From NCBI GenBank assembly GCA_949130485.1, contig OX422199.1, forward strand, positions 5,884,902 through 5,948,901: a DNA stretch of 64,000 nt, read 5' to 3'. Under the pieces are notes generated by a model that was given only the letters and a program-made list of their open reading frames with translations, made no database searches and was not told the DNA's origin. The translations under genes and the position numbers were made by a program. Positions 1 through 64,000 of this stretch are shown here, piece by piece; positions within the stretch are counted from its first letter, which is position 1, and each line of letters begins with the position of its first letter. The stretch comes from Agelas oroides. Its lineage: Eukaryota > Porifera > Demospongiae > Agelasida > Agelasidae.

Positions 1-2786
1 AAATAGATGACCTACGATTAGTGTGTTCTCTTTATTCCCCGCATGTTATTTGTATTGTTGAATCATGGTTAGATGTAGATATTTTGGACTCAGAAATCTG
101 TATCCAGGGCTACTATTTGTGTCGACTAGATAGAAACAGACATGGTGGTGGTGTTTTAATTTATGTAAATAACATGTTTACACATACTGTATTGTTCAAG
201 GGCACACCTGATTGTGAACTTCTTATTGTTTCCATTCACAAGTACAGTAACATAAATTGTCGTAGTACCAGCCCTGACTGTACAATTGCATTGTTTTATA
301 GACCACCAAACTCTGGCTTCGACCCCCTGGACATGTTATTCTCAGCGCTATGTAATATTTTTGTATCATCTTCTCCAGTTTTTTACTTGGTTGGTGACTT
401 CAATATAAATTTCTTGGATGTAACTACCCCTTTGTACCACAAACTTATATCAGTTGTGTCCTCATTTAACCTAACCCAAATTGTCTCAGAGCCTACACGT
501 GTAACACCAACATCATCAACTCTTATTGATCTGATTTTTGTCTCATCAACTGTTAAAATCATGGCATGTTCCACTGTTCCTCCTCTCTCAAATGCAGATC
601 ACTTTGGTATATGGTTCAGCGTCGAGTCCAAACTGTCTAAGCAAAAGGTCGTCAACAGGACTATATGGAGGTACAATCAAGCTGATTTTGACCGAGCAAC
701 AGAACTGCTGGAGACGACTGAATGGGACCTCATTATTCCACAAGAGTGCTGTGACGTTGATGCCTACTGGCTTGCTTGGAAGAACTACTTCATGCAAGTA
801 ATGCAAATGTGTGTCCCTAGAGCAACAGTTAAAGTGAAAACCAGCGTACCTTGGATGAACCAAGCCATTCGTAAAGCTATGAAAAAGCGTGATTCCCTCT
901 TCCGTGTGGCCAAACGTTCCTCAGACCCAACTCATTGGTCGAAGTATAAATTCCAGCGAAACTATGTGGTGAAATTACTGCGTAAAAGCAAACAAGAGTT
1001 CTTTCAACAACTAAACACTAGAGATGCAAAAACTTTTTGGAAAACTGTGAGAATACTCAACCGTCAAGAATCCTCAATACCAGCCCTTGAAGTTAACAAC
1101 ACTATTATTGATACAGGTCTTGACAAAGCCTGTGCCCTGAATAACTTTTTCTATAGTTGCTTCAATCACAACTACCCAACTATCCAGGAAACCACTCTTG
1201 ACTCCCAATTACTTTCTTCTATAGACTGCCCTTCAGAACTATTGTGTACTGAAGAAGGTGTATATGTGGAACTGACCAGACTAGATGTCACTAAATCAGT
1301 TGGGAGTGATGAAATCTCTGGAAAAATGTTGAAAATGACTGCAACTAGCATTGCACCACAGCTGACCACATTATTTAACAATTCTATATCTACAGGTAGA
1401 TTTCCCTCAGATTGGAAAGTGGGCCGAATTGTTCCCATACCTAAAGGAAAGCAAAACAACAAACTAACCAACTACAGACCGATTTCAGTATTACCGATTG
1501 TTAGTAAGCTAATTGAAAAACATATGAAAGCCAAACTGGAGGAACATCTACAAACACATGCTCCTATATCACAACAACAATGGGGCTTTATGTCCTCTCG
1601 ATCGTCAATATCTGCTTTGATTCAAGTAGTGGATAACTGGGCCCAAGCACTCGATCAAGGTTACGAGATCTGTGTGATTTTCTTCGACATCCAGAAAGCC
1701 TTTGACACAGTGCCACACTTGTTGCTTCTTGAAAAACTTAGAGCTCTGGAGGTAAACCCCTACCTGCTAAGATGGATAGAGAGCTATCTTGCTAATAGAA
1801 CACAGTACGTTGGAGTTGATGGGTACGACTCCCACAACCTACCTGTAATATCAGGTGTACCTCAAGGGTCAATTCTTGGTCCCTTACTTTTCATCACATA
1901 CATTAATGATGTCTCAACTACAAAATCTCAGGGAAGCAAAATGAACCTCTTCGCTGATGATATAGCATTGTATCGAGTCATAAAAACTCCGAGTGACTAC
2001 CACTACCTCCAAGCAGATGTAAATGCAGTTGGTCAATGCATATCGCAGAAACACTTGAAGTTCAATGCAAACAAATGTAAGATTATGCTAATATCCAGAA
2101 AGAGAGTCCATACTATTCAACCACCTAATTTGGCTCTGAATGGTGAAATATTGGAACATGTGACTAGCTACAAATATCTTGGCATCACATTTACTACTGA
2201 TCTCTCATGGCATCCCCACGTCTCTAACATCTGTGCTAAGACAAGAAGGATTATCGGATTGTTGTACAGACGTTTTTATAGAGACACCAGTCCAGCTGCT
2301 CTACTGAAACTCTATCTAAGCTATATCAGGCCACATCTTGAATACTCGGCAACAGTGTGGAATCCATACCTGAAACGAGACATAGATACCATAGAAAATG
2401 TGCAGAAATATGCTCTTTGTGTTTGTCTCAAGTCCTGGGATTGCTCTTATGATCAACTTCTTGTTGAATCTTCATTACCTTCCATGCAACAAAGAAGAGA
2501 CTTCTCCAGTTTGTGTCATCTTTATAAGATTTACCATGGCATGACACACTTCCCAGATGCACCACTTGAGCAGCATACAAGCATTTACAACACGAGATCA
2601 ACAGACTCAGTAACTTTCAAGCTACCTAAAGTTCATATGAATGGATACAAGTTCTCGTTTTTTCCCAGAACAATCAAACTCTGGAACACTCTACCCTCAG
2701 AACTGCTAAATTCCAGTATTGATATTGATGATCAAAAACACGCTTTCCATATATTCATGAGGAACTTGTCGGAACACCTGTATTGA
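1..2786 (+). mobile_element. LINE ORF2 (APE endonuclease + reverse transcriptase), 5' end outside window
   Basis: One uninterrupted frame is open from the left edge to a TGA at 2784-2786. The first ATG-independent codon is not the start: the frame continues leftwards with the usual endonuclease opening, so the ORF begins outside the window. Seen in order: APE-type endonuclease (VESWL near the start, RHGGGVLIYV, YRPPNSG, GDFNINF, STLIDLIF and a final NADHFGIW carrying the family's Asp-His pair), then reverse transcriptase (NYRPISVLPIVSKLIEKHM, FFDIQKAFDTVPH, SGVPQGSILGPLLF, catalytic FADD) and a C-terminal LWNTLP motif. This order is that of Jockey/CR1/L2-type non-LTR elements, which nick the target and reverse-transcribe their RNA into it. 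No stop or frameshift over 920 codons suggests a young copy. The 3' UTR end is not defined. It is a different family from the LINE at 25278-27256. Confidence 0.93.
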
Positions 2787-4070
2787 CTGATGACATCTTT
2801 TATCTCTTCATCTCTTCTTATTTTCTTTTCTTTTACTCTCTGAGATAATTATGACCATTCCATGAAACGTTTAAACATATTTGTCTGTATTTTTATGTTG
2901 GATACACTTAAAAATTAGCCTCTATATCAGTGCTATATGTGTGTCCTTGCAATTATGCAGAATTATTATTAAAAGTATATAGGAGTTTGAAGTGCGTCTA
3001 CATAATGTGTGCACATTGCTAAGAGTGAGGCATTTAAGCAATTCATTGAATTGGTACATATGTTACTAATGTTTGCACATCAGTTGATTGATTGCTGTAA
3101 CCTCCCTTTTACTATATGTTAAACTCCAAAATTAACATTAATTTTGTCTTCACATCCGATGTAAACAAGCTAAAAGACAATGTTCATTCTTTGGAGGTTA
3201 GTATCAGTTAGTCCTTCTCTCATAGGTCATCTTGCACATTGGTGTTGGTAGTATAAATATAACTTGTGTACTGACTGTAAGAGATTGCATAATATTAAGT
3301 TTTCTTTTTAGCATGCTCTATAATTTCTTTGTTCTCATTAGCTGGCTCTTTGTCTTTGTAAACATCACCGTGTATCACTTGTACATTTTGAGTTTAGTCA
3401 GTCTGTGTGCTTGTAGTCTTGTCATTATTGTGAGCTGAAGGGACCCAAGTATCAAGATGGTCCTTGACAAGCTACTAGATGTCGATGAGGAAGAAAAAGA
3501 GAGGTGGAGGGAGATCTCAGAAGAAGATGAATTTCAAGTGCCTTAATATGAGAGATAAAATGGTACTCATTTAAGTTTATAACATCATGGGTCATGGGGT
3601 CCTTCTTAAATTTGTTTCATTGTGCAAAAGCACTTGCAGTTCTTGGTAGGCCACTGCAACAGCATTTTGCAGCAATCAACATTATTACATGTCAGGTGGG
3701 TTTTATTACAGGCTACCATAGTGGCTTTCTGTATGCTTGCAATTTCAATATTGGTAATCAAGGCTGGACTACACACCACTTGCTTATTCTTTGATCATAG
3801 CAGAATGCGTGGCAAAAAAGTTTGGAAGCTCAATCATGGAACAAAATTCGCTTATAATCAAAAACAAATGCAACCAGAAGTGCATTGACCATGCAAAAAA
3901 ATTTAGTAGTGAACCATCTAGTATACTAACTTCAGTAGTTCTGACTATTTTTGCCTTCTTTATATGTATTGATATTATATGCATTGATAATGTATATTTC
4001 TGTGCCAACAAATCTTGCATGGTTATGCATGATCTTGCTCAGAATACACAAGATCATATCAGTTCATCGT
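2787..4070. other. LINE 3' flank and unassigned sequence
   Basis: AT-rich sequence after the LINE stop codon, partly its 3' UTR; no clear poly-A tail or target-site duplication could be fixed. A 29-codon frame at 3457-3546 (+) begins MVLDKLLDVDEEEKERW, is strongly acidic and ends in TAA. It may be an exon scrap or chance. The longer frames here have no family signature. Confidence 0.4.
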
Positions 4071-4154
4071 AAGATAATATCTGATCCTAGTAAGATATTA
4101 TCTGATTCTAGCAAGATATTATCTGATCCTAGTAAGATATTTTCTGATCAAGTT
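4071..4154. repeat. 21-bp tandem repeat, 4 copies
   Basis: Four head-to-tail copies of a 21-bp unit with core AAGATATTATCTGAT. The unit length is a multiple of three, so the frame across it reads as a seven-residue repeat, but nothing else suggests it is translated. Confidence 0.85.
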
Positions 4155-5004
4155 GGTACGTTGCTTTTATTTATGCAAGAGCTAATTGAAGCCACTGAAA
4201 GTTGGTCTGAAGCCATTCCTATCACTGATACGCACATATGTCACAGCAGAGACAGTCATCCAAGCTTTTGCAAGTGGCTGAGTCTCAAGATTTGGTGTTT
4301 CATTCCACTGCCACGACAGATAATGGACGTCAGTTTGAATCAGTACCCTGGAAGCAGCTTATATGTACATCTCATGGAGGCTCAAACTACATCACACTGC
4401 AACAGATTTATTGAATAGCATGGACTTTCAGTTCAAGAATACAGACATATGGATGTGAAAATATGCCTGCTATTTCTGCAGCAGTTTCCACAGCTTGCAC
4501 TACTACAGCGAGTAGTGCTTGGTATCCATCCACTCTGCACCAAACATCATTGCTTCATCAAGGAGAGCGGATGCCCCCTCAGAGCTGCCAACTTCTTGAC
4601 CTTCCACCCTGCCCTAACAGCCTATACCAACACAGACTTCTTGTGATAACTCCTCAGATATATGATTCCCTCCTGCACGAAGGATGCCAATGGGGATGCT
4701 GCAGTACAAGCACGATTGACTTCTACAATGCAAACTCTTATCGTCATTTAACTGTCCTCTACCAGTTTTCATCCAACAGTCAACTCCTATCATCAGGTAT
4801 AATTACCGGGTACCCTAGCTAGTACATTATTGATACTTGGCTAGTTTTGTGACTATCTTGTCATTGTTGTAGGTACATGTCGTGGTTTGAGAGCATGTAT
4901 TGCCACTTTGGTAAAAAGTGGAACTAGTGTTGCACTGAGGCCCAACAGCTGGAAAATTGAACAAGGAGAATTGTTCCAGCATGCCATCTTTGAGGTATTT
5001 CTGT
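4155..5004. other. No recognised feature
   Basis: Several overlapping short frames, none with a recognisable domain, signal peptide or splice context. I see no gene. Confidence 0.3.
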
Positions 5005-5527
5005 AACCTACTCCCTGTCATTGCCCCTAGAATGGAGCCAAGTTACACACATTCCCGCTAGCATAAAATCGGGCGGGGCCTACAAGCCCGAAAAGTCAGC
5101 TTTCTACAGTACCTTTGCCAGACAACTGCGTGATGTACCCGTCTTCCAGGATGGCTCTCTGCCTTTCCAGTACACTCACAAACATTCAAGCCCACTCAGG
5201 CAAGCTTTGCACACACAACTAGCCAACCGTCACATTCAATGAGCTAGAAAATCTTTTTAGCTACTGTGTTTCTTTTTTTTTTTTTTTTTTTTTTAAGTGT
5301 TGGAGGATTTTTTCAAAGTTCCGCCCAGCCACATGAAAGTGCCACCAGACCACTACAAAGGGCCGCAGGCCACATCAAAGGGACACGCCCTCCTTGTTGA
5401 TTCTGGTTGCTGCCATGGGAAAGTGTAAACAAGCCAATGAATTTCAATCGCGCCATTAGGGTCACCCGACCTCATAAATTATTCATGAGTGGAATCGGCC
5501 CGATTCGCGATTCAAGGTTGTCCTACC
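5005..5527 (+). mobile_element. piggyBac-like MITE, 5'-truncated copy
   Basis: This stretch matches 50154-50664 almost base for base, apart from small changes and a poly-T length difference. Its right end reads GATTCAAGGTTGTCCTACC followed by TTAA at 5528-5531, identical to the right terminus of the full copy. The left half and left terminal inverted repeat found in the full copy (from 49719) are missing, so this copy is broken on its left side. It has no transposase and would depend on enzymes from elsewhere. Confidence 0.8.
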
Positions 5528-5531
5528 TTAA

Positions 5532-7649
5532 GATGTCCACTCCCAAAGTCATGGACAGTTGCTTTTATACACAACGGGATATGTGCAGCTGTTGCATCCA
5601 AGATTCTAACCGGGAGAGCAAAGAAGGTGTGTCCAATACAGGGGGAGGTACGTAGTGGATATGAGAACACCATGATCCTAGCATGTGGTTCTGCAATAGC
5701 TACCCCACTATACTGTGCAGGTGGCTCCCATGGTACGCAGTGTACAGTAACCCAATATTAGACTCAAGATGGACAGAGGGTGCAAACTTCATTGAGTGGT
5801 TTCACAAAGTTTTTTTTCTGCTGTTGATGACAGCAACATACTGGGTCTGTGAGTGTTTCTTGATGGACACCAGTCACACAACAGTCACACACCAGTCACA
5901 CACCACTCTCCCTCTAGTGGAGGAAGCACATGATCACGGCATAGATACATTGTCCTCTACAGTGCTGTGAGGTAGGCCAAACCGCTCTCCTACTATACTT
6001 TCAGAATCAGCTGGTTGGTTTTCATCGATTTCCGAGTTGTGCTATTCTTTGTCGTCTCTCTTCTGTGGCCTTGGTTGCTATTGAAATTTACTGAGAATAT
6101 ATATATGACTTGAGGGTCATGGCAACAGTGGTTCGTAATTTAGTATTCAGACATACACTGCTCAAAGTTGTCAGAGAGCAATGAACCCCAACCGAACCTC
6201 CACAAGGGACAAACAAGCAGCTCTAATAGCTACCATCTCAATTCCTTACATCAAAGGCACAAGCAAAAAGATTAGACAATGCCTATCTTAGGTGGATATT
6301 ATCCGTGTCACATTCAAGATCCCTTCTCATGTGAGTTACACCATAACGGTCCCCAACGGTATGCAATGGGGTGATGTGTCAGATACCATGCTACAATAAT
6401 TGTGATCAGGTCTACATCAGAGATACCGAAAATACAGGAAAACAGACAAATCTGCAGCTGCCTTACACTATGGTCACATAATCACCACATTGACTTGAAT
6501 TCCAGCAGCCAGACTCTTTCAACGCAGAGTCAAAGAGGCTTCAATAAGAGCCAAAGTTTAGGAGTTAGCAGCATTTAGAATGGTCTGGAGCTATGACGTG
6601 TTGTTTTAGTGTTATTGTTCGGTGCACTCATCACCCTACATGTTTATTGCTGAGTGCAGTGATTGGTAACCATGATGCATTTAGCATAAACGTGACGTAA
6701 GTGTAGAGAGTCCATTGTATCGTTGGCCCCACATGTAATGTCAAATGTATGTCACGTTTTTGGTTCCCGGGTACCTCCTGTAAGTCTGTAGGCACACACA
6801 ATCATCAGTAAGTGGTCGACCTATATAGGTAGCTCACTCAATCCTAGCACTACAAAGCAGCAAGCGAATTCGGCATGAAAACATCCAGCTCAATTTCCAT
6901 CACTCACGATCTCAACTGGATAGAGCTAGCGCTACTGAGCAAGTGAGCGAGCTTAGTGTAACCGTCCAGTATGACCTTCATCACTTGTTATCTCGGCAAT
7001 TGTAGATAACACTACTAAGCAAGCAAGTGAGCTCTGTGTGAGCATCCAGCTCGATCCATATCGCTCAGCAGTTTCTGCACTCATCTTACAAGTATTGCAG
7101 TCTGTCAGTAACTGTCTGCCCTAACTGACTTCTCTCATTCAGTATTTCTTCACTGTACCTGTATGCACTTACCGAAGAAATGCTAAGCACTGACTTTCCA
7201 TGAAGATTTTCAACACCTACTGTTCAAAGACCGTCAGGTAGCTGCAGTCTATCAAATCACGAAAGGAACGCCCACCCATGACACCTCACTAAAATGGTTG
7301 AAAGTTACTGTTTCCAGGCAAGCACTCTCATACCTTCCAGGAAGGTTCCTATTCCAAGAAAAGTACTTGAAACAATCTCAAAGCCATCTTTCCAGTAAAT
7401 CCTGTTAACTTGGATTTTTGTGGCTATACTATGCTAAACACTTTCGCCCCTCAAAAATCACAATGCTTGGGAGTGAAGCCTGTTGACTACCCTCACAATA
7501 AACTTCCAAGTAAAGGTAAAGACTACCTTCACACCGCATCCAGACACTTAACTTCAAGGAGCAGGGCTAAAGTATGCTGAACACTTTTTCTGAATGGTGT
7601 GACTCTTGGCATTGATGAGCAGACATCACATGACACTTAATTATTAATT
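5532..7649. other. No gene recognised
   Basis: Mixed AT-rich sequence. There is a short direct array of CAGTCACACA-like units near 5870-5905. The region 6860-7080 contains several loosely repeated stretches with CAAGCGAGTGAGCTC-like words. No frame has convincing domain content. Confidence 0.3.
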
Positions 7650-8194
7650 GGGGCGAGCCTGAGCGAGCCCCACACTAGCGAGTTGAACGGTGGATTTTCA
7701 TTATATTATTATTCATACGTATTCTGTATGTATGCTTAGACTGTAATTTAACGCAATCGTGTGCCGCGTGTGGTCTATAAGTAACGTTTTCGCTCTGACT
7801 TTCCAGAACGAGCACAGTTTTCCAATGGGCAAAGACGGCGAAGAGAGACGCTTGGGAGGAGTAGCTGGAGCGTGAAAGTTTAAAATACGAGGGCTGCAAG
7901 TTGTGAAGACAAAACCTGGTTACTTACAGAACGCCGATGGCGGCTGAGATTCTTAGACAGTTGATTAGCTGATGGTGTATTGATAATCTGTAGCGACTTT
8001 TCGACGCCTCCCTATTTGTGTAAGAACTATGCATGACAGTGGGTTCGGAGTCAATAGAGGTCAGCAGTAGTCTAGACTTAACCCCTGCTAGATGCAGACA
8101 TGCATGACCAGTATGCTGTAACCTGGTAATAAGACTGGTGACTTTCGCTTAGCCGAAGAACGCTGCTCTGCTTTGCTCACTCAGGCTCATCCCA
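7650..8194. mobile_element. Candidate MITE with GCGAGCCTGAGCGAG-type ends
   Basis: The left end begins GGGGCGAGCCTGAGCGAGCC at 7650. The right end, read on the minus strand from 8194, begins TGGGATGAGCCTGAGTGAGC. The two share GAGCCTGAG(C/T)GAGC in inverted orientation about 545 bp apart. I could not fix a target-site duplication, and the inner parts do not pair further, so the element call is tentative. Confidence 0.4.
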
Positions 8195-10062
8195 CAATGT
8201 TCTACATTTACACTAGTTTAGGGGAAAGCATAACAAGTGTTGAGTCATCAATTCCTTTGTAAACACATTTGATGTGTGTGTCGGTCAAGCTCTGCAGCTA
8301 AAAGTTTCCAAAATTGAAAGTTTTGCTAGCACTGTATTTACAAGTGGTTTTTAATGTGTGCAATTGCTGTTGCAGGGCTGTCTCTGAGGAACGTCAATGT
8401 TTTTCTCCAAGCTTGCTTTCTCATTCTCGGCTTCACATAACCCCAAAAAGTATAAACCCAGAGACAGTAGAAGGCTCTCGGGCCAAAACATCCTATCGAC
8501 TGCTTCTTGTATGCTATGTCTAGTGCTCAAAAATAAAAACTTATTTTCATCTTCAACACAGCAATGAGCCTGTACAGTACTATTGTATATTATACAACAC
8601 TCAATGTTTCTCCCAGGAGAAAACATTCAATTTGATGGACTGATGGAGACAACAGTTGAACGTCTCACCACAGTTGCCCAGCTGCCACTGCAGAACAATC
8701 TTGGGAGGAAATCAAGTCCATCAGTTGCCACATAAGCTGGAACAGAACTCTCAGCACCTATTATGTACATTTATATACTGCTGTTTGCCTTTAGCCGTCT
8801 CCTCACAGATATATTTGATGGGTGAGAAGGCAATATGGCTGGATATTGCACGAGTGTGCGGCCGTATTTTCACGAGTTAATTTATCTTTACTTCTCACAC
8901 ATCAAATCACAGATTTATTATATACTACTCTGATTTAGCAACACATAGAAGATAGACAGCTACTGCACACACGCAGTACAAAGGTCGTTGCTGCGTGCAT
9001 ATTTAATGAGCTTCAGGCTGCTGGCCTGTTTCTAGCTTTAGACGGCACCAGCACGCGTATCGATCCCTCTACCAGGGGAAGAAAGTACCGTAAGTTAGTG
9101 AATAATGCCGTCTTCATCCGTAATGAAAGCTTATTCGTTGTTTTTAGCAGCGGCTACAAGTGCATTCCAATTAAAGCACACGCCGCGGTTCCTACGCAGC
9201 ATATGCCCTGCACACTATCAAATACGGACTATCGAATAAGGGAAAATATTAGTCATGTTGCTCTATGGGAAATACTATTGGCGCGTATACTAGGTATATA
9301 ATAATACAGAGTTAATTTATCTTTACTTTACGGGCTTGTAACTCTCTAGAATAAATAAGTATTGTTTAGCTAGGCAGTAAATTAACTACCTGTATCCTTT
9401 AGTACTTGTTTCCTGCAGAGCGCTTCCTGAGGTATAAGGCTTCATACACGGGTACTAATTGCATCGAGGAAGGTTCCCTTGAAGTTTTTGTAAACAGCTC
9501 CAGTTGTGCAGTTGTATCCAGGGTTACTACCATGGCATGTATGAACTGTTAGGAATGTAAATTGCCTGAGAGTTTTATAAACTGCCAAAGTTTCAGATTA
9601 CCTTTGGGGGTGTATCCATTGCGCACCGTAAATGTACTTACGCATATTTAATTAATCACACGAAAAACAGCATGAGCTGGAGAGAATGGTTTCAAATAAG
9701 TAGAAATAGCCTACATGGTGTTCAATTATTTTGTCCAGCCTACTTATACACTATCGACACAAAATCAGGCCACTGGCACTGCTCTAATTGGCTTAGCAAC
9801 ACTTGTCACCTTGACTGTCAGACTGATAACTAACAATGAACAGCTTCTGTGTTAATAAACTGTGACAATAAATTACTTTCACAATTAATAGATAATTGAG
9901 ACTGTGTTGTAAGTGCTTTTGGACTTGGAGCAGAATGAGTCTATTCTGCAGTCCATTCTGTGTTGTTCAGTACAGTTTACCTGACCCACTTTTCATGGAT
10001 AACGAACCTCTGTGCACACATTGTACAAATTTATATTCAATGGGTTATTCCATTAAGTCTAG
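8195..10062. other. No gene recognised
   Basis: AT-rich sequence without a supported gene. Short frames near 8314-8880 and 9098-9301 show no domain signature and no paired splice sites. Confidence 0.3.
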
Positions 10063-10226
10063 GTTAGTGACCCAATGCGAGTATCTCTGTGGTTTTAGAA
10101 ACCAGAGCGGGAGGGGCGAGAATGATGCAATAGTGACCAAGACGGAGCTGAGGTCACTACTGTGTCATTCTCGCCCGACCGCGAGGGTTGTAAAACCGAG
10201 GAGAGACTCGCATTGGGTCACTAACC
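10063..10226. mobile_element. Foldback/MITE-like inverted repeat
   Basis: Arms 10063-10138 and 10152-10226 are imperfect reverse complements. The outer 20 bases (GTTAGTGACCCAATGCGAGT) pair perfectly, and inner blocks such as GGCGAGAATGA also pair. The loop is only about 13 bases, so the element would fold into a nearly continuous hairpin. It has no coding capacity. Confidence 0.75.
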
Positions 10227-10274
10227 GGCTTAGAAAATTTTGCTAGGAGTGTCAGAGCGAAGGAAAGGACCGTG

Positions 10275-10760
10275 ATGGATAGCGCTAGGGACGCTGCAGC
10301 AGCCAGTGACGCTGTCATTTCACCAAGCCTCTGGGCCACGTTGAGGGAACCACCATCAGGGTGGCTTTGCCCGATCCAGTTTAAACTTGGTGTTGGTGAA
10401 GCGTTCGAGGGTCCTTTTGCCGAGAGCTTCGAGCCTTCAGACGAAACAGAGGAACTACTGGTGCAAGCGTTGCAACTCCTGGAAGGAGGTTCGACAACCC
10501 GTGTGGATGCTGTGGTCTCTGACACGATCGACGATTTGCTGCTAAAGGCTTCCCAGCAGTTAGAGCATTCATCAGAGGAGCCTGTGCAACAGGCTATTAC
10601 ACATGCAGGAAACGGTGGTGGAAGCTTCGCAGCTGCTGCAAGGACTCGAACCAGAGACAACAGCTGCGATTGACAACTTACTGCTATAGGCTTCCCAGCA
10701 GTTTGAGCGGTCGTTTGTGGTTTTTTGGCATGTGTGGTTTGGTCATCTTTGGCTCTCATC
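10275..10760 (+). pseudogene. Decayed ORF fragment with duplicated DDLLLKASQQ-type motif
   Basis: An ATG frame from 10275 runs to a TGA at 10671-10673. It is Ala/Glu/Leu-rich and contains LVQALQLLEGG followed by DDLLLKASQQLEHS. About 130 bp further on, in another frame, the DNA encodes a second version (VVEASQLLQGLEPETT, then DNLLL, a stop codon, ASQQFERS). The segment was therefore duplicated and then broken by a frameshift and a stop. From memory, short D-LL-ASQ-type motifs sit at the N-terminus of some invertebrate tyrosine-recombinase-like (Crypton/DUF3504-type) proteins. No recombinase domain is visible here, so that link is only a guess. The minus-strand frame over the same DNA is judged a shadow. 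Confidence 0.4.
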
Positions 10761-10795
10761 AAGTTTCATCATATTACATGTTTCTAAAAGGTAAC

Positions 10796-10868
10796 AGGTA
10801 TCGAATTACTTCACAGGTATCTAAATGACCCAATAGGTATCTAATTGACCTGACAGGTATAAATGAGA
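10796..10868. repeat. Short degenerate tandem repeat
   Basis: About four degenerate units of roughly 22 bp share CAGGTATCTAAATGACC-like sequence (AGGTATCGAATTACTT, AGGTATCTAAATGACC, AGGTATCTAATTGACC, AGGTATAAATG). Confidence 0.6.
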
Positions 10869-10870
10869 AA

Positions 10871-10954
10871 ATATAACCTGTTACCTAGGCAACATATAAG
10901 AATGTTGCTCATATCTCTCTTCTACAGAGATGTTGCCTAGGTAACAGGTTATAT
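10871..10954. repeat. Perfect 25-bp inverted repeat (hairpin)
   Basis: Arms 10871-10895 and 10930-10954 are exact reverse complements with core GTTACCTAGGCAACA. The loop is 34 bases. It could be the end pair of a very small MITE or a structured RNA; there is nothing to choose between them. Confidence 0.85.
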
Positions 10955-11701
10955 AACTATTACTTACAGACCTGGTCTGCTACAGGGACTCTACTAGATT
11001 TAGTAAGCTCATCACTTCAAAGAGAATTATTCATAAAATTTCTAAATAGGTGTACACCCCCTGCGGAGGAGTAATTTTCAGCTCCCCCTTAGGAGAGCAA
11101 GTGAGTAGCATAACCCCCCTAGGACATAATCAAAGCAGGCTATTCAACCCCACTAAAAATGCAAATTTTTACCCCTTGGATATAATCATTTCCATTGCCC
11201 ACAGTATTAAAGATAATTTACATTCCTGCTGTACTAGGAAATCCCATGCCCACGTAGCTCTCAAGAAATCAGTGTGCTTACCTGTTACCGATTACATAGT
11301 GGTCCCCTCCTGCTGTTCATGCATCCTTTCTTCTAGCTTTCTCTTCAGCCTGTGCTCCACTGGATCCTTTGCGTGCCTTCTCGCCCACGAACTCACTCGC
11401 TTCCGACATAAGTTGTCTTCAGACTGTGATCAAAGCACTCTCTGTAAACCTCATGATCGCATGGGAATACAACCGGTTCCCTGACCAGATCGAGACAGCA
11501 AGGAGCACGCGCCACGTGTCTTACAGCACAATGCGCGCGCACGTTTCATTGCGCCCCGTTATGGGATGTACATGGTACAAACATGAAGGTACACAACTAT
11601 GCAGAGTGGAATGAAAACAAGTTAGAAATAACTTTAGAAAGTCCAAAAACTGAGTCTTCAAAGTTCTTGATGGCCGTGCAGTTATGTTCAGGAGAGTGAA
11701 T

Positions 11702-11738
<37 letters not shown>

Positions 11739-13047
11739 GACTTGCATATGATCTGATGTTCTGCATATGTGACATTTGGGTTGATAGACCTGGTACAGTG
11801 TTGACATCTGTCGTTAAAAACTGGTGCGACTTGATCTATCCGCCCTTGTGCATCATTTTTCAACTGTATGTGTAGAATGGGCTAGTCTCACCCCCCTCTC
11901 ACGAAGAGGTGCTTTGTGCAAGCTGGGCACACGAGTCTAAGAATGGGCTAGTCTTGCAAACCACACCCTTTGCATGGGCATGACACAGTAGCTATCCAGC
12001 TCAGAGCAACAGAACAGAGGACTGAGGTCTCCCTGAAAAAACACCAATGCTTCTGTAACGGAAGAATACCCTACGTGCCTTGATATTTTCATCCACAGCC
12101 AGTGATGCCAGGAGGTGTCTTTCCCACCAATATCCCAGGTATTTCCCTCAGTGCTCAGTCTCCAGCTGGTAGAACAGAACCTTTAACTTCACATGTTGGA
12201 AGTGCCACTCTCTGCATGCATGGTCCTTACTAATCTTGCACTTGCTGCATGAGGTTTAGCCGTAGGAAGTTGCTCGTTGCAAACTGGAAACTATAAACCA
12301 ATTGTGTTACTGCACCTCTGTTCATATCGTCCATCACACTCATCCACACTGAAAATAGATAGTTCTAAACTACATTTGAAACATGCCAGCTACCACGTAC
12401 CATTACAACATGCAAGTAGGCTGTCACTTAGAATTTTGGATTCGATGCACAAATAATGTGCCATATAGGACTGGAGAAAAAATTTGCTAGATCCTTACTG
12501 AAAGCAAAATGATTATCCTACCAGGTACATTCTTATTGCTTCTGACCTGTCCACATCAGCAGCCTTAAAGAGGACCAGAAGTGCAAAAGCAAGCCAGCAG
12601 CTTGTTATCAGTCAAAAACAAGAAACCACTCTCCGCCACTATACGATTTTACTTGGAGGAGTTTCTACCTGAGGTTTCAGAGCCAAATCTTAACAGTGGA
12701 CGTATTTGTGTATAATTATGCAAAATGTGTATTTACAAACAAGTGTTGTACCATAAATAATACTGCACGTACATAGTCTGATTGCAAATATGCTGAGTAT
12801 GCTTATCATGTACATCCTTTGAGCTATTAACTAATTCTGTAGACAACGAAAAATGCGCGGGACCCTTCTTTCCTAGAATGCAGTACCTTTCACATATTGT
12901 TGGATGAACCACTATCACCTAGTTGAGTAGCTACATTAAAGTGGAATCACAAAATTAATGGAAAAATAATTTCTAAAAACGTACAATGGAAGACCTATTG
13001 TAATATAACTTTCCAAGACACCTAATCAAGTCAGTAATTGCTACAAT
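10955..13047. other. Intergenic; poly-G tract at 11702-11737
   Basis: No gene recognised. Notable contents are an uninterrupted run of 36 G at 11702-11737 and a direct repeat of GAATGGGCTAGTCT near 11876 and 11941. Proline-rich or glycine-rich frames across the G tract are by-products of the homopolymer. The part next to 13047 lies downstream of the Ig receptor's stop codon and may be its 3' UTR. Confidence 0.5.
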
Positions 13048-16000
13048 TCAGAAAACAGTAGTAGGAGTTTCAGTGTCGGTAAGAGTTTTGGGGTCATGTA
13101 TTAGTGTGTTCATATCATTGATAAAATCCTTCAAGATTCGATACTTTCTGTTTTGAGGCTTTCCATCTACTTCTTGCGCTAATTCAGCATTTCCATCAAC
13201 TTCAGCATTTCCATCCACTACAGCATTTCCATCCACTTCCGCTCTTCCATTCACTTCAGCTTTTCCATCCACTCCATCTGCAGCTATTTCCCTAAACTGC
13301 TTCCCCAAAGCAACTAGGACCTCTTCTATCTCTTTACTGTTTTTATTTTTATTGATCAGTTGTTTTACAATTTCTGCTGTTTTATTTGTCTGATTCCACT
13401 TTAAACCAAGCTTACACAGGACTTTTATGCAAATCACAAGTGCCAACAGCAAAACTATTAGGACGACACCACCCCCAACTGAGCCAGCAATGATGCCAAT
13501 TTGTGTGGTTTCTTCATCACTTTGGGTTATGTCTGGATTAGAGAACAGAAAGGAAAATATCTCAATGGAATGGTCAGTCAACAAGAACAATCACAACAGT
13601 GCGAATACTCTTACAGTATACTGTTTGTGTATATTGGCAGTGTGTGTATGCATCTATGTTCCCACTTGCTACAGACTTTTGTGTACTCACAGCCAAACAA
13701 AACAGTGCACCATGCACTTCTCCACAAGGTGAGTGAGTGAAAGTTATAACCTTCATGCCTGAAACTATGCAGTGGGTAAAATGAGTAGTTGAACATGTAT
13801 CTAGCTATACCATACATGCTTACCATGGATTTCATCATCTGAAACAAATTGTCCAACTTCATTTCCAACCTGCAGTGCAACTTGGACTTGGAAGCGTGGA
13901 TAGGGCACCCTGGAACGGGGTACCTCCAGAAACATACTGCTTGCATTCACGAATGCTTGTTCAGATGTCATATTCCTAGATCTAGTGTTTATTTCATTTG
14001 TATATCTCATTAGCAGCCTTGTTTGGTCCAGAATGTGATAACCATCTTGTAAGTTGATCCTGAAGAACACATCACCAGCTGATGTAACTGAAACAATCAC
14101 TTGAAAGTCTCCAGCTGTAAAAGATTACACAAACTACTGTCATAACTATAATACCTACAAACTACTCAGTTAAAATAGCCCCAGAGTGGTTACTGCATGC
14201 AGTTTCAATGTTCATTGTTCAATGGTTAAGAAACAAAGAGCTAGCACAGACACTTGTCTGCTAGCCTATGTTCTTATGCATCCATCTGCTAGCTATAGTC
14301 TGGTTCCAAAGTGAATACTATAGCCAGCAGATGGATACAATACTAACTAGCAAGTTTAATTATAAGCAGGCAACTTGTTCCAAAGTGAACAATATCCAGC
14401 AGATTGTTTGCTAGAAACTCAGCTGGAAATAAAGAGACAAAATGGAGGAAATATGTCTTTGCTAGTGTCATGCCCAGACCATGTGTCCCTCCCAGTGAGA
14501 AACAGTCTGCTGAAAAAAGTCAAATTTCTTTGGGCTTATGATTGCAAGACAATTAAAGCGTGTGCTAGTCAAAAGACTTGGTTCACTTGCTTTCTCATGA
14601 GAGGGTGCATGGGGTGACTATGTCTTCATTTCCTGTTGAAGCAATTATTTAAAGCATTTAGAATAAGAGAAAATCACTCCAACATGAGTTCTCTCCTGAT
14701 AGAGAAATGTTTCAGTCGACCCCTAGCAAAGTTCAAATGGCACATGTTAAGTGGCTACCCGGTGTGTGAGTGAAGCATTCATGCAGTACCACCTGTGCAG
14801 TAGATTATAAGGACTGGTCGTTGTCAGGTCGTTGTAGCTCAGCTAGTGATAGTGATAGTGGAAGCAAAAGGCAGGAGCACTGGATTCCTGTTGACTGTAC
14901 TTTCCTTTATTCATTTACCTGATAACATCAAACACGTCTGAGCTTAGACAATTGTCTGTGATAGCTCTCATACATGTTGTGAGGTTTTGTGGTTTCTCTT
15001 CATAGTAGTTACCATTTCAGGTAACAATAAAAATGGAGTAACCACGTGCACAGACGTAGTGATATACATACACACATACATATTCATTACTATTGCTGTG
15101 GCATCAACAAACACTAAAATGAAATCACACCCAGAAAACAACTTTCCATACTGCTGGCAACGTACTCAGAACTGAGAGGGTAGTGTTGCTGAAACTTAAT
15201 GGTTGCTCTTCACTAACAATGCAGTAGGCCACACAGTCAATTCGCCCACTGTCTCTCCCCCTGAGCTGAGTGGCATTCAGCATGCTTCTAACAGTCCTCC
15301 CAGTGCTGACAGTGATGTCTGCCTGAAATCTATCATCTATGCTTTGGCTTATGTTCCTCCCATTATGCATCCATGAGATTCGTGGTGTAGGGACTCCTGT
15401 AGCCTCACAGATGAATGTGGTATTTGGTTGGCCACCTCGCACCACTGCAATCACCCTTGGCTCCGGAGGAATCACAATATGTGGCAAAACTGTAGTGTAC
15501 AGTATCAAAACACACACACACACACACAACAATTCCAACGATACCACAGATAAGGATTAATTGGTAGCACAACACTAGCTACTACACGTACCAGAAAGTA
15601 CAATGTTTCTGTGCATACATATACTAGTCTACCGCACACATTCATAGTGACACTGCCAAGGTTGTTGTAACTATAATAGCAGCGCAATGCAGGTATCATA
15701 CTCACTTCCCACCCACCCAAAATATATATATGCAAAAGATACCTTTATTGGTAAACACACCATGCACTAATACCAAAAGTACATGAGAAAATGACATACC
15801 ATACACATTCACAGTGATACTTCCAAGCTGGTTATAAACTCTATCATTAGTGCCAGATATGTTAGGATCATCTATGGTGACAGTGCATCGATAAGATGTG
15901 CTAGAATCACCCAGTTGAATGTCATTGATGGTGAGGGAAAAGTTGTCATTAAGCTGATATCGTGGCAACTCAGGTGGGGATGTTGATGTGATAATGGTCG

Positions 16001-17038
16001 AACTACCACTCATCCACCTAACACTGTAGTATTGCCTCAATTTTCCAGGCTTTACACGGCAGTTGATGGTGGCTGATAGCCCTGCTTGAAAGATATAGGA
16101 TGAAGGAATAGACAGATCTGGTTGAGGACGAGCTATAGAAGAAGATAAACAAACAAGTCATCACAATCCTAAGACATTTTGGGGGTGAGTGTGAGGACAC
16201 ATTTGTCTGCCCCAGATCTGTTTCATGTATGAAACATTAACATTTCTGTGCCCACTTCCAAGACGGTTTTGATCTAAGATAGCAGCAAAATCCCTAATTA
16301 TCACTTTCCAAATACTGGCTGTGAACAGCCCAATCGGCCTCACACATACTAGCAGAGTAGCAATGAGTATATAGTAGTGAATGACCGGCTAGATCCTTTT
16401 TGAAAGTAGCTACCACACAATTGCTATTCATACTATGTTTTACACCCACTCAATTCTATAACCATACAGCTACAGAATGGCCTTGCAGCTTAGACCTGCT
16501 AACCCTCCACTGCTTGGGAGAGCCTGGCTAGCTGCTTGTAGACTATAACTGTGAATGTTACAAAAACAATGCAGCTAATCTCATCAATGGCATCTAGTTA
16601 GGTTCAAGTAATTTTATCACTATAAAATGGAGTATGCATACAAAATGAATGTAAGTTATCATACATTTCTTCATCTCAAAATGCTTGATGACAGCTCTCC
16701 TTACCTACGAGTTTCAGTGTATTGCTGGGCCTATCACCATTGTAACTGCAAGAATAGAATCCTTCTAGGTTCTGGGTTATTTCAATTGCCACTGTTCCAG
16801 CTTGATTGCCCACAATTGTGACAGGCTGTCTGGTGAGGTCGAACCGTTCAACCCAGATCTGTGGACTGGTTACAGCAACAGAGGTAACAGGCTGCCGACA
16901 CTCAAGGAGAATTCGATTATCATCTGGGCGACCAATGTAGACCAATTGAAGTGACTGTGCAGGAACCAAGGGCGTCACTGTCACCAGTAGTAAAGTGAGG
17001 CTGCACACTGTAGCTTGCAGTTGCTGTTTCAACACCAT
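13048..17038 (-). CDS. Single-pass Ig-domain surface receptor, 5 exons
   Basis: Exons on the minus strand are 17038-16705, 16132-15800, 15489-15166, 14114-13824 and 13532-13048. All four introns are phase 1 with GT-AG ends, as is usual when one exon encodes one Ig or FN3 domain. They join to a 588-residue protein. The start is MVLKQQLQ, chosen over an ATG 30 bases upstream because a signal peptide (SLTLLLVTVTPLVPAQ) follows directly. Exon 1 also has Ig1 (LLECRQP, YSCSYNG). Exon 2 has Ig2 (INCRV, VRWMSG, YRCTVTI). Exon 3 has Ig3, I-set-like (FICEATG, ISWMHNG, DSGRIDC). Exon 4 is an FN3-like membrane-proximal domain ending FQVQVALQVGNEVGQFV. Exon 5 has one membrane helix (VVLIVLLLALVICI) and a roughly 140-residue cytoplasmic tail with six-residue VDGNAE-type repeats. 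No kinase or phosphatase domain is present. The role is probably adhesion or recognition. The family is sure; ligand and signalling are unknown. Confidence 0.88.
14281..14335. repeat. Intronic hairpin, 19-bp arms
   Basis: Arms 14281-14299 and 14317-14335 pair with one mismatch (TCCATCTGCTAGCTATAGT). The hairpin lies just upstream of exon 4 in genomic order, inside intron 3 of the Ig receptor. Related words recur at 14370-14410. Confidence 0.6.
15633..15690 (-). pseudogene. Relic of an Ig-domain exon inside intron 2
   Basis: On the minus strand this stretch reads RCYYSYNNLGSVTMNVCG. It matches the 3' end of Ig exon 2 (VYNQLGSITVNVYG) in both sequence and position relative to a GT dinucleotide. 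The nucleotide identity with 15800-15845 is clear, at roughly four bases in five. The rest of an Ig fold (first Cys, Trp) is absent, so this is most simply the surviving end of a duplicated exon. An alternative exon cannot be excluded. Confidence 0.55.
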
Positions 17039-17441
17039 TTTTCTGTATATATGGAATGAGGCAAACATGCGGTCATTAAATTAGGGTATCCCATTGTATC
17101 CCCAAATAGAAAATTATCCTAAATGAAAAAATTACCCCAAAATGAAAAATGTAGGCAAAATGGACAAACTTTATGACCCCAAATGACAAATATACCTCCA
17201 CTATGTATTCACAAGTTTTTATCTCCAACTGAAACTTGAGTGTAATCTTATCTCCAAATGTATCCCCAGAAGACACCTCCACAGAAAATCTGCAATAGAC
17301 AAAAATCCGTTATGAAATGCCAAGTACTTACATGTATATACAAGAACAAATTTCGGACCAAACAAAAAAAAAACAATCTAAATAAAACACAAAAACGACA
17401 CTAATCACCCTATAGAGTTTGCAAACACTATGGCATATAAG

Positions 17442-18777
17442 CAGTGGCGGATCTAGAAATTTAGAAAGGGGGGTTCAGTCACTGGCGCGCGAAGCGCGCC
17501 GGAAAATTTTTCGGGTTGCCACGCCCACTTTCGGTCACGCGAACGCAATAAAATATAGCTGGAAGGCGCTAGGCCGAACCGAGGGGTCTGTCACAAAAGA
17601 AATCTCGTACACTGTCGGACAGTGTTGTCTTAGTTAACTATACCCTTTAAGGGTGGTCGGAACTAACAACCGTGCGGATGCAAAAGTATGCAAAAAGCTG
17701 TTGTCATAAAACAACCTGGGCAATTATTTTGATGACCCCAATCCACTTACTGGAAGCCCCAGGTGTGCCTGCGTTCACATTGCAGCAAGGAGGCTGGATT
17801 ACTGTACACAAGAGGCGGTTCTTTCTCAAAGAGCAGCTTGGTGCGGTTTACATAACTCTGTAAAACTCGGCCTGCGTTCACTGGAATTGAACTTTAGTTT
17901 GTTTTGCGACAACCTGGGGGAGTGGACTTGACCATAACAGAACGTTTTTCGTGAAATACGCGCTGAAAAGCCAGGCATTATACGCCGCTAGCCCGTGAAA
18001 ACAGCGAAGCGCGTGCTTCCGTTTGTCTTACAATGAAAAGCGTTCTGTTATTGGATTCCTCTCGTAATAACAGCTCTGTAGACGATGTTCCAAGTCAGTA
18101 AGTTACTCCGTTCGGAAGTTTTATCAACAAATATGTCTGAATTTAGCCGCTCCACTGTTCAGCTTGTGGACAAGGTAGATTCATAAACTTGTACGTGTGT
18201 TTAGTAGTCCACACGGACGCTAAGTTGCAGCAGGCCGTGCGTTTATAAGCCTTTTTATTGCCGAGATACAATCCCCTAGCAACCGGCCGCGCGCGCGCCC
18301 CCAATTAGTTCCGACCACCCTTAACTAAATACATTTTAGTATGGCCGTTTTAAAAAATTACAACTAACTAAAAATTTTTGCTAAGCTGGGAACTATAACT
18401 AAAATATCCAAGAACATACAAGAAGAAACCTGTCGGCTGAAATCCAGAAATCCAAACTGAAAATCCAGAAATCCACTCTGAAATCCGAAATCCACGTGAA
18501 ATCCAGTGGATTTCGAAATCTCGTACGCCGAGGCGCGCCGTGGCGGACCCCTCGGGCCGAACTGAATATCTCGAAGCAACTCTAGGCCTAGTCAAACGTC
18601 TGGAGATCAGTAAGGAACTGATACGTGAGTGTGTAACTGTGCCTGGTTGTTGTTGCTGCATGCCACTGCTGCATAATCATTTGATGGAATCGTGCAGTTA
18701 TGTACGCAAAAATACATTACTAGCCGCCAAAGGGGGGTGCATTTGCACCCCCCTTACCCCCCCTAAATCCGCCACTG
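17442..18777. mobile_element. DNA transposon/MITE with CAGTGGCGGAT ends, 5-bp TSD
   Basis: The ends are inverted: CAGTGGCGGATCTAGAAA at 17442 and, on the minus strand from 18777, CAGTGGCGGATTTAGGGG. They are flanked by an exact target-site duplication ATAAG (17437-17441 and 18778-18782). There is no transposase. About half of its length is a second element inserted at 17651-18320, so the original element was about 660 bp. G-rich subterminal runs lie inside both ends. Confidence 0.82.
17651..18320. mobile_element. Nested piggyBac-like MITE at TTAA
   Basis: The inverted ends GGGTGGTCGGAACTAA (17651) and its complement TTAGTTCCGACCACCC (ending 18320) sit exactly between two TTAA tetranucleotides (17647-17650 and 18321-18324). 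TTAA duplication is the hallmark of piggyBac-type insertion. It is 670 bp long and non-coding. Because it interrupts the CAGTGGCGG element, it inserted later. Confidence 0.82.
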
Positions 18778-18782
18778 ATAAG

Positions 18783-19938
18783 TTACTTCGCATGCGTAGA
18801 TCTGGTTCAGGTGCACATGTGTGCTCGTGTGCCACATGCATGATTGTTACTTACGGCGAGGATATTATAGCCGAGTCAGTTGTCCAAGTACTGAGCTAAC
18901 TTGGAATAGCCCGCACTAGTAGAATATTTACTCGCATGTGCGATAACTATACGTTTTTCACATGCATGCACCAAAACGTAAAGTATACTTACTAGTAACT
19001 AACTTACAAAGTTGTAGGACGGTATAGGATTTTCTGACTGGTAGTCACAAAGCGTTTACTCACTGAAAGCAACCGATTGCATACCGTGGTGGGTAAGAAC
19101 CATTTCTCACTGAGGCGAGTTAAATCGACAAGCGTCTTGGGCCCTACAGGGAAGCCAGGACAGTCAAGAGTCCGGAAATGTTATTTCCGGCGCGCGCCAC
19201 AATTAAATTAAAACCCAAACAGTGAAACCAGTGCATCTTACTTGTTAGAGACTACCTACCTTAGAGTTATCTTTTTTAACAGAGAGACATGATTCAAAGC
19301 TATATAGGTAAATTACTATAGTAGCTACTCTTGTCTCATGTAGCTAGTCTGGGGAACATCGTAGTTGTGCTAGAATGTAGCTATATGCATGGGCAAGGAG
19401 AATAAGTGTGACTTTTACAAATGTCTTTTTCCCACAGGTACTTAACGAACGTGACGTAATCAATCAGTAGGTGTTGCAGAGCTAGCTATAGGCCAGCACT
19501 GCAACGGAATTTTAATGAAGGCTGTAGAGAAGGAAAAAAAAATAACTCAAGGCAACATGATATTGGTGGTTTATTTTATAGTTACATCCACCGCTGAATG
19601 CTTTCTCACTGTGATTTCTTCTTTCTCACTATTTGTATTTGAGATGCACCAGGGCTCTCTTAAACACTACTGCATTTGTAGGATGATTCATTGAGTCATG
19701 CATGCTTACTCCTTCCGGCTTCTTAAGTAAACCTCAAATGTCTGGCCTGGTGTTTGTTACAAGGAAATGGTTGACCACTAGCTAGTATCAAGTATCACAG
19801 GTATATGTTAGTCCATTGAGCAGCTGCCACATCAAAGTAAAGCCAGCTGACTACAAGTTAATGGTATTCATGGTAGTTTCTAACCGGTTGATTAGACACA
19901 TGGAATGGTTAGCCTCCATGTGGTTAGTGGTTAGTGGT
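18783..19938. other. No gene recognised
   Basis: Between two transposon copies. A small palindrome CCGGAAAT...ATTTCCGG lies at about 19171-19190. No frame has a domain signature. Confidence 0.3.
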
Positions 19939-20055
19939 TAGCCTTGTTCCCAGGCCTTTCCTGTCTCCAGTTTATGATCACTTGCAGTTTTGTACATACT
20001 ATACAGTACAAGCGATCTGAAAACTGGAGTCGGGGAAGGCCTAGGAATGAGGCTA
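19939..20055. mobile_element. Short foldback element, TAGCCTCGTTCCCAGGCC family
   Basis: A 117-bp palindrome. The left end TAGCCTTGTTCCCAGGCC (19939) mirrors the right end AGGCCTAGGAATGAGGCTA (ending 20055), and the inner CTCCAGTTT/AAACTGGAG also pair. The ends match the larger foldback copies at 41918 and 53801. The 9-bp target duplication is not clean here. Confidence 0.7.
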
Positions 20056-20498
20056 GGAGTGGTGGGAATGTGGAGTAGGTGGTAAATGAGAGTATGATGA
20101 AGTCTAATGTGAGGGTTTGTAGTGAGAGGGTGTAGAGGCTGAATCTGATAAGATGTCTTGGGTGTCAGAGGTGGCAGGGCCGGGGGAAGCACTCTGGTCA
20201 CTCAGGCAATGGCCGTACCAGTGTTATAGAAGTTTGCTGACAGTGAACTTTCAAGCCCATCCTCAGAATTGCAGCAAACAATCAGGCCTGTCCTAAAATG
20301 GGCTAGTTCACGATAATTTTTGTCTACCATGTAGCTTTCTGAGATCTGATTGACTACTGTGTACAGGTCAGGTATGGCAGCAAACTGCATGTATGCTGTA
20401 TGGCCACATTATGGCTGCAGCAATAAAATTTTGCTCCCCCCAGCCCTGTTTTCAATTTGCAGCAAGAAGATGTAGCAACTATTCACAGCAAAAACAAC

Positions 20499-20660
20499 GG
20501 TATGAAGTTCATACCAAAAGGGTATGATCTTCATCCCAACGAGTTTCATACCTATGGTATGAATTGAGCGAGTATGACTTCATACTTTCTGCGGTATGTA
20601 GTTCATACCGCGGATGTGAGAAGACGTTTGTCATACCGAAGCTGCGTGTGAAGTTCATAC
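20499..20660. repeat. Cluster of GGTATGAA/TTCATACC octamers
   Basis: About nine exact or near-exact copies of GGTATGAA or its complement occur in some 160 bp on both strands, several as back-to-back palindromes (for example GGTATGAAGTTCATACC at 20499-20515 and GCGGTATGTAGTTCATACCGC at 20592-20612). It could be a mobile-element interior or a cluster of protein-binding sites. Confidence 0.6.
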
Positions 20661-20663
20661 CAC

Positions 20664-20706
20664 CATAGATAATAGAGCATATACTTATATGCTTCTATTA
20701 TCTATG
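20664..20706. repeat. Hairpin directly after the octamer cluster
   Basis: CATAGATAATAGA (20664-20676) pairs exactly with TCTATTATCTATG (20694-20706), and the inner GCATATA/TATATGC also pair, giving a short, nearly complete stem. Confidence 0.75.
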
Positions 20707-21899
20707 ATACCACGTTGCACTATCGCAAACGGTGTTATTAGGCCAAAGGTCAAGAGAGTCGGTGGAAGAGAAATCTATTTATGCGTTTAAGAAATTTTAT
20801 ATTCTGCATGATCGCGTCGATGCGCAGCATGGCCACGGAGTAGTGATCCCCATACAGTGCCAAACCCTGCGAATATTGATCCAGCTGCGAGAGGGAAGAT
20901 GGCCTGTATAGCTAACACATGTCCATCTATGCGAATTTAAGGTAATGTCAGTTGGCCTTTGTCTACTTGGACAGGATCTTAGTCATTTCCCATGACTTGC
21001 AATTGAGGGAACACTTAATAGAAAATCTCCACCTGGCGTTTTACCAGGTGGGTGGGGCTATGGTTAAAGAAGTGCATCTTTGCCTGACGAAAGGCATTGC
21101 ATCTAGCTGTGCTACATGATAGTCTCTTTATCCTGTTGAGAAGCTAAAGATGATGTCAACTTCTACTCCGGTGCTTGATAATTTCATGCAACCTTCATCG
21201 ATAAGTCATGCATGGCGTCAGGAGCAATAGACTTGGAGCTGTCTTGTCTCAACAGCAGGCTTTGTACATGTCATCCAATTATTATGCTAGCAGAAGCACG
21301 GACAAAACTGCAGCATTGAGTGAGCATGCAGTTGTGCGGGCAAATATTTTCATGCTCAATGGCAAGCTATACAGTGATAGTTAGCTATAGTCAGGAAAAG
21401 CACATCTGCACTTTTGCTCGCTTTCCCTGATAGGTTGAATGCTGTATATAAGAGTGAGCTCGTGTAAGCCCAGACCTCAATGAGCAAGGTTTCCAGAGGG
21501 ATGTGGGGCATTCAGCCAGGATTGTAGCTAGTACCCAGTGGTTTATAAAAGGCACTGCTCTTCACACATCAGCTCAGACAGGAACAGAAGATCAATACTC
21601 ATTGAGTCATCCTACCATTCTCAGAACCAGGTTGAGGGAATCAACTATAAGGGTCATTACTGTATGGATGTGGTGCTACATATATTATATTGATAATTAT
21701 CTTATTCTTGCAAACTGCATTGTGTCATCTCCATACTTCACATGCTACTCCATCTCTCATAGTAGTAGTCATTCATGGAAACTACTTTCCGGATAGGCAG
21801 TGGTGATTACTTGGTTGAGCACATTGAGAGGACCTCCGGTAGATTTAAACAAGTGACAGGCATACAGGTCAACATACAAGTGAGCTGGTAAAAACTAAG
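20707..21899. other. No gene recognised
   Basis: Unassigned sequence. A small hairpin CCACCTGG...CCAGGTGG lies at about 21030-21053. The frame at 21503-21796 has no signature. Confidence 0.3.
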
Positions 21900-22550
21900 C
21901 AGGCCCGTAGGCAGGGGAGGGGTTCGAGGGGGTTCGCTCGAACCCCTCTTTTGGCCTCCAAAAGATTTTTCTACCGCTTAACTGTGCAATTTAAGTGCCC
22001 TACCGTTTGAAAGTGGTCCACTAGTCTCGCTGCTATTGAGAATCACCGCTGTCCAAACGACTTTGGTTGCAGCTATGCGAGTTTGTTCATGGAGGACCGC
22101 TGCGATGAAAGGACGCGCGTACTAGAATACGTGCGTAAATAAATCGCTATTTCAGGTGCTCGAGAGTTCACCAGTTGTCCTTCTAGTGATGTCACCCCAC
22201 CTGCTGTTCTGCCAACCGTAGTACCTTCTCTCATGGAAATTCCAAGTCAGCTGGTAGAGAGTCTGGCCGGCGAGACTAACATGGACAGCCAAAAATTGGA
22301 TGCAATTAATATTCCACGAGCTACTACGGCTCTGCTTCTGTCCCAAAATGGCCTCATAAGCAATCTCAGAGCATGTAATTTCTGAAATTTCCTGGGGGAG
22401 CATGCCCCCACACCCCCCCCCCCCCCCCCCCCCAACTCTTGCATGCTGTAAGAGAGATGTAATTCATTGAGTGTTCATGCACATATACATACACTGTTCG
22501 CATCAGACATCCATGTAACCCCCCTTCTAAAAATCCTGGCTACGGGCCTG
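21900..22550. mobile_element. hAT-like non-autonomous element
   Basis: The inverted ends are CAGGCCCGTAGGCAGG (21900) and, on the minus strand from 22550, CAGGCCCGTAGCCAGG. A CAGGCCCGTAG-type start and the inner GGGGGAGCATGCCCCC palindrome are features I associate with animal hAT-derived elements. I found no clear 8-bp target duplication. A run of 21 C (22413-22433) lies near the right end. No transposase frame is present. Confidence 0.65.
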
Positions 22551-22670
22551 CTATTTTACATAAGTCAATCAATCAGGCTATCATACACATAATGTTGCAA
22601 CTTAGTTAGAAGAATGTACCAAACAGTCAATATCATGTATGTTAACAAGTCTAAACTGTATATCCATAAA

Positions 22671-22842
22671 GTCACAAAAAAGTTTGCCAAACGCAAACAA
22701 GCACATGTAGGGATGAAATCCTCAAAAACCAACCAAACAAGACAGGAACGACACCACAATACTTTTACACCATCCCTACATCTTGTGCCATTTTGCCACC
22801 TGTACACAACACAAAACCCTCTACATTTGTACTTATTAGCCT
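22671..22842 (+). repeat. Dispersed repeat, single-arm copy
   Basis: Starts GTCACAAAAAAGTTT and includes ACCATCCCTACATCTTGTG. It matches 45496-45659 directly and 46165-46310 in inverted orientation. It is one arm of the large palindromic element at 45492-46310. Confidence 0.75.
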
Positions 22843-22905
22843 ACACCAACCACAAACAAACATAGTACTTCACTCCATTCAACTATCTCACAAAATAACC
22901 CATCC

Positions 22906-22951
22906 TTCACAAAGCATTACAATTAATTTTAATTTTGTAATGCTTTGTGAA
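22906..22951. repeat. Perfect 15-bp hairpin abutting (GAA)n
   Basis: TTCACAAAGCATTAC (22906-22920) and GTAATGCTTTGTGAA (22937-22951) are exact complements with a 16-base AT loop. Confidence 0.8.
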
Positions 22952-23088
22952 GAAGAAGAAGAAGAAGAAGAAGAAGAAGAAGAAGAAGAAGAAGAAGAAG
23001 AAGAAGAAGAAGAAGAAGAAGAAGAAGAAGAAGAAGAAGAAGAAGAAGAAGAAGAAGAAGAAGAAGAAGAAGAAGAAGAAGAAGAAGA
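22949..23088. repeat. (GAA)n microsatellite, about 46 units
   Basis: An uninterrupted GAA triplet run of about 140 bp. The poly-Glu, poly-Ser and poly-Phe frames through it are artefacts. Long pure GAA tracts can form triplex structures. Confidence 0.97.
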
Positions 23089-23300
23089 TTTGCACGTAGC
23101 GATGCTTTCCAGCAAATTTAACGATCCTGTTGCCCATGGGAGCACTCGATAATGTCTGATATGGCTCATGGAGGCCGTTGACTTATCTAACGCGGACATT
23201 TCGAGCGTGTCATTTGTGCACTTTGAATGTGGCCGCCATTTTTTTTAGGGGTCATCCCTACATATGGCGTACTACCGTACGCCATGATACCGTACGCCAT
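23089..23300 (+). repeat. Dispersed repeat ending in CCGCCATTTTTTTT motif
   Basis: Matches the complement of 43785-43975 at roughly 85% by eye. Shared words include CATTTCGAGCGTGTCATTTG, GTGGCCGCCATTTTTTTT and GGGTCATCCCTACATATGG. Both copies have a purine-rich microsatellite at the same end. Confidence 0.75.
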
Positions 23301-23449
23301 GATAATGCTAACAGAACCATGCAGTGTACATGCTGCTTAGAATTTAGTGCTACTTAGCTGTACAAAACTTTCAAAGAACAAGAAGGCTTTATCAAATTTG
23401 TCCTGCTTAGATTAATAAGCTAAAAGAGAACAGAAGGCTATAGCTAGGA

Positions 23450-23935
23450 GGTTCTCCCCAGGAATGGATGATAAACAGAGTTCTGTACAGCTATAGATCC
23501 TGCCCAAAATAGAACATAAAATAGAACATAAAACAGAACCAAGAATGAAGCATGTGTAAACATAACTTTGTTGCTAGTTAGGATCGAGCTCTTTCTGGTA
23601 TTAATGGTCATGAACAGAACACTGCAGCTAGGGGGCTTTCTTCCAGGAATGGAGCACGTGTAAACACAACACTGCAGCTAGGGGGCTCTCCCCCAGCAAT
23701 GAAGCATGTGTAAACACAACACTGCAGCTAGGGGGCTTTCTTCCAGGAATGGAGCATGTGTAAACACAACACTGCAGCTAGGGGGCTCTCCCCCAGCAAT
23801 GAAGCATGTGTAAACAGAACTCGGAATGCAGCATGCGCAGAACTCAGAACTCTGCAGCTAGGAAGTCACTTCCTGGAATGGAGCATGTGTAGACAGAATT
23901 CTGTAGCTAGAGGAATTTCCCCCAGGAATATGGAA
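23450..23935. repeat. 50-bp tandem repeat with alternating A/B units
   Basis: Units start AACACTGCAGCTAGGGGGCT at 23618, 23668, 23718 and 23768, exactly 50 bp apart. They alternate between a form with CTTTCTTCCAGGAATGGAGC and one with CTCTCCCCCAGCAATGAAGC, which makes a 100-bp higher-order unit. More degenerate units extend on both sides. Confidence 0.85.
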
Positions 23936-25277
23936 CTCATAAATGGAACTCTGCCTGCATGGGAGTGGGACTACTGCATTCTTGTATTACAGTCACATGA
24001 ATATCTTTCGGCTCCAGTAAGCAGTTTGCCCCCACAAACCATGCAAGACTGGCTATCAGACAGCCACTGGACTGCACAGCTACTTGGACCTCATTAAAAC
24101 CATGCACATAATCAGCAACATTCATGCATGTATATTGGTGAGGAAAATGTACTGATCAGATTGTGCATGTGGAAGGAATTCAACACTCTCAAACATCTAC
24201 AACTAATTATTTTTTTTCTATGAAACTTTATGCAACTTGTGCAATGGATACATAAAATAGCAATGGCTAATAGTATAATGTACCCAGGTTATAAAGATAG
24301 GTTACAGTTAACAAAACTTTTCTTAAACATACTAATATTAGGTAATGAAACAACAGAGTAAGGTAAACTATTCCAAATTGCTACAGCGTGTGAAAAAAAG
24401 GAAAAGTAGTAAGAGTTTGTGCGAGTCTGAGGTTGAAGGAGTGTGAGAGGATGTGCGTATCTTGTGTAATGTGTTTAGGACGAACATAGTCAGCAGTTCC
24501 CACTCGTGTACGCAGTGATTACAATCACTTTTTCCTGTATCTGAAAGAGTAGACTCAGAATCTTGGCCTTAATTATATAGCATAGTCCTCCATGTGCAGA
24601 AATACGTATGTCAAACTTTCCCTGGTGCTTTGTTCAACTATATGCAGCACAAGAAGGACGGCCAAAACCCTATAGACTACTATAATCTGTCAGAGTTAAG
24701 AACCAAGCACAGTCAACAATGAAGGTGTAGGCATGAGTTAATTACCCCAATTGGAACTCCATGTTTGGGTGTTGGCCACTACAACAAACTAAACATGGAA
24801 TTCAACGCCTAGCACTTGTGGGATGAAACCATCAATGTACATACCATCAACTACCTTAAGTTGATTATTTCCTAAATTGTGGACTAGTGTCAACAACATT
24901 ACAGAATTTGTATTTGGGGACTTACCGCTAAGGGAAACTTATTTTTGTAGGTGCATATCGGGTTGGACAGATTCAATTGCTTTGCCATCTGTTCCTAACA
25001 ATGTCTTATGTAGCAAAAACAGATCCTGCATATGGCTGGCCAGGTAGCTACTACGAGAGTGAAATTTTGGCACCTAAGCAAAAATAGAAATCTGAATCTG
25101 AAATAATTTTATCCCGTAGGAAGGGTCATACAAAAGGTAATCCTATATACGTATTTCCCCTACATATAACGGCTACGTGAACATTTACAACAGAGAACCA
25201 ACAAGTAAAATCCAGCAAAACAAGAAGAAAAGGGAAAAATTATGATACACTAATACAGGAAGTTTCTCAACTTAAAC
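23936..25277. other. No gene recognised
   Basis: AT-rich sequence without supported genes. It leads into the 3' side of the minus-strand LINE. Confidence 0.3.
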
Positions 25278-27256
25278 TTAAAGGATTGAAAAGGATGAAG
25301 CATTAGCAACAACATGTGGAAGCTCATTCCACAGAAAGGGACAATTTACAAAAAAAGGAGTACCTAAAAGTATTTATTCGTGACTGTCTACAAAACAGAG
25401 TGAGGTTATGAGATCTAGTACAAGAGGCTCTGGTAAAGTTTAAGTATTCACTGAAGTCAATACAGTCCAGTTTGTGGATTATTTTATACACCTGGCAACA
25501 AATGAGGAATTGCCTTCTCAGCTGTAATGTGAGCCAGTGAAGCTCATCACAGATCTTCTCGTATGACTTAGACCACTTCATGGATTGTGGGTCCCAGGAT
25601 GCTCCTATCCATCTAGCAGCTCTTCGTTGTACCTTTTCAAGAGTCTCACAATCCTTTTGTTGGTAAGGATTCCACACTGGGGCACAGTACTCTAAGTGTG
25701 GTCTAACAAGAGCAGTATAGGCTCTTTTCTTGGCGTTCTTGGTGCAGCCATACATTGTCCGTCTGAGTAGGTTCAATGCCCGGTTAGCTTTAGCAGTAGC
25801 TTCTGTGATATGTTCACCCCATTTCAACTTAGAGTCTATTCTGACTCCAAGATACTTGAAAGTGTCCACCCACTCCAGTGTAACATTGTTCAGCCTGTAG
25901 GTGTGTGTAGGTGGTTTTCTTTTGTTTGAGATGCAAATGGCCTTACATTTGCTGAGGTTCAAGGCAAGCTGCCACCTTTGGGTCCAGGTGTATAATCTTG
26001 AGAGATCTTCTTGCAAGATAAAGCAATCAGTAGTGTTTGAGATTTGACAATAGATCGCACAGTCATCTGCGAAGAGCTTGGTTGGTGAGGCAAGGTTATC
26101 ACTGATGTCATTAATGTACACTAGGAACAGCAGGGGTCCCAATATAGACCCTTGTGGAACTCCAGAGGTCACTTTGGTCCATGCTGATGGACATCCATTG
26201 CACACAACCCGCTGCTGTCGATCAGTCAGGAAGGCTCTGATCCATCTTTGCAACTCTCCTCTCACTCCAATATGGTCTAATTTTAGGAGCAGTCTTTGAT
26301 GCGGGACTGAGTCGAAAGCCTTGGCAAAGTCTAGGAAGATGATATGTGAACTAGCTCCATGATCAAGGGTCCTAGCCAACTGGTGGATAGTCTCTAAAAG
26401 TTGGGTCTGACAGGAGTGGGCTTGGCGGAAACCATGCTGGAATCGTTTAAGAATTTAACAAGTCTCCTCTGGATAAGACGCTCCATAACTTTGATCACTA
26501 GGCTGGTGAGGCTCACTGGACGGTAGTTCTTTGGGGCATGCTTGTTACCTTTCTTAAATACAGGGGTAATATTGGCCCTAGTCCAGTCACGTGGCAGCCT
26601 TCAAAGGTTAAGGAGGGGCTCAGCAATCAAGGGAGCACCTTCTCTAAGGAGTCTACCAGGGATTTCATCAGGCCCACTAGCTTTGGTGGGATCAATCCTG
26701 CGGAGCTCTTCATACACTTCATTCTCAGTTAGTACCACTTCTTCAATCCCGGCTTCACTCCTGGAAGTATGAAGTTCCTTCCTAAGCAGGATGTGTCTTC
26801 ATGAGCGAACACAGAACTGAAGTATTCACTAAACACCTGAGCATTCTCTGTTCCAGATGACAGCACTTTGCCAGCATGGTGCAAGTCTGGTAATGCAGGA
26901 TGGTGCCCCCTCATATTTTTCAGCCATCTCCAGAATGGTCTTTGATCACAGGCCAGATCCTTGGTGATCTCTTCAAGGTGTTCCTTGTGATCCTTCCTAG
27001 TGAGGTCACGGACAATGTTACTGATGTCTCTATACTTCCTAAAATGTTTGTCTTTCTGTGATCGTTTGACTAATTTGAAAGCACGCCTTTTCTTTCGAAT
27101 CATGTGTAGAGTTTCTGAAAATGTGCTATTCTTATATCATGCAGTTTTTCTGAGTATAGAATTTAGTCTGTGACCCATTTCACCACGATAAATCTCATGT
27201 CTGTTTTTCAATATGAAGTCCATTATGTATATAACTCTTCTATTACCTGTGTCCGG
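25278..27256 (-). mobile_element. Degenerate CR1/L2-type LINE, endonuclease missing
   Basis: Minus-strand reverse transcriptase remnant. From the 5' side it shows a linker (DFILKNRHEIYRGEM, then an in-frame TGA, then MIRKKRRAFKLVKRSQ), RT fingers (KASGPDEIPGRLL, NYRPVSLTSLVIKV), palm (FLDFAKAFDSVPH, SGVPQGSILGPLLF, FADDCAIY) and thumb (HLEYCAPVWNPY). The normal ending WNELPHVV survives only in a shifted frame, because a T7 homopolymer (25350-25356 region) replaces an expected T6. A 21-bp loss near 26600, compared with the second copy, creates another stop. No endonuclease part precedes about 27256, so the element is 5'-truncated. It cannot encode a working protein. Its interior is duplicated at 56267-58069. 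Confidence 0.9.
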
Positions 27257-27951
27257 CAGGTGAATACCGAACTACAGACTTAAGTGTAGTGACTCAATGA
27301 CAGCATCCATGCATTTTAGTTTCAAATATGCTTGCCTAAGTGACTTGTACTACTTACTTCAGCCCAAGTGGAAAACACGAGTTTGCTACTAACCCCCATG
27401 GCTTGTTGTACAACAGTGGTGTACGTTGAAGCAGTAGAGTTACCATGGAGTGCACAAGATCACCACAGATCATCAGATCACCAGGTGGTTTTACCTTCAT
27501 CACCGTAATGATCATCAACCAAAGCCCAGGTTCAGAGGAGCATTTAAAACTGTCAATTCTTTTTTTTTATCTGTGGTTGAGCCACTCATGTGGCAAGATG
27601 AGCATGCACTGCATTACGATTTTGACAAAAACATGTAAGCAGTCGCAGTGATGTGTATGGTATATACACACTTCAGTGGGTTCTATTGTTTACACATGTG
27701 ATCTAGGGGAAATTTATAGGCACTTATTTGGGTAACTTGAATGTATATAGCTACAGAGAATGTCGTCTAAGTGGGATTTAGTGTTTGGAACTGAAGAAGT
27801 CAGAAGAGATCAGGTTTGAAGAAATTAAAGCACAAGTTTGTTACAGCATAGATGTCACTCCTCTACTATCTATGGTTATAGTAAAGATATTCCCACCTAG
27901 TAAATGTGCATGATTATATTTATTATTCCATGTAGTGAAAGGTACAGAGCA
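27257..27951. other. Upstream region of adhesion GPCR copy 1
   Basis: No TATA box or other core promoter could be assigned with confidence. The short frames at 27445-27651 have no signature. Because the whole stretch is identical in the second copy (58070-58764), both genes carry the same 5' control sequence. Confidence 0.4.
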
Positions 27952-30900
27952 ATGAGGAGGTTTTTCACATGCACGCTACTGCTAGTGTTGATTGCACTGG
28001 TCTCAGAATGTTGGTGCACTACTTCTGTATCCGGCATTTCATCGAGGATGAATGTACACAGTCGCGTTCGCCGAGATTCTTCCCGAGTTGCGTGTCAGAT
28101 ACTTCGAGAGAACTTTACTGCTAGCCTACAGTTTGTTAATGAGGAATGCCGAAACGCAGTCCTACCAGTATTCAATCTCTTTGGTGAATTTCAAAATGTA
28201 ACCGTTGCAGAAATGGCAGCAGCGGCAACATGTATTCCTGCGTGCCAGTCCTTGTACGATCTGCAAGTAAGATGCTTAGGACTACTTGTTACTGACAATC
28301 GTACTACCTTTCATTGCGGCCGCAATCAACAGGGACAGGCATGCTATGAAGCATATCAGTTGAACAATGGGAGCCGAGCATTTGATGCATGCAGAAATAA
28401 TCGTGATGCCTGCTCTGTCACTTGTGCTGCAGAATTACTAATCCTCATCGAAGATGTTGGCTGTTGTGTTAGCTCTTTTGCTTACGATCGTCTGCACACT
28501 GACAGTGGTTCTTTTTTTGATAACTGTAGTATTGACATGCCCGATTTCTGCCCGCATAATTTTCGTGTGGTGGACGAGAGTGATTCCAGAAGGGAATGTC
28601 AGGTTCTCCAAGCAAATCTCTTTTCTGGTCTACAGTTTGTTGAGGAAGAATGTCGCAACTCAGTCTTAGCAGCAATAAATTTGCTTACTGACATTCAAAA
28701 TGTAACTGTGCCACGGATGGCTGCAACAGCAATTTGCATTCCTGCATGCCAGTCCTTTTATGACCTACAAATAAGATGTGAAGGAGAGACAGTTACTTAC
28801 AATCGCACTACCTTTTACTGTGGAGAGAATCTCATGGGACAAGCATGCTATGAAGCATTTCAGTTGAACAATGGTAGCCGAGCATTTGCCGCATGCAGAA
28901 ATAATGGTGATAACTGCACGCTGTTTTGTGCTGACGAACTGCGAAACCTTAATTCTGATGTCGGCTGTTGCGTGAATTCATTTGCGTATGGATTCCTGAA
29001 CGCTCCTGATGACTGCATTTATGATACGTGTGGTGTCCCCAGGCCCGGTTTCTGTCCACATCTTTTCAACTCACAGGTTCCTACAACAACTGAGCCCACA
29101 CCTGCGGGTACGTTTACTAGCCGGCTATGTTCTAGCGCTATAGGCGACGGAAGTTTGGGGGGGGGGGGGGGGGGGGGGGGTGCACGTGCAAAGTTTGCTC
29201 AGTGGAGTTATGTAGATCTAGTTGGATCTATTTCTCCCTGCAACTTACATATACTGTTTTTCCACATGAAAACTGTTCCCATATACCTGTAGGAACCGGA
29301 TTCTGTGAAGCAGAGGCCACAGAGTTTCTCCTCTGGCCAAATACTCCTGCTGGCACCACCCACTCTGTCCGCTGCCCCACCACCTTTACCATAATCAACA
29401 GGACCTGTAGCCCGTCTGGTGTGTGGGAGAGTGTGGACCCCTCTCTCTGTACTCCTTTCACCTCCATCAATGTTGTGAGTGTCTATGCATGTGTTCAGTC
29501 TTAGCAGAAATGTTAACTCAGTATGAAGCCATGAATGGACACATTTACAGGATAACATCACACTTGGCAATTTTGATGAAATTCTCATGAATTTAAGCGG
29601 GGCAGTGAGGGGTGCAGCCATGAATGAACAGGAACAAACCACAAGTAACCTTGCCATGGTCACAGCTGCCTTTGCGAGATCTGCACAACTCACTAATGAG
29701 ATGATAGTCATCCAAAATGCAGTAAGTTCACTGCTCTTTTACTTCAACAGTCTGATTGATATCTGTAGCATACTGTGACAATGTTTGAACAATACTTCCT
29801 ACAACTCCTCCTCCCCTTCCCCGCCGCCTTCCTGCCTCCTACCCTAAACAGACAGTTCGGAACCTCGTCAACATATTGGAGGGCTTGCAACAGTGGGATG
29901 TAGATGTTCTGAGAGTAAATTCTTCAAAGTGAGCAAGAAGATTGCTGCAACTAAATACATGATGCCAGCCTATTACATTTCCAATGAAGTACATGCAGAC
30001 ATTGAATTACTACCTTCACTTTCCTGCCCTTGTAGCATTGTACGCTCCTTTGAAGAAATCGTGAGTGTGTTTGCCCAACAGCCGAGAGATGGGGACCGCT
30101 TTTCTGTCATGACAGATAATATTCTCTTTGTTGCTGAACTGGTAAGTTGGATTGCATGTTGACATGGAGGAGCATCTGTTGCAGGCTCACTGTAGCACAC
30201 TCTTTCTATTGTGAGTGCTTAGCTACCTAAGCTTTTGAAGCCCATCTGGCTTGCCATCAATTGGCTACTCTTGTTTGCCTTTATGTACTTTTGGCTATAA
30301 CTCATTCCATATTTCCTCTACTACCACAGGTACCTCAGACTGAACTGACTGCAAATGGCAGAAGCTTCTCAAGCAGTGGTCAGACAGGAAACACCAACAC
30401 CAATGCCCTCAGTGAGGATGAAACTGCAGCTGCCTTCTTACCAGCCTCCCTTTTTGGATCAGTCACAGGTCGTGATGATCTTGGAATCTTTTTTGCTGTT
30501 TACAACATTGGAGTGCTCTTCCCAATTGCAAATGATACACAGATGCATCAGGACACAGATGCATCAGTTACAACTGTCGTGGGTAGTCCAGTTCTTGTAG
30601 CAACTGTAGGGCCAGGGCTAAACTTTACTGGGTTGGAAGAGCCTGTGAGGATCTTGCTCAGGATGAATGAAGTGAGTGCAGGATATGTGTTAGAGGTGGT
30701 TGTGTGTTCTAGCTAGTCTTCACTGGCTATTGGATGGACTCTGCCAAAGCACATCTAAAAGATACTTGCTTGCAACTGTTTAGCATTTTGCATTGCTTTA
30801 ATTTATCCTGTACAGAATGTCACAAGTCGACTGCCTCGATGCGTCTCTTGGGATTTTAATCTTGAACGTATGTACTCCTAGCTAGCGCTGTCACATTGAT

Positions 30901-32670
30901 TTTACATAGCCGCCATGCATGCACAAAACAAGCACCATGCTCACCTATAGCTAATTCTGTGCTATACAGAGTGGACAACAGAGGGATGTCATACAGCGGT
31001 AAATGGAGACATTGTGACGTGCACCTGCAACCACCTCACCAACTTTGCAATCCTTGTGGTTAGCATTTCTATTCATGTGCATCGGTGTGTGCATCTGTTC
31101 AGTAGCTAGTGGTTAAATGTCGGGCAGATTGTTTGTTAGCTGCTAATATCTGTCATAACACTCTGCTCTGCGTATAGAGTATGGTAAGAGCAGAGTATAT
31201 ATCCTTGACTGTATCTGTTATTGATCTGGTATTCAGGACATCTGCTCAAGGTTTCAGGACTGTATGCCATCACCTGTACTTGAAACTGTACTGGAAGCAC
31301 TCACTATTGTTGGGGTGGCCCTTTCCCTGATTGGGATTGTTGCTACTATTGTCACCTTGCTTCTGTTCAAGTGAGTCTCAGTGCGGAGTCATCCAAAACT
31401 GTAGGTCTTACAAGCCAAAAAATTTCTATTATACATACAGGAAGCTGCGTAACAGAGATGCCACCAAGTTTCATATCCAGCTCTGCATTGCTTTGTTCGG
31501 CATGCTGATTGTCTTTGTCTGTGGTATTAACCGAACAAGTGTCTATGGAGGCTGTGTGCTCGTGTCTATTCTGGTCCACTACTTCACACTGTCGTCTGTG
31601 ATGTGGATGGGGGCAGAGGCTGTGCTCATGTTTCAAAAGTTGGTCCTTGTGTTCCGACATACCACTACCAAATTCATTATTGCTGTGTCACTCATCTGCT
31701 GGTGTAAGTGTAGATTAGACTATAACAGCAAGCCACTAGCTTCATTAATTTTTTGAGTCAGCCAGCAGTTTGTTTCCTTCAAAGCTGGAAGTTGAGTCTG
31801 CGAACAAGATTAGCTTCAAATAGTCTGAAGTTGGTAGGTATTGAAATGTGCTAGTGCTTGGTCACCCATGTCACATTTAGTTTTACCACACACTTTACCT
31901 CCCTCTTTCCTCCTTCCTCATCCTACGTAGTGGTACCAATCATTCCTGTGGTGATTCCAGTGGCTGTAGACCTTGCAGATGCAGTCAGCCGAGACCTTGT
32001 TGTACGCAGGCCCACAGCAGAAATCCAAGGATTGTAAGTTGCTGAATGCTAGCACATGACACTTGTATTCAATACCAAGCAATCTTAGTTAATAATAATT
32101 GGTGTTCTCATTCCTCCCTCCAGCTGCTTTGTCTTTGACCCTGCAGTATTCTTTGGTGCCTTCCTGGGCCCCATCTTTGCTATCTTGATCTTCAATGTTG
32201 TCATCTTTGTCATGGTGATTGGGGTCCTCATCACACACACTCGAAACACACTTGAACATACCAAACAACAAATGGACAAGAAAACCGCCATCAGATTGCT
32301 CATCAGTATTGCAGGTGTCATGTTCCTCTTTGGTCTAACGTGGCTCTTTGGTGCACTTACTGTCACTGGATTTGGTGACTCCAGAGCTTCGACTGCCTTC
32401 CAAGTTCTCTTTGTGATCCTCAATGCTTTTCAGGGTTTCTTCATCTTCCTGTTCTTCTGTGTGTTCAGCAAGGATGCACGAGATTCTTGGTTAGAGCTGC
32501 TTCCTTGTGGCTGCAAACGATCCAAGTCATTGCATCCAACACAAGCAGCTAAACATGGTGCCTCTGGAAGCAATGCAAAGGTTAAGATTGCTGAAACAAA
32601 CCTTACTAACCCAACCATCTCCAGCAACAGCGGGCACAACTCAAGCACTGATGACCTCATTGATGCTTAA
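27952..32670 (+). CDS. Adhesion G-protein-coupled receptor (HRM-GAIN-GPS-7TM), copy 1, 12 exons
   Basis: Exons: 27952-29107, 29293-29474, 29551-29721, 29852-29928, 30036-30141, 30330-30671, 30816-30867, 30970-31058, 31237-31370, 31441-31703, 31931-32033 and 32124-32670. GT-AG sites and phases agree throughout and give 1073 residues. The start MRRFFTCTLLL is preferred to an ATG 48 bases upstream because it opens a signal peptide. A furin-like RVRR follows (residues 38-41). Then come two tandem Cys-rich modules (about 48-205 and 216-375) of unknown family, a hormone-receptor (HRM) domain in exon 2 (FCEAEATEF, VRCPTTF, CSPSGVW), a GAIN domain, and a GPS with CVSW, QWTTEGC and CTCNHLT (predicted autoproteolysis between L718 and T719). 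Seven helices follow, with the family motifs HYFTLSSVMWMGAEAV and GLTWLFGAL. The tail is short and Ser/Thr-rich. It is a cell-surface sensor with a tethered agonist; the ligand is unknown. A 24-G run lies in intron 1. Confidence 0.93.
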
Positions 32671-33805
32671 AATCATTCATTACCGCCAAAACTATATACT
32701 TTTTCTTTCCCATAGTCATACACTCAGAAATGTGTGACACTAGTTTTTTCAGTCACGTATAGTTTCATGCATCATTATACAATATTTCAAATTCAGTTAT
32801 AGTTACTGCCTGACCATTTGTAAAAATTCTAGCACTCATGTTGCTTTCTCTATTACCCAGGCAGTGTGTATGTACTCCACTTGTAAATCTTGAAGTTGTG
32901 TGTCAAGTGGGGGAGCACCAACACCGCTGGCACATCGGTGTTCGAAATTGTGTGTCAAGTGGGGGAGGGGACTTGTCAATCAGTATGGAATGCATCAACT
33001 ATACAGTTTAGTAGTTTTCAACATATGAGTAGAAGTGCTAAGTAAACATGAGGGATTAATAATACATTACTGTTCTACAATGGAGATTGTATCATAATAT
33101 AGTCTAGTTGGAGAGATGGCATAATCGCCTCAGAGCCAACCTGAGCTCTAAAGTACCAAACGCATTGGGAAGTATTCTCTGCACTTGTGCAGAAGCTTTT
33201 TGCATTTCCATTTACTGTGCCCTGCCATGTGCCGCACGCCACACCACTAAAGACATAGTCATGCACCTCTTGATTATTGTGTATTAGCATTATGTCCACT
33301 GCATGAGTGACTTTGTATAATACAGCAGAAGATGTGGCTTGCTGATTGTTCCTGCATTTAGAGTAGTAACTACTAATAGCGTAGTTGAAGTACAGCTACT
33401 TTCAGTAAGCTAATATGGTGTTGTACTTTATATAATGTTAGAATATCAGAACAGTACATCCTCCATATGTACTGCATGACAGAAAGGATAGAATTCACCC
33501 CACACCGATAATATGTCACGGTTGTCAAAAGAATCAACAGAATTGTATAGGAAACTAAAAATTACTCAGGTAGACAGTAGAATGAGTACCTATAACTCAC
33601 TTCCGGCGACCGTCGGATGTAGTATTGCATGTACATGTGTATACTAGCAGAATTTATTTGCACTGCTCATAGACAACTTTACAATACAGACTACACACTC
33701 AAATGTGAAACAAACACATAGTAGCAAACGTCTGACCACAAATACAAGTTATATGCTTATAATAATAATAATGAGCACCCAAACTGTTCATATTGGAGCT
33801 TGGAG
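32671..33805. other. 3' flank of the GPCR and intergenic sequence
   Basis: The first roughly 520 bp belong to the duplication. A 20-bp direct repeat TTGTGTGTCAAGTGGGGGAG occurs near 32894 and again about 55 bp later. No gene is recognised before the minisatellite. Confidence 0.4.
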
Positions 33806-34515
33806 TGTGAAGTATGTAAGGTGCCTGCTGTAGTGTGAAGTATGTAAGGTGCCTGCCGTACTGTGAAGTATGTAAGGTGTCTGCTGTACTGTGAAGCGTG
33901 TAAGGTGTCTGCTGTATTGTGAAGCGTGTAAGGTGCCTGCTGTACTGTGAAGCGTGTAAGGTGCCTGCCGTACTGTGAAGCGTGTAAGGTGCCTGCTGTA
34001 CTGTGAAGTATGTAAGGTGCCTGCTGTAGTGTGAAGGATGTAAGGTGCCTGCTGTAGTGTGAAGTATGTAAGGTGCCTGCTGTAGTGTGAAGGATGTAAG
34101 GTGCCTGCTGTACTGTGAAGCGTGTAAGGTGCATGCTGTACTGTGAAGTATGTAAGGTGCCTGCTGTACTGTGAAGCATGTAAGGTGCCTGCTGTAGTGT
34201 GAAGCATGAAAGGTGCCTGCTGTACTGTGAAGTATGTAAGGTGCATGCTGTACTGTGAAGCGTGTAAGGTGGATGCTGTACTGTGAAGCATGTAAGGGTG
34301 CCTGCTGTATTGTGAAGTGTGTAAGGTGCATGCTATACTGTGAAGTGTGTAAGGTGCCTGCTGCATGTATTGTGAAGCGTGTAAGGTGCCTGCTGTACTG
34401 TGAAGCGTGTAAGGTGCATGCTGTACTGTGAAGCGTGTAAGGTGCATGCTGTACTGTGAAGTATGTAAGGTGCCTGCTGTACTGTGAAGTATGTAAGGTG
34501 GATGCTGTAGTGTTA
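33806..34515. repeat. 28-bp minisatellite, 25 copies, in the 3' flank of the beta-helix-like gene
   Basis: Twenty-five counted units with core TGTGAAGTATGTAAGGTGCC and variable bases at a few fixed positions (for example TATG/CGTG/GATG and GTGCC/GTGCA/GTGGA). Unit length is 28, with two or three units of slightly different length. Because 28 is not a multiple of three, all three minus-strand frames stay open and give long Thr/His/Tyr-rich pseudo-proteins, which I do not accept. The array ends about 18 bp from the stop codon of the neighbouring minus-strand gene, so it probably lies in that gene's 3' UTR. Confidence 0.95.
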
Positions 34516-34532
34516 TGAGCTATATAGCTGTA

Positions 34533-37500
34533 TCAGTCAGTAAGAAGTGGCTCACGAAGTTCCACAAATGTCACAGTTGGGGCAACAACAGCAGGGCAAG
34601 CAGGGGTACCTGCAGAACCAAGCAGCTCTCCATTTGTAATTGATATGGCATGTAGCTTCTCTGAATTGTGTTTCTTCCTCTGGTAGTTGATAAAACATCT
34701 TGTCTTCTTCACCCGTTGAAATGAAACTACCAGGAATGATGCAAGAAATACAAGTGCACATGAACCAACCATGGTGTAGCTTGCAACTGCTTGGTAGTGC
34801 TGGAGAAGTGTCTCGTCTGAAAACATGTACTGATTGAAAAGTGTCCATGATGCGAAGATCTCCAAGTTGATGAGATAGAAGCTCTCAAGAACATTCAAAC
34901 CTGTTTTGTTGTAGATGCCACGTACAGTGAAAGGTATAATGGCCAACAGTACAAGTTGAGTAACAAGCAAGTTCACTCCTGGATCTCCAAGCGTATTGAA
35001 TGCAAAACAAGTTAAGAGCACAACTCTAACCAGGAGTAGCACTCCTGTCCAAAACCTGTACCTGTTCTTGTATGGCCCCTGGTAGGCATCCAGCAGTGGT
35101 TTGATTTTATTCACAAACTTTACAACGTAGTATTGTCTCCTTGACTGCAGGAAAGGAGCTGCCAATAAAAGTATAGTCAGTGGAATGATGTATGCAACAA
35201 GAAACAGCAGTGCAGCAAGGAAGAGGGGAATGTGTTTTCCATTCAGGAATCTGACGTTACCATCATAGAGCCACACTGTTAGTGCTTCTCCATCCTCAAC
35301 TTGCACATGGGTGAATGAAAAGGCTGTAATGATTGTACGCTGCAGTTTGGCATATGAGAGGATGAAAAGAGTCGCAAGTACTGGGACAGATGAGTTGCCT
35401 GACAATTTTGCGATGGTGATTGAGTATCTACTCAGGATAATGATTGCCAGTACAATTAACCAGACAAACGTTGGAAAAGCAAACTGCAGCCAGGTCTTGA
35501 CATAGCCATCTAGTCCGTTGTAGAAACAAGTCTCAATTCCTAGGTCAATATTTAGCCAGGCAACAAACACTGAGAGAAAGGATTGTTTCGGAAAGAAGGT
35601 GGCATCATTGGCTTTCACTATATTTGCATAAAAGATCAGTCCATTGATGATTCCTGAGGCGACGGTAAGATCCAATGCATTCAGTATGACCACAAGAACA
35701 ATGCCAGCTACAAGAAACACTACTATGAGACTCAAGAATTTGTGGGAACATTTCAGGCACTGTGAAGATCCAAGAGCAAGGCTGAGACCAGGTTTACAGG
35801 ATCCACAGAGGATACCTGCACGCTGAAAGGCACATTGTGACTCAGCTTTAGTGAGGCTGACATTTTTCGCAAATGGGTTGCAGTAATCAAATGGGCAGAA
35901 GTTATGAATAAGCAGCTTTTGTGATGTATTATCATATGAAATCCAGGCTCTTCTTTCTTTGGTGATTGTTTGTGTTGCTGTATCACAACTGAAGATTCTT
36001 GGCTTACTATGAATGAAAGGAGAACAATCACAGATGTATGGAGAAGTCTTTGTCAGTTTAAAACCAACTTCACACCCCTTTATTTTCAGGGATATGACAA
36101 ATGGCTGGAGGTTTTTTTCTTCAATCATAAACAGTTTCATCTCTGTTTCAGCTGGCACTTGGTATACATTCATTTCATACTTGAGGTTTGTACATGTTTT
36201 GCCGACAGACTGAACAACTTGAGTTTGAGGAAGTGAAACAACAGTGGCATCGCTGGGATACCAATGGACAGTGACTTGTGTAGTTCCATTATACGTGCCA
36301 ACTGCTGCTACAGGAATGCTGAAAGAAGCACCTGGATAAATTGAAACATTATACTCACTTTGATAGTAGATGGGTGTGTTGTTCCGGCATAGACACAGAA
36401 CAGTCGGATTAGATGCTATTTCTGAAAGTGCCCATGGTTGAGGTATTCCAAAGAATTCAGTGAAATTGTCACAATAAAGAGCATAAGAAATGTGGTGTAC
36501 ATTGTTCATATATATGGAGTCCCCACCTTCATCTGCTTTGTTGTCAATCATACTCAGCTTGCTACCCAGTTCCTTTCTAATGACACAATATTGAAGGGAA
36601 ATGCTCATTTCCATTGCACTGGTTTTACCTGCTATGGTTTTAAGTCCTTTCAATTCCTTTGCTGCATCTGTTTGTATGTATAAAGCACCACCACAATGTA
36701 GAGCTCTGTTTCTGTAAAAGTTGACTGTAGCATTTGCCATAAGAAAAATTTTTTGTTTTACTAAAATGCCACCGTTAGTATACTGTGTGGTTGATATTGC
36801 ACCTCCATTAGTGCCACTGTTGTTGTAGAACAAATTATTTCCATAGAAAAACACAAATGTGTTGAATAATTGGAGTGCAGTTAAAGTATTGTTTGCAAAA
36901 GTACAGTGCAGGAAATGTAGCTGTACTCCCACAGAGTAGACAACTGAGTTAATAGGTGCATTTGAGTACGTATAATCCTCAGGAGAATAAAGCATAAAAT
37001 TGTTTGCAAATGAAGAGTTGTACACTATTATTCTATAGGAAGGACCATTACCATCACAGTTGTGGAACTTGACGATTCCGTTTCTCCGAAGAGATCCCAC
37101 AGAAAACTTCTCTTGTATACTATCATATGTTGAGTAAGCAAAACTGGAATTGTGAATTTCAACATGAAATTTTGCAGAAAAACATTTGGAGCCGCCAATC
37201 ATAAAGGAGCTCGTTGTTGCTTGGTAAAAAGCAAAGGAGACATTGATGAGCCGAAGCAGGCCACTGGTCTGATCACTGGGCCCAGTATTTGACAAGTGCA
37301 GTCCTAATCCAGTTTGTTGAAATATTTTGGCTGCTCCATTTTGAATTGTGGTATTAAGAAGAATAATTCTGGAGCTACCATTAAGATGACTACCCAGTTG
37401 AATGTATACATTCGGTCCATTGTTCTGCTCTATTATGCAACTGTCAATGATGATAGCAACAGTATAAGTAGTTTGTGAAAAGCTCATTCTCACACCACCA

Positions 37501-38126
37501 GATTGTGCATGACTTATCCTTGTATTAAGGATCTTTAGTATAGGAAAACCGGTACTCTGAGACCATGCAAAGTCATTGTATTCAATTTTCACATTGCTAC
37601 TACTGGCATTGTTGAAGTGGCATTGTATAATCACTGAATTGCTGATGGCATTTCTGATGTAAAGACCATAGCCATTGCTCTGATAAACGTGGACGTGGGC
37701 GAGGAGAAAATGTTGTGCAGTGTCTATAAGTATTGAGTTCCAGACAAAAGAAATACCTCCTATTCGCAGCCTTGTAACATTGATGAATGAAAATGCAGCA
37801 CGCTCTATTGTAGTAGCAGGAACTGTATTGCCATGGTCATGTGTCACTTTGCCAAGAAGAGTTAGGTTCTGTACAGTTTCAATAGTTATGGAGGTACGAA
37901 AGGCTGAACCATTATACGTACCTGCCTGGAACTTTACCAGTGTATTAGATGAGAAACAAGTGGAAATGTTCTGCAGGCATTTCTCCAGTGTTGTGCACTC
38001 TGTTGCCAAACCATGGCAGGTTGTAGCATTGTGGACAATGGTCACAGTTCTTACCGCAGTTGTGTCATCTAGCAGAACCAAGGCTGCAATTGCAAGCTGC
38101 AGAAGCATGCACCCTCCAAAACCCAT
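34533..38126 (-). CDS. Large one-exon surface protein: beta-helix-like ectodomain plus about 9-10 membrane helices
   Basis: A single uninterrupted frame of 1197 codons starts MGFGGCMLLQL with a signal peptide (LLQLAIAALVLLDD). The first 700 or so residues are Asn/Ser/Thr-rich with many N-x-S/T sites and short recurring strands (LRIGGISF, NNSGTNGGAIS, GNNLFYNNSG, NRALHCGGALYI). This resembles right-handed parallel beta-helix proteins of the polymorphic-membrane-protein type. A short Cys-rich, EGF-like piece follows (CGSCKPGLSL, about residue 768). About 9-10 hydrophobic helices then run to about residue 1145 (NGLIFYANIV, WLQFAFPTFVWLIV, FWTGVLLLVRVVLL). The cytoplasmic tail is short. An AG acceptor (TCTCTGCAG) 12 bases before the ATG suggests a 5' UTR intron. 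Similar intronless multi-pass proteins are, as far as I recall, numerous in sponges. Function unknown. Confidence 0.85.
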   Translation of the reverse strand: MGFGGCMLLQLAIAALVLLDDTTAVRTVTIVHNATTCHGLATECTTLEKCLQNISTCFSSNTLVKFQAGTYNGSAFRTSITIETVQNLTLLGKVTHDHGNTVPATTIERAAFSFINVTRLRIGGISFVWNSILIDTAQHFLLAHVHVYQSNGYGLYIRNAISNSVIIQCHFNNASSSNVKIEYNDFAWSQSTGFPILKILNTRISHAQSGGVRMSFSQTTYTVAIIIDSCIIEQNNGPNVYIQLGSHLNGSSRIILLNTTIQNGAAKIFQQTGLGLHLSNTGPSDQTSGLLRLINVSFAFYQATTSSFMIGGSKCFSAKFHVEIHNSSFAYSTYDSIQEKFSVGSLRRNGIVKFHNCDGNGPSYRIIVYNSSFANNFMLYSPEDYTYSNAPINSVVYSVGVQLHFLHCTFANNTLTALQLFNTFVFFYGNNLFYNNSGTNGGAISTTQYTNGGILVKQKIFLMANATVNFYRNRALHCGGALYIQTDAAKELKGLKTIAGKTSAMEMSISLQYCVIRKELGSKLSMIDNKADEGGDSIYMNNVHHISYALYCDNFTEFFGIPQPWALSEIASNPTVLCLCRNNTPIYYQSEYNVSIYPGASFSIPVAAVGTYNGTTQVTVHWYPSDATVVSLPQTQVVQSVGKTCTNLKYEMNVYQVPAETEMKLFMIEEKNLQPFVISLKIKGCEVGFKLTKTSPYICDCSPFIHSKPRIFSCDTATQTITKERRAWISYDNTSQKLLIHNFCPFDYCNPFAKNVSLTKAESQCAFQRAGILCGSCKPGLSLALGSSQCLKCSHKFLSLIVVFLVAGIVLVVILNALDLTVASGIINGLIFYANIVKANDATFFPKQSFLSVFVAWLNIDLGIETCFYNGLDGYVKTWLQFAFPTFVWLIVLAIIILSRYSITIAKLSGNSSVPVLATLFILSYAKLQRTIITAFSFTHVQVEDGEALTVWLYDGNVRFLNGKHIPLFLAALLFLVAYIIPLTILLLAAPFLQSRRQYYVVKFVNKIKPLLDAYQGPYKNRYRFWTGVLLLVRVVLLTCFAFNTLGDPGVNLLVTQLVLLAIIPFTVRGIYNKTGLNVLESFYLINLEIFASWTLFNQYMFSDETLLQHYQAVASYTMVGSCALVFLASFLVVSFQRVKKTRCFINYQRKKHNSEKLHAISITNGELLGSAGTPACPAVVAPTVTFVELREPLLTD

Positions 38127-40630
38127 AGTACCAATTAACTGCAGAGAGTGAAAACAGATGAAACGTTAACAGTCTTTTTCTGAATGTATAATTATACAAA
38201 AGTTATATATTTCGCTAACCTTTCAGAAATCCAGTATCAGTTCTTTCCTTTGTATTTCTTGGACTATAACCCTTATGTACCAGTATATATGCAGACCTGC
38301 AGGGATATGAGGTAATCCTGGAAGTATGCCTATAATCCCCACTGGGCTTAAAATTTTATTTACAAAACTCTTGCAGTTTATTCTGAAACTGGTTATTGGG
38401 GGGAAAAGTCTCATAACAGGTATTAAGCTTACCAGATTGGCTTAGCTACAGCAAACACATTCTACACAACTATACCTAATGTCCTTGTTCCTTTTCCTAC
38501 CTGTAGGTCACCATGACTCTGTAAGGTCGTACCATCTTTTAAGTGCCAGTGGGGGAACTATAATATATGGAGATCAGAAAAGGGAGGCGGGAAGGGCAAA
38601 TTTTAAACATCATTATTAAACATGGTAGCCACCTAGAAGAAAAGAAAAAACACTTTCTGCAGTTGTTTTTAACTTGTGTCGTTTATTCAGAAAGTGAGAC
38701 TGGAAACCAGTGCAATTTATAACATTTTATGGTTGATTCTGAAAGTGTAATGGAGTATGACTGTGTGAAAAATATAAATAAAATAATAAGCCAGATAGGT
38801 TTAGCTACAGTTCAGAGCTAGATTGCAATTCCTTGTATTCCCTTCCTACATCTTTCTGATTATGAAGTTAAACCTAGCTGCACTCTTCACTTTTTGGTGT
38901 GGAGGGTATAGATCAGAAAGCTATTGGAGGATCCCATGTCCAGCTGTCCATTGAGCTGTTACTGTTGTTCAAATGTTGCCAAGTACAACTTTGCAGCTGG
39001 CTTATTGAAAGACGTTTCTCTGTTAGCAAACTAACTTTTGCCAATGTTTTGACCAAATCATTCAGTTTTATTCCAAGGTAAAGAAGTGAAAAATATTTGC
39101 ACTACTAAGGGTATTGGAGATCAAAGTTGGTGAAATTGCTACAGCAATCAATCAATCAACAACTCACTGTCATGCGATCAATTCTCACGAGATCAATTGT
39201 CACCAGATTAACTCTGCACAAAGTTAACTGTTACATGAGATCAACTTGCTACAAGGTCCATGGCAATTTTAAGGTGATTTTATAACAAGTAAACACTCCA
39301 CAAAACAGGTAAGAATTTTTACCCAAAATTACTGCATTCTTTCTGCCAGGAATTATGCAGTTAGCTTGGCACCTTTACACAGCAAGAGTACATAATCTTT
39401 TATAACATACTTGACTTGACCTGAGCTACAAAAGTGTAATCTGAATTAAAGGCCACAAAGAATCAAATTAAAGGCTGGCACACAAGACTCAAGAAAGTAC
39501 AGGTAGTTGTCATCTGAAGTTTATCAAGAGATCAAGAAGGAGCAGGCATCCTCAACCAGATAGAACTGGATGGCAGAATATACACGCATCTTCACAGAGT
39601 TTTGTAGAGAAAGATAATCAATTTAAGCAGTTTTCCCTGAAGGGTTACCAAATTAACAACAATTATTGATGTTTTGATGAATGTTTAAAAGGAATAAGTG
39701 AAAAATAACACCGATATGCACTGCAAAAGATACGCATCATTGTAGGTCAAAGGATTGGTCCTTCCCTTCTGTTTCCTCATTCCGCAGTCTGGCAACCTAG
39801 GGATAGTACATGTAGTTTCTTACCCTGCCATGCATGGTCCATTGTCTCTCCCAGTTGGTAGGGTTGTGATTCTCCTGTACATGCTACCTACGGCTGACTT
39901 CTTCATCCTCCTCTCACAGGCATCCCAGTGCTCTGTTAGTCGTCTTGTCTCTAGCCTTTGGTTAAGTCTGAACATGCAAGGTAACAATGCAGACCTCGCA
40001 CCCAGCTTCTTCTTCTCATTTTTTTTTTGCCCAATCAGTAAAACTAGAGTGGTAGCAGCGCATGGAACAATGCATTATTTTACTAGCTATAATTGTATCA
40101 TGCAGATGTGCACAATATTCCCCAGGATCTGTGTGGATAGCAACCAGTAATGTTTATGTATGCAGGGCAGAAAAAAAATTTTTCAGCCCACAATCTGTGT
40201 GGATAACAACCAGTAATGTCATGTTTATGTATGCAAGGCAGAAAAAAAATTTTCAGCCCACCACTAGTATAGAGAAAGGGAGAAGCTTAGATATGGTCTT
40301 CCAGATTTGTGCTGCTAACTAGTGGTTACAAGCAAAAGATTAGTAAACCATAAGAGCTTTTCTCTAGAGAAAATGAAGCACACAAGTAACTATTTGCTTT
40401 GGGTCTAATGTTAAGAAAACATCAGGGTTACGTATGTAAACATTTCATGCGACTGGGACAAACATGCTTTTGTGTAAATCTTTGGGGACCATTCCATAAA
40501 ATTACAGATGTACGCACTCATTGGCCTATTTCAAGGGACATAACTGGTACTGCATAAATGTTCTGAATGTATATGCTTGTGAGATATTGCCATCTATGAC
40601 ATCTAGTTTACATACTTACGATTCCATTGT
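38127..40630. other. Intergenic; tandem duplication at 40125-40262
   Basis: No gene recognised. At 40125-40262 a unit of about 68-72 bp (ATCTGTGTGGATA..CAACCAGTAATGT...TTTTCAGCCCA) occurs twice in tandem. The frame at 39755-40150 has hydrophobic patches but no start context, splice pairing or motif that would make it a gene. Confidence 0.4.
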
Positions 40631-40746
40631 AATGGTGCTAGACTGACCTACAAACATCCAATGGTGCTAGACTGACCTACAAACATCCAATGGTGCTAGA
40701 CTGACCTACAAACATCCAATGGTGCTAGACTGACCTACAAACATCC
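40631..40746. repeat. 29-bp tandem repeat, 4 exact copies
   Basis: Four identical copies of a 29-bp unit beginning AATGGTGCTAGACTGACCTA, with no visible divergence. This implies recent expansion. Confidence 0.95.
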
Positions 40747-41831
40747 AATGTGCACACATTGTAAACAGTAGCTTCCAAGTAGCCAAAACTACTCTCAGAG
40801 CCTTTGCAATGTCAGTTGAAGTGTAGCTACATGTATACAAGTGTATTGAGAAGCTGGACAATGGTCCCACAGTCAGATAATTGCACACTGTAAACTCTTT
40901 CCAAAATAAGAGCAGCAAGATAAACGTGACTCATAGATTCTGCAACTACCACATACTGCTCTATGTCTTATACTTTACTGCAAATAGGTACACTATAAGC
41001 TGACTTACCTCCAAAATTATCAATTAGCACTTTATCTTAGCATCATAAAATTTGGTGATTAGACAATTTGATCTGGGATTTACAGCATGCATATTTTAAT
41101 TAATTAATGTCTATCATAGCTTTTTTTCGGTTTCATGTTTTCTCAGATAAGTAGCTAGCACCACAGTAGTCCAATACCAAGGATACACTCTTTCATAGTA
41201 CATAAGTAGCAGCAAAGCAGCACTGTCATACTGAAGCTTGAACTCATCATGAATGCTGTCTACACCTTCTAATCAATTAAGGCTGCTCAAATTTTTGTTA
41301 AATGATGTACTAAGAAGCAATATTGACCTACAATACCTATAGTCATAACTAACACCTAACTATGTGCACTCACCGGACTTGTTACATGTACTTTCTGCAG
41401 TATTAACTAATGCTAATTTGTTTACCATTGCCTTGATTATAGCAACATCCAATGGTTGATGAAATAACATCAAAAACTTTTGAAGAACGACAAATTGTTG
41501 GGCCCTACTATACTTGCATGCACGAAAATGACAATAGATACATATACATGGGCAAAGCTCATAGCTCATGTAGGGTTTCCCAAAACAGTGACAGATGGAG
41601 GACTGTTGATCTTGGCTTGAGATGCCTCCATAATTTGCCTACTTAGCCGTTCTGAGGAATGTCGAGCAGAGGTAGCTGTGACATCAGGGCTTCACTTTCA
41701 ATGATCACAGACAGGCAACAATCAGCAAGACTTTTGATACCTGTAGTGGTAAAATCGTGTAATGATACAATCAGTAAATAATACAATAGGTGAACTCCCT
41801 GATCATACAGAGGTCAAGGGCGAACCTGGTA
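40747..41831. other. No gene recognised
   Basis: AT-rich sequence up to the mariner-like MITE. Nothing is supported. Confidence 0.3.
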
Positions 41832-42740
41832 CACTGTAAAAACATTTGGGTTACTTCAACCATATTATGGTCATCTCAGTTGCATGCCTGTTGTGTACGT
41901 GACACGTTACAAACTTCTAGCCTCGTTCCCAGGCCAGCGCCCAGCTTCCCATCGCTTGCAGTTCGGTTAAGCGGGAGAGGGCCTGGTACATTTTCTCACG
42001 TGAGTGACGTCAAGGGTAGAAAGGCGGTAGAAAGACTTTAATTGAACGTGGGCGAGCACGACTAAATTGCTCACTGATTGCTGGTGTGTGTCTTCACTGT
42101 TTTGGCTTGGTTAAACTCTCTGTCCTCCCGACTGTCTCGTGAATAGTGACATAAAAGCGCCTTCGTGCGCTGCTATCTTTCGACTCGTGCTCCAGTGCGT
42201 GCGTGCGAGCGAAGTTTTTCGTGGTTTACATGACGCCCACGTTCGCATAATTTGCCCTGTCCGTGACGTCACTCACGTGAGAAAATGTACCAGGCCCTCT
42301 CCCGCTTAACCGTACTGCAAGCGACGGGAAGCTGGGCGCGGGCCTGGGAACGAGGCTAACAAACTTCAAGGGATGCTTCCAATTTGATTGAAAGCTTAAG
42401 TGTAGTTGAGATGCTTCTCCTTTTTGTTAACTTTGGATCGTCTTGCAGAAAGCCTAGCTATTTGACTACATTCCTGGATAACCATGCATGCAACCAAGGA
42501 ACTCCTCCAGGGGCGGATGTGTAGGATCTAAGAAGCACCAAACCTTACCAGAAATGCTGATTTATAGGCTTTCTGCAAGATGATCCTAATTTAACAAAAG
42601 GGAGAAGCTTCTCAACTACCCTTTGATTCAAATTGTAAGCATCCCTTGATGAGGTTCATAGCTAATGTTTCACTTACACAACAGGCATGCAACTGAGATG
42701 ACCAAAATATGGTTGAAGTAACCCAAATGTTTTTACAGTG
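41832..42740. mobile_element. Tc1/mariner-like MITE, copy A, carrying a nested insertion
   Basis: The ends CACTGTAAAAACATTTGGG (41832) and its complement ending TTTTTACAGTG (42740) are long terminal inverted repeats. They pair for more than 50 bases, through CATCTCAGTTGCATGCC, and are flanked by TA on both sides, the Tc1/mariner target. The inner arms pair too (GGGAGAAGCTTCTCAAC region), so the whole element is a palindrome. A foldback element (41918-42358) has inserted into the left arm. The second copy, 55791-56243, lacks it. Confidence 0.88.
41918..42358. mobile_element. Foldback element TAGCCTCGTTCCCAGGCC with exact 9-bp TSD
   Basis: The ends TAGCCTCGTTCCCAGGCC and GGCCTGGGAACGAGGCTA are perfect complements. 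The target duplication ACAAACTTC is exact (41909-41917 and 42359-42367), and the unduplicated ACAAACTTC is seen at 55857-55865 in the sister MITE. Each arm carries CTCACGTGAGTGACGT (one E-box CACGTG next to a CRE-like TGACGT). The 9-bp duplication argues for cut-and-paste insertion by an unidentified transposase. Confidence 0.9.
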
Positions 42741-43784
42741 TAGCTAGAGACTATAGAACCAGGCACCAACTGTACTGCACTCAGCCCATGTCAGAATACA
42801 AATAGAGAGGACATCAGAAGGGAGAGAAAATCTGAAGGCTTCATCCTCCTCGAAGAGACCGTGATCCGCAGCCATTGTGTTTTCAAGGAGATAATTATGC
42901 GGGCCGGCTCTAACGTGACGGGTCGTACGCCGGGACATTGCCAGAAATTTGAATAGCGCGGCGGTCACGGCGTTATTTCCGTAGCGTACGGAGTTATAAG
43001 TAAAACGCGGAAGTTTACGTTGTACCGTGTTTGCAATTATCCGTAATTGTATATGCTAGCGTACATTTTTGTACCTATTTTGTACCGATTTGGCAAATTC
43101 TGTGAACAAAATCTGCAAAAACTTTACGGCCAGTCGGGCAGAGGACATCAAAAATAAGTGAGTTATATCGTTAACCAATCAAAAATGAACTGCATATTTT
43201 TATTTCAGAAAATTTGAAATGCCTATTTTTTCACACTTCAATGTGTGAAAACACGGTAGAAATACTATCACGAATGGCAAATTCTGTGACCTTCAGGAGC
43301 CATCACTGTAGATATCTGTGGCTAGTAGAGAGAAAGCAGAAGGTGAATATATCGTTTACGGACAAGGTAAGTTCGTTACTTAAGTTAGAGTTTGAACCGC
43401 CATAGGCTCCCGTAAAACATGAATACGTGTAACGGAAATGTAACGGACGTTTCCAAAGAGTGCAAAGTCCGTGTCATTGCATTTCTGGCAATGAGAATTT
43501 TACGAGGCCTAAGAATGTGACTTGTAACTTTGTATTAGCCAGAAGCGAGAAAAAAACCTGTGTAGCTCTTTCTTCGACTTCAGGATGACCATAGAGTGTG
43601 CTGCATGTTCTTGATGCCATAGTTTTCACTCGATCCCTCGCCGCCATCGTGTACTCTATTTAATGCACATGCGCTTAACAAATGATAATATGCACCTAAT
43701 AGCAAGGTACGCCTAATAACCAGAGTTTACGGTATATTCACATGGGGAGGATAAATACCCTTACACATACTTCAATATCATGGC
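42741..43784. other. CpG-richer stretch with a possible first exon on the minus strand
   Basis: Around 42870-42985 CpG dinucleotides are denser than in the surroundings. On the minus strand an ATG at 42875-42873 opens MAADHGLFEEDEAFRF and continues to about 42744. It could be a first exon or promoter-proximal relic. No downstream exon can be joined, because MITE A lies directly behind it. Nothing else is supported up to 43784. Confidence 0.25.
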
Positions 43785-43975
43785 GTACGGTAGTACACCA
43801 TATGTAGGGATGACCCCGAAAAAAAATGGCGGCCACATTATAAGTGCACAAATGACACGCTCGAAATGTCTACGTTAGATTAGTCAAAGGCCTCTATGAG
43901 CCATATCAGGCATTACCGAGTGCTTCCATGAGCAACGGGACCGTTAGCTTTGCTGGAGAGCATCGCTGAAGTACC
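43785..43975 (-). repeat. Dispersed repeat, inverted copy of 23089-23300
   Basis: Reads on the minus strand with the same word order as the copy at 23089 (GGGTCATCCCTACATATGG, GGCCGCCATTTTTTTT, CATTTCGAGCGTGTCATTTG), and ends near the (CTTT)n tract. Confidence 0.75.
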
Positions 43976-44018
43976 GGACCGGCGAGTCGCTAAAACGGGC
44001 AAATCGTCTATCTTCTGA

Positions 44019-44085
<67 letters not shown>
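44019..44085. repeat. (CTTT)n microsatellite
   Basis: A pure CTTT run of about 67 bp, which is AAAG on the minus strand. That makes it purine-rich on the same strand as the adjoining repeat, as at the (GAA)n copy. Confidence 0.95.
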
Positions 44086-44087
<2 letters not shown>

Positions 44088-44585
44088 TTCTGTCAGTGTA
44101 ACTGTCAGCCAGGCTAGCACGATAACGGCTGAAGCTATTACAACGATTCAAACGCGAAAAAACAGCATAAATTACCGGGTATTGCACTCACTACTTATCG
44201 TTATCGTAGAACTCGAACTATTCTTCAGCGATTCCCAAGCACTCCGATGTTAATGCTTAGTGCTATACGCCATTTTGCTACAATGACAAGAAACTACGCC
44301 CCCCCGGACGCTCAACTGACCACGTGTTCAGAGAACTAGCTTACCGTGAAAGATGAACTTCGGCCGGCAACAGCCAAAGTCAGGTATATAGTATAACGCA
44401 AAACATGGGAGATGTGCATGTTTCCAGGAGAAGTATTATAAGGTATGTATTGCTAGAGCTGCTGTAAATGAAAGTGTATATGTGTCATAATATGAGGACT
44501 CCCACACTAAGCACATGCAAGTACAGCGGTTTCTACTTCCATTTAGACCATAGCTGAAGTCATTTTGTAATCTAGTCAGTTGCTA
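44086..44585. other. No recognised feature
   Basis: Unassigned sequence between the microsatellite and the next foldback; nothing is supported. Confidence 0.3.
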
Positions 44586-44715
44586 GTCATATAACCCACC
44601 TAGATACGAGGTATACTTGATTGTTAAAACACCACCTGGTACTTGCCAGCTAGTGTTAAGTTGCCAGCTAGTGTTTTAACCATCAAGTACTTCGTATCTA
44701 GGTGGATTATATGAC
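44586..44715. mobile_element. Small foldback/MITE
   Basis: The arms starting GTCATATAACCCACCTAGAT and ending CTAGGTGGATTATATGAC pair over about 45 bases with a few mismatches. The loop of about 40 bases contains a short direct repeat GCCAGCTAGTGTT. It is non-coding. Confidence 0.75.
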
Positions 44716-45491
44716 TTAGAACACTAGCCACTGATATTCAATTTTTTATTTCCAACTTTCACATTTCAAATTTGCTTGTTATAGTCATTTACAACAAAAA
44801 TGCATATAGTACACATACAAGTTTACTTAGAGTTAATGGTAGCATTTTGGCTGGTGTCTTCTTAACATCCTCCTTTTGTGTTGTGCCCGAGTCTTCATAT
44901 TCCTCCAATGCAGCAATTAGCAGCCTATTGGTAGTTTGGTCTTCGAATTGCTCTATTGCAGCTAGTAGCACCGAGTCAATGGTGGCTTCATTCAGAAACT
45001 TCCACACTAAAGGAGGCGGCCGCAGAAACTGGCAGTTGTTCAGCTCTCGCTCACTTCATGCATGTGGACTACTATTGGGTTCACCAAAAACTCTCTGCAG
45101 ACTTCGTGCCCACAGAGCTCACATACACGTAGTATTGAGTCATAAGACACCAAATACAGCAACAGTTTTACAGTGAGTATCTATCGGTTTGACACCACAG
45201 CGTTGGGATCTATGGATTTATAAACCTGTGTGCAAAGCCTCATAAAACTCATGTGCTTTGCACTTGGTTTTTATGAGGCTTTGCTTGGGGTTCTAAATCC
45301 CCCAGATAAAGAAGTTTGATGTTTGGATTGACAATTTCACTTGGAAGCATTTGACTTTATGACAATTCTTAGTTCTTTGTGAACAAAAAAGTTCTGTACT
45401 ATCATACTGTACACACCATGCATCTTCCCCTCGGCCTACTCTTCCACGTCTCTTCTCTGTTACCATTCCTAATAAATTACAAAAAAAAGGA
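44716..45491. other. Intergenic; 16-bp hairpin at 45232-45284
   Basis: GCAAAGCCTCATAAAA (45232-45247) and TTTTATGAGGCTTTGC (45269-45284) pair exactly. The frames on either strand at 44772-45176 are Ser/Leu-rich and unsupported. Confidence 0.45.
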
Positions 45492-46310
45492 ACAAGTCAC
45501 AAAAAAGTTTTCTGAATGAAAACAAGTGCATGTAGGGATGGAACCCTCAAAAACCAACCAAACTAGATGGGAATGACACCACAACAATTTCACACCATCC
45601 CTACATCTTGTGCCATTTTGCCAACTATGTACACCACAAAACTCTCTACATGCACTTAGTCTATTCACACCTTCTAAATGAACACTGAACAATATACAGC
45701 CTTCTACATAAAAGACCATCCATATTTGCCATGTTCAGCAGCAATAAGATTTCACAACATGACATACCATACAGACCCAGCTCATATGCCCTCCACATGC
45801 AGTTTCTACATTCAAGACTAGTCTCGCAAGTCAGACCCTTTCTGTTCCACAGCACCAATCGCTTTCAGTATCGGCACGCAGAGGAACTAAGAATCGTCAT
45901 AAATCCAAACGCTTCGAAGTGAAATTGTAAACCCAAACATCAAACTTCTTCCCTCCGCGTGCCACATACTGAAAGCGATCAGCACTGCACGGAAAGGGTC
46001 TGGCTTGCTTCAAGACAGACCACATCTGCCATGCTCAGTATAGAAACTACATTGCAGCCACCCACAACATAACTCACTCCCCATACTCATTAACATGCAC
46101 TCCACACCCAGCACTATACCCACCCCACTGCCTTCCACAACCCTCCTATGCACACAACTAACAAACACAAAGCATAGTTGGCAAAATGGCACAAGATGTA
46201 GGGATGGTGTGAAATTGTTGTGGTGTCATTCCCATCTAGTTTGGTTGGTTTTTGAGGGTTCCATCCCTACATGCACTTGTTTTCATTCAGAAAACGTTTT
46301 TGTGACTTGT
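45492..46310. mobile_element. About 820-bp imperfect palindrome (foldback element)
   Basis: The outer arms 45492-45635 and 46165-46310 are near-perfect complements (ACAAGTCACAAAAA at one end, TTTTTGTGACTTGT at the other). Further in, CATATTTGCCATGTTCAGCA pairs with the 46020-46045 region. Around the centre, 45810-45865 pairs with 45950-46005 (GACCCTTTC...ATCGCTTTCAGTAT). One arm recurs alone at 22671-22842. There is no coding capacity. Confidence 0.8.
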
Positions 46311-46596
46311 CTATAACAAAATCGTACGCATAGGTACACACATATTAATATAAGACTACTAAGTGTATAACAACAGGTGAGCTATGTACATAAAGTGTGG
46401 TAAATAAATGAATCAGCACTGGAAAACTTTGGTTCCTTCTGTGATATAGGTTAGCTGGGATTTATGTAGCTATGTAACAACTGCGATACATGTGCTTGCT
46501 AAAATGTTTGAGTGTGTGCATATGGAGGCAACATTCAGCTCAGGGGTACGGTATTAACAGTTTCATTTCAGTCTTACAAATCATCTTTGAGCTTTT

Positions 46597-49500
46597 CTAA
46601 AGCCAGCTCTTTCCAGGATCCTGAGCTTCTGACTCCTGAGCCTCTCTGTCCTGAGCCTCTCTGTCCTGAGCTTCTGACTCTTCAGTCTCTCTGTCCTGAG
46701 CTTCTGACTCCTGAGTGTTTGACTCTGGTACATCCGTATCACGCTGATCTAGTGAATCAATATTTATCACAAAATCGCCTGTTTTCTCAACACTATTCCC
46801 GGAAGCTGTTTCAGTTTCTTTTCTTCCTTTTGGTGCTCTTCTAAAGCTTTTTCGGTTCTTGGCACCAATAGAAAATCCACCAATCTTAATCAAGCTCACT
46901 TCTTCCTCTTGGTCTATCTCTCCCATTGCTGGTTTGTCATCCTCAAACTCTTTGAAGAGACTTCGTTTAGCAGCCCATGTGATTCCACTCAGGATAACCG
47001 TGTTGACAAGAGAGAAAAACAGTCCTCCGGCTGAGTTTGCATCTGCTCCTGCTCTCACAAAATCCAGGTAGATAATAATCACCAGTGTTGTAATGCAAAG
47101 GATGACAAGGAAGATGAAAGCATTTGCGATGAGTGCTAGTTTGCTCCGGGCCTGAATTTTAGTTGATAAACTAGACCTTCGTCTGTCCTTTTTTCTGTGA
47201 GTGGCAATGTACTCTCCCTCAAAGACATTAATAAAATAAGCCCCAAAAACCACTAGGCAGCCAAACATCGCAGCCATCAGAGAAAGGAAAGCAAGAGACG
47301 GAACTGGATTTCTGACGCATATTATAGCAAGTGGAAGCACTGATGATACCACCAACTGTAAAAATATAAGAATGATCCACATGGCAATGCTGTGTATGAT
47401 CCTTCGAAGGAAATTCTGAAAACCCTTTGTACTGCAGCAGGAACAAAAGTTACAGCAGAGAATGCGTCTGATTAGATAGGGGATATAAAAGTCAGGATTA
47501 TGTGGTGTAAAGAACAAGACCAAGAGCCCTATTATGATTAAGACAAGAGCAGTGATGTCACTAATAAGATGAAACGCAAAGGCATCTTGTGACTGATCTT
47601 GAAATATGCGAAAAGCAATATAAAGATACACATTGCCTGCTATAATGGCAAGTGATGCAATGAAGGAAAACAAGACAACGGACCAGTACATGCTGGCAAT
47701 AACTTGATACTTCTTTCCTTGTACTTCATATAAAGTTGTGTGGTACTTGAAAGCAAGAAAGGTTGCAGCGAGCATAAAAACAGCATTGAAAAGAACATGT
47801 ATGACAATCAACATCGGGAAAATGCGACATTGTCTGACAGAACCTTCATACCAAGCAAAGCCTCTGTCTTCTTGTTCATACTCCACATTTTGTACGTCTT
47901 CGGAATATCTTGCATATACCTGAATCTGTAGGGGAAAAAATGCGCATTAGTCTCTCAAAGTAATTACCAATGATTGATTGCCACCCCAGTGCTCATTTTA
48001 AAGTAACAAACCTGAATGTTTGCCTGCCTTATTGAGGACTTGTACAGGCATCCACCAGGGGACATGGATCAGATCTACCTATAGCTAATAGCTACATTTC
48101 TGGAGACTGCTCGAATCGCCAGTTATGCTGGTGTCACAGGAAATTTGGCATCCCAGGAAATCTGGCACCCCCATGCGATTTCTCCTAGGAATATTGGCCT
48201 CCCCTCAGGAAAACTGGCACCCCCTTTCTCAGTATTAGCGATGTCGGGGTGAAAATCAAAATTCGTTTATCACAACAACAACCTTTATTTTTGAAAAGAG
48301 CTTAAAATGGCGATTCCAACGGTACCCATATCAATGAGATTGGGTGAATACAACAAGCGGTATGGTCTTCGAAATGTAACTGGTTTGCAAAATTTTTTCT
48401 ACGTCATTTTAGCGTAATATTCCGGTCACTACCTTTCCGGAAGCGACTGTAAGCCCGATCAGAATGAAACTCGCTGTGAAGGATAGTCTGTACCTATTCA
48501 GTCTAATGAAGGTTGTGGATTTTAGATATCTAGTATAATCCTTGCACTAGGCTTGATAAATGCTTAAAAAACGGCATTTTGTGGCCATAAATAGTTGCAT
48601 TTCCGGGGAAGTTGTAGCAAGGTTCCAATCAAAAACCTGTACCATCCCATTGGACAACTACTCTAGTATACAGAACTGGTTGTGCTTTCTTGAATATTGA
48701 AGTGACTGTGAGCAGCATCACAAAATGTCTTAATACTTCAACAATTTGCAGAAAAGTAGCGAGATGTGACAAAAACTTGTGTGTAGTTTTGATCGAGGCA
48801 TATATTTTTAACAAAGCTGTGCAAGGAAATATGTCCAAGCCTCTAAGGAACCTCTATATCAAATTTGATGTGAATACATTAAGGCATTGTGGAGAAATGG
48901 CCTGTGTAGAAGAATATTTACATACTTTTGGAAATTCTGACATCACTATCAGTATTGCAGACTGTTCATCATACCGTAAAATCGGGATAATAAGCACCCA
49001 CACAAAATAAGCACCCCATGAATATAGGCACCCATTTTGATTACAACAACCACATCGCGTTTATAAGCACCCATACAAAAATAGGCACCCCGCATGCAAA
49101 GGCGCCCGTTACCGTGCAAACGGAAGTGAATTTGCTGATTCGGCTTTTTCGAACGTAGCGGCTACTTTTCGCCAGTGTCTATCTCCGATTGTAAGCAAGC
49201 CATCGACACGGGATATAAAACCGAAATTTAGGCAAGGCCTCTTGGTAAAACATATCCAGGAATTAGCAAAAACCTCTCGCGGATTCGTTGGTTCCGAGCG
49301 CTATACGTTGGTGGGCGGAGGTTGGCAACGATCGATCGATTGCTGACTGTATCTCTGGTTGTAGAAAACATTGGACAGAAATTCGCAGAAAAGAAACCTC
49401 TAGGCCTAAAATATACAGAGCTAATCCGTTCCCACACAACTGCACGCTACCAGAAAATTACATGCGTTTATTAGCACCCCATGAAAATAAGCACCCCTCG

Positions 49501-51549
49501 AAAATAAGCACCCATTCTGGCTGCTAATTTCGAAAATAGGCACCGGTGCTTAATATCCCAATTTTACGGTATCTGCATACTCCACTGTGCTTAGCACCTT
49601 ACTTAGCTAATTGGGTGCAAAAAATGCCTCAAATATCAGTGTGCAGTAAGAACCCCATGTTTCTACACTGAACATGCTATGTGTAATGCAACATGCTATG
49701 TTTCAGTACTCACTTTAAGATAGGACAACCTTGAATCACAAATCTCCGAGCCATGTGGACGGACTGATGGGTAATGTCTAAGTGTACACAAGATTCACAA
49801 AAAGTTTGTACGAAACTGCTTTCTCTAGCTGATAATGCCCCTCAGCTAAAATAAAAATTTGCACCCTCTCCAAGGCTCCACCCCCAGTCTGACCACATCA
49901 TCAACACACACACAAAACAAGTAAAAACTTTACGTATGGGTTTGTCCTGGGACCACTTCAGTTCCAGTCTACAGGCCAAAACACACATTTGACCTCAAAA
50001 GCAGTAATTTGGCTATGCTGGCTTTCAAGAAAAATTCGACACACCACTCAAACCAACCAACACTGAGCCCAGTTTCAGAAAGCTCAACTCACCCCCTACA
50101 AAACTACGTATGCTTTTTCCCGCTCACCTCCAGGCCAGGGAGTTATGCCCACAAACCTACTCCCTGTCATTGCCCCTAGAATGGAGCCAAGTTACACACA
50201 TTCCCGCTAGCATAAAATCGGGCGGGGCCTACAAGCCCGAAAAGTCAGCTTTCTACAGTACCTTTGCCAGACAACTGTGCGATGATACCTGTCTTCCAGG
50301 AGGGCTCTCTGCCTTTCTACCACACTCACAAACATTCAAGCCCACTCAGGCAAGCTTTGCACACACAAATAGCCAACCGTGACATTCAACAAGCTAGAAA
50401 ATTTTGTACTGTGCTTTTTTTTTTTTTAAAGTGTGTTGGAGGATTTCTTCACAAAGTTCCGCCCAGCCACATGAAAGTGCCGCCAGACCACTACAAAGGG
50501 CCGCAGGCCACATCAAAGGGACACGCCCCCCTTGTTGATTCCGGTTGCCGCCATGGGAAAGTGTAAACAAGCCAATGAATTTCAATCGCGCCATTATGGT
50601 CACCCGACTCATTAATTATTCATGAGCGGAATCGGCCCGATTCGCGATTCAAGGTTGTCCTACCTTAACAGGTTAGGTGTGTCTAGTCACCGGACTGCGT
50701 AACAACTGACTTTTTCCATCATTTTTGTTTTCTCTAACCATGCAAACTCTGCTGCCTCCAGCCCTGTGTGCTGATATAATGCAACATACTGCTCTGAAGG
50801 AGTGAGTTTGATCAGAGAGAACAATGATGAAAGAAAACGTACTTGTAGATGATCTATGATGGTAAACCTACCCATGGTAGTATGTCCTCCCATGCTGTTC
50901 ACATCAGTTCTTCAGATGGTGTGCAGGGTAGGAATGGGATTGTCAGGAAAAACTGGAGCGTTGCTTCTCCTCGCATAGTGGCCACACTACTGTTGGTTGA
51001 GTTTCCAATGGTAGCAGATTCTCTATTGATAATGAAAACACTGGTATCAAAATTGTTGAAAAAAGCTGAAGCAAAAGATAGAAAGTTAGTATCGGGCAGA
51101 AACTCCAAATCCTCTCTCTCAATCACAAAATTGATGATGCTTCTGCTCCACTGATGCTGCCAGTTCCACTGCCGAGAAACACAGGTGTAGCTGTCACTGC
51201 CAGAAGCCACTGTACCTGAATTGCAGACATCTTCCACTCTTATATTAGTAGTGATTGGCTGATTTGCAAAAGGATACTCACTACTTGTACAGCTAATACT
51301 GGGCATTTGCTCAACGCGGACAGTCATAAATACATCAAAAAGTGTTGGACTCATTCCTCGTGTGGGAAAGAATGCTTTTCTCAGGGTATGCAGAATGCTT
51401 CGTTCAAAAAATCTGTCTCTGATTGCATCAAAGAAGTACGAACAGGTATCTGGATCTTCTGCACATGTTTGGAACGTGTGTTGAGCCTGACACGTGCTGG
51501 ATAGCCATAGAAGAGCGACGCAAAGGATGATACTGGTGCTCTCCATCAT
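46597..51549 (-). CDS. Unclassified seven-pass membrane protein with signal peptide and about 270-residue ectodomain, 3 exons
   Basis: Proposed exons are 51549-50903, 50867-50711 and 47919-46597. Phases (2 then 0) are compatible and the total is 708 residues. Exon 1 opens MMESTSIILCVALLWLSSTC, a signal peptide, then an ectodomain with several Cys (CAEDPDTCSYFF, SYTCVSRQWNWQHQW, FLPCTPSEEL). Exon 3 starts after a pyrimidine-rich acceptor with VYARYSEDVQ and encodes seven hydrophobic helices (for example MLIVIHVLFNAVFMLAATFL, ALIANAFIFLVILCITTLVI). A charged tail ends in ESEAQDRE-type repeats. I recognise no GPCR family motif (no DRY, NPxxY, GPS or class C features). Weak points: intron 1 would be only 35 bases, so exons 1-2 could belong to another gene, and intron 2 (2.8 kb, holding two MITEs) could hide more exons. 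The exon 3 membrane part alone is certain. Function unknown. Confidence 0.65.
48974..49569. mobile_element. Tc1/mariner-like MITE in intron 2 of the seven-pass gene
   Basis: The ends CCGTAAAATCGGGATAATAA (48974) and, complemented, CCGTAAAATTGGGATATTAA (from 49569) are flanked by TA on each side. The interior near both ends has repeated AAAATAAGCACCC/TAGGCACCC units. It is 596 bp long and non-coding. Confidence 0.8.
49719..50664. mobile_element. piggyBac-like MITE, full copy, in intron 2 of the seven-pass gene
   Basis: The left end GATAGGACAACCTTGAATC and the right end GATTCAAGGTTGTCCTACC are inverted repeats set between TTAA (49715-49718) and TTAA (50665-50668). It is 946 bp long with no transposase. 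The right half is repeated at 5005-5527. It lies close to exon 2, whose donor is at 50710-50705. Confidence 0.83.
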
Positions 51550-52038
51550 TGGGTTGGAATCAGTACAGGAGTAACGTCACAATTTGCTAGTCAAACTCCA
51601 GAGTTGTATGATACAACAGAGGAAACTATCATACTAGAGAGTGAACATCTGCCTGTAGCCCACTCACTTTTATAGTGTGATCACAAACAGCACAAGCCAT
51701 ATCTTGTCACTACCTGTCTGAATTAATAAGGGTACAAACAGGAACTGAGTAACAGATGAATAGATAGAGTTACTAAATATGACAATGAAGTTCTCATTCC
51801 ATTTCTTTCCTTTTAGTATTTCTCACGTACAGGTACTTGTATAGAGGTACCAGCACCTGTTTATGCATACACAGTTACCTAATACGCTATGCCTGATTCC
51901 TTTACTTGGATGTGCACACAGATAAACACAGTGGGCTTTTAATATGCTCATGGAGTACCTGCTTATGCGTAAAACAAAGTTACCTTTAGGTATATATACA
52001 CATATTTAAACAGTCCATAGTAAGCAGAAACCACTTAA
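51550..52038. other. Upstream flank of the seven-pass gene
   Basis: Likely contains the gene's promoter, but no element could be assigned. It ends at a TTAA where the next transposon sits. The 21 bases 52018-52038 recur at 53189-53209. Confidence 0.35.
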
Positions 52039-53071
52039 GGTGGCAGGGAACCCTGTGTTTTCAAGGTCAACAAACCTGGAATCCAAGCTGATAGATTTCT
52101 TTGTCTTTGTAAACTTTAAGCGCACAGTCCGTTTTGGGAGTCTTCATCCGCTCACGGTCCGTAAAATTGGGGATTTTCCCCATTTCCTGTCGGCATTGAC
52201 ATCCAATAATCAGTTTATAATTAAGTTAGTTAAGATGTGGCCTGGCGGTACCCTTCATGTGGTGGTCGGAACTTTGAAGATAAGCTTAGATCGACTTACA
52301 AAAAATAAATAAATAATAAAAATAAAAAAATAAAATTAAAAAAAGGAGTTTAGTAGAGTGCTGTAGTGTCAGTAGCTGTGAGTAGTACGTAGTGCCTGCT
52401 TGTGAAAGCAAGCTTGCGTCTAGAAGCAGCAGAAAGGCCACAGTAGCCAAGACTGTACTCATTGGGCAGGCCCAGGTCTTGCGACCGTATGCCTAGCCTA
52501 GTTGGTGACCGTGGCCAGGTGCTTCGAGTGCTGGGCTGGGCTTTAACTAGAATACGCAATTTATCGTTGGTGCTACACTCTGGTACCCAAGGGAGCTGAA
52601 CGGTGGTTGTGTGTGGAACAGAGCCGTGAGTTGTTTAGCGACATAAGGGGGAGAGGTGGGGCTAGTAATGCTTGCTTGCACTCGTGAATGAGCCCCTCCC
52701 GTAGACAAGCTGTGAATTTTTTGAAACGTGCATTCATTTTGGTGCAGTCAAAGTTGTCCATTCCAAGAGTAGTGACAAACATGAGTCTAGCCTGACTTTG
52801 GGAGTAGCTCTGAACAAAAGCTGGCACAGACTGATTTGAGATACATTGGTGGTTAGGACGCTACCTACAGTGAGCGTGTAGATGCGTCCATCGAGTGGCA
52901 ATTTTGGTTCATGAATATATTAATAAGCTACTAAAACCCTTTTTTAAAATTAGGGAAAGCAAGATTGCCCTAAACCAAACCCTAACCCTGAAACTAGGAG
53001 TAACACTGGTCCTGACTGTAACCCAGGTTTATGTTTTCGTTAACCTCCGCCGAGTGACTTCCCCCGCCACC
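52039..53071. mobile_element. Candidate TTAA-flanked DNA element
   Basis: The left end GGTGGCAGGGAACCC follows TTAA (52035-52038). The right end, on the minus strand, GGTGGCGGGGGAAGTC also abuts TTAA (53072-53075). The terminal pairing is short (about 14 of 16), so this is less certain than the other TTAA elements. An A-rich stretch (52300-52345) lies inside. Similar GGTGG(T/C)-type ends occur in the element at 17651. Confidence 0.5.
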
Positions 53072-53800
53072 TTAACTGTTAGACTTGTTTGCACACCTGT
53101 TAATTGGCACTACTATTGTGGATTACATAAGAACTGAAGTCGGTGTGGTTTGGAAGGAAGTTTCTCCAGTACACACATCTACATAGTAATAGTAAGCAGA
53201 AACCACTTAACTACATCAGTCAACACTACAATTGTGAATGGAACAGGGGTTTTTGGCCAGTTGTGCAAACCATTGCATGTTGGCTTACGAGACACAATAC
53301 AGTACAAGTACCTGTTATTCTTTATTGAGTTCAACAGTTATAGGATTACTTTATTGTTGAATCATACTTCTAAATGGGTTTTTCATAGCTTAAACACAAT
53401 CTCCTTTTACAAAGACCTATTTGGCTACATCCCTAGCACTTTTCCACAGCCAGCTGAGCATCATAACATCACAGACTTTCACCAGGAATGCTGACTACTA
53501 AGTCTTATCGAAGTGGAGATTGGATATGTTCTGTGCTAGGCAAGACTTATTTATCTGGAAGCACTGCTATAAATAAGCAAGGTGTTATTTACAGTGAGTG
53601 ACAAAATGAATACAGTTGCATCTTGCCTAGCACAGGCATACATTAACTGAAGTAATAATACCCAAATCATGAGCCTCTACTTGATGATGCTACATTGTAT
53701 GCAGCAGTGTGCCACTTGCTCAGGTTTGTCCCACAACTGTAAGCATGGTTTTAGCAAATTGATTTTGGCTAGTACTTCAAATGTTAGAATGCAGAATTAG
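53072..53800. other. No gene recognised
   Basis: Unassigned. It contains the second copy of TAGTAAGCAGAAACCACTTA (53189), matching the left flank of the preceding element. Confidence 0.35.
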
Positions 53801-54235
53801 TAGCTTCGTTCCCAGGCCTACCCCGTTTTTTGTTCTTCGGTTTGCGTTCAGTACAATACACGGAGGCGGAAGAGCGCGAAAAACGGGGAAGCACTTGTCA
53901 CGTGAATGACGTCTGGTGGACGCGAGGTGGACGTAGGGGGGGCGGTGCCCAACTACAAATACCGTACTAGACTTCATCATCGAACGCTCCAACTATAGCC
54001 CGGACCCCAGACGTTTACGAGATCGACAATACTTGACTTCACCGGTAAGAAATTCGCTCTATGATTTATTGCACACGAATTTTGTAGTTGGGCACCGCCC
54101 CCCCCCCCCCCCCCCCCCCCCCCTACGTCCACCTCGCGTCCACCAGACGTCATTCACGTGACAAGTGTTCCCAGGCCTTCCCCGTTTTTCGCGCTCTTCC
54201 GCCTCCGTGTATTATACTGAGTGCAAACGGGATCG
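53801..54235. mobile_element. Long foldback element, TAGCCTCGTTCCCAGGCC family, with poly-C
   Basis: Starts TAGCTTCGTTCCCAGGCC. Arms 53838-53959 and 54081-54230 are long, near-perfect complements through CACGGAGGCGGAAGAGCGCG and CACGTGAATGACGTCTGGTG, with a loop of about 120 bases. The right arm has a run of 26 C (54098-54123) where the left arm has only seven G, and the right arm also has an extra GGCCTGGGAA block. Each arm has the adjacent CACGTG and TGACGTC words seen in the copy at 41918. Confidence 0.82.
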
Positions 54236-55790
54236 TCTAAGTTCACATAGCTCCATGAGGTTACGTCATAAAACATCACATGGGAGTTCCCCGTGCCCAC
54301 CGAATAATCGCGATAACCCTCTTTCTACGTAATTTAACTTAACTAAAAATTGTTCTGAACTAGCATGCATTCAGAGAGTGTGCAGCACATCAAGGTAAAA
54401 GAGACCAAGTAAGCATAATACCAGTAAGGTGAAGTAGTCAGGATGAAGGGATATTCGTGGCAGTTGTTGAGGGGGGAAAATCGACTGTACAGGACAGAGC
54501 TAGCCTCAAATATAAGGCTGAGTACAGCATACTTGGTAAAGATGATCATATGAGAGTACAATCAGTCCATGAGGCCTAAATTTGGGCAGTGAAAGCATGT
54601 ACATGATAACTTCTTGTCACACACAAGTTGATCAAGATTTCAAGTGTCTGTGTGCATAATTTGTTAGTACCATGGCAAACCTGCTGTGTACACTTAGCTG
54701 TATGCATTGTGAGCTTGCACTCAAACTATCCATGAAATTTCTACCTTCTCCACTGACTACTTATGTTGCTTACTTGATTCTATTACACTTGACATGCTAA
54801 ATTACTTGATTCTATTACACTTGACATGCTAAATTCTCACTCAATGATACTGTCTGTGTCACTGCATACACAGCCAGCCAGGCCTAGCCTCATACTACAA
54901 GCCCAAGACCGTGTCACACAAGTATACCAATCATTACTTTATCGCACTTGTATGTTTGAAATCACCCTTGTTGCCAAGTTCCCGCCCAGCTTTCTGTCAG
55001 CATGCACTGCAAGTGATGGAAAGCTAAGTAAGGAAGGCCTGGAAATGAGGTTATGCTCAACTTGTGTATGCACTCCCCTCTCTTCACCAACAAAGCGACT
55101 ACACAAATGCACACAAGTTCTAATACCACTATCAGATCACCAAGAAATAGACTCTCCCCCACCTCTGAGCCCTGGAGGAGTACTAGGAAATGGCTTTTGT
55201 TAAAGACCACCTAAAAAATTAAAAATACAGTTATAGGTTTTACCTCTCAGATTGCATCGCAAACAATCTCAGAGCACCTAAAACCCAAATTTTGGTTGAG
55301 GAGCATGCCCCCAGAGCCCCTAGACAATGCTTCAAACAGCTTCCCCCCAAAACTCAAAAGAACCCTCTCCTCTCGAAACATGAGGGGACAGACTGCACAC
55401 AACAGATCTTCCTCTAGCAACCCTCTTGGAGAAAAAGGAGACATCCTATATTTGATGACAAGCATCCTGGGTGTATGTTTCAACTCTCACTTCAAGTGTC
55501 AGGCATCCCATGACCCATTTGCTGCCCCGTGATCTCTATCTGTGCTGTTCTGGATGGGGCTTAACAGATACTTCCATCACTTATTCACTTGATGAAATTG
55601 TCTGAGTCTGTATTTATGAACTCTGTCTGCTGAGAAAAGTTGTGGTAGTGATTGCATGATTAGAAATCAGAAGTCTGGCTGAACTCTTCATTGAATCTTG
55701 CATCCTCGTGCAAATTTATTCAGTGATCAGTCCTTCACGGTGCATAGATCGTATATTTATATTCCTTAGCCTTGTACCCACACTGTAAAA
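54236..55790. other. Intergenic with small repeats
   Basis: A 32-bp unit beginning TACTTGATTCTATTACACTT is duplicated in tandem (54771-54834). Around 54973-55056 lies a degraded copy of the TTCCCAGGCC foldback family (GTTCCCGCCCAGCTTTC mirrored by GGAAAGCT and GGAAGGCCTGG). At 55283-55340 the words GAGGAGCATGCCCCCAGAGC recall the hAT-like element at 21900. No gene is recognised. Confidence 0.5.
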
Positions 55791-56243
55791 ACTTTGGGTT
55801 ACTTCAACCACATTATGGTCATCTCAGTTGCATGCTTGTTGTGTATGTGACACGTTACAAACTTCAAGTGATGCTTCCAATTTGATTGAAAGCTTAAATG
55901 TAGTTGAGACCTTCTCCCTTTTGTTAACTTAGTGACTTCTTTGAGAAAACCTAGCTATTTGGCTACATTCCTGGCATTTCTACCATAACCATGCAACCAA
56001 GGAACTCCTCCAGGGGGGGATGTGTATGATCTAAGAAACACCAAACCTTACCAGAAATGCTGATTTATAGGCTTTCTGCAAGATGATCCTAATTTAAAAA
56101 AAGGGAGAAGCTTCTCAACTACACTTTGATTCAAATTGTAAGCATCCCTTGATGAAGTTCATGGCTAATGCTTCACGTACACAACAGGCATGCAACTGAG
56201 ATGACCAAAATATGGTTGAAGTAACCAAAATGTTTTTACAGTG
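55791..56243. mobile_element. Tc1/mariner-like MITE, copy B, without the nested insertion
   Basis: A 453-bp palindrome with ends CACTGTAAAAACTTTGGG and TTTTTACAGTG, matching copy A (41832-42740) after that copy's 441-bp insertion and 9-bp duplication are removed. Flanking dinucleotides are CA and CA rather than TA, so the target has either mutated or been rearranged. Its right end lies only 23 bp from the left boundary of the segmental duplication. Confidence 0.87.
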
Positions 56244-56266
56244 CAGGCTCTCTCAACACAAGGCTA

Positions 56267-58069
56267 TGGATTATTTTATACACCTGGCAACAAATGAGGA
56301 ATTGCCTTCTCAGCTGTAATGTGAGCCAGTGAAGCTCATCACAGATCTTCTCGTATGACTTAGACCACTTCATGGATTGTGGGTCCCAGGATGCTCCTAT
56401 CCATCTAGCAGCTCTTCGTTGTACCTTTTCAAGAGTCTCACAATCCTTTTGTTGGTAAGGATTCCACACTGGGGCACAGTACTCTAAGTGTGGTCTAACA
56501 AGAGCAGTATAGGCTCTTTTCTTGGCGTTCTTGGTGCAGCCATACATTGTCCGTCTGAGTATGTTCAATGCCTGGTTAGCTTTAGCAGTAGCTTCTGTGA
56601 TATGTTCACCCCATTTCAACTTAGAGTCTATTCTGACTCCAAGATACTTGAAAGTGTCCACCCACTCCAGTGTAACATTGTTCAGCCTGTAGGTGTGTGT
56701 AGGTGGTTTTCTTTTGTTTGAGATGCAAATGGCCTTACATTTGCTGAGGTTCAAGGCAAGCTGCCACCTTTGGGTCCAGGTGTATAATCTTGAGAGATCT
56801 TCTTGCAAGATAAAGCAATCAGTAGTGTTTGAGATTTGACAATAGATCGCACAGTCATCTGCGAAGAGCTTGGTTGGTGAGGCAAGGTTATCACTGATGT
56901 CATTAATGTACACTAGGAACAGCAGGGGTCCCAATATAGACCCTTGTGGAACTCCAGAGGTCACTTTGGTCCATGCTGATGGACATCCATTGCACACAAC
57001 CCGCTGCTGTCGATCAGTCAGGAAGGCTCTGATCCATCTTTGCAACTCTCCTCTCACTCCAATATGGTCTAATTTTAGGAGCAGTCTTTGATGCGGGACT
57101 GAGTCGAAAGCCTTGGCAAAGTCTAGGAAGATGATATGTGAACTAGCTCCATGATCAAGGGTCCTAGCCAACTGGTGGATAGTCTCTAAAAGTTGGGTCT
57201 GACAGGAGTGGGCTTGGCGGAAACCATGCTGGAATCGTTTAAGAATTTAACAAGTCTCCTCTGGATAAGACGCTCCATAACTTTGATCACTAGGCTGGTG
57301 AGGCTCACTGGACGGTAGTTCTTTGGGGCATGCTTGTTACCTTTCTTAAATACAGGGGTAATATTGGCCCTAGTCCAGTCACGTGGCAGCCTTCCTGATT
57401 TCAGACTTGCATTGAAAAGGTTAAGGAGGGGCTCAGCAATCCAGGGAGCACCTTCTCTGAGGAGTCTACCAGGGATTTCATCAGGCCCACTAGCTTTAGT
57501 GGGATCAAACCTGCAGAGCTCTTCATACACTTCATTCTCAGTTAGTACCACTTCTTCAATCCCGGCTTCACTCCTGGAAGTATGAAGTTCCTTCCTAAGC
57601 AGGATGTGTCTTCATGAGCGAACACAGAACTGAAGTATTCACTAAACACCTGAGCATTCTCTGTTCCAGATGACAGCACTTTGCCAGCATGGTGCAAGTC
57701 TGGTAATGCAGGATGGTGCCCCCTCATATTTTTCAGCCATCTCCAGAATGGTCTTTGATCACAGGCCAGATCCTTGGTGATCTCTTCAAGGTGTTCCTTG
57801 TGATCCTTCCTAGTGAGGTCACGGACAATGTTACTGATGTCTCTATACTTCCTAAAATGTTTGTCTTTCTGTGATCGTTTGACTAATTTGAAAGCACGCC
57901 TTTTCTTTCGAATCATGTGTAGAGTTTCTGAAAATGTGCTATTCTTATATCATGCAGTTTTTCTGAGTATAGAATTTAGTCTGTGACCCATTTCACCACG
58001 ATAAATCTCATGTCTGTTTTTCAATATGAAGTCCATTATGTATATAACTCTTCTATTACCTGTGTCCGG
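56267..58069 (-). mobile_element. Degenerate CR1/L2-type LINE, duplicated copy, 3' end cut off
   Basis: Same remnant as 25278-27256. It is missing the C-terminal part after QVYKII, because the duplication begins there. This copy keeps the 21 bp (around 57394-57414) lost in copy 1, so LLNLFNASLKSGRLP is intact here. The frame between fingers and palm is still broken near 57180, and the endonuclease is absent. Confidence 0.9.
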
Positions 58070-58764
58070 CAGGTGAATACCGAACTACAGACTTAAGTGT
58101 AGTGACTCAATGACAGCATCCATGCATTTTAGTTTCAAATATGCTTGCCTAAGTGACTTGTACTACTTACTTCAGCCCAAGTGGAAAACACGAGTTTGCT
58201 ACTAACCCCCATGGCTTGTTGTACAACAGTGGTGTACGTTGAAGCAGTAGAGTTACCATGGAGTGCACAAGATCACCACAGATCATCAGATCACCAGGTG
58301 GTTTTACCTTCATCACCGTAATGATCATCAACCAAAGCCCAGGTTCAGAGGAGCATTTAAAACTGTCAATTCTTTTTTTTTATCTGTGGTTGAGCCACTC
58401 ATGTGGCAAGATGAGCATGCACTGCATTACGATTTTGACAAAAACATGTAAGCAGTCGCAGTGATGTGTATGGTATATACACACTTCAGTGGGTTCTATT
58501 GTTTACACATGTGATCTAGGGGAAATTTATAGGCACTTATTTGGGTAACTTGAATGTATATAGCTACAGAGAATGTCGTCTAAGTGGGATTTAGTGTTTG
58601 GAACTGAAGAAGTCAGAAGAGATCAGGTTTGAAGAAATTAAAGCACAAGTTTGTTACAGCATAGATGTCACTCCTCTACTATCTATGGTTATAGTAAAGA
58701 TATTCCCACCTAGTAAATGTGCATGATTATATTTATTATTCCATGTAGTGAAAGGTACAGAGCA
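58070..58764. other. Upstream region of adhesion GPCR copy 2
   Basis: Identical by eye to 27257-27951. No separate promoter element was assigned. Confidence 0.4.
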
Positions 58765-61700
58765 ATGAGGAGGTTTTTCACATGCACGCTACTGCTAGTG
58801 TTGATTGCACTGGTCTCAGAATGTTGGTGCACTACTTCTGTATCCGGCATTTCATCGAGGATGAATGTACACAGTCGCGTTCGCCGAGATTCTTCCCGAG
58901 TTGCGTGTCAGATACTTCGAGAGAACTTTACTGCTAGCCTACAGTTTGTTAATGAGGAATGCCGAAACGCAGTCCTACCAGTATTCAATCTCTTTGGTGA
59001 ATTTCAAAATGTAACCGTTGCAGAAATGGCAGCAGCGGCAACATGTATTCCTGCGTGCCAGTCCTTGTACGATCTGCAAGTAAGATGCTTAGGACTACTT
59101 GTTACTGACAATCGTACTACCTTTCATTGCGGCCGCAATCAACAGGGACAGGCATGCTATGAAGCATATCAGTTGAACAATGGGAGCCGAGCATTTGATG
59201 CATGCAGAAATAATCGTGATGCCTGCTCTGTCACTTGTGCTGCAGAATTACTAATCCTCATCGAAGATGTTGGCTGTTGTGTTAGCTCTTTTGCTTACGA
59301 TCGTCTGCACACTGACAGTGGTTCTTTTTTTGATAACTGTAGTATTGACATGCCCGATTTCTGCCCGCATAATTTTCGTGTGGTGGACGAGAGTGATTCC
59401 AGAAGGGAATGTCAGGTTCTCCAAGCAAATCTCTTTTCTGGTCTACAGTTTGTTGAGGAAGAATGTCGCAACTCAGTCTTAGCAGCAATAAATTTGCTTA
59501 CTGACATTCAAAATGTAACTGTGCCACGGATGGCTGCAACAGCAATTTGCATTCCTGCATGCCAGTCCTTTTATGACCTACAAATAAGATGTGAAGGAGA
59601 GACAGTTACTTACAATCGCACTACCTTTTACTGTGGAGAGAATCTCATGGGACAAGCATGCTATGAAGCATTTCAGTTGAACAATGGTAGCCGAGCATTT
59701 GCCGCATGCAGAAATAATGGTGATAACTGCACGCTGTTTTGTGCTGACGAACTGCGAAACCTTAATTCTGATGTCGGCTGTTGCGTGAATTCATTTGCGT
59801 ATGGATTCCTGAACGCTCCTGATGACTGCATTTATGATACGTGTGGTGTCCCCAGGCCCGGTTTCTGTCCACATCTTTTCAACTCACAGGTTCCTACAAC
59901 AACTGAGCCCACACCTGCGGGTACGTTTACTAGCCGGCTATGTTCTAGCGCTATAGGCGACGGAAGTTTGGGGGGGGGGGGGGGGGGGGGGGGTGCACGT
60001 GCAAAGTTTGCTCAGTGGAGTTATGTAGATCTAGTTGGATCTATTTCTCCCTGCAACTTACATATACTGTTTTTCCACATGAAAACTGTTCCCATATACC
60101 TGTAGGAACCGGATTCTGTGAAGCAGAGGCCACAGAGTTTCTCCTCTGGCCAAATACTCCTGCTGGCACCACCCACTCTGTCCGCTGCCCCACCACCTTT
60201 ACCATAATCAACAGGACCTGTAGCCCGTCTGGTGTGTGGGAGAGTGTGGACCCCTCTCTCTGTACTCCTTTCACCTCCATCAATGTTGTGAGTGTCTATG
60301 CATGTGTTCAGTCTTAGCAGAAATGTTAACTCAGTATGAAGCCATGAATGGACACATTTACAGGATAACATCACACTTGGCAATTTTGATGAAATTCTCA
60401 TGAATTTAAGCGGGGCAGTGAGGGGTGCAGCCATGAATGAACAGGAACAAACCACAAGTAACCTTGCCATGGTCACAGCTGCCTTTGCGAGATCTGCACA
60501 ACTCACTAATGAGATGATAGTCATCCAAAATGCAGTAAGTTCACTGCTCTTTTACTTCAACAGTCTGATTGATATCTGTAGCATACTGTGACAATGTTTG
60601 AACAATACTTCCTACAACTCCTCCTCCCCTTCCCCGCCGCCTTCCTGCCTCCTACCCTAAACAGACAGTTCGGAACCTCGTCAACATATTGGAGGGCTTG
60701 CAACAGTGGGATGTAGATGTTCTGAGAGTAAATTCTTCAAAGTGAGCAAGAAGATTGCTGCAACTAAATACATGATGCCAGCCTATTACATTTCCAATGA
60801 AGTACATGCAGACATTGAATTACTACCTTCACTTTCCTGCCCTTGTAGCATTGTACGCTCCTTTGAAGAAATCGTGAGTGTGTTTGCCCAACAGCCGAGA
60901 GATGGGGACCGCTTTTCTGTCATGACAGATAATATTCTCTTTGTTGCTGAACTGGTAAGTTGGATTGCATGTTGACATGGAGGAGCATCTGTTGCAGGCT
61001 CACTGTAGCACACTCTTTCTATTGTGAGTGCTTAGCTACCTAAGCTTTTGAAGCCCATCTGGCTTGCCATCAATTGGCTACTCTTGTTTGCCTTTATGTA
61101 CTTTTGGCTATAACTCATTCCATATTTCCTCTACTACCACAGGTACCTCAGACTGAACTGACTGCAAATGGCAGAAGCTTCTCAAGCAGTGGTCAGACAG
61201 GAAACACCAACACCAATGCCCTCAGTGAGGATGAAACTGCAGCTGCCTTCTTACCAGCCTCCCTTTTTGGATCAGTCACAGGTCGTGATGATCTTGGAAT
61301 CTTTTTTGCTGTTTACAACATTGGAGTGCTCTTCCCAATTGCAAATGATACACAGATGCATCAGGACACAGATGCATCAGTTACAACTGTCGTGGGTAGT
61401 CCAGTTCTTGTAGCAACTGTAGGGCCAGGGCTAAACTTTACTGGGTTGGAAGAGCCTGTGAGGATCTTGCTCAGGATGAATGAAGTGAGTGCAGGATATG
61501 TGTTAGAGGTGGTTGTGTGTTCTAGCTAGTCTTCACTGGCTATTGGATGGACTCTGCCAAAGCACATCTAAAAGATACTTGCTTGCAACTGTTTAGCATT
61601 TTGCATTGCTTTAATTTATCCTGTACAGAATGTCACAAGTCGACTGCCTCGATGCGTCTCTTGGGATTTTAATCTTGAACGTATGTACTCCTAGCTAGCG

Positions 61701-63482
61701 CTGTCACATTGATTTTACATAGCCGCCATGCATGCACAAAACAAGCACCATGCTCACCTATAGCTAATTCTGTGCTATACAGAGTGGACAACAGAGGGAT
61801 GTCAGACAGCGGTAAATGGAGACATTGTGACGTGCACCTGCAACCACCTCACCAACTTTGCAATCCTTGTGGTTAGCATTTCTATTCATGTGCATCGGTG
61901 TGTGCATCTGTTCAGTAGCTAGTGGTTAAATGTCGGGCAGATTGTTTGTTAGCTGCTAATATCTGTCATAACACTCTGCTCTGCGTATAGAGTATGGTAA
62001 GAGCAGAGTATATATCCTTGACTGTATCTGTTATTGATCTGGTATTCAGGACATCTGCTCAAGGTTTCAGGACTGTATGCCATCACCTGTACTTGAAACT
62101 GTACTGGAAGCACTCACTATTGTTGGGGTGGCCCTTTCCCTGATTGGGATTGTTGCTACTATTGTCACCTTGCTTCTGTTCAAGTGAGTCTCAGTGCGGA
62201 GTCATCCAAAACTGTAGGTCTTACAAGCCAAAAAATTTCTATTATACATACAGGAAGCTGCGTAACAGAGATGCCACCAAGTTTCATATCCAGCTCTGCA
62301 TTGCTTTGTTCGGCATGCTGATTGTCTTTGTCTGTGGTATTAACCGAACAAGTGTCTATGGAGGCTGTGTGCTCGTGTCTATTCTGGTCCACTACTTCAC
62401 ACTGTCGTCTGTGATGTGGATGGGGGCAGAGGCTGTGCTCATGTTTCAAAAGTTGGTCCTTGTGTTCCGACATACCACTACCAAATTCATTATTGCTGTG
62501 TCACTCATCTGCTGGTGTAAGTGTAGATTAGACTATAACAGCAAGCCACTAGCTTCATTAATTTTTTGAGTCAGCCAGCAGTTTGTTTCCTTCAAAGCTG
62601 GAAGTTGAGTCTGCGAACAAGATTAGCTTCAAATAGTCTGAAGTTGGTAGGTATTGAAATGTGCTAGTGCTTGGTCACCCTGTCACATTTAGTTTTACCA
62701 CACACTTTACCTCCCTCTTTCCTCCTTCCTCATCCTACGTAGTGGTACCAATCATTCCTGTGGTGATTCCAGTGGCTGTAGACCTTGCAGATGCAGTCAG
62801 CCGAGACCTTGTTGTACGCAGGCCCACAGCAGAAATCCAAGGATTGTAAGTTGCTGAATGCTAGCACATGACACTTGTATTCAATACCAAGCAATCTTAG
62901 TTAATAATAATTGGTGTTCTCATTCCTCCCTCCAGCTGCTTTGTCTTTGACCCTGCAGTATTCTTTGGTGCCTTCCTGGGCCCCATCTTTGCTATCTTGA
63001 TCTTCAATGTTGTCATCTTTGTCATGGTGATTGGGGTCCTCATCACACACACTCGAAACACACTTGAACATACCAAACAACAAATGGACAAGAAAACCGC
63101 CATCAGATTGCTCATCAGTATTGCAGGTGTCATGTTCCTCTTTGGTCTAACGTGGCTCTTTGGTGCACTTACTGTCACTGGATTTGGTGACTCCAGAGCT
63201 TCGACTGCCTTCCAAGTTCTCTTTGTGATCCTCAATGCTTTTCAGGGTTTCTTCATCTTCCTGTTCTTCTGTGTGTTCAGCAAGGATGCACGAGATTCTT
63301 GGTTAGAGCTGCTTCCTTGTGGCTGCAAACGATCCAAGTCATTGCATCCAACACAAGCAGCTAAACATGGTGCCTCTGGAAGCAATGCAAAGGTTAAGAT
63401 TGCTGAAACAAACCTTACTAACCCAACCATCTCCAGCAACAGCGGGCACAACTCAAGCACTGATGACCTCATTGATGCTTAA
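58765..63482 (+). CDS. Adhesion G-protein-coupled receptor, copy 2, 12 exons
   Basis: Exons: 58765-59920, 60106-60287, 60364-60534, 60665-60741, 60849-60954, 61143-61484, 61629-61680, 61783-61871, 62050-62183, 62254-62516, 62743-62845 and 62936-63482. Every splice site and the reading frame of the first copy are preserved, giving the same 1073-residue architecture: signal peptide, RVRR, two Cys-rich modules, HRM, GAIN, GPS, seven helices. The one coding difference I found is CAT to CAG at 61803-61805, which changes His703 to Gln inside the GPS, between its conserved TEGC and VTCTC. The catalytic HLT is unchanged. A 1-bp loss near 62680 lies in intron 10 and does not affect coding. Both copies therefore look functional, unless one is an assembly artefact. 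Confidence 0.92.
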
Positions 63483-64000
63483 AATCATTCATTACCGCCA
63501 AAACTATATACTTTTTCTTTCCCATAGTCATACACTCAGAAATGTGTGACACTAGTTTTTTCAGTCACGTATAGTTTCATGCATCATTATACAATATTTC
63601 AAATTCAGTTATAGTTACTGCCTGACCATTTGTAAAAATTCTAGCACTCATGTTGCTTTCTCTATTACCCAGGCAGTGTGTATGTACTCCACTTGTAAAT
63701 CTTGAAGTTGTGTGTCAAGTGGGGGAGCACCAACACCGCTGGCACATCGGTGTTCGAAATTGTGTGTCAAGTGGGGGAGGGGACTTGTCAATCAGTATGG
63801 AATGCATCAACTATACAGTTTAGTAGTTTTCAACATATGAGTAGAAGTGCTAAGTAAACATGAGGGATTAATAATACATTACTGTTCTACATTGGAGAGT
63901 CTGTCACAATATAGTCTAGTTGGAGAGATGGCATAATAGCCTCAGAGCCAACCTGAGCTGCTCTAAAGTACCAAACGTATTGGGAAGTATTCTCTGCACT
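63483..64000. other. 3' flank of GPCR copy 2 to the window edge
   Basis: Matches 32671-33190. It is nearly identical at first, then from about 63890 onward carries clustered differences (several substitutions and a 3-bp insertion in about 110 bp). No gene. Confidence 0.6.

What the first reader, a model, noticed from the sequence alone, without database searches (positions are those of the whole stretch)
25475..64000. Near-identical duplication of an entire adhesion GPCR locus 30.8 kb apart
At least 7.7 kb (LINE fragment, promoter region, all 12 exons and introns, 3' flank) is repeated in direct orientation with about 23 kb of unrelated sequence between. Splice sites and frames are intact in both copies. 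It is either a very recent segmental duplication that doubled a receptor gene, or two haplotypes wrongly placed in tandem by the assembler.
Basis: seen in the sequence. Interest (0 to 1): 0.72.

Follow-up and report, generated by a model that had tools for sequence, protein, structure and literature searches.

The report
Receptor gene recently copied next door
A whole adhesion-type receptor gene appears twice, 30.8 kb apart and almost letter for letter, apparently because it was copied very recently into a larger and older duplicated block; this is a known way for gene families to grow and stay alike, and raw reads are still needed to exclude an assembly error.

Summary
The repeat is in the sequence: 25475-33185 matches 56267-64000 at 99.5%. 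Both copies hold an intact 12-exon adhesion GPCR gene (1073 aa) differing at one residue, H703Q. The window end cuts copy 2, and the wider contig changes the picture. Homology runs on to 42827 / 74181, with a second intact gene, but with a sharp step: the core 26703-33079 has 1 substitution in 6376 aligned bases, the flank right of 33080 has 218 in 6260. On the left, near-identity runs flush to a non-homologous breakpoint inside a LINE that continues in copy 1 and stops in copy 2. So this is not one recent duplication but recent copying of a whole gene, probably from copy 1 to copy 2, onto an older tandem duplication. Two other near-identical receptor pairs in this genome show a similar anatomy. 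A two-haplotype assembly error is less likely (no gap in 144 kb; four gene-like ORFs in one block only) but not excluded: the near-identical lengths, 7.6-10 kb, resemble long reads. Known kind of event, moderately interesting.

The parts
25475..26702 (-). LINE (reverse transcriptase) fragment, copy 1; the element continues left past 25475
   Evidence: RVT_1 at 25327-26454; 25087-25600 is 97% identical to a LINE on C2; 7 substitutions and a 21-bp indel against copy 2
26703..33079 (+). near-identical core, copy 1
   Evidence: 1 substitution in 6376 aligned bases and one 1-base indel
27952..32670 (+). adhesion GPCR gene G1: 12 exons, 1073 aa; HRM, GPS, 7tm_2
   Evidence: gene model with GT-AG at 11 of 11 introns; Pfam; PDB relatives ADGRG6, ADGRG2, ADGRL3
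33080..42827 (+). older, diverged part of the duplicated block, copy 1 (matches 63892-74181)
   Evidence: 218 differences in 6260, including a 500-bp patch with 46; end of homology
34533..38126 (-). gene B1, one long open frame of 1197 aa; partner B2 at 65.6-69.2 kb is also open
   Evidence: 94.5% aa identity, dN 0.025, dS 0.068; no Pfam match at E 0.01
41830..42744 (.). mobile-element insertion in copy 1, absent from copy 2
   Evidence: homology resumes at 42745-42827 / 74101-74181, 95%
46600..51576 (-). gene T1 (two long open frames), with further copies at 93.9 kb and 103 kb
   Evidence: 94 differences in 3812 against the copy at 93.9 kb
53840..56246 (.). stack of mobile elements next to the breakpoint; the last one (55780-56246) is self-complementary
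56266..56267 (.). non-homologous left edge of copy 2 (corresponds to 25474/25475)
   Evidence: sequence comparison; no difference in the adjacent 295 bp
56267..57515 (-). truncated LINE fragment, copy 2
57516..63891 (+). near-identical core, copy 2
58765..63482 (+). adhesion GPCR gene G2: 12 exons, 1073 aa, H703Q relative to G1
63892..64000 (+). start of the diverged flank of copy 2, which continues beyond the window to 74181

Best explanation
The locus is a real tandem duplication with two layers. Layer one (shown as sequence; age inferred): a block holding gene B, and probably gene T, was duplicated some time ago and has diverged by about 2.5-3.5%. Layer two (shown as a sharp step in divergence; mechanism inferred): much more recently a 7.6-kb stretch of copy 1, with the whole adhesion GPCR gene, its upstream sequence and part of a LINE, was copied to the place upstream of B2. 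The mechanism I think most likely is repair of a break next to the element stack at 53.8-56.2 kb: the B2-side end used its homology to the B1 side as a primer and copied leftwards through the gene into the LINE, and the new end was joined without homology to the other side. This accounts for one homologous edge (33080 / 63892), one non-homologous edge (25475 / 56267), exons and introns equally alike, and the direction copy 1 to copy 2. The result is a second complete receptor gene with the same upstream sequence. That G2 is expressed or adds anything is inference only.
For: Step in divergence: 1 in 6376 against 218 in 6260, about 222 expected in the core at the flank's rate. The core is about half non-coding (3222 coding, 3155 not) and its one substitution is coding, so selection does not explain it. 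A 24-G run in intron 1 has the same length in both. No difference in the 295 bp next to the left edge. In copy 1 the LINE runs across the edge, 25087-25600 being 97% identical to a C2 LINE; in copy 2 it stops there. Gene B is open in both copies, dN 0.025, dS 0.068. Two other near-identical receptor pairs show one abrupt edge, a near-identical stretch and a diverged homologous flank. Whole genes copied by interlocus conversion, mean tract 6.26 kb, are reported in human duplications (PMC10172114, passages).
Against: No reads were available, so copy number is unproved. The near-identical lengths (7.6, 10.0, 8.8 kb) resemble long reads. The left part is less alike (7 in 1228) than the core; four of those seven look like a patch from another LINE, but even without them the two rates differ. 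The abrupt edge of copy 2 could also be a separate deletion or junction of another date. Repair-mediated duplications described in vertebrates are much shorter (proximal mean 162 bp, maximum 619 bp; PMC2671141, passages). The Ephydatia muelleri paper took variable introns as its sign of true duplication (PMC7385117, passages), a sign this core does not show.
Confidence: 0.55

Rival explanations
1. Ordinary interlocus gene conversion: the older duplication already held a diverged G2, and a long conversion tract overwrote it, running to the end of homology in the LINE.
For: Homologous diverged flank on the right with a sharp change at 33080; long conversion tracts are known in human duplications (PMC10172114, passages).
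Against: No diverged remnant is left at the left edge: 0 differences in the first 295 bp, where about 10 are expected at 3.5%. The other two pairs are also alike up to their abrupt edge.
Confidence: 0.2
2. Assembly error: two haplotypes were placed in tandem, the near-identical part being a stretch in which the haplotypes agree and the flank a stretch in which they differ.
For: Near-identical lengths of 7.6, 10.0 and 8.8 kb resemble long reads, and a contig that starts with a read in a homozygous stretch would give one abrupt and one homologous edge (inference). B and T follow in the same order in both blocks. [quoted passage not shown] In the Spongilla lacustris assembly 160 haplotypic duplications had to be removed by hand (PMC12141999, passages).
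Against: No N in the 144 kb, nor at any of the six abrupt edges of the three pairs, while false duplications on one scaffold are most often separated by a gap. About 18.5 kb with four gene-like ORFs, three with clear Pfam domains and one weak, occurs in one block only. Synonymous divergence of gene B, 0.068, would be very high for alleles (general knowledge). A stretch at 43.8-46.3 kb matches 98.5-100.1 kb out of order at 78-89%, but parts of it also match 22.7-23.3 kb and may be mobile repeats, so this is weak. 0 of 17 proteasome-family matches form an equal-score pair.
Confidence: 0.18
3. A single recent tandem duplication of the whole block whose right-hand part has simply changed faster.
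For: Tandem repeats at 33.6-34.5 and 39.6-41 kb do differ in length between copies.
Against: The flank is at 3.5% with those repeats left out, gene B has dS 0.068 with open frames, and introns and intergenic sequence of the core are unchanged.
Confidence: 0.03

Closest known systems
Whole-gene interlocus gene conversion in human segmental duplications (PMC10172114; passages read)
   Same: Multi-kb tracts (mean 6.26 kb) that copy complete genes between diverged duplicates, leaving a sharp step in divergence
   Different: Here one edge is non-homologous and flush with near-identity; no population data were available
[quoted passage not shown] passages read)
   Same: Synthesis from a nearby template, non-homologous joining
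   Different: Those are mostly far shorter (proximal maximum 619 bp) and need no homology at one edge; here about 7.6 kb with a homologous right edge
Tandem and segmental gene duplication in the freshwater sponge Ephydatia muelleri (PMC7385117; passages read)
   Same: Clustered receptor-type genes with the same exon structure, several ages of copies
   Different: There introns and intergenic sequence are described as highly variable between copies; here they are nearly identical. That this genome is a freshwater sponge is inference
HRM-bearing adhesion GPCRs of the sponge Amphimedon queenslandica (PMC4302439; passages read)
   Same: Adhesion GPCRs with HRM; at least 8 of 40 there have HRM and 28 of 40 have GPS
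   Different: This protein has two Cys-rich repeats near its N-terminus without a Pfam match; no direct sequence comparison was possible

Membership tests
Adhesion GPCR | class B seven-transmembrane domain (7tm_2) | tested here: met
   Pfam 7tm_2, residues 743-999, E 2.8e-34
Adhesion GPCR | GPS motif before the first transmembrane helix | tested here: met
   Pfam GPS, residues 685-724, E 3.6e-13
Adhesion GPCR | GAIN domain fold | tested here: inconclusive
   sequence matches span the GAIN region of solved ADGRG6 (398-728 to 6v55) and ADGRL3 chains; no Pfam GAIN match, and structure prediction was not accepted
Adhesion GPCR | autoproteolysis at the GPS | not testable with these tools
   HLT is present in the translation; cleavage not assayed
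Interlocus gene conversion tract | near-identical tract with a sharp boundary to diverged homologous flank on both sides | tested here: not met
   met on the right (33080), not on the left, where near-identity runs to a non-homologous edge
Interlocus gene conversion tract | coding and non-coding sequence equally alike | tested here: met
   1 substitution in 6376, with 3155 of 6377 positions non-coding
False haplotype (heterotype) duplication | gap between the copies | tested here: not met
   0 N in 144,000 bases; some published cases lack a gap
False haplotype (heterotype) duplication | half read depth, discordant reads | not testable with these tools
   no reads available
False haplotype (heterotype) duplication | the two blocks are colinear alleles with the same genes | tested here: inconclusive
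   G, B and T in the same order, but about 18.5 kb with four gene-like ORFs in one block only
Single recent tandem duplication | uniform divergence along the block | tested here: not met
   0.016% in the core against 3.5% in the flank

The most novel reading that the evidence does not exclude
In this genome adhesion GPCR genes are repeatedly copied whole into older duplicated blocks by homology-primed, end-joining-finished repair, leaving 7.6-10 kb near-identical inserts with one abrupt edge: a recurring route that both adds receptors and keeps neighbouring ones alike.
Probability: 0.25. Interest if true: 0.55.

Novelty: new member of a known kind. Interest (0 to 1): 0.35.

Why it matters
It corrects the size and age of the event: dated from the 99.5% stretch alone the duplication would look young, while the block is older and only the receptor part was renewed. 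If real, it catches a receptor family in the act of copying a whole gene. If an artefact, up to three receptor genes of this assembly are counted twice. Either outcome bears on counts of receptor expansion, and long reads across two junctions would decide it.

Tried and rejected
A single uniform recent duplication was rejected because of the step in divergence at 33080. Copy 2 as an independent LINE insertion was rejected because its upstream gene and flank are shared too and it lacks the end that continues in copy 1. That the cluster of LINE differences shows an old left flank was rejected because at four of the five clustered sites the copies carry alleles of two different other LINEs; the comparison element was wrongly oriented or cut and was redone. 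First gene models had a wrong donor site and a wrong offset for copy 2; corrected. A stretch at 43.8-46.3 kb that matches out of order was first taken as evidence against alleles; it partly matches repeats at 22.7-23.3 kb, so it counts little. A pattern search meant to find the mitochondrial genome gave nothing useful. The species was not identified: contig sizes resemble Spongilla lacustris, but total length and several sizes differ. A control with the large rhodopsin family PF00001 did not complete. Structure prediction of the N-terminal repeat was not accepted. A search for papers on adhesion GPCR tandem copies in spongillids listed 5 papers, judged from the listing alone; none is on that subject by title.
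Full report
WHAT WAS CHECKED. The window lies at C17:5884902-5948901 of an unnamed 259-Mb genome in 141 contigs. A self-comparison finds one long direct repeat, 25475-33185 to 56267-64000, 99.48%. Genome-wide, a 7-kb query from it has two full-length matches, these two; the tool scored 40 of 959 candidates. Because the window end cuts the second copy, I added 20 kb on the left and 60 kb on the right. This 144-kb stretch holds no N.

THE GENE. Copy 1 is a 12-exon gene, 27952-32670, with 11 of 11 introns GT-AG and an open frame of 1073 residues; copy 2 is the same with one different residue, H703Q. Pfam finds HRM (E 2.4e-8), GPS (3.6e-13) and 7tm_2 (2.8e-34). The best three named relatives among solved structures, by sequence, are ADGRG6, ADGRG2 and ADGRL3. 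So it is an adhesion GPCR. Exon 1 also encodes two Cys-rich repeats, 61% identical to each other, in a part of the protein where Pfam finds nothing.

TWO LAYERS OF AGE. Copy 1 and copy 2 differ at 7 of 1228 positions in the LINE part, at 1 of 6376 in 26703-33079, and at 218 of 6260 (3.5%) in 33080-42827 with the tandem-repeat stretches and an inserted element left out. The 218 include a 500-bp patch with 46. At the flank's rate about 222 differences would be expected in the core. The core has 3222 coding and 3155 non-coding positions, and its one substitution is coding, so selection on the protein does not explain it. A run of 24 G in intron 1, a kind of sequence that usually changes length fast (general knowledge), is equal in both. 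The flank holds gene B, open in both copies, with dN 0.025 and dS 0.068. Beyond it, gene T recurs at 93.9 kb with 94 differences in 3812 and at 103 kb at 89-94%. One recent duplication does not give these numbers.

THE EDGES. On the right the step at 33080 / 63892 lies inside homologous sequence. On the left the homology ends abruptly at 25475 / 56267, with no difference in the adjacent 295 bp. In copy 1 the LINE runs on across 25475: 25087-25600 is 97% identical to a LINE on C2. In copy 2 it stops, 20 bp from a self-complementary mobile element that closes a 2.4-kb stack of such elements. The natural reading is that copy 1 is the source, although a later deletion in copy 2 would look the same. 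Five LINE differences cluster at 26629-26702. At four of them (26646, 26685, 26696, 26702) copy 1 has the allele of the C2 LINE and copy 2 that of a C17 LINE, so they look like a small patch from another element; 26629 and a 21-bp deletion are derived in copy 1, 25770 and 25781 in copy 2.

SIMILAR ANATOMY ELSEWHERE. Among 79 matches to the last-exon protein, three pairs agree in score, identity and span: the present one, one on C7 (81.7 kb apart) and one on C17 (95.3 kb apart). Pairs that differ in that exon would be missed; for example the nearly equal pair at C1:8.21 and 8.23 Mb was not tested. The C7 pair has 0 differences over 2638236-2645994, then 3 substitutions and one indel up to an abrupt edge at 2648200, and on the other side a homologous flank that is 1-2% diverged near the core and up to 11% further out. 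The second C17 pair has 16 substitutions in 8.8 kb from an abrupt edge, then 161 in 2929, or 5.5%. So 3 of 3 pairs show an abrupt edge, a near-identical stretch of 7.6-10 kb and a diverged homologous flank. Beyond the abrupt edges only about 0.3 kb was fetched for these two other pairs. As a control, 17 matches of the proteasome family show no pair of equal score; the control with a large receptor family did not complete in four tries, so I cannot say that adhesion GPCRs are special.

MECHANISM. Shown: two levels of divergence, one homologous and one non-homologous edge, and a continuing LINE at the copy 1 edge. Inferred: a break near the element stack, strand invasion from the B2 side into the B1 side, copying leftwards through the gene, and end joining. 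Plain gene conversion of an older G2 is the main biological rival. Precedents: whole genes copied by interlocus gene conversion in human duplications, mean tract 6.26 kb (PMC10172114, passages); repair-mediated duplication, which however is much shorter there (PMC2671141, passages). In Ephydatia muelleri tandem and segmental duplication are described as widespread, with variable introns between copies (PMC7385117, passages); the present core lacks such variation.

COULD IT BE AN ARTEFACT? The lengths 7.6, 10.0 and 8.8 kb resemble long reads, and a contig beginning with a read in a stretch where the haplotypes agree would also give one abrupt and one homologous edge. This is the strongest argument against my reading. 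[quoted passage not shown] Against the artefact: none of the six abrupt edges has a gap, and the 220,346 letters of loci fetched, some of them overlapping, contain no N (some letters of the later read N, nature unknown). About 18.5 kb of copy 2 has no counterpart in copy 1 and carries Kelch, ZU5 and Death-domain ORFs and a weak NAB-like one. A DNA search with 7.4 kb of it found no second copy at allele-like identity over its length, only repeats and partial matches, one at 83% over the ZU5 ORF. The C7 pair has no extended homology to the left of its block in about 10-12 kb. A further stretch (43.8-46.3 kb) matches out of order, but it may be mobile repeats and counts little. I give the artefact 0.18. 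Only reads can settle it.

ORGANISM. Not identified. Contig sizes resemble the 23 chromosomes of Spongilla lacustris (largest 31.14 Mb, 248.7 Mb in all; PMC12141999, passages) but do not match. HRM-bearing adhesion GPCRs are known from a sponge (PMC4302439, passages). 'A freshwater sponge' is therefore inference.

VERDICT. It is a new member of a known kind: a whole-gene copying tract on an older tandem duplication. Interest is moderate, raised by its recurrence in one receptor family and lowered by the missing read evidence.

Noticed in passing
28084-28569 and 28588-29076: Two Cys-rich repeats, 61% identical, near the N-terminus of the receptor, in a region without a Pfam match. A profile of the two gives weak hits to lysozyme C in the PDB (best E 2e-4), probably chance but untested.
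   Followed up: partly
C7:2635332-2648200 with 2717071-2729961; C17:4903801-4912584 with a partner 95.3 kb away: Two further near-identical adhesion GPCR pairs with one abrupt edge and a diverged homologous flank.
   Followed up: partly
36475-36974: A 500-bp patch inside gene B with 46 differences between the copies, several times more than its neighbours; perhaps a separate exchange with another gene B relative.
   Followed up: no
34533-38126: Gene B: one uninterrupted frame of 1197 aa with a signal-like start and a hydrophobic C-terminal half (by eye), no Pfam match at E 0.01; diverged relatives on many contigs.
   Followed up: partly
33600-34560; beyond the window 71503-73011: Minisatellite arrays of roughly 56-60 bp units; the second is much longer in copy 2 than in copy 1.
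   Followed up: no
26602-26702: Short patch in which the two LINE copies carry alleles of two different LINEs from elsewhere in the genome, suggestive of small exchanges between dispersed elements.
   Followed up: partly
15128-16157 (minus): Open frames with immunoglobulin domains, probably exons of an Ig-family surface protein.
   Followed up: no
1-2783 (plus), starting just left of the window: A 972-aa open frame that looks like a non-LTR retroelement, apparently little damaged (by eye only).
   Followed up: no
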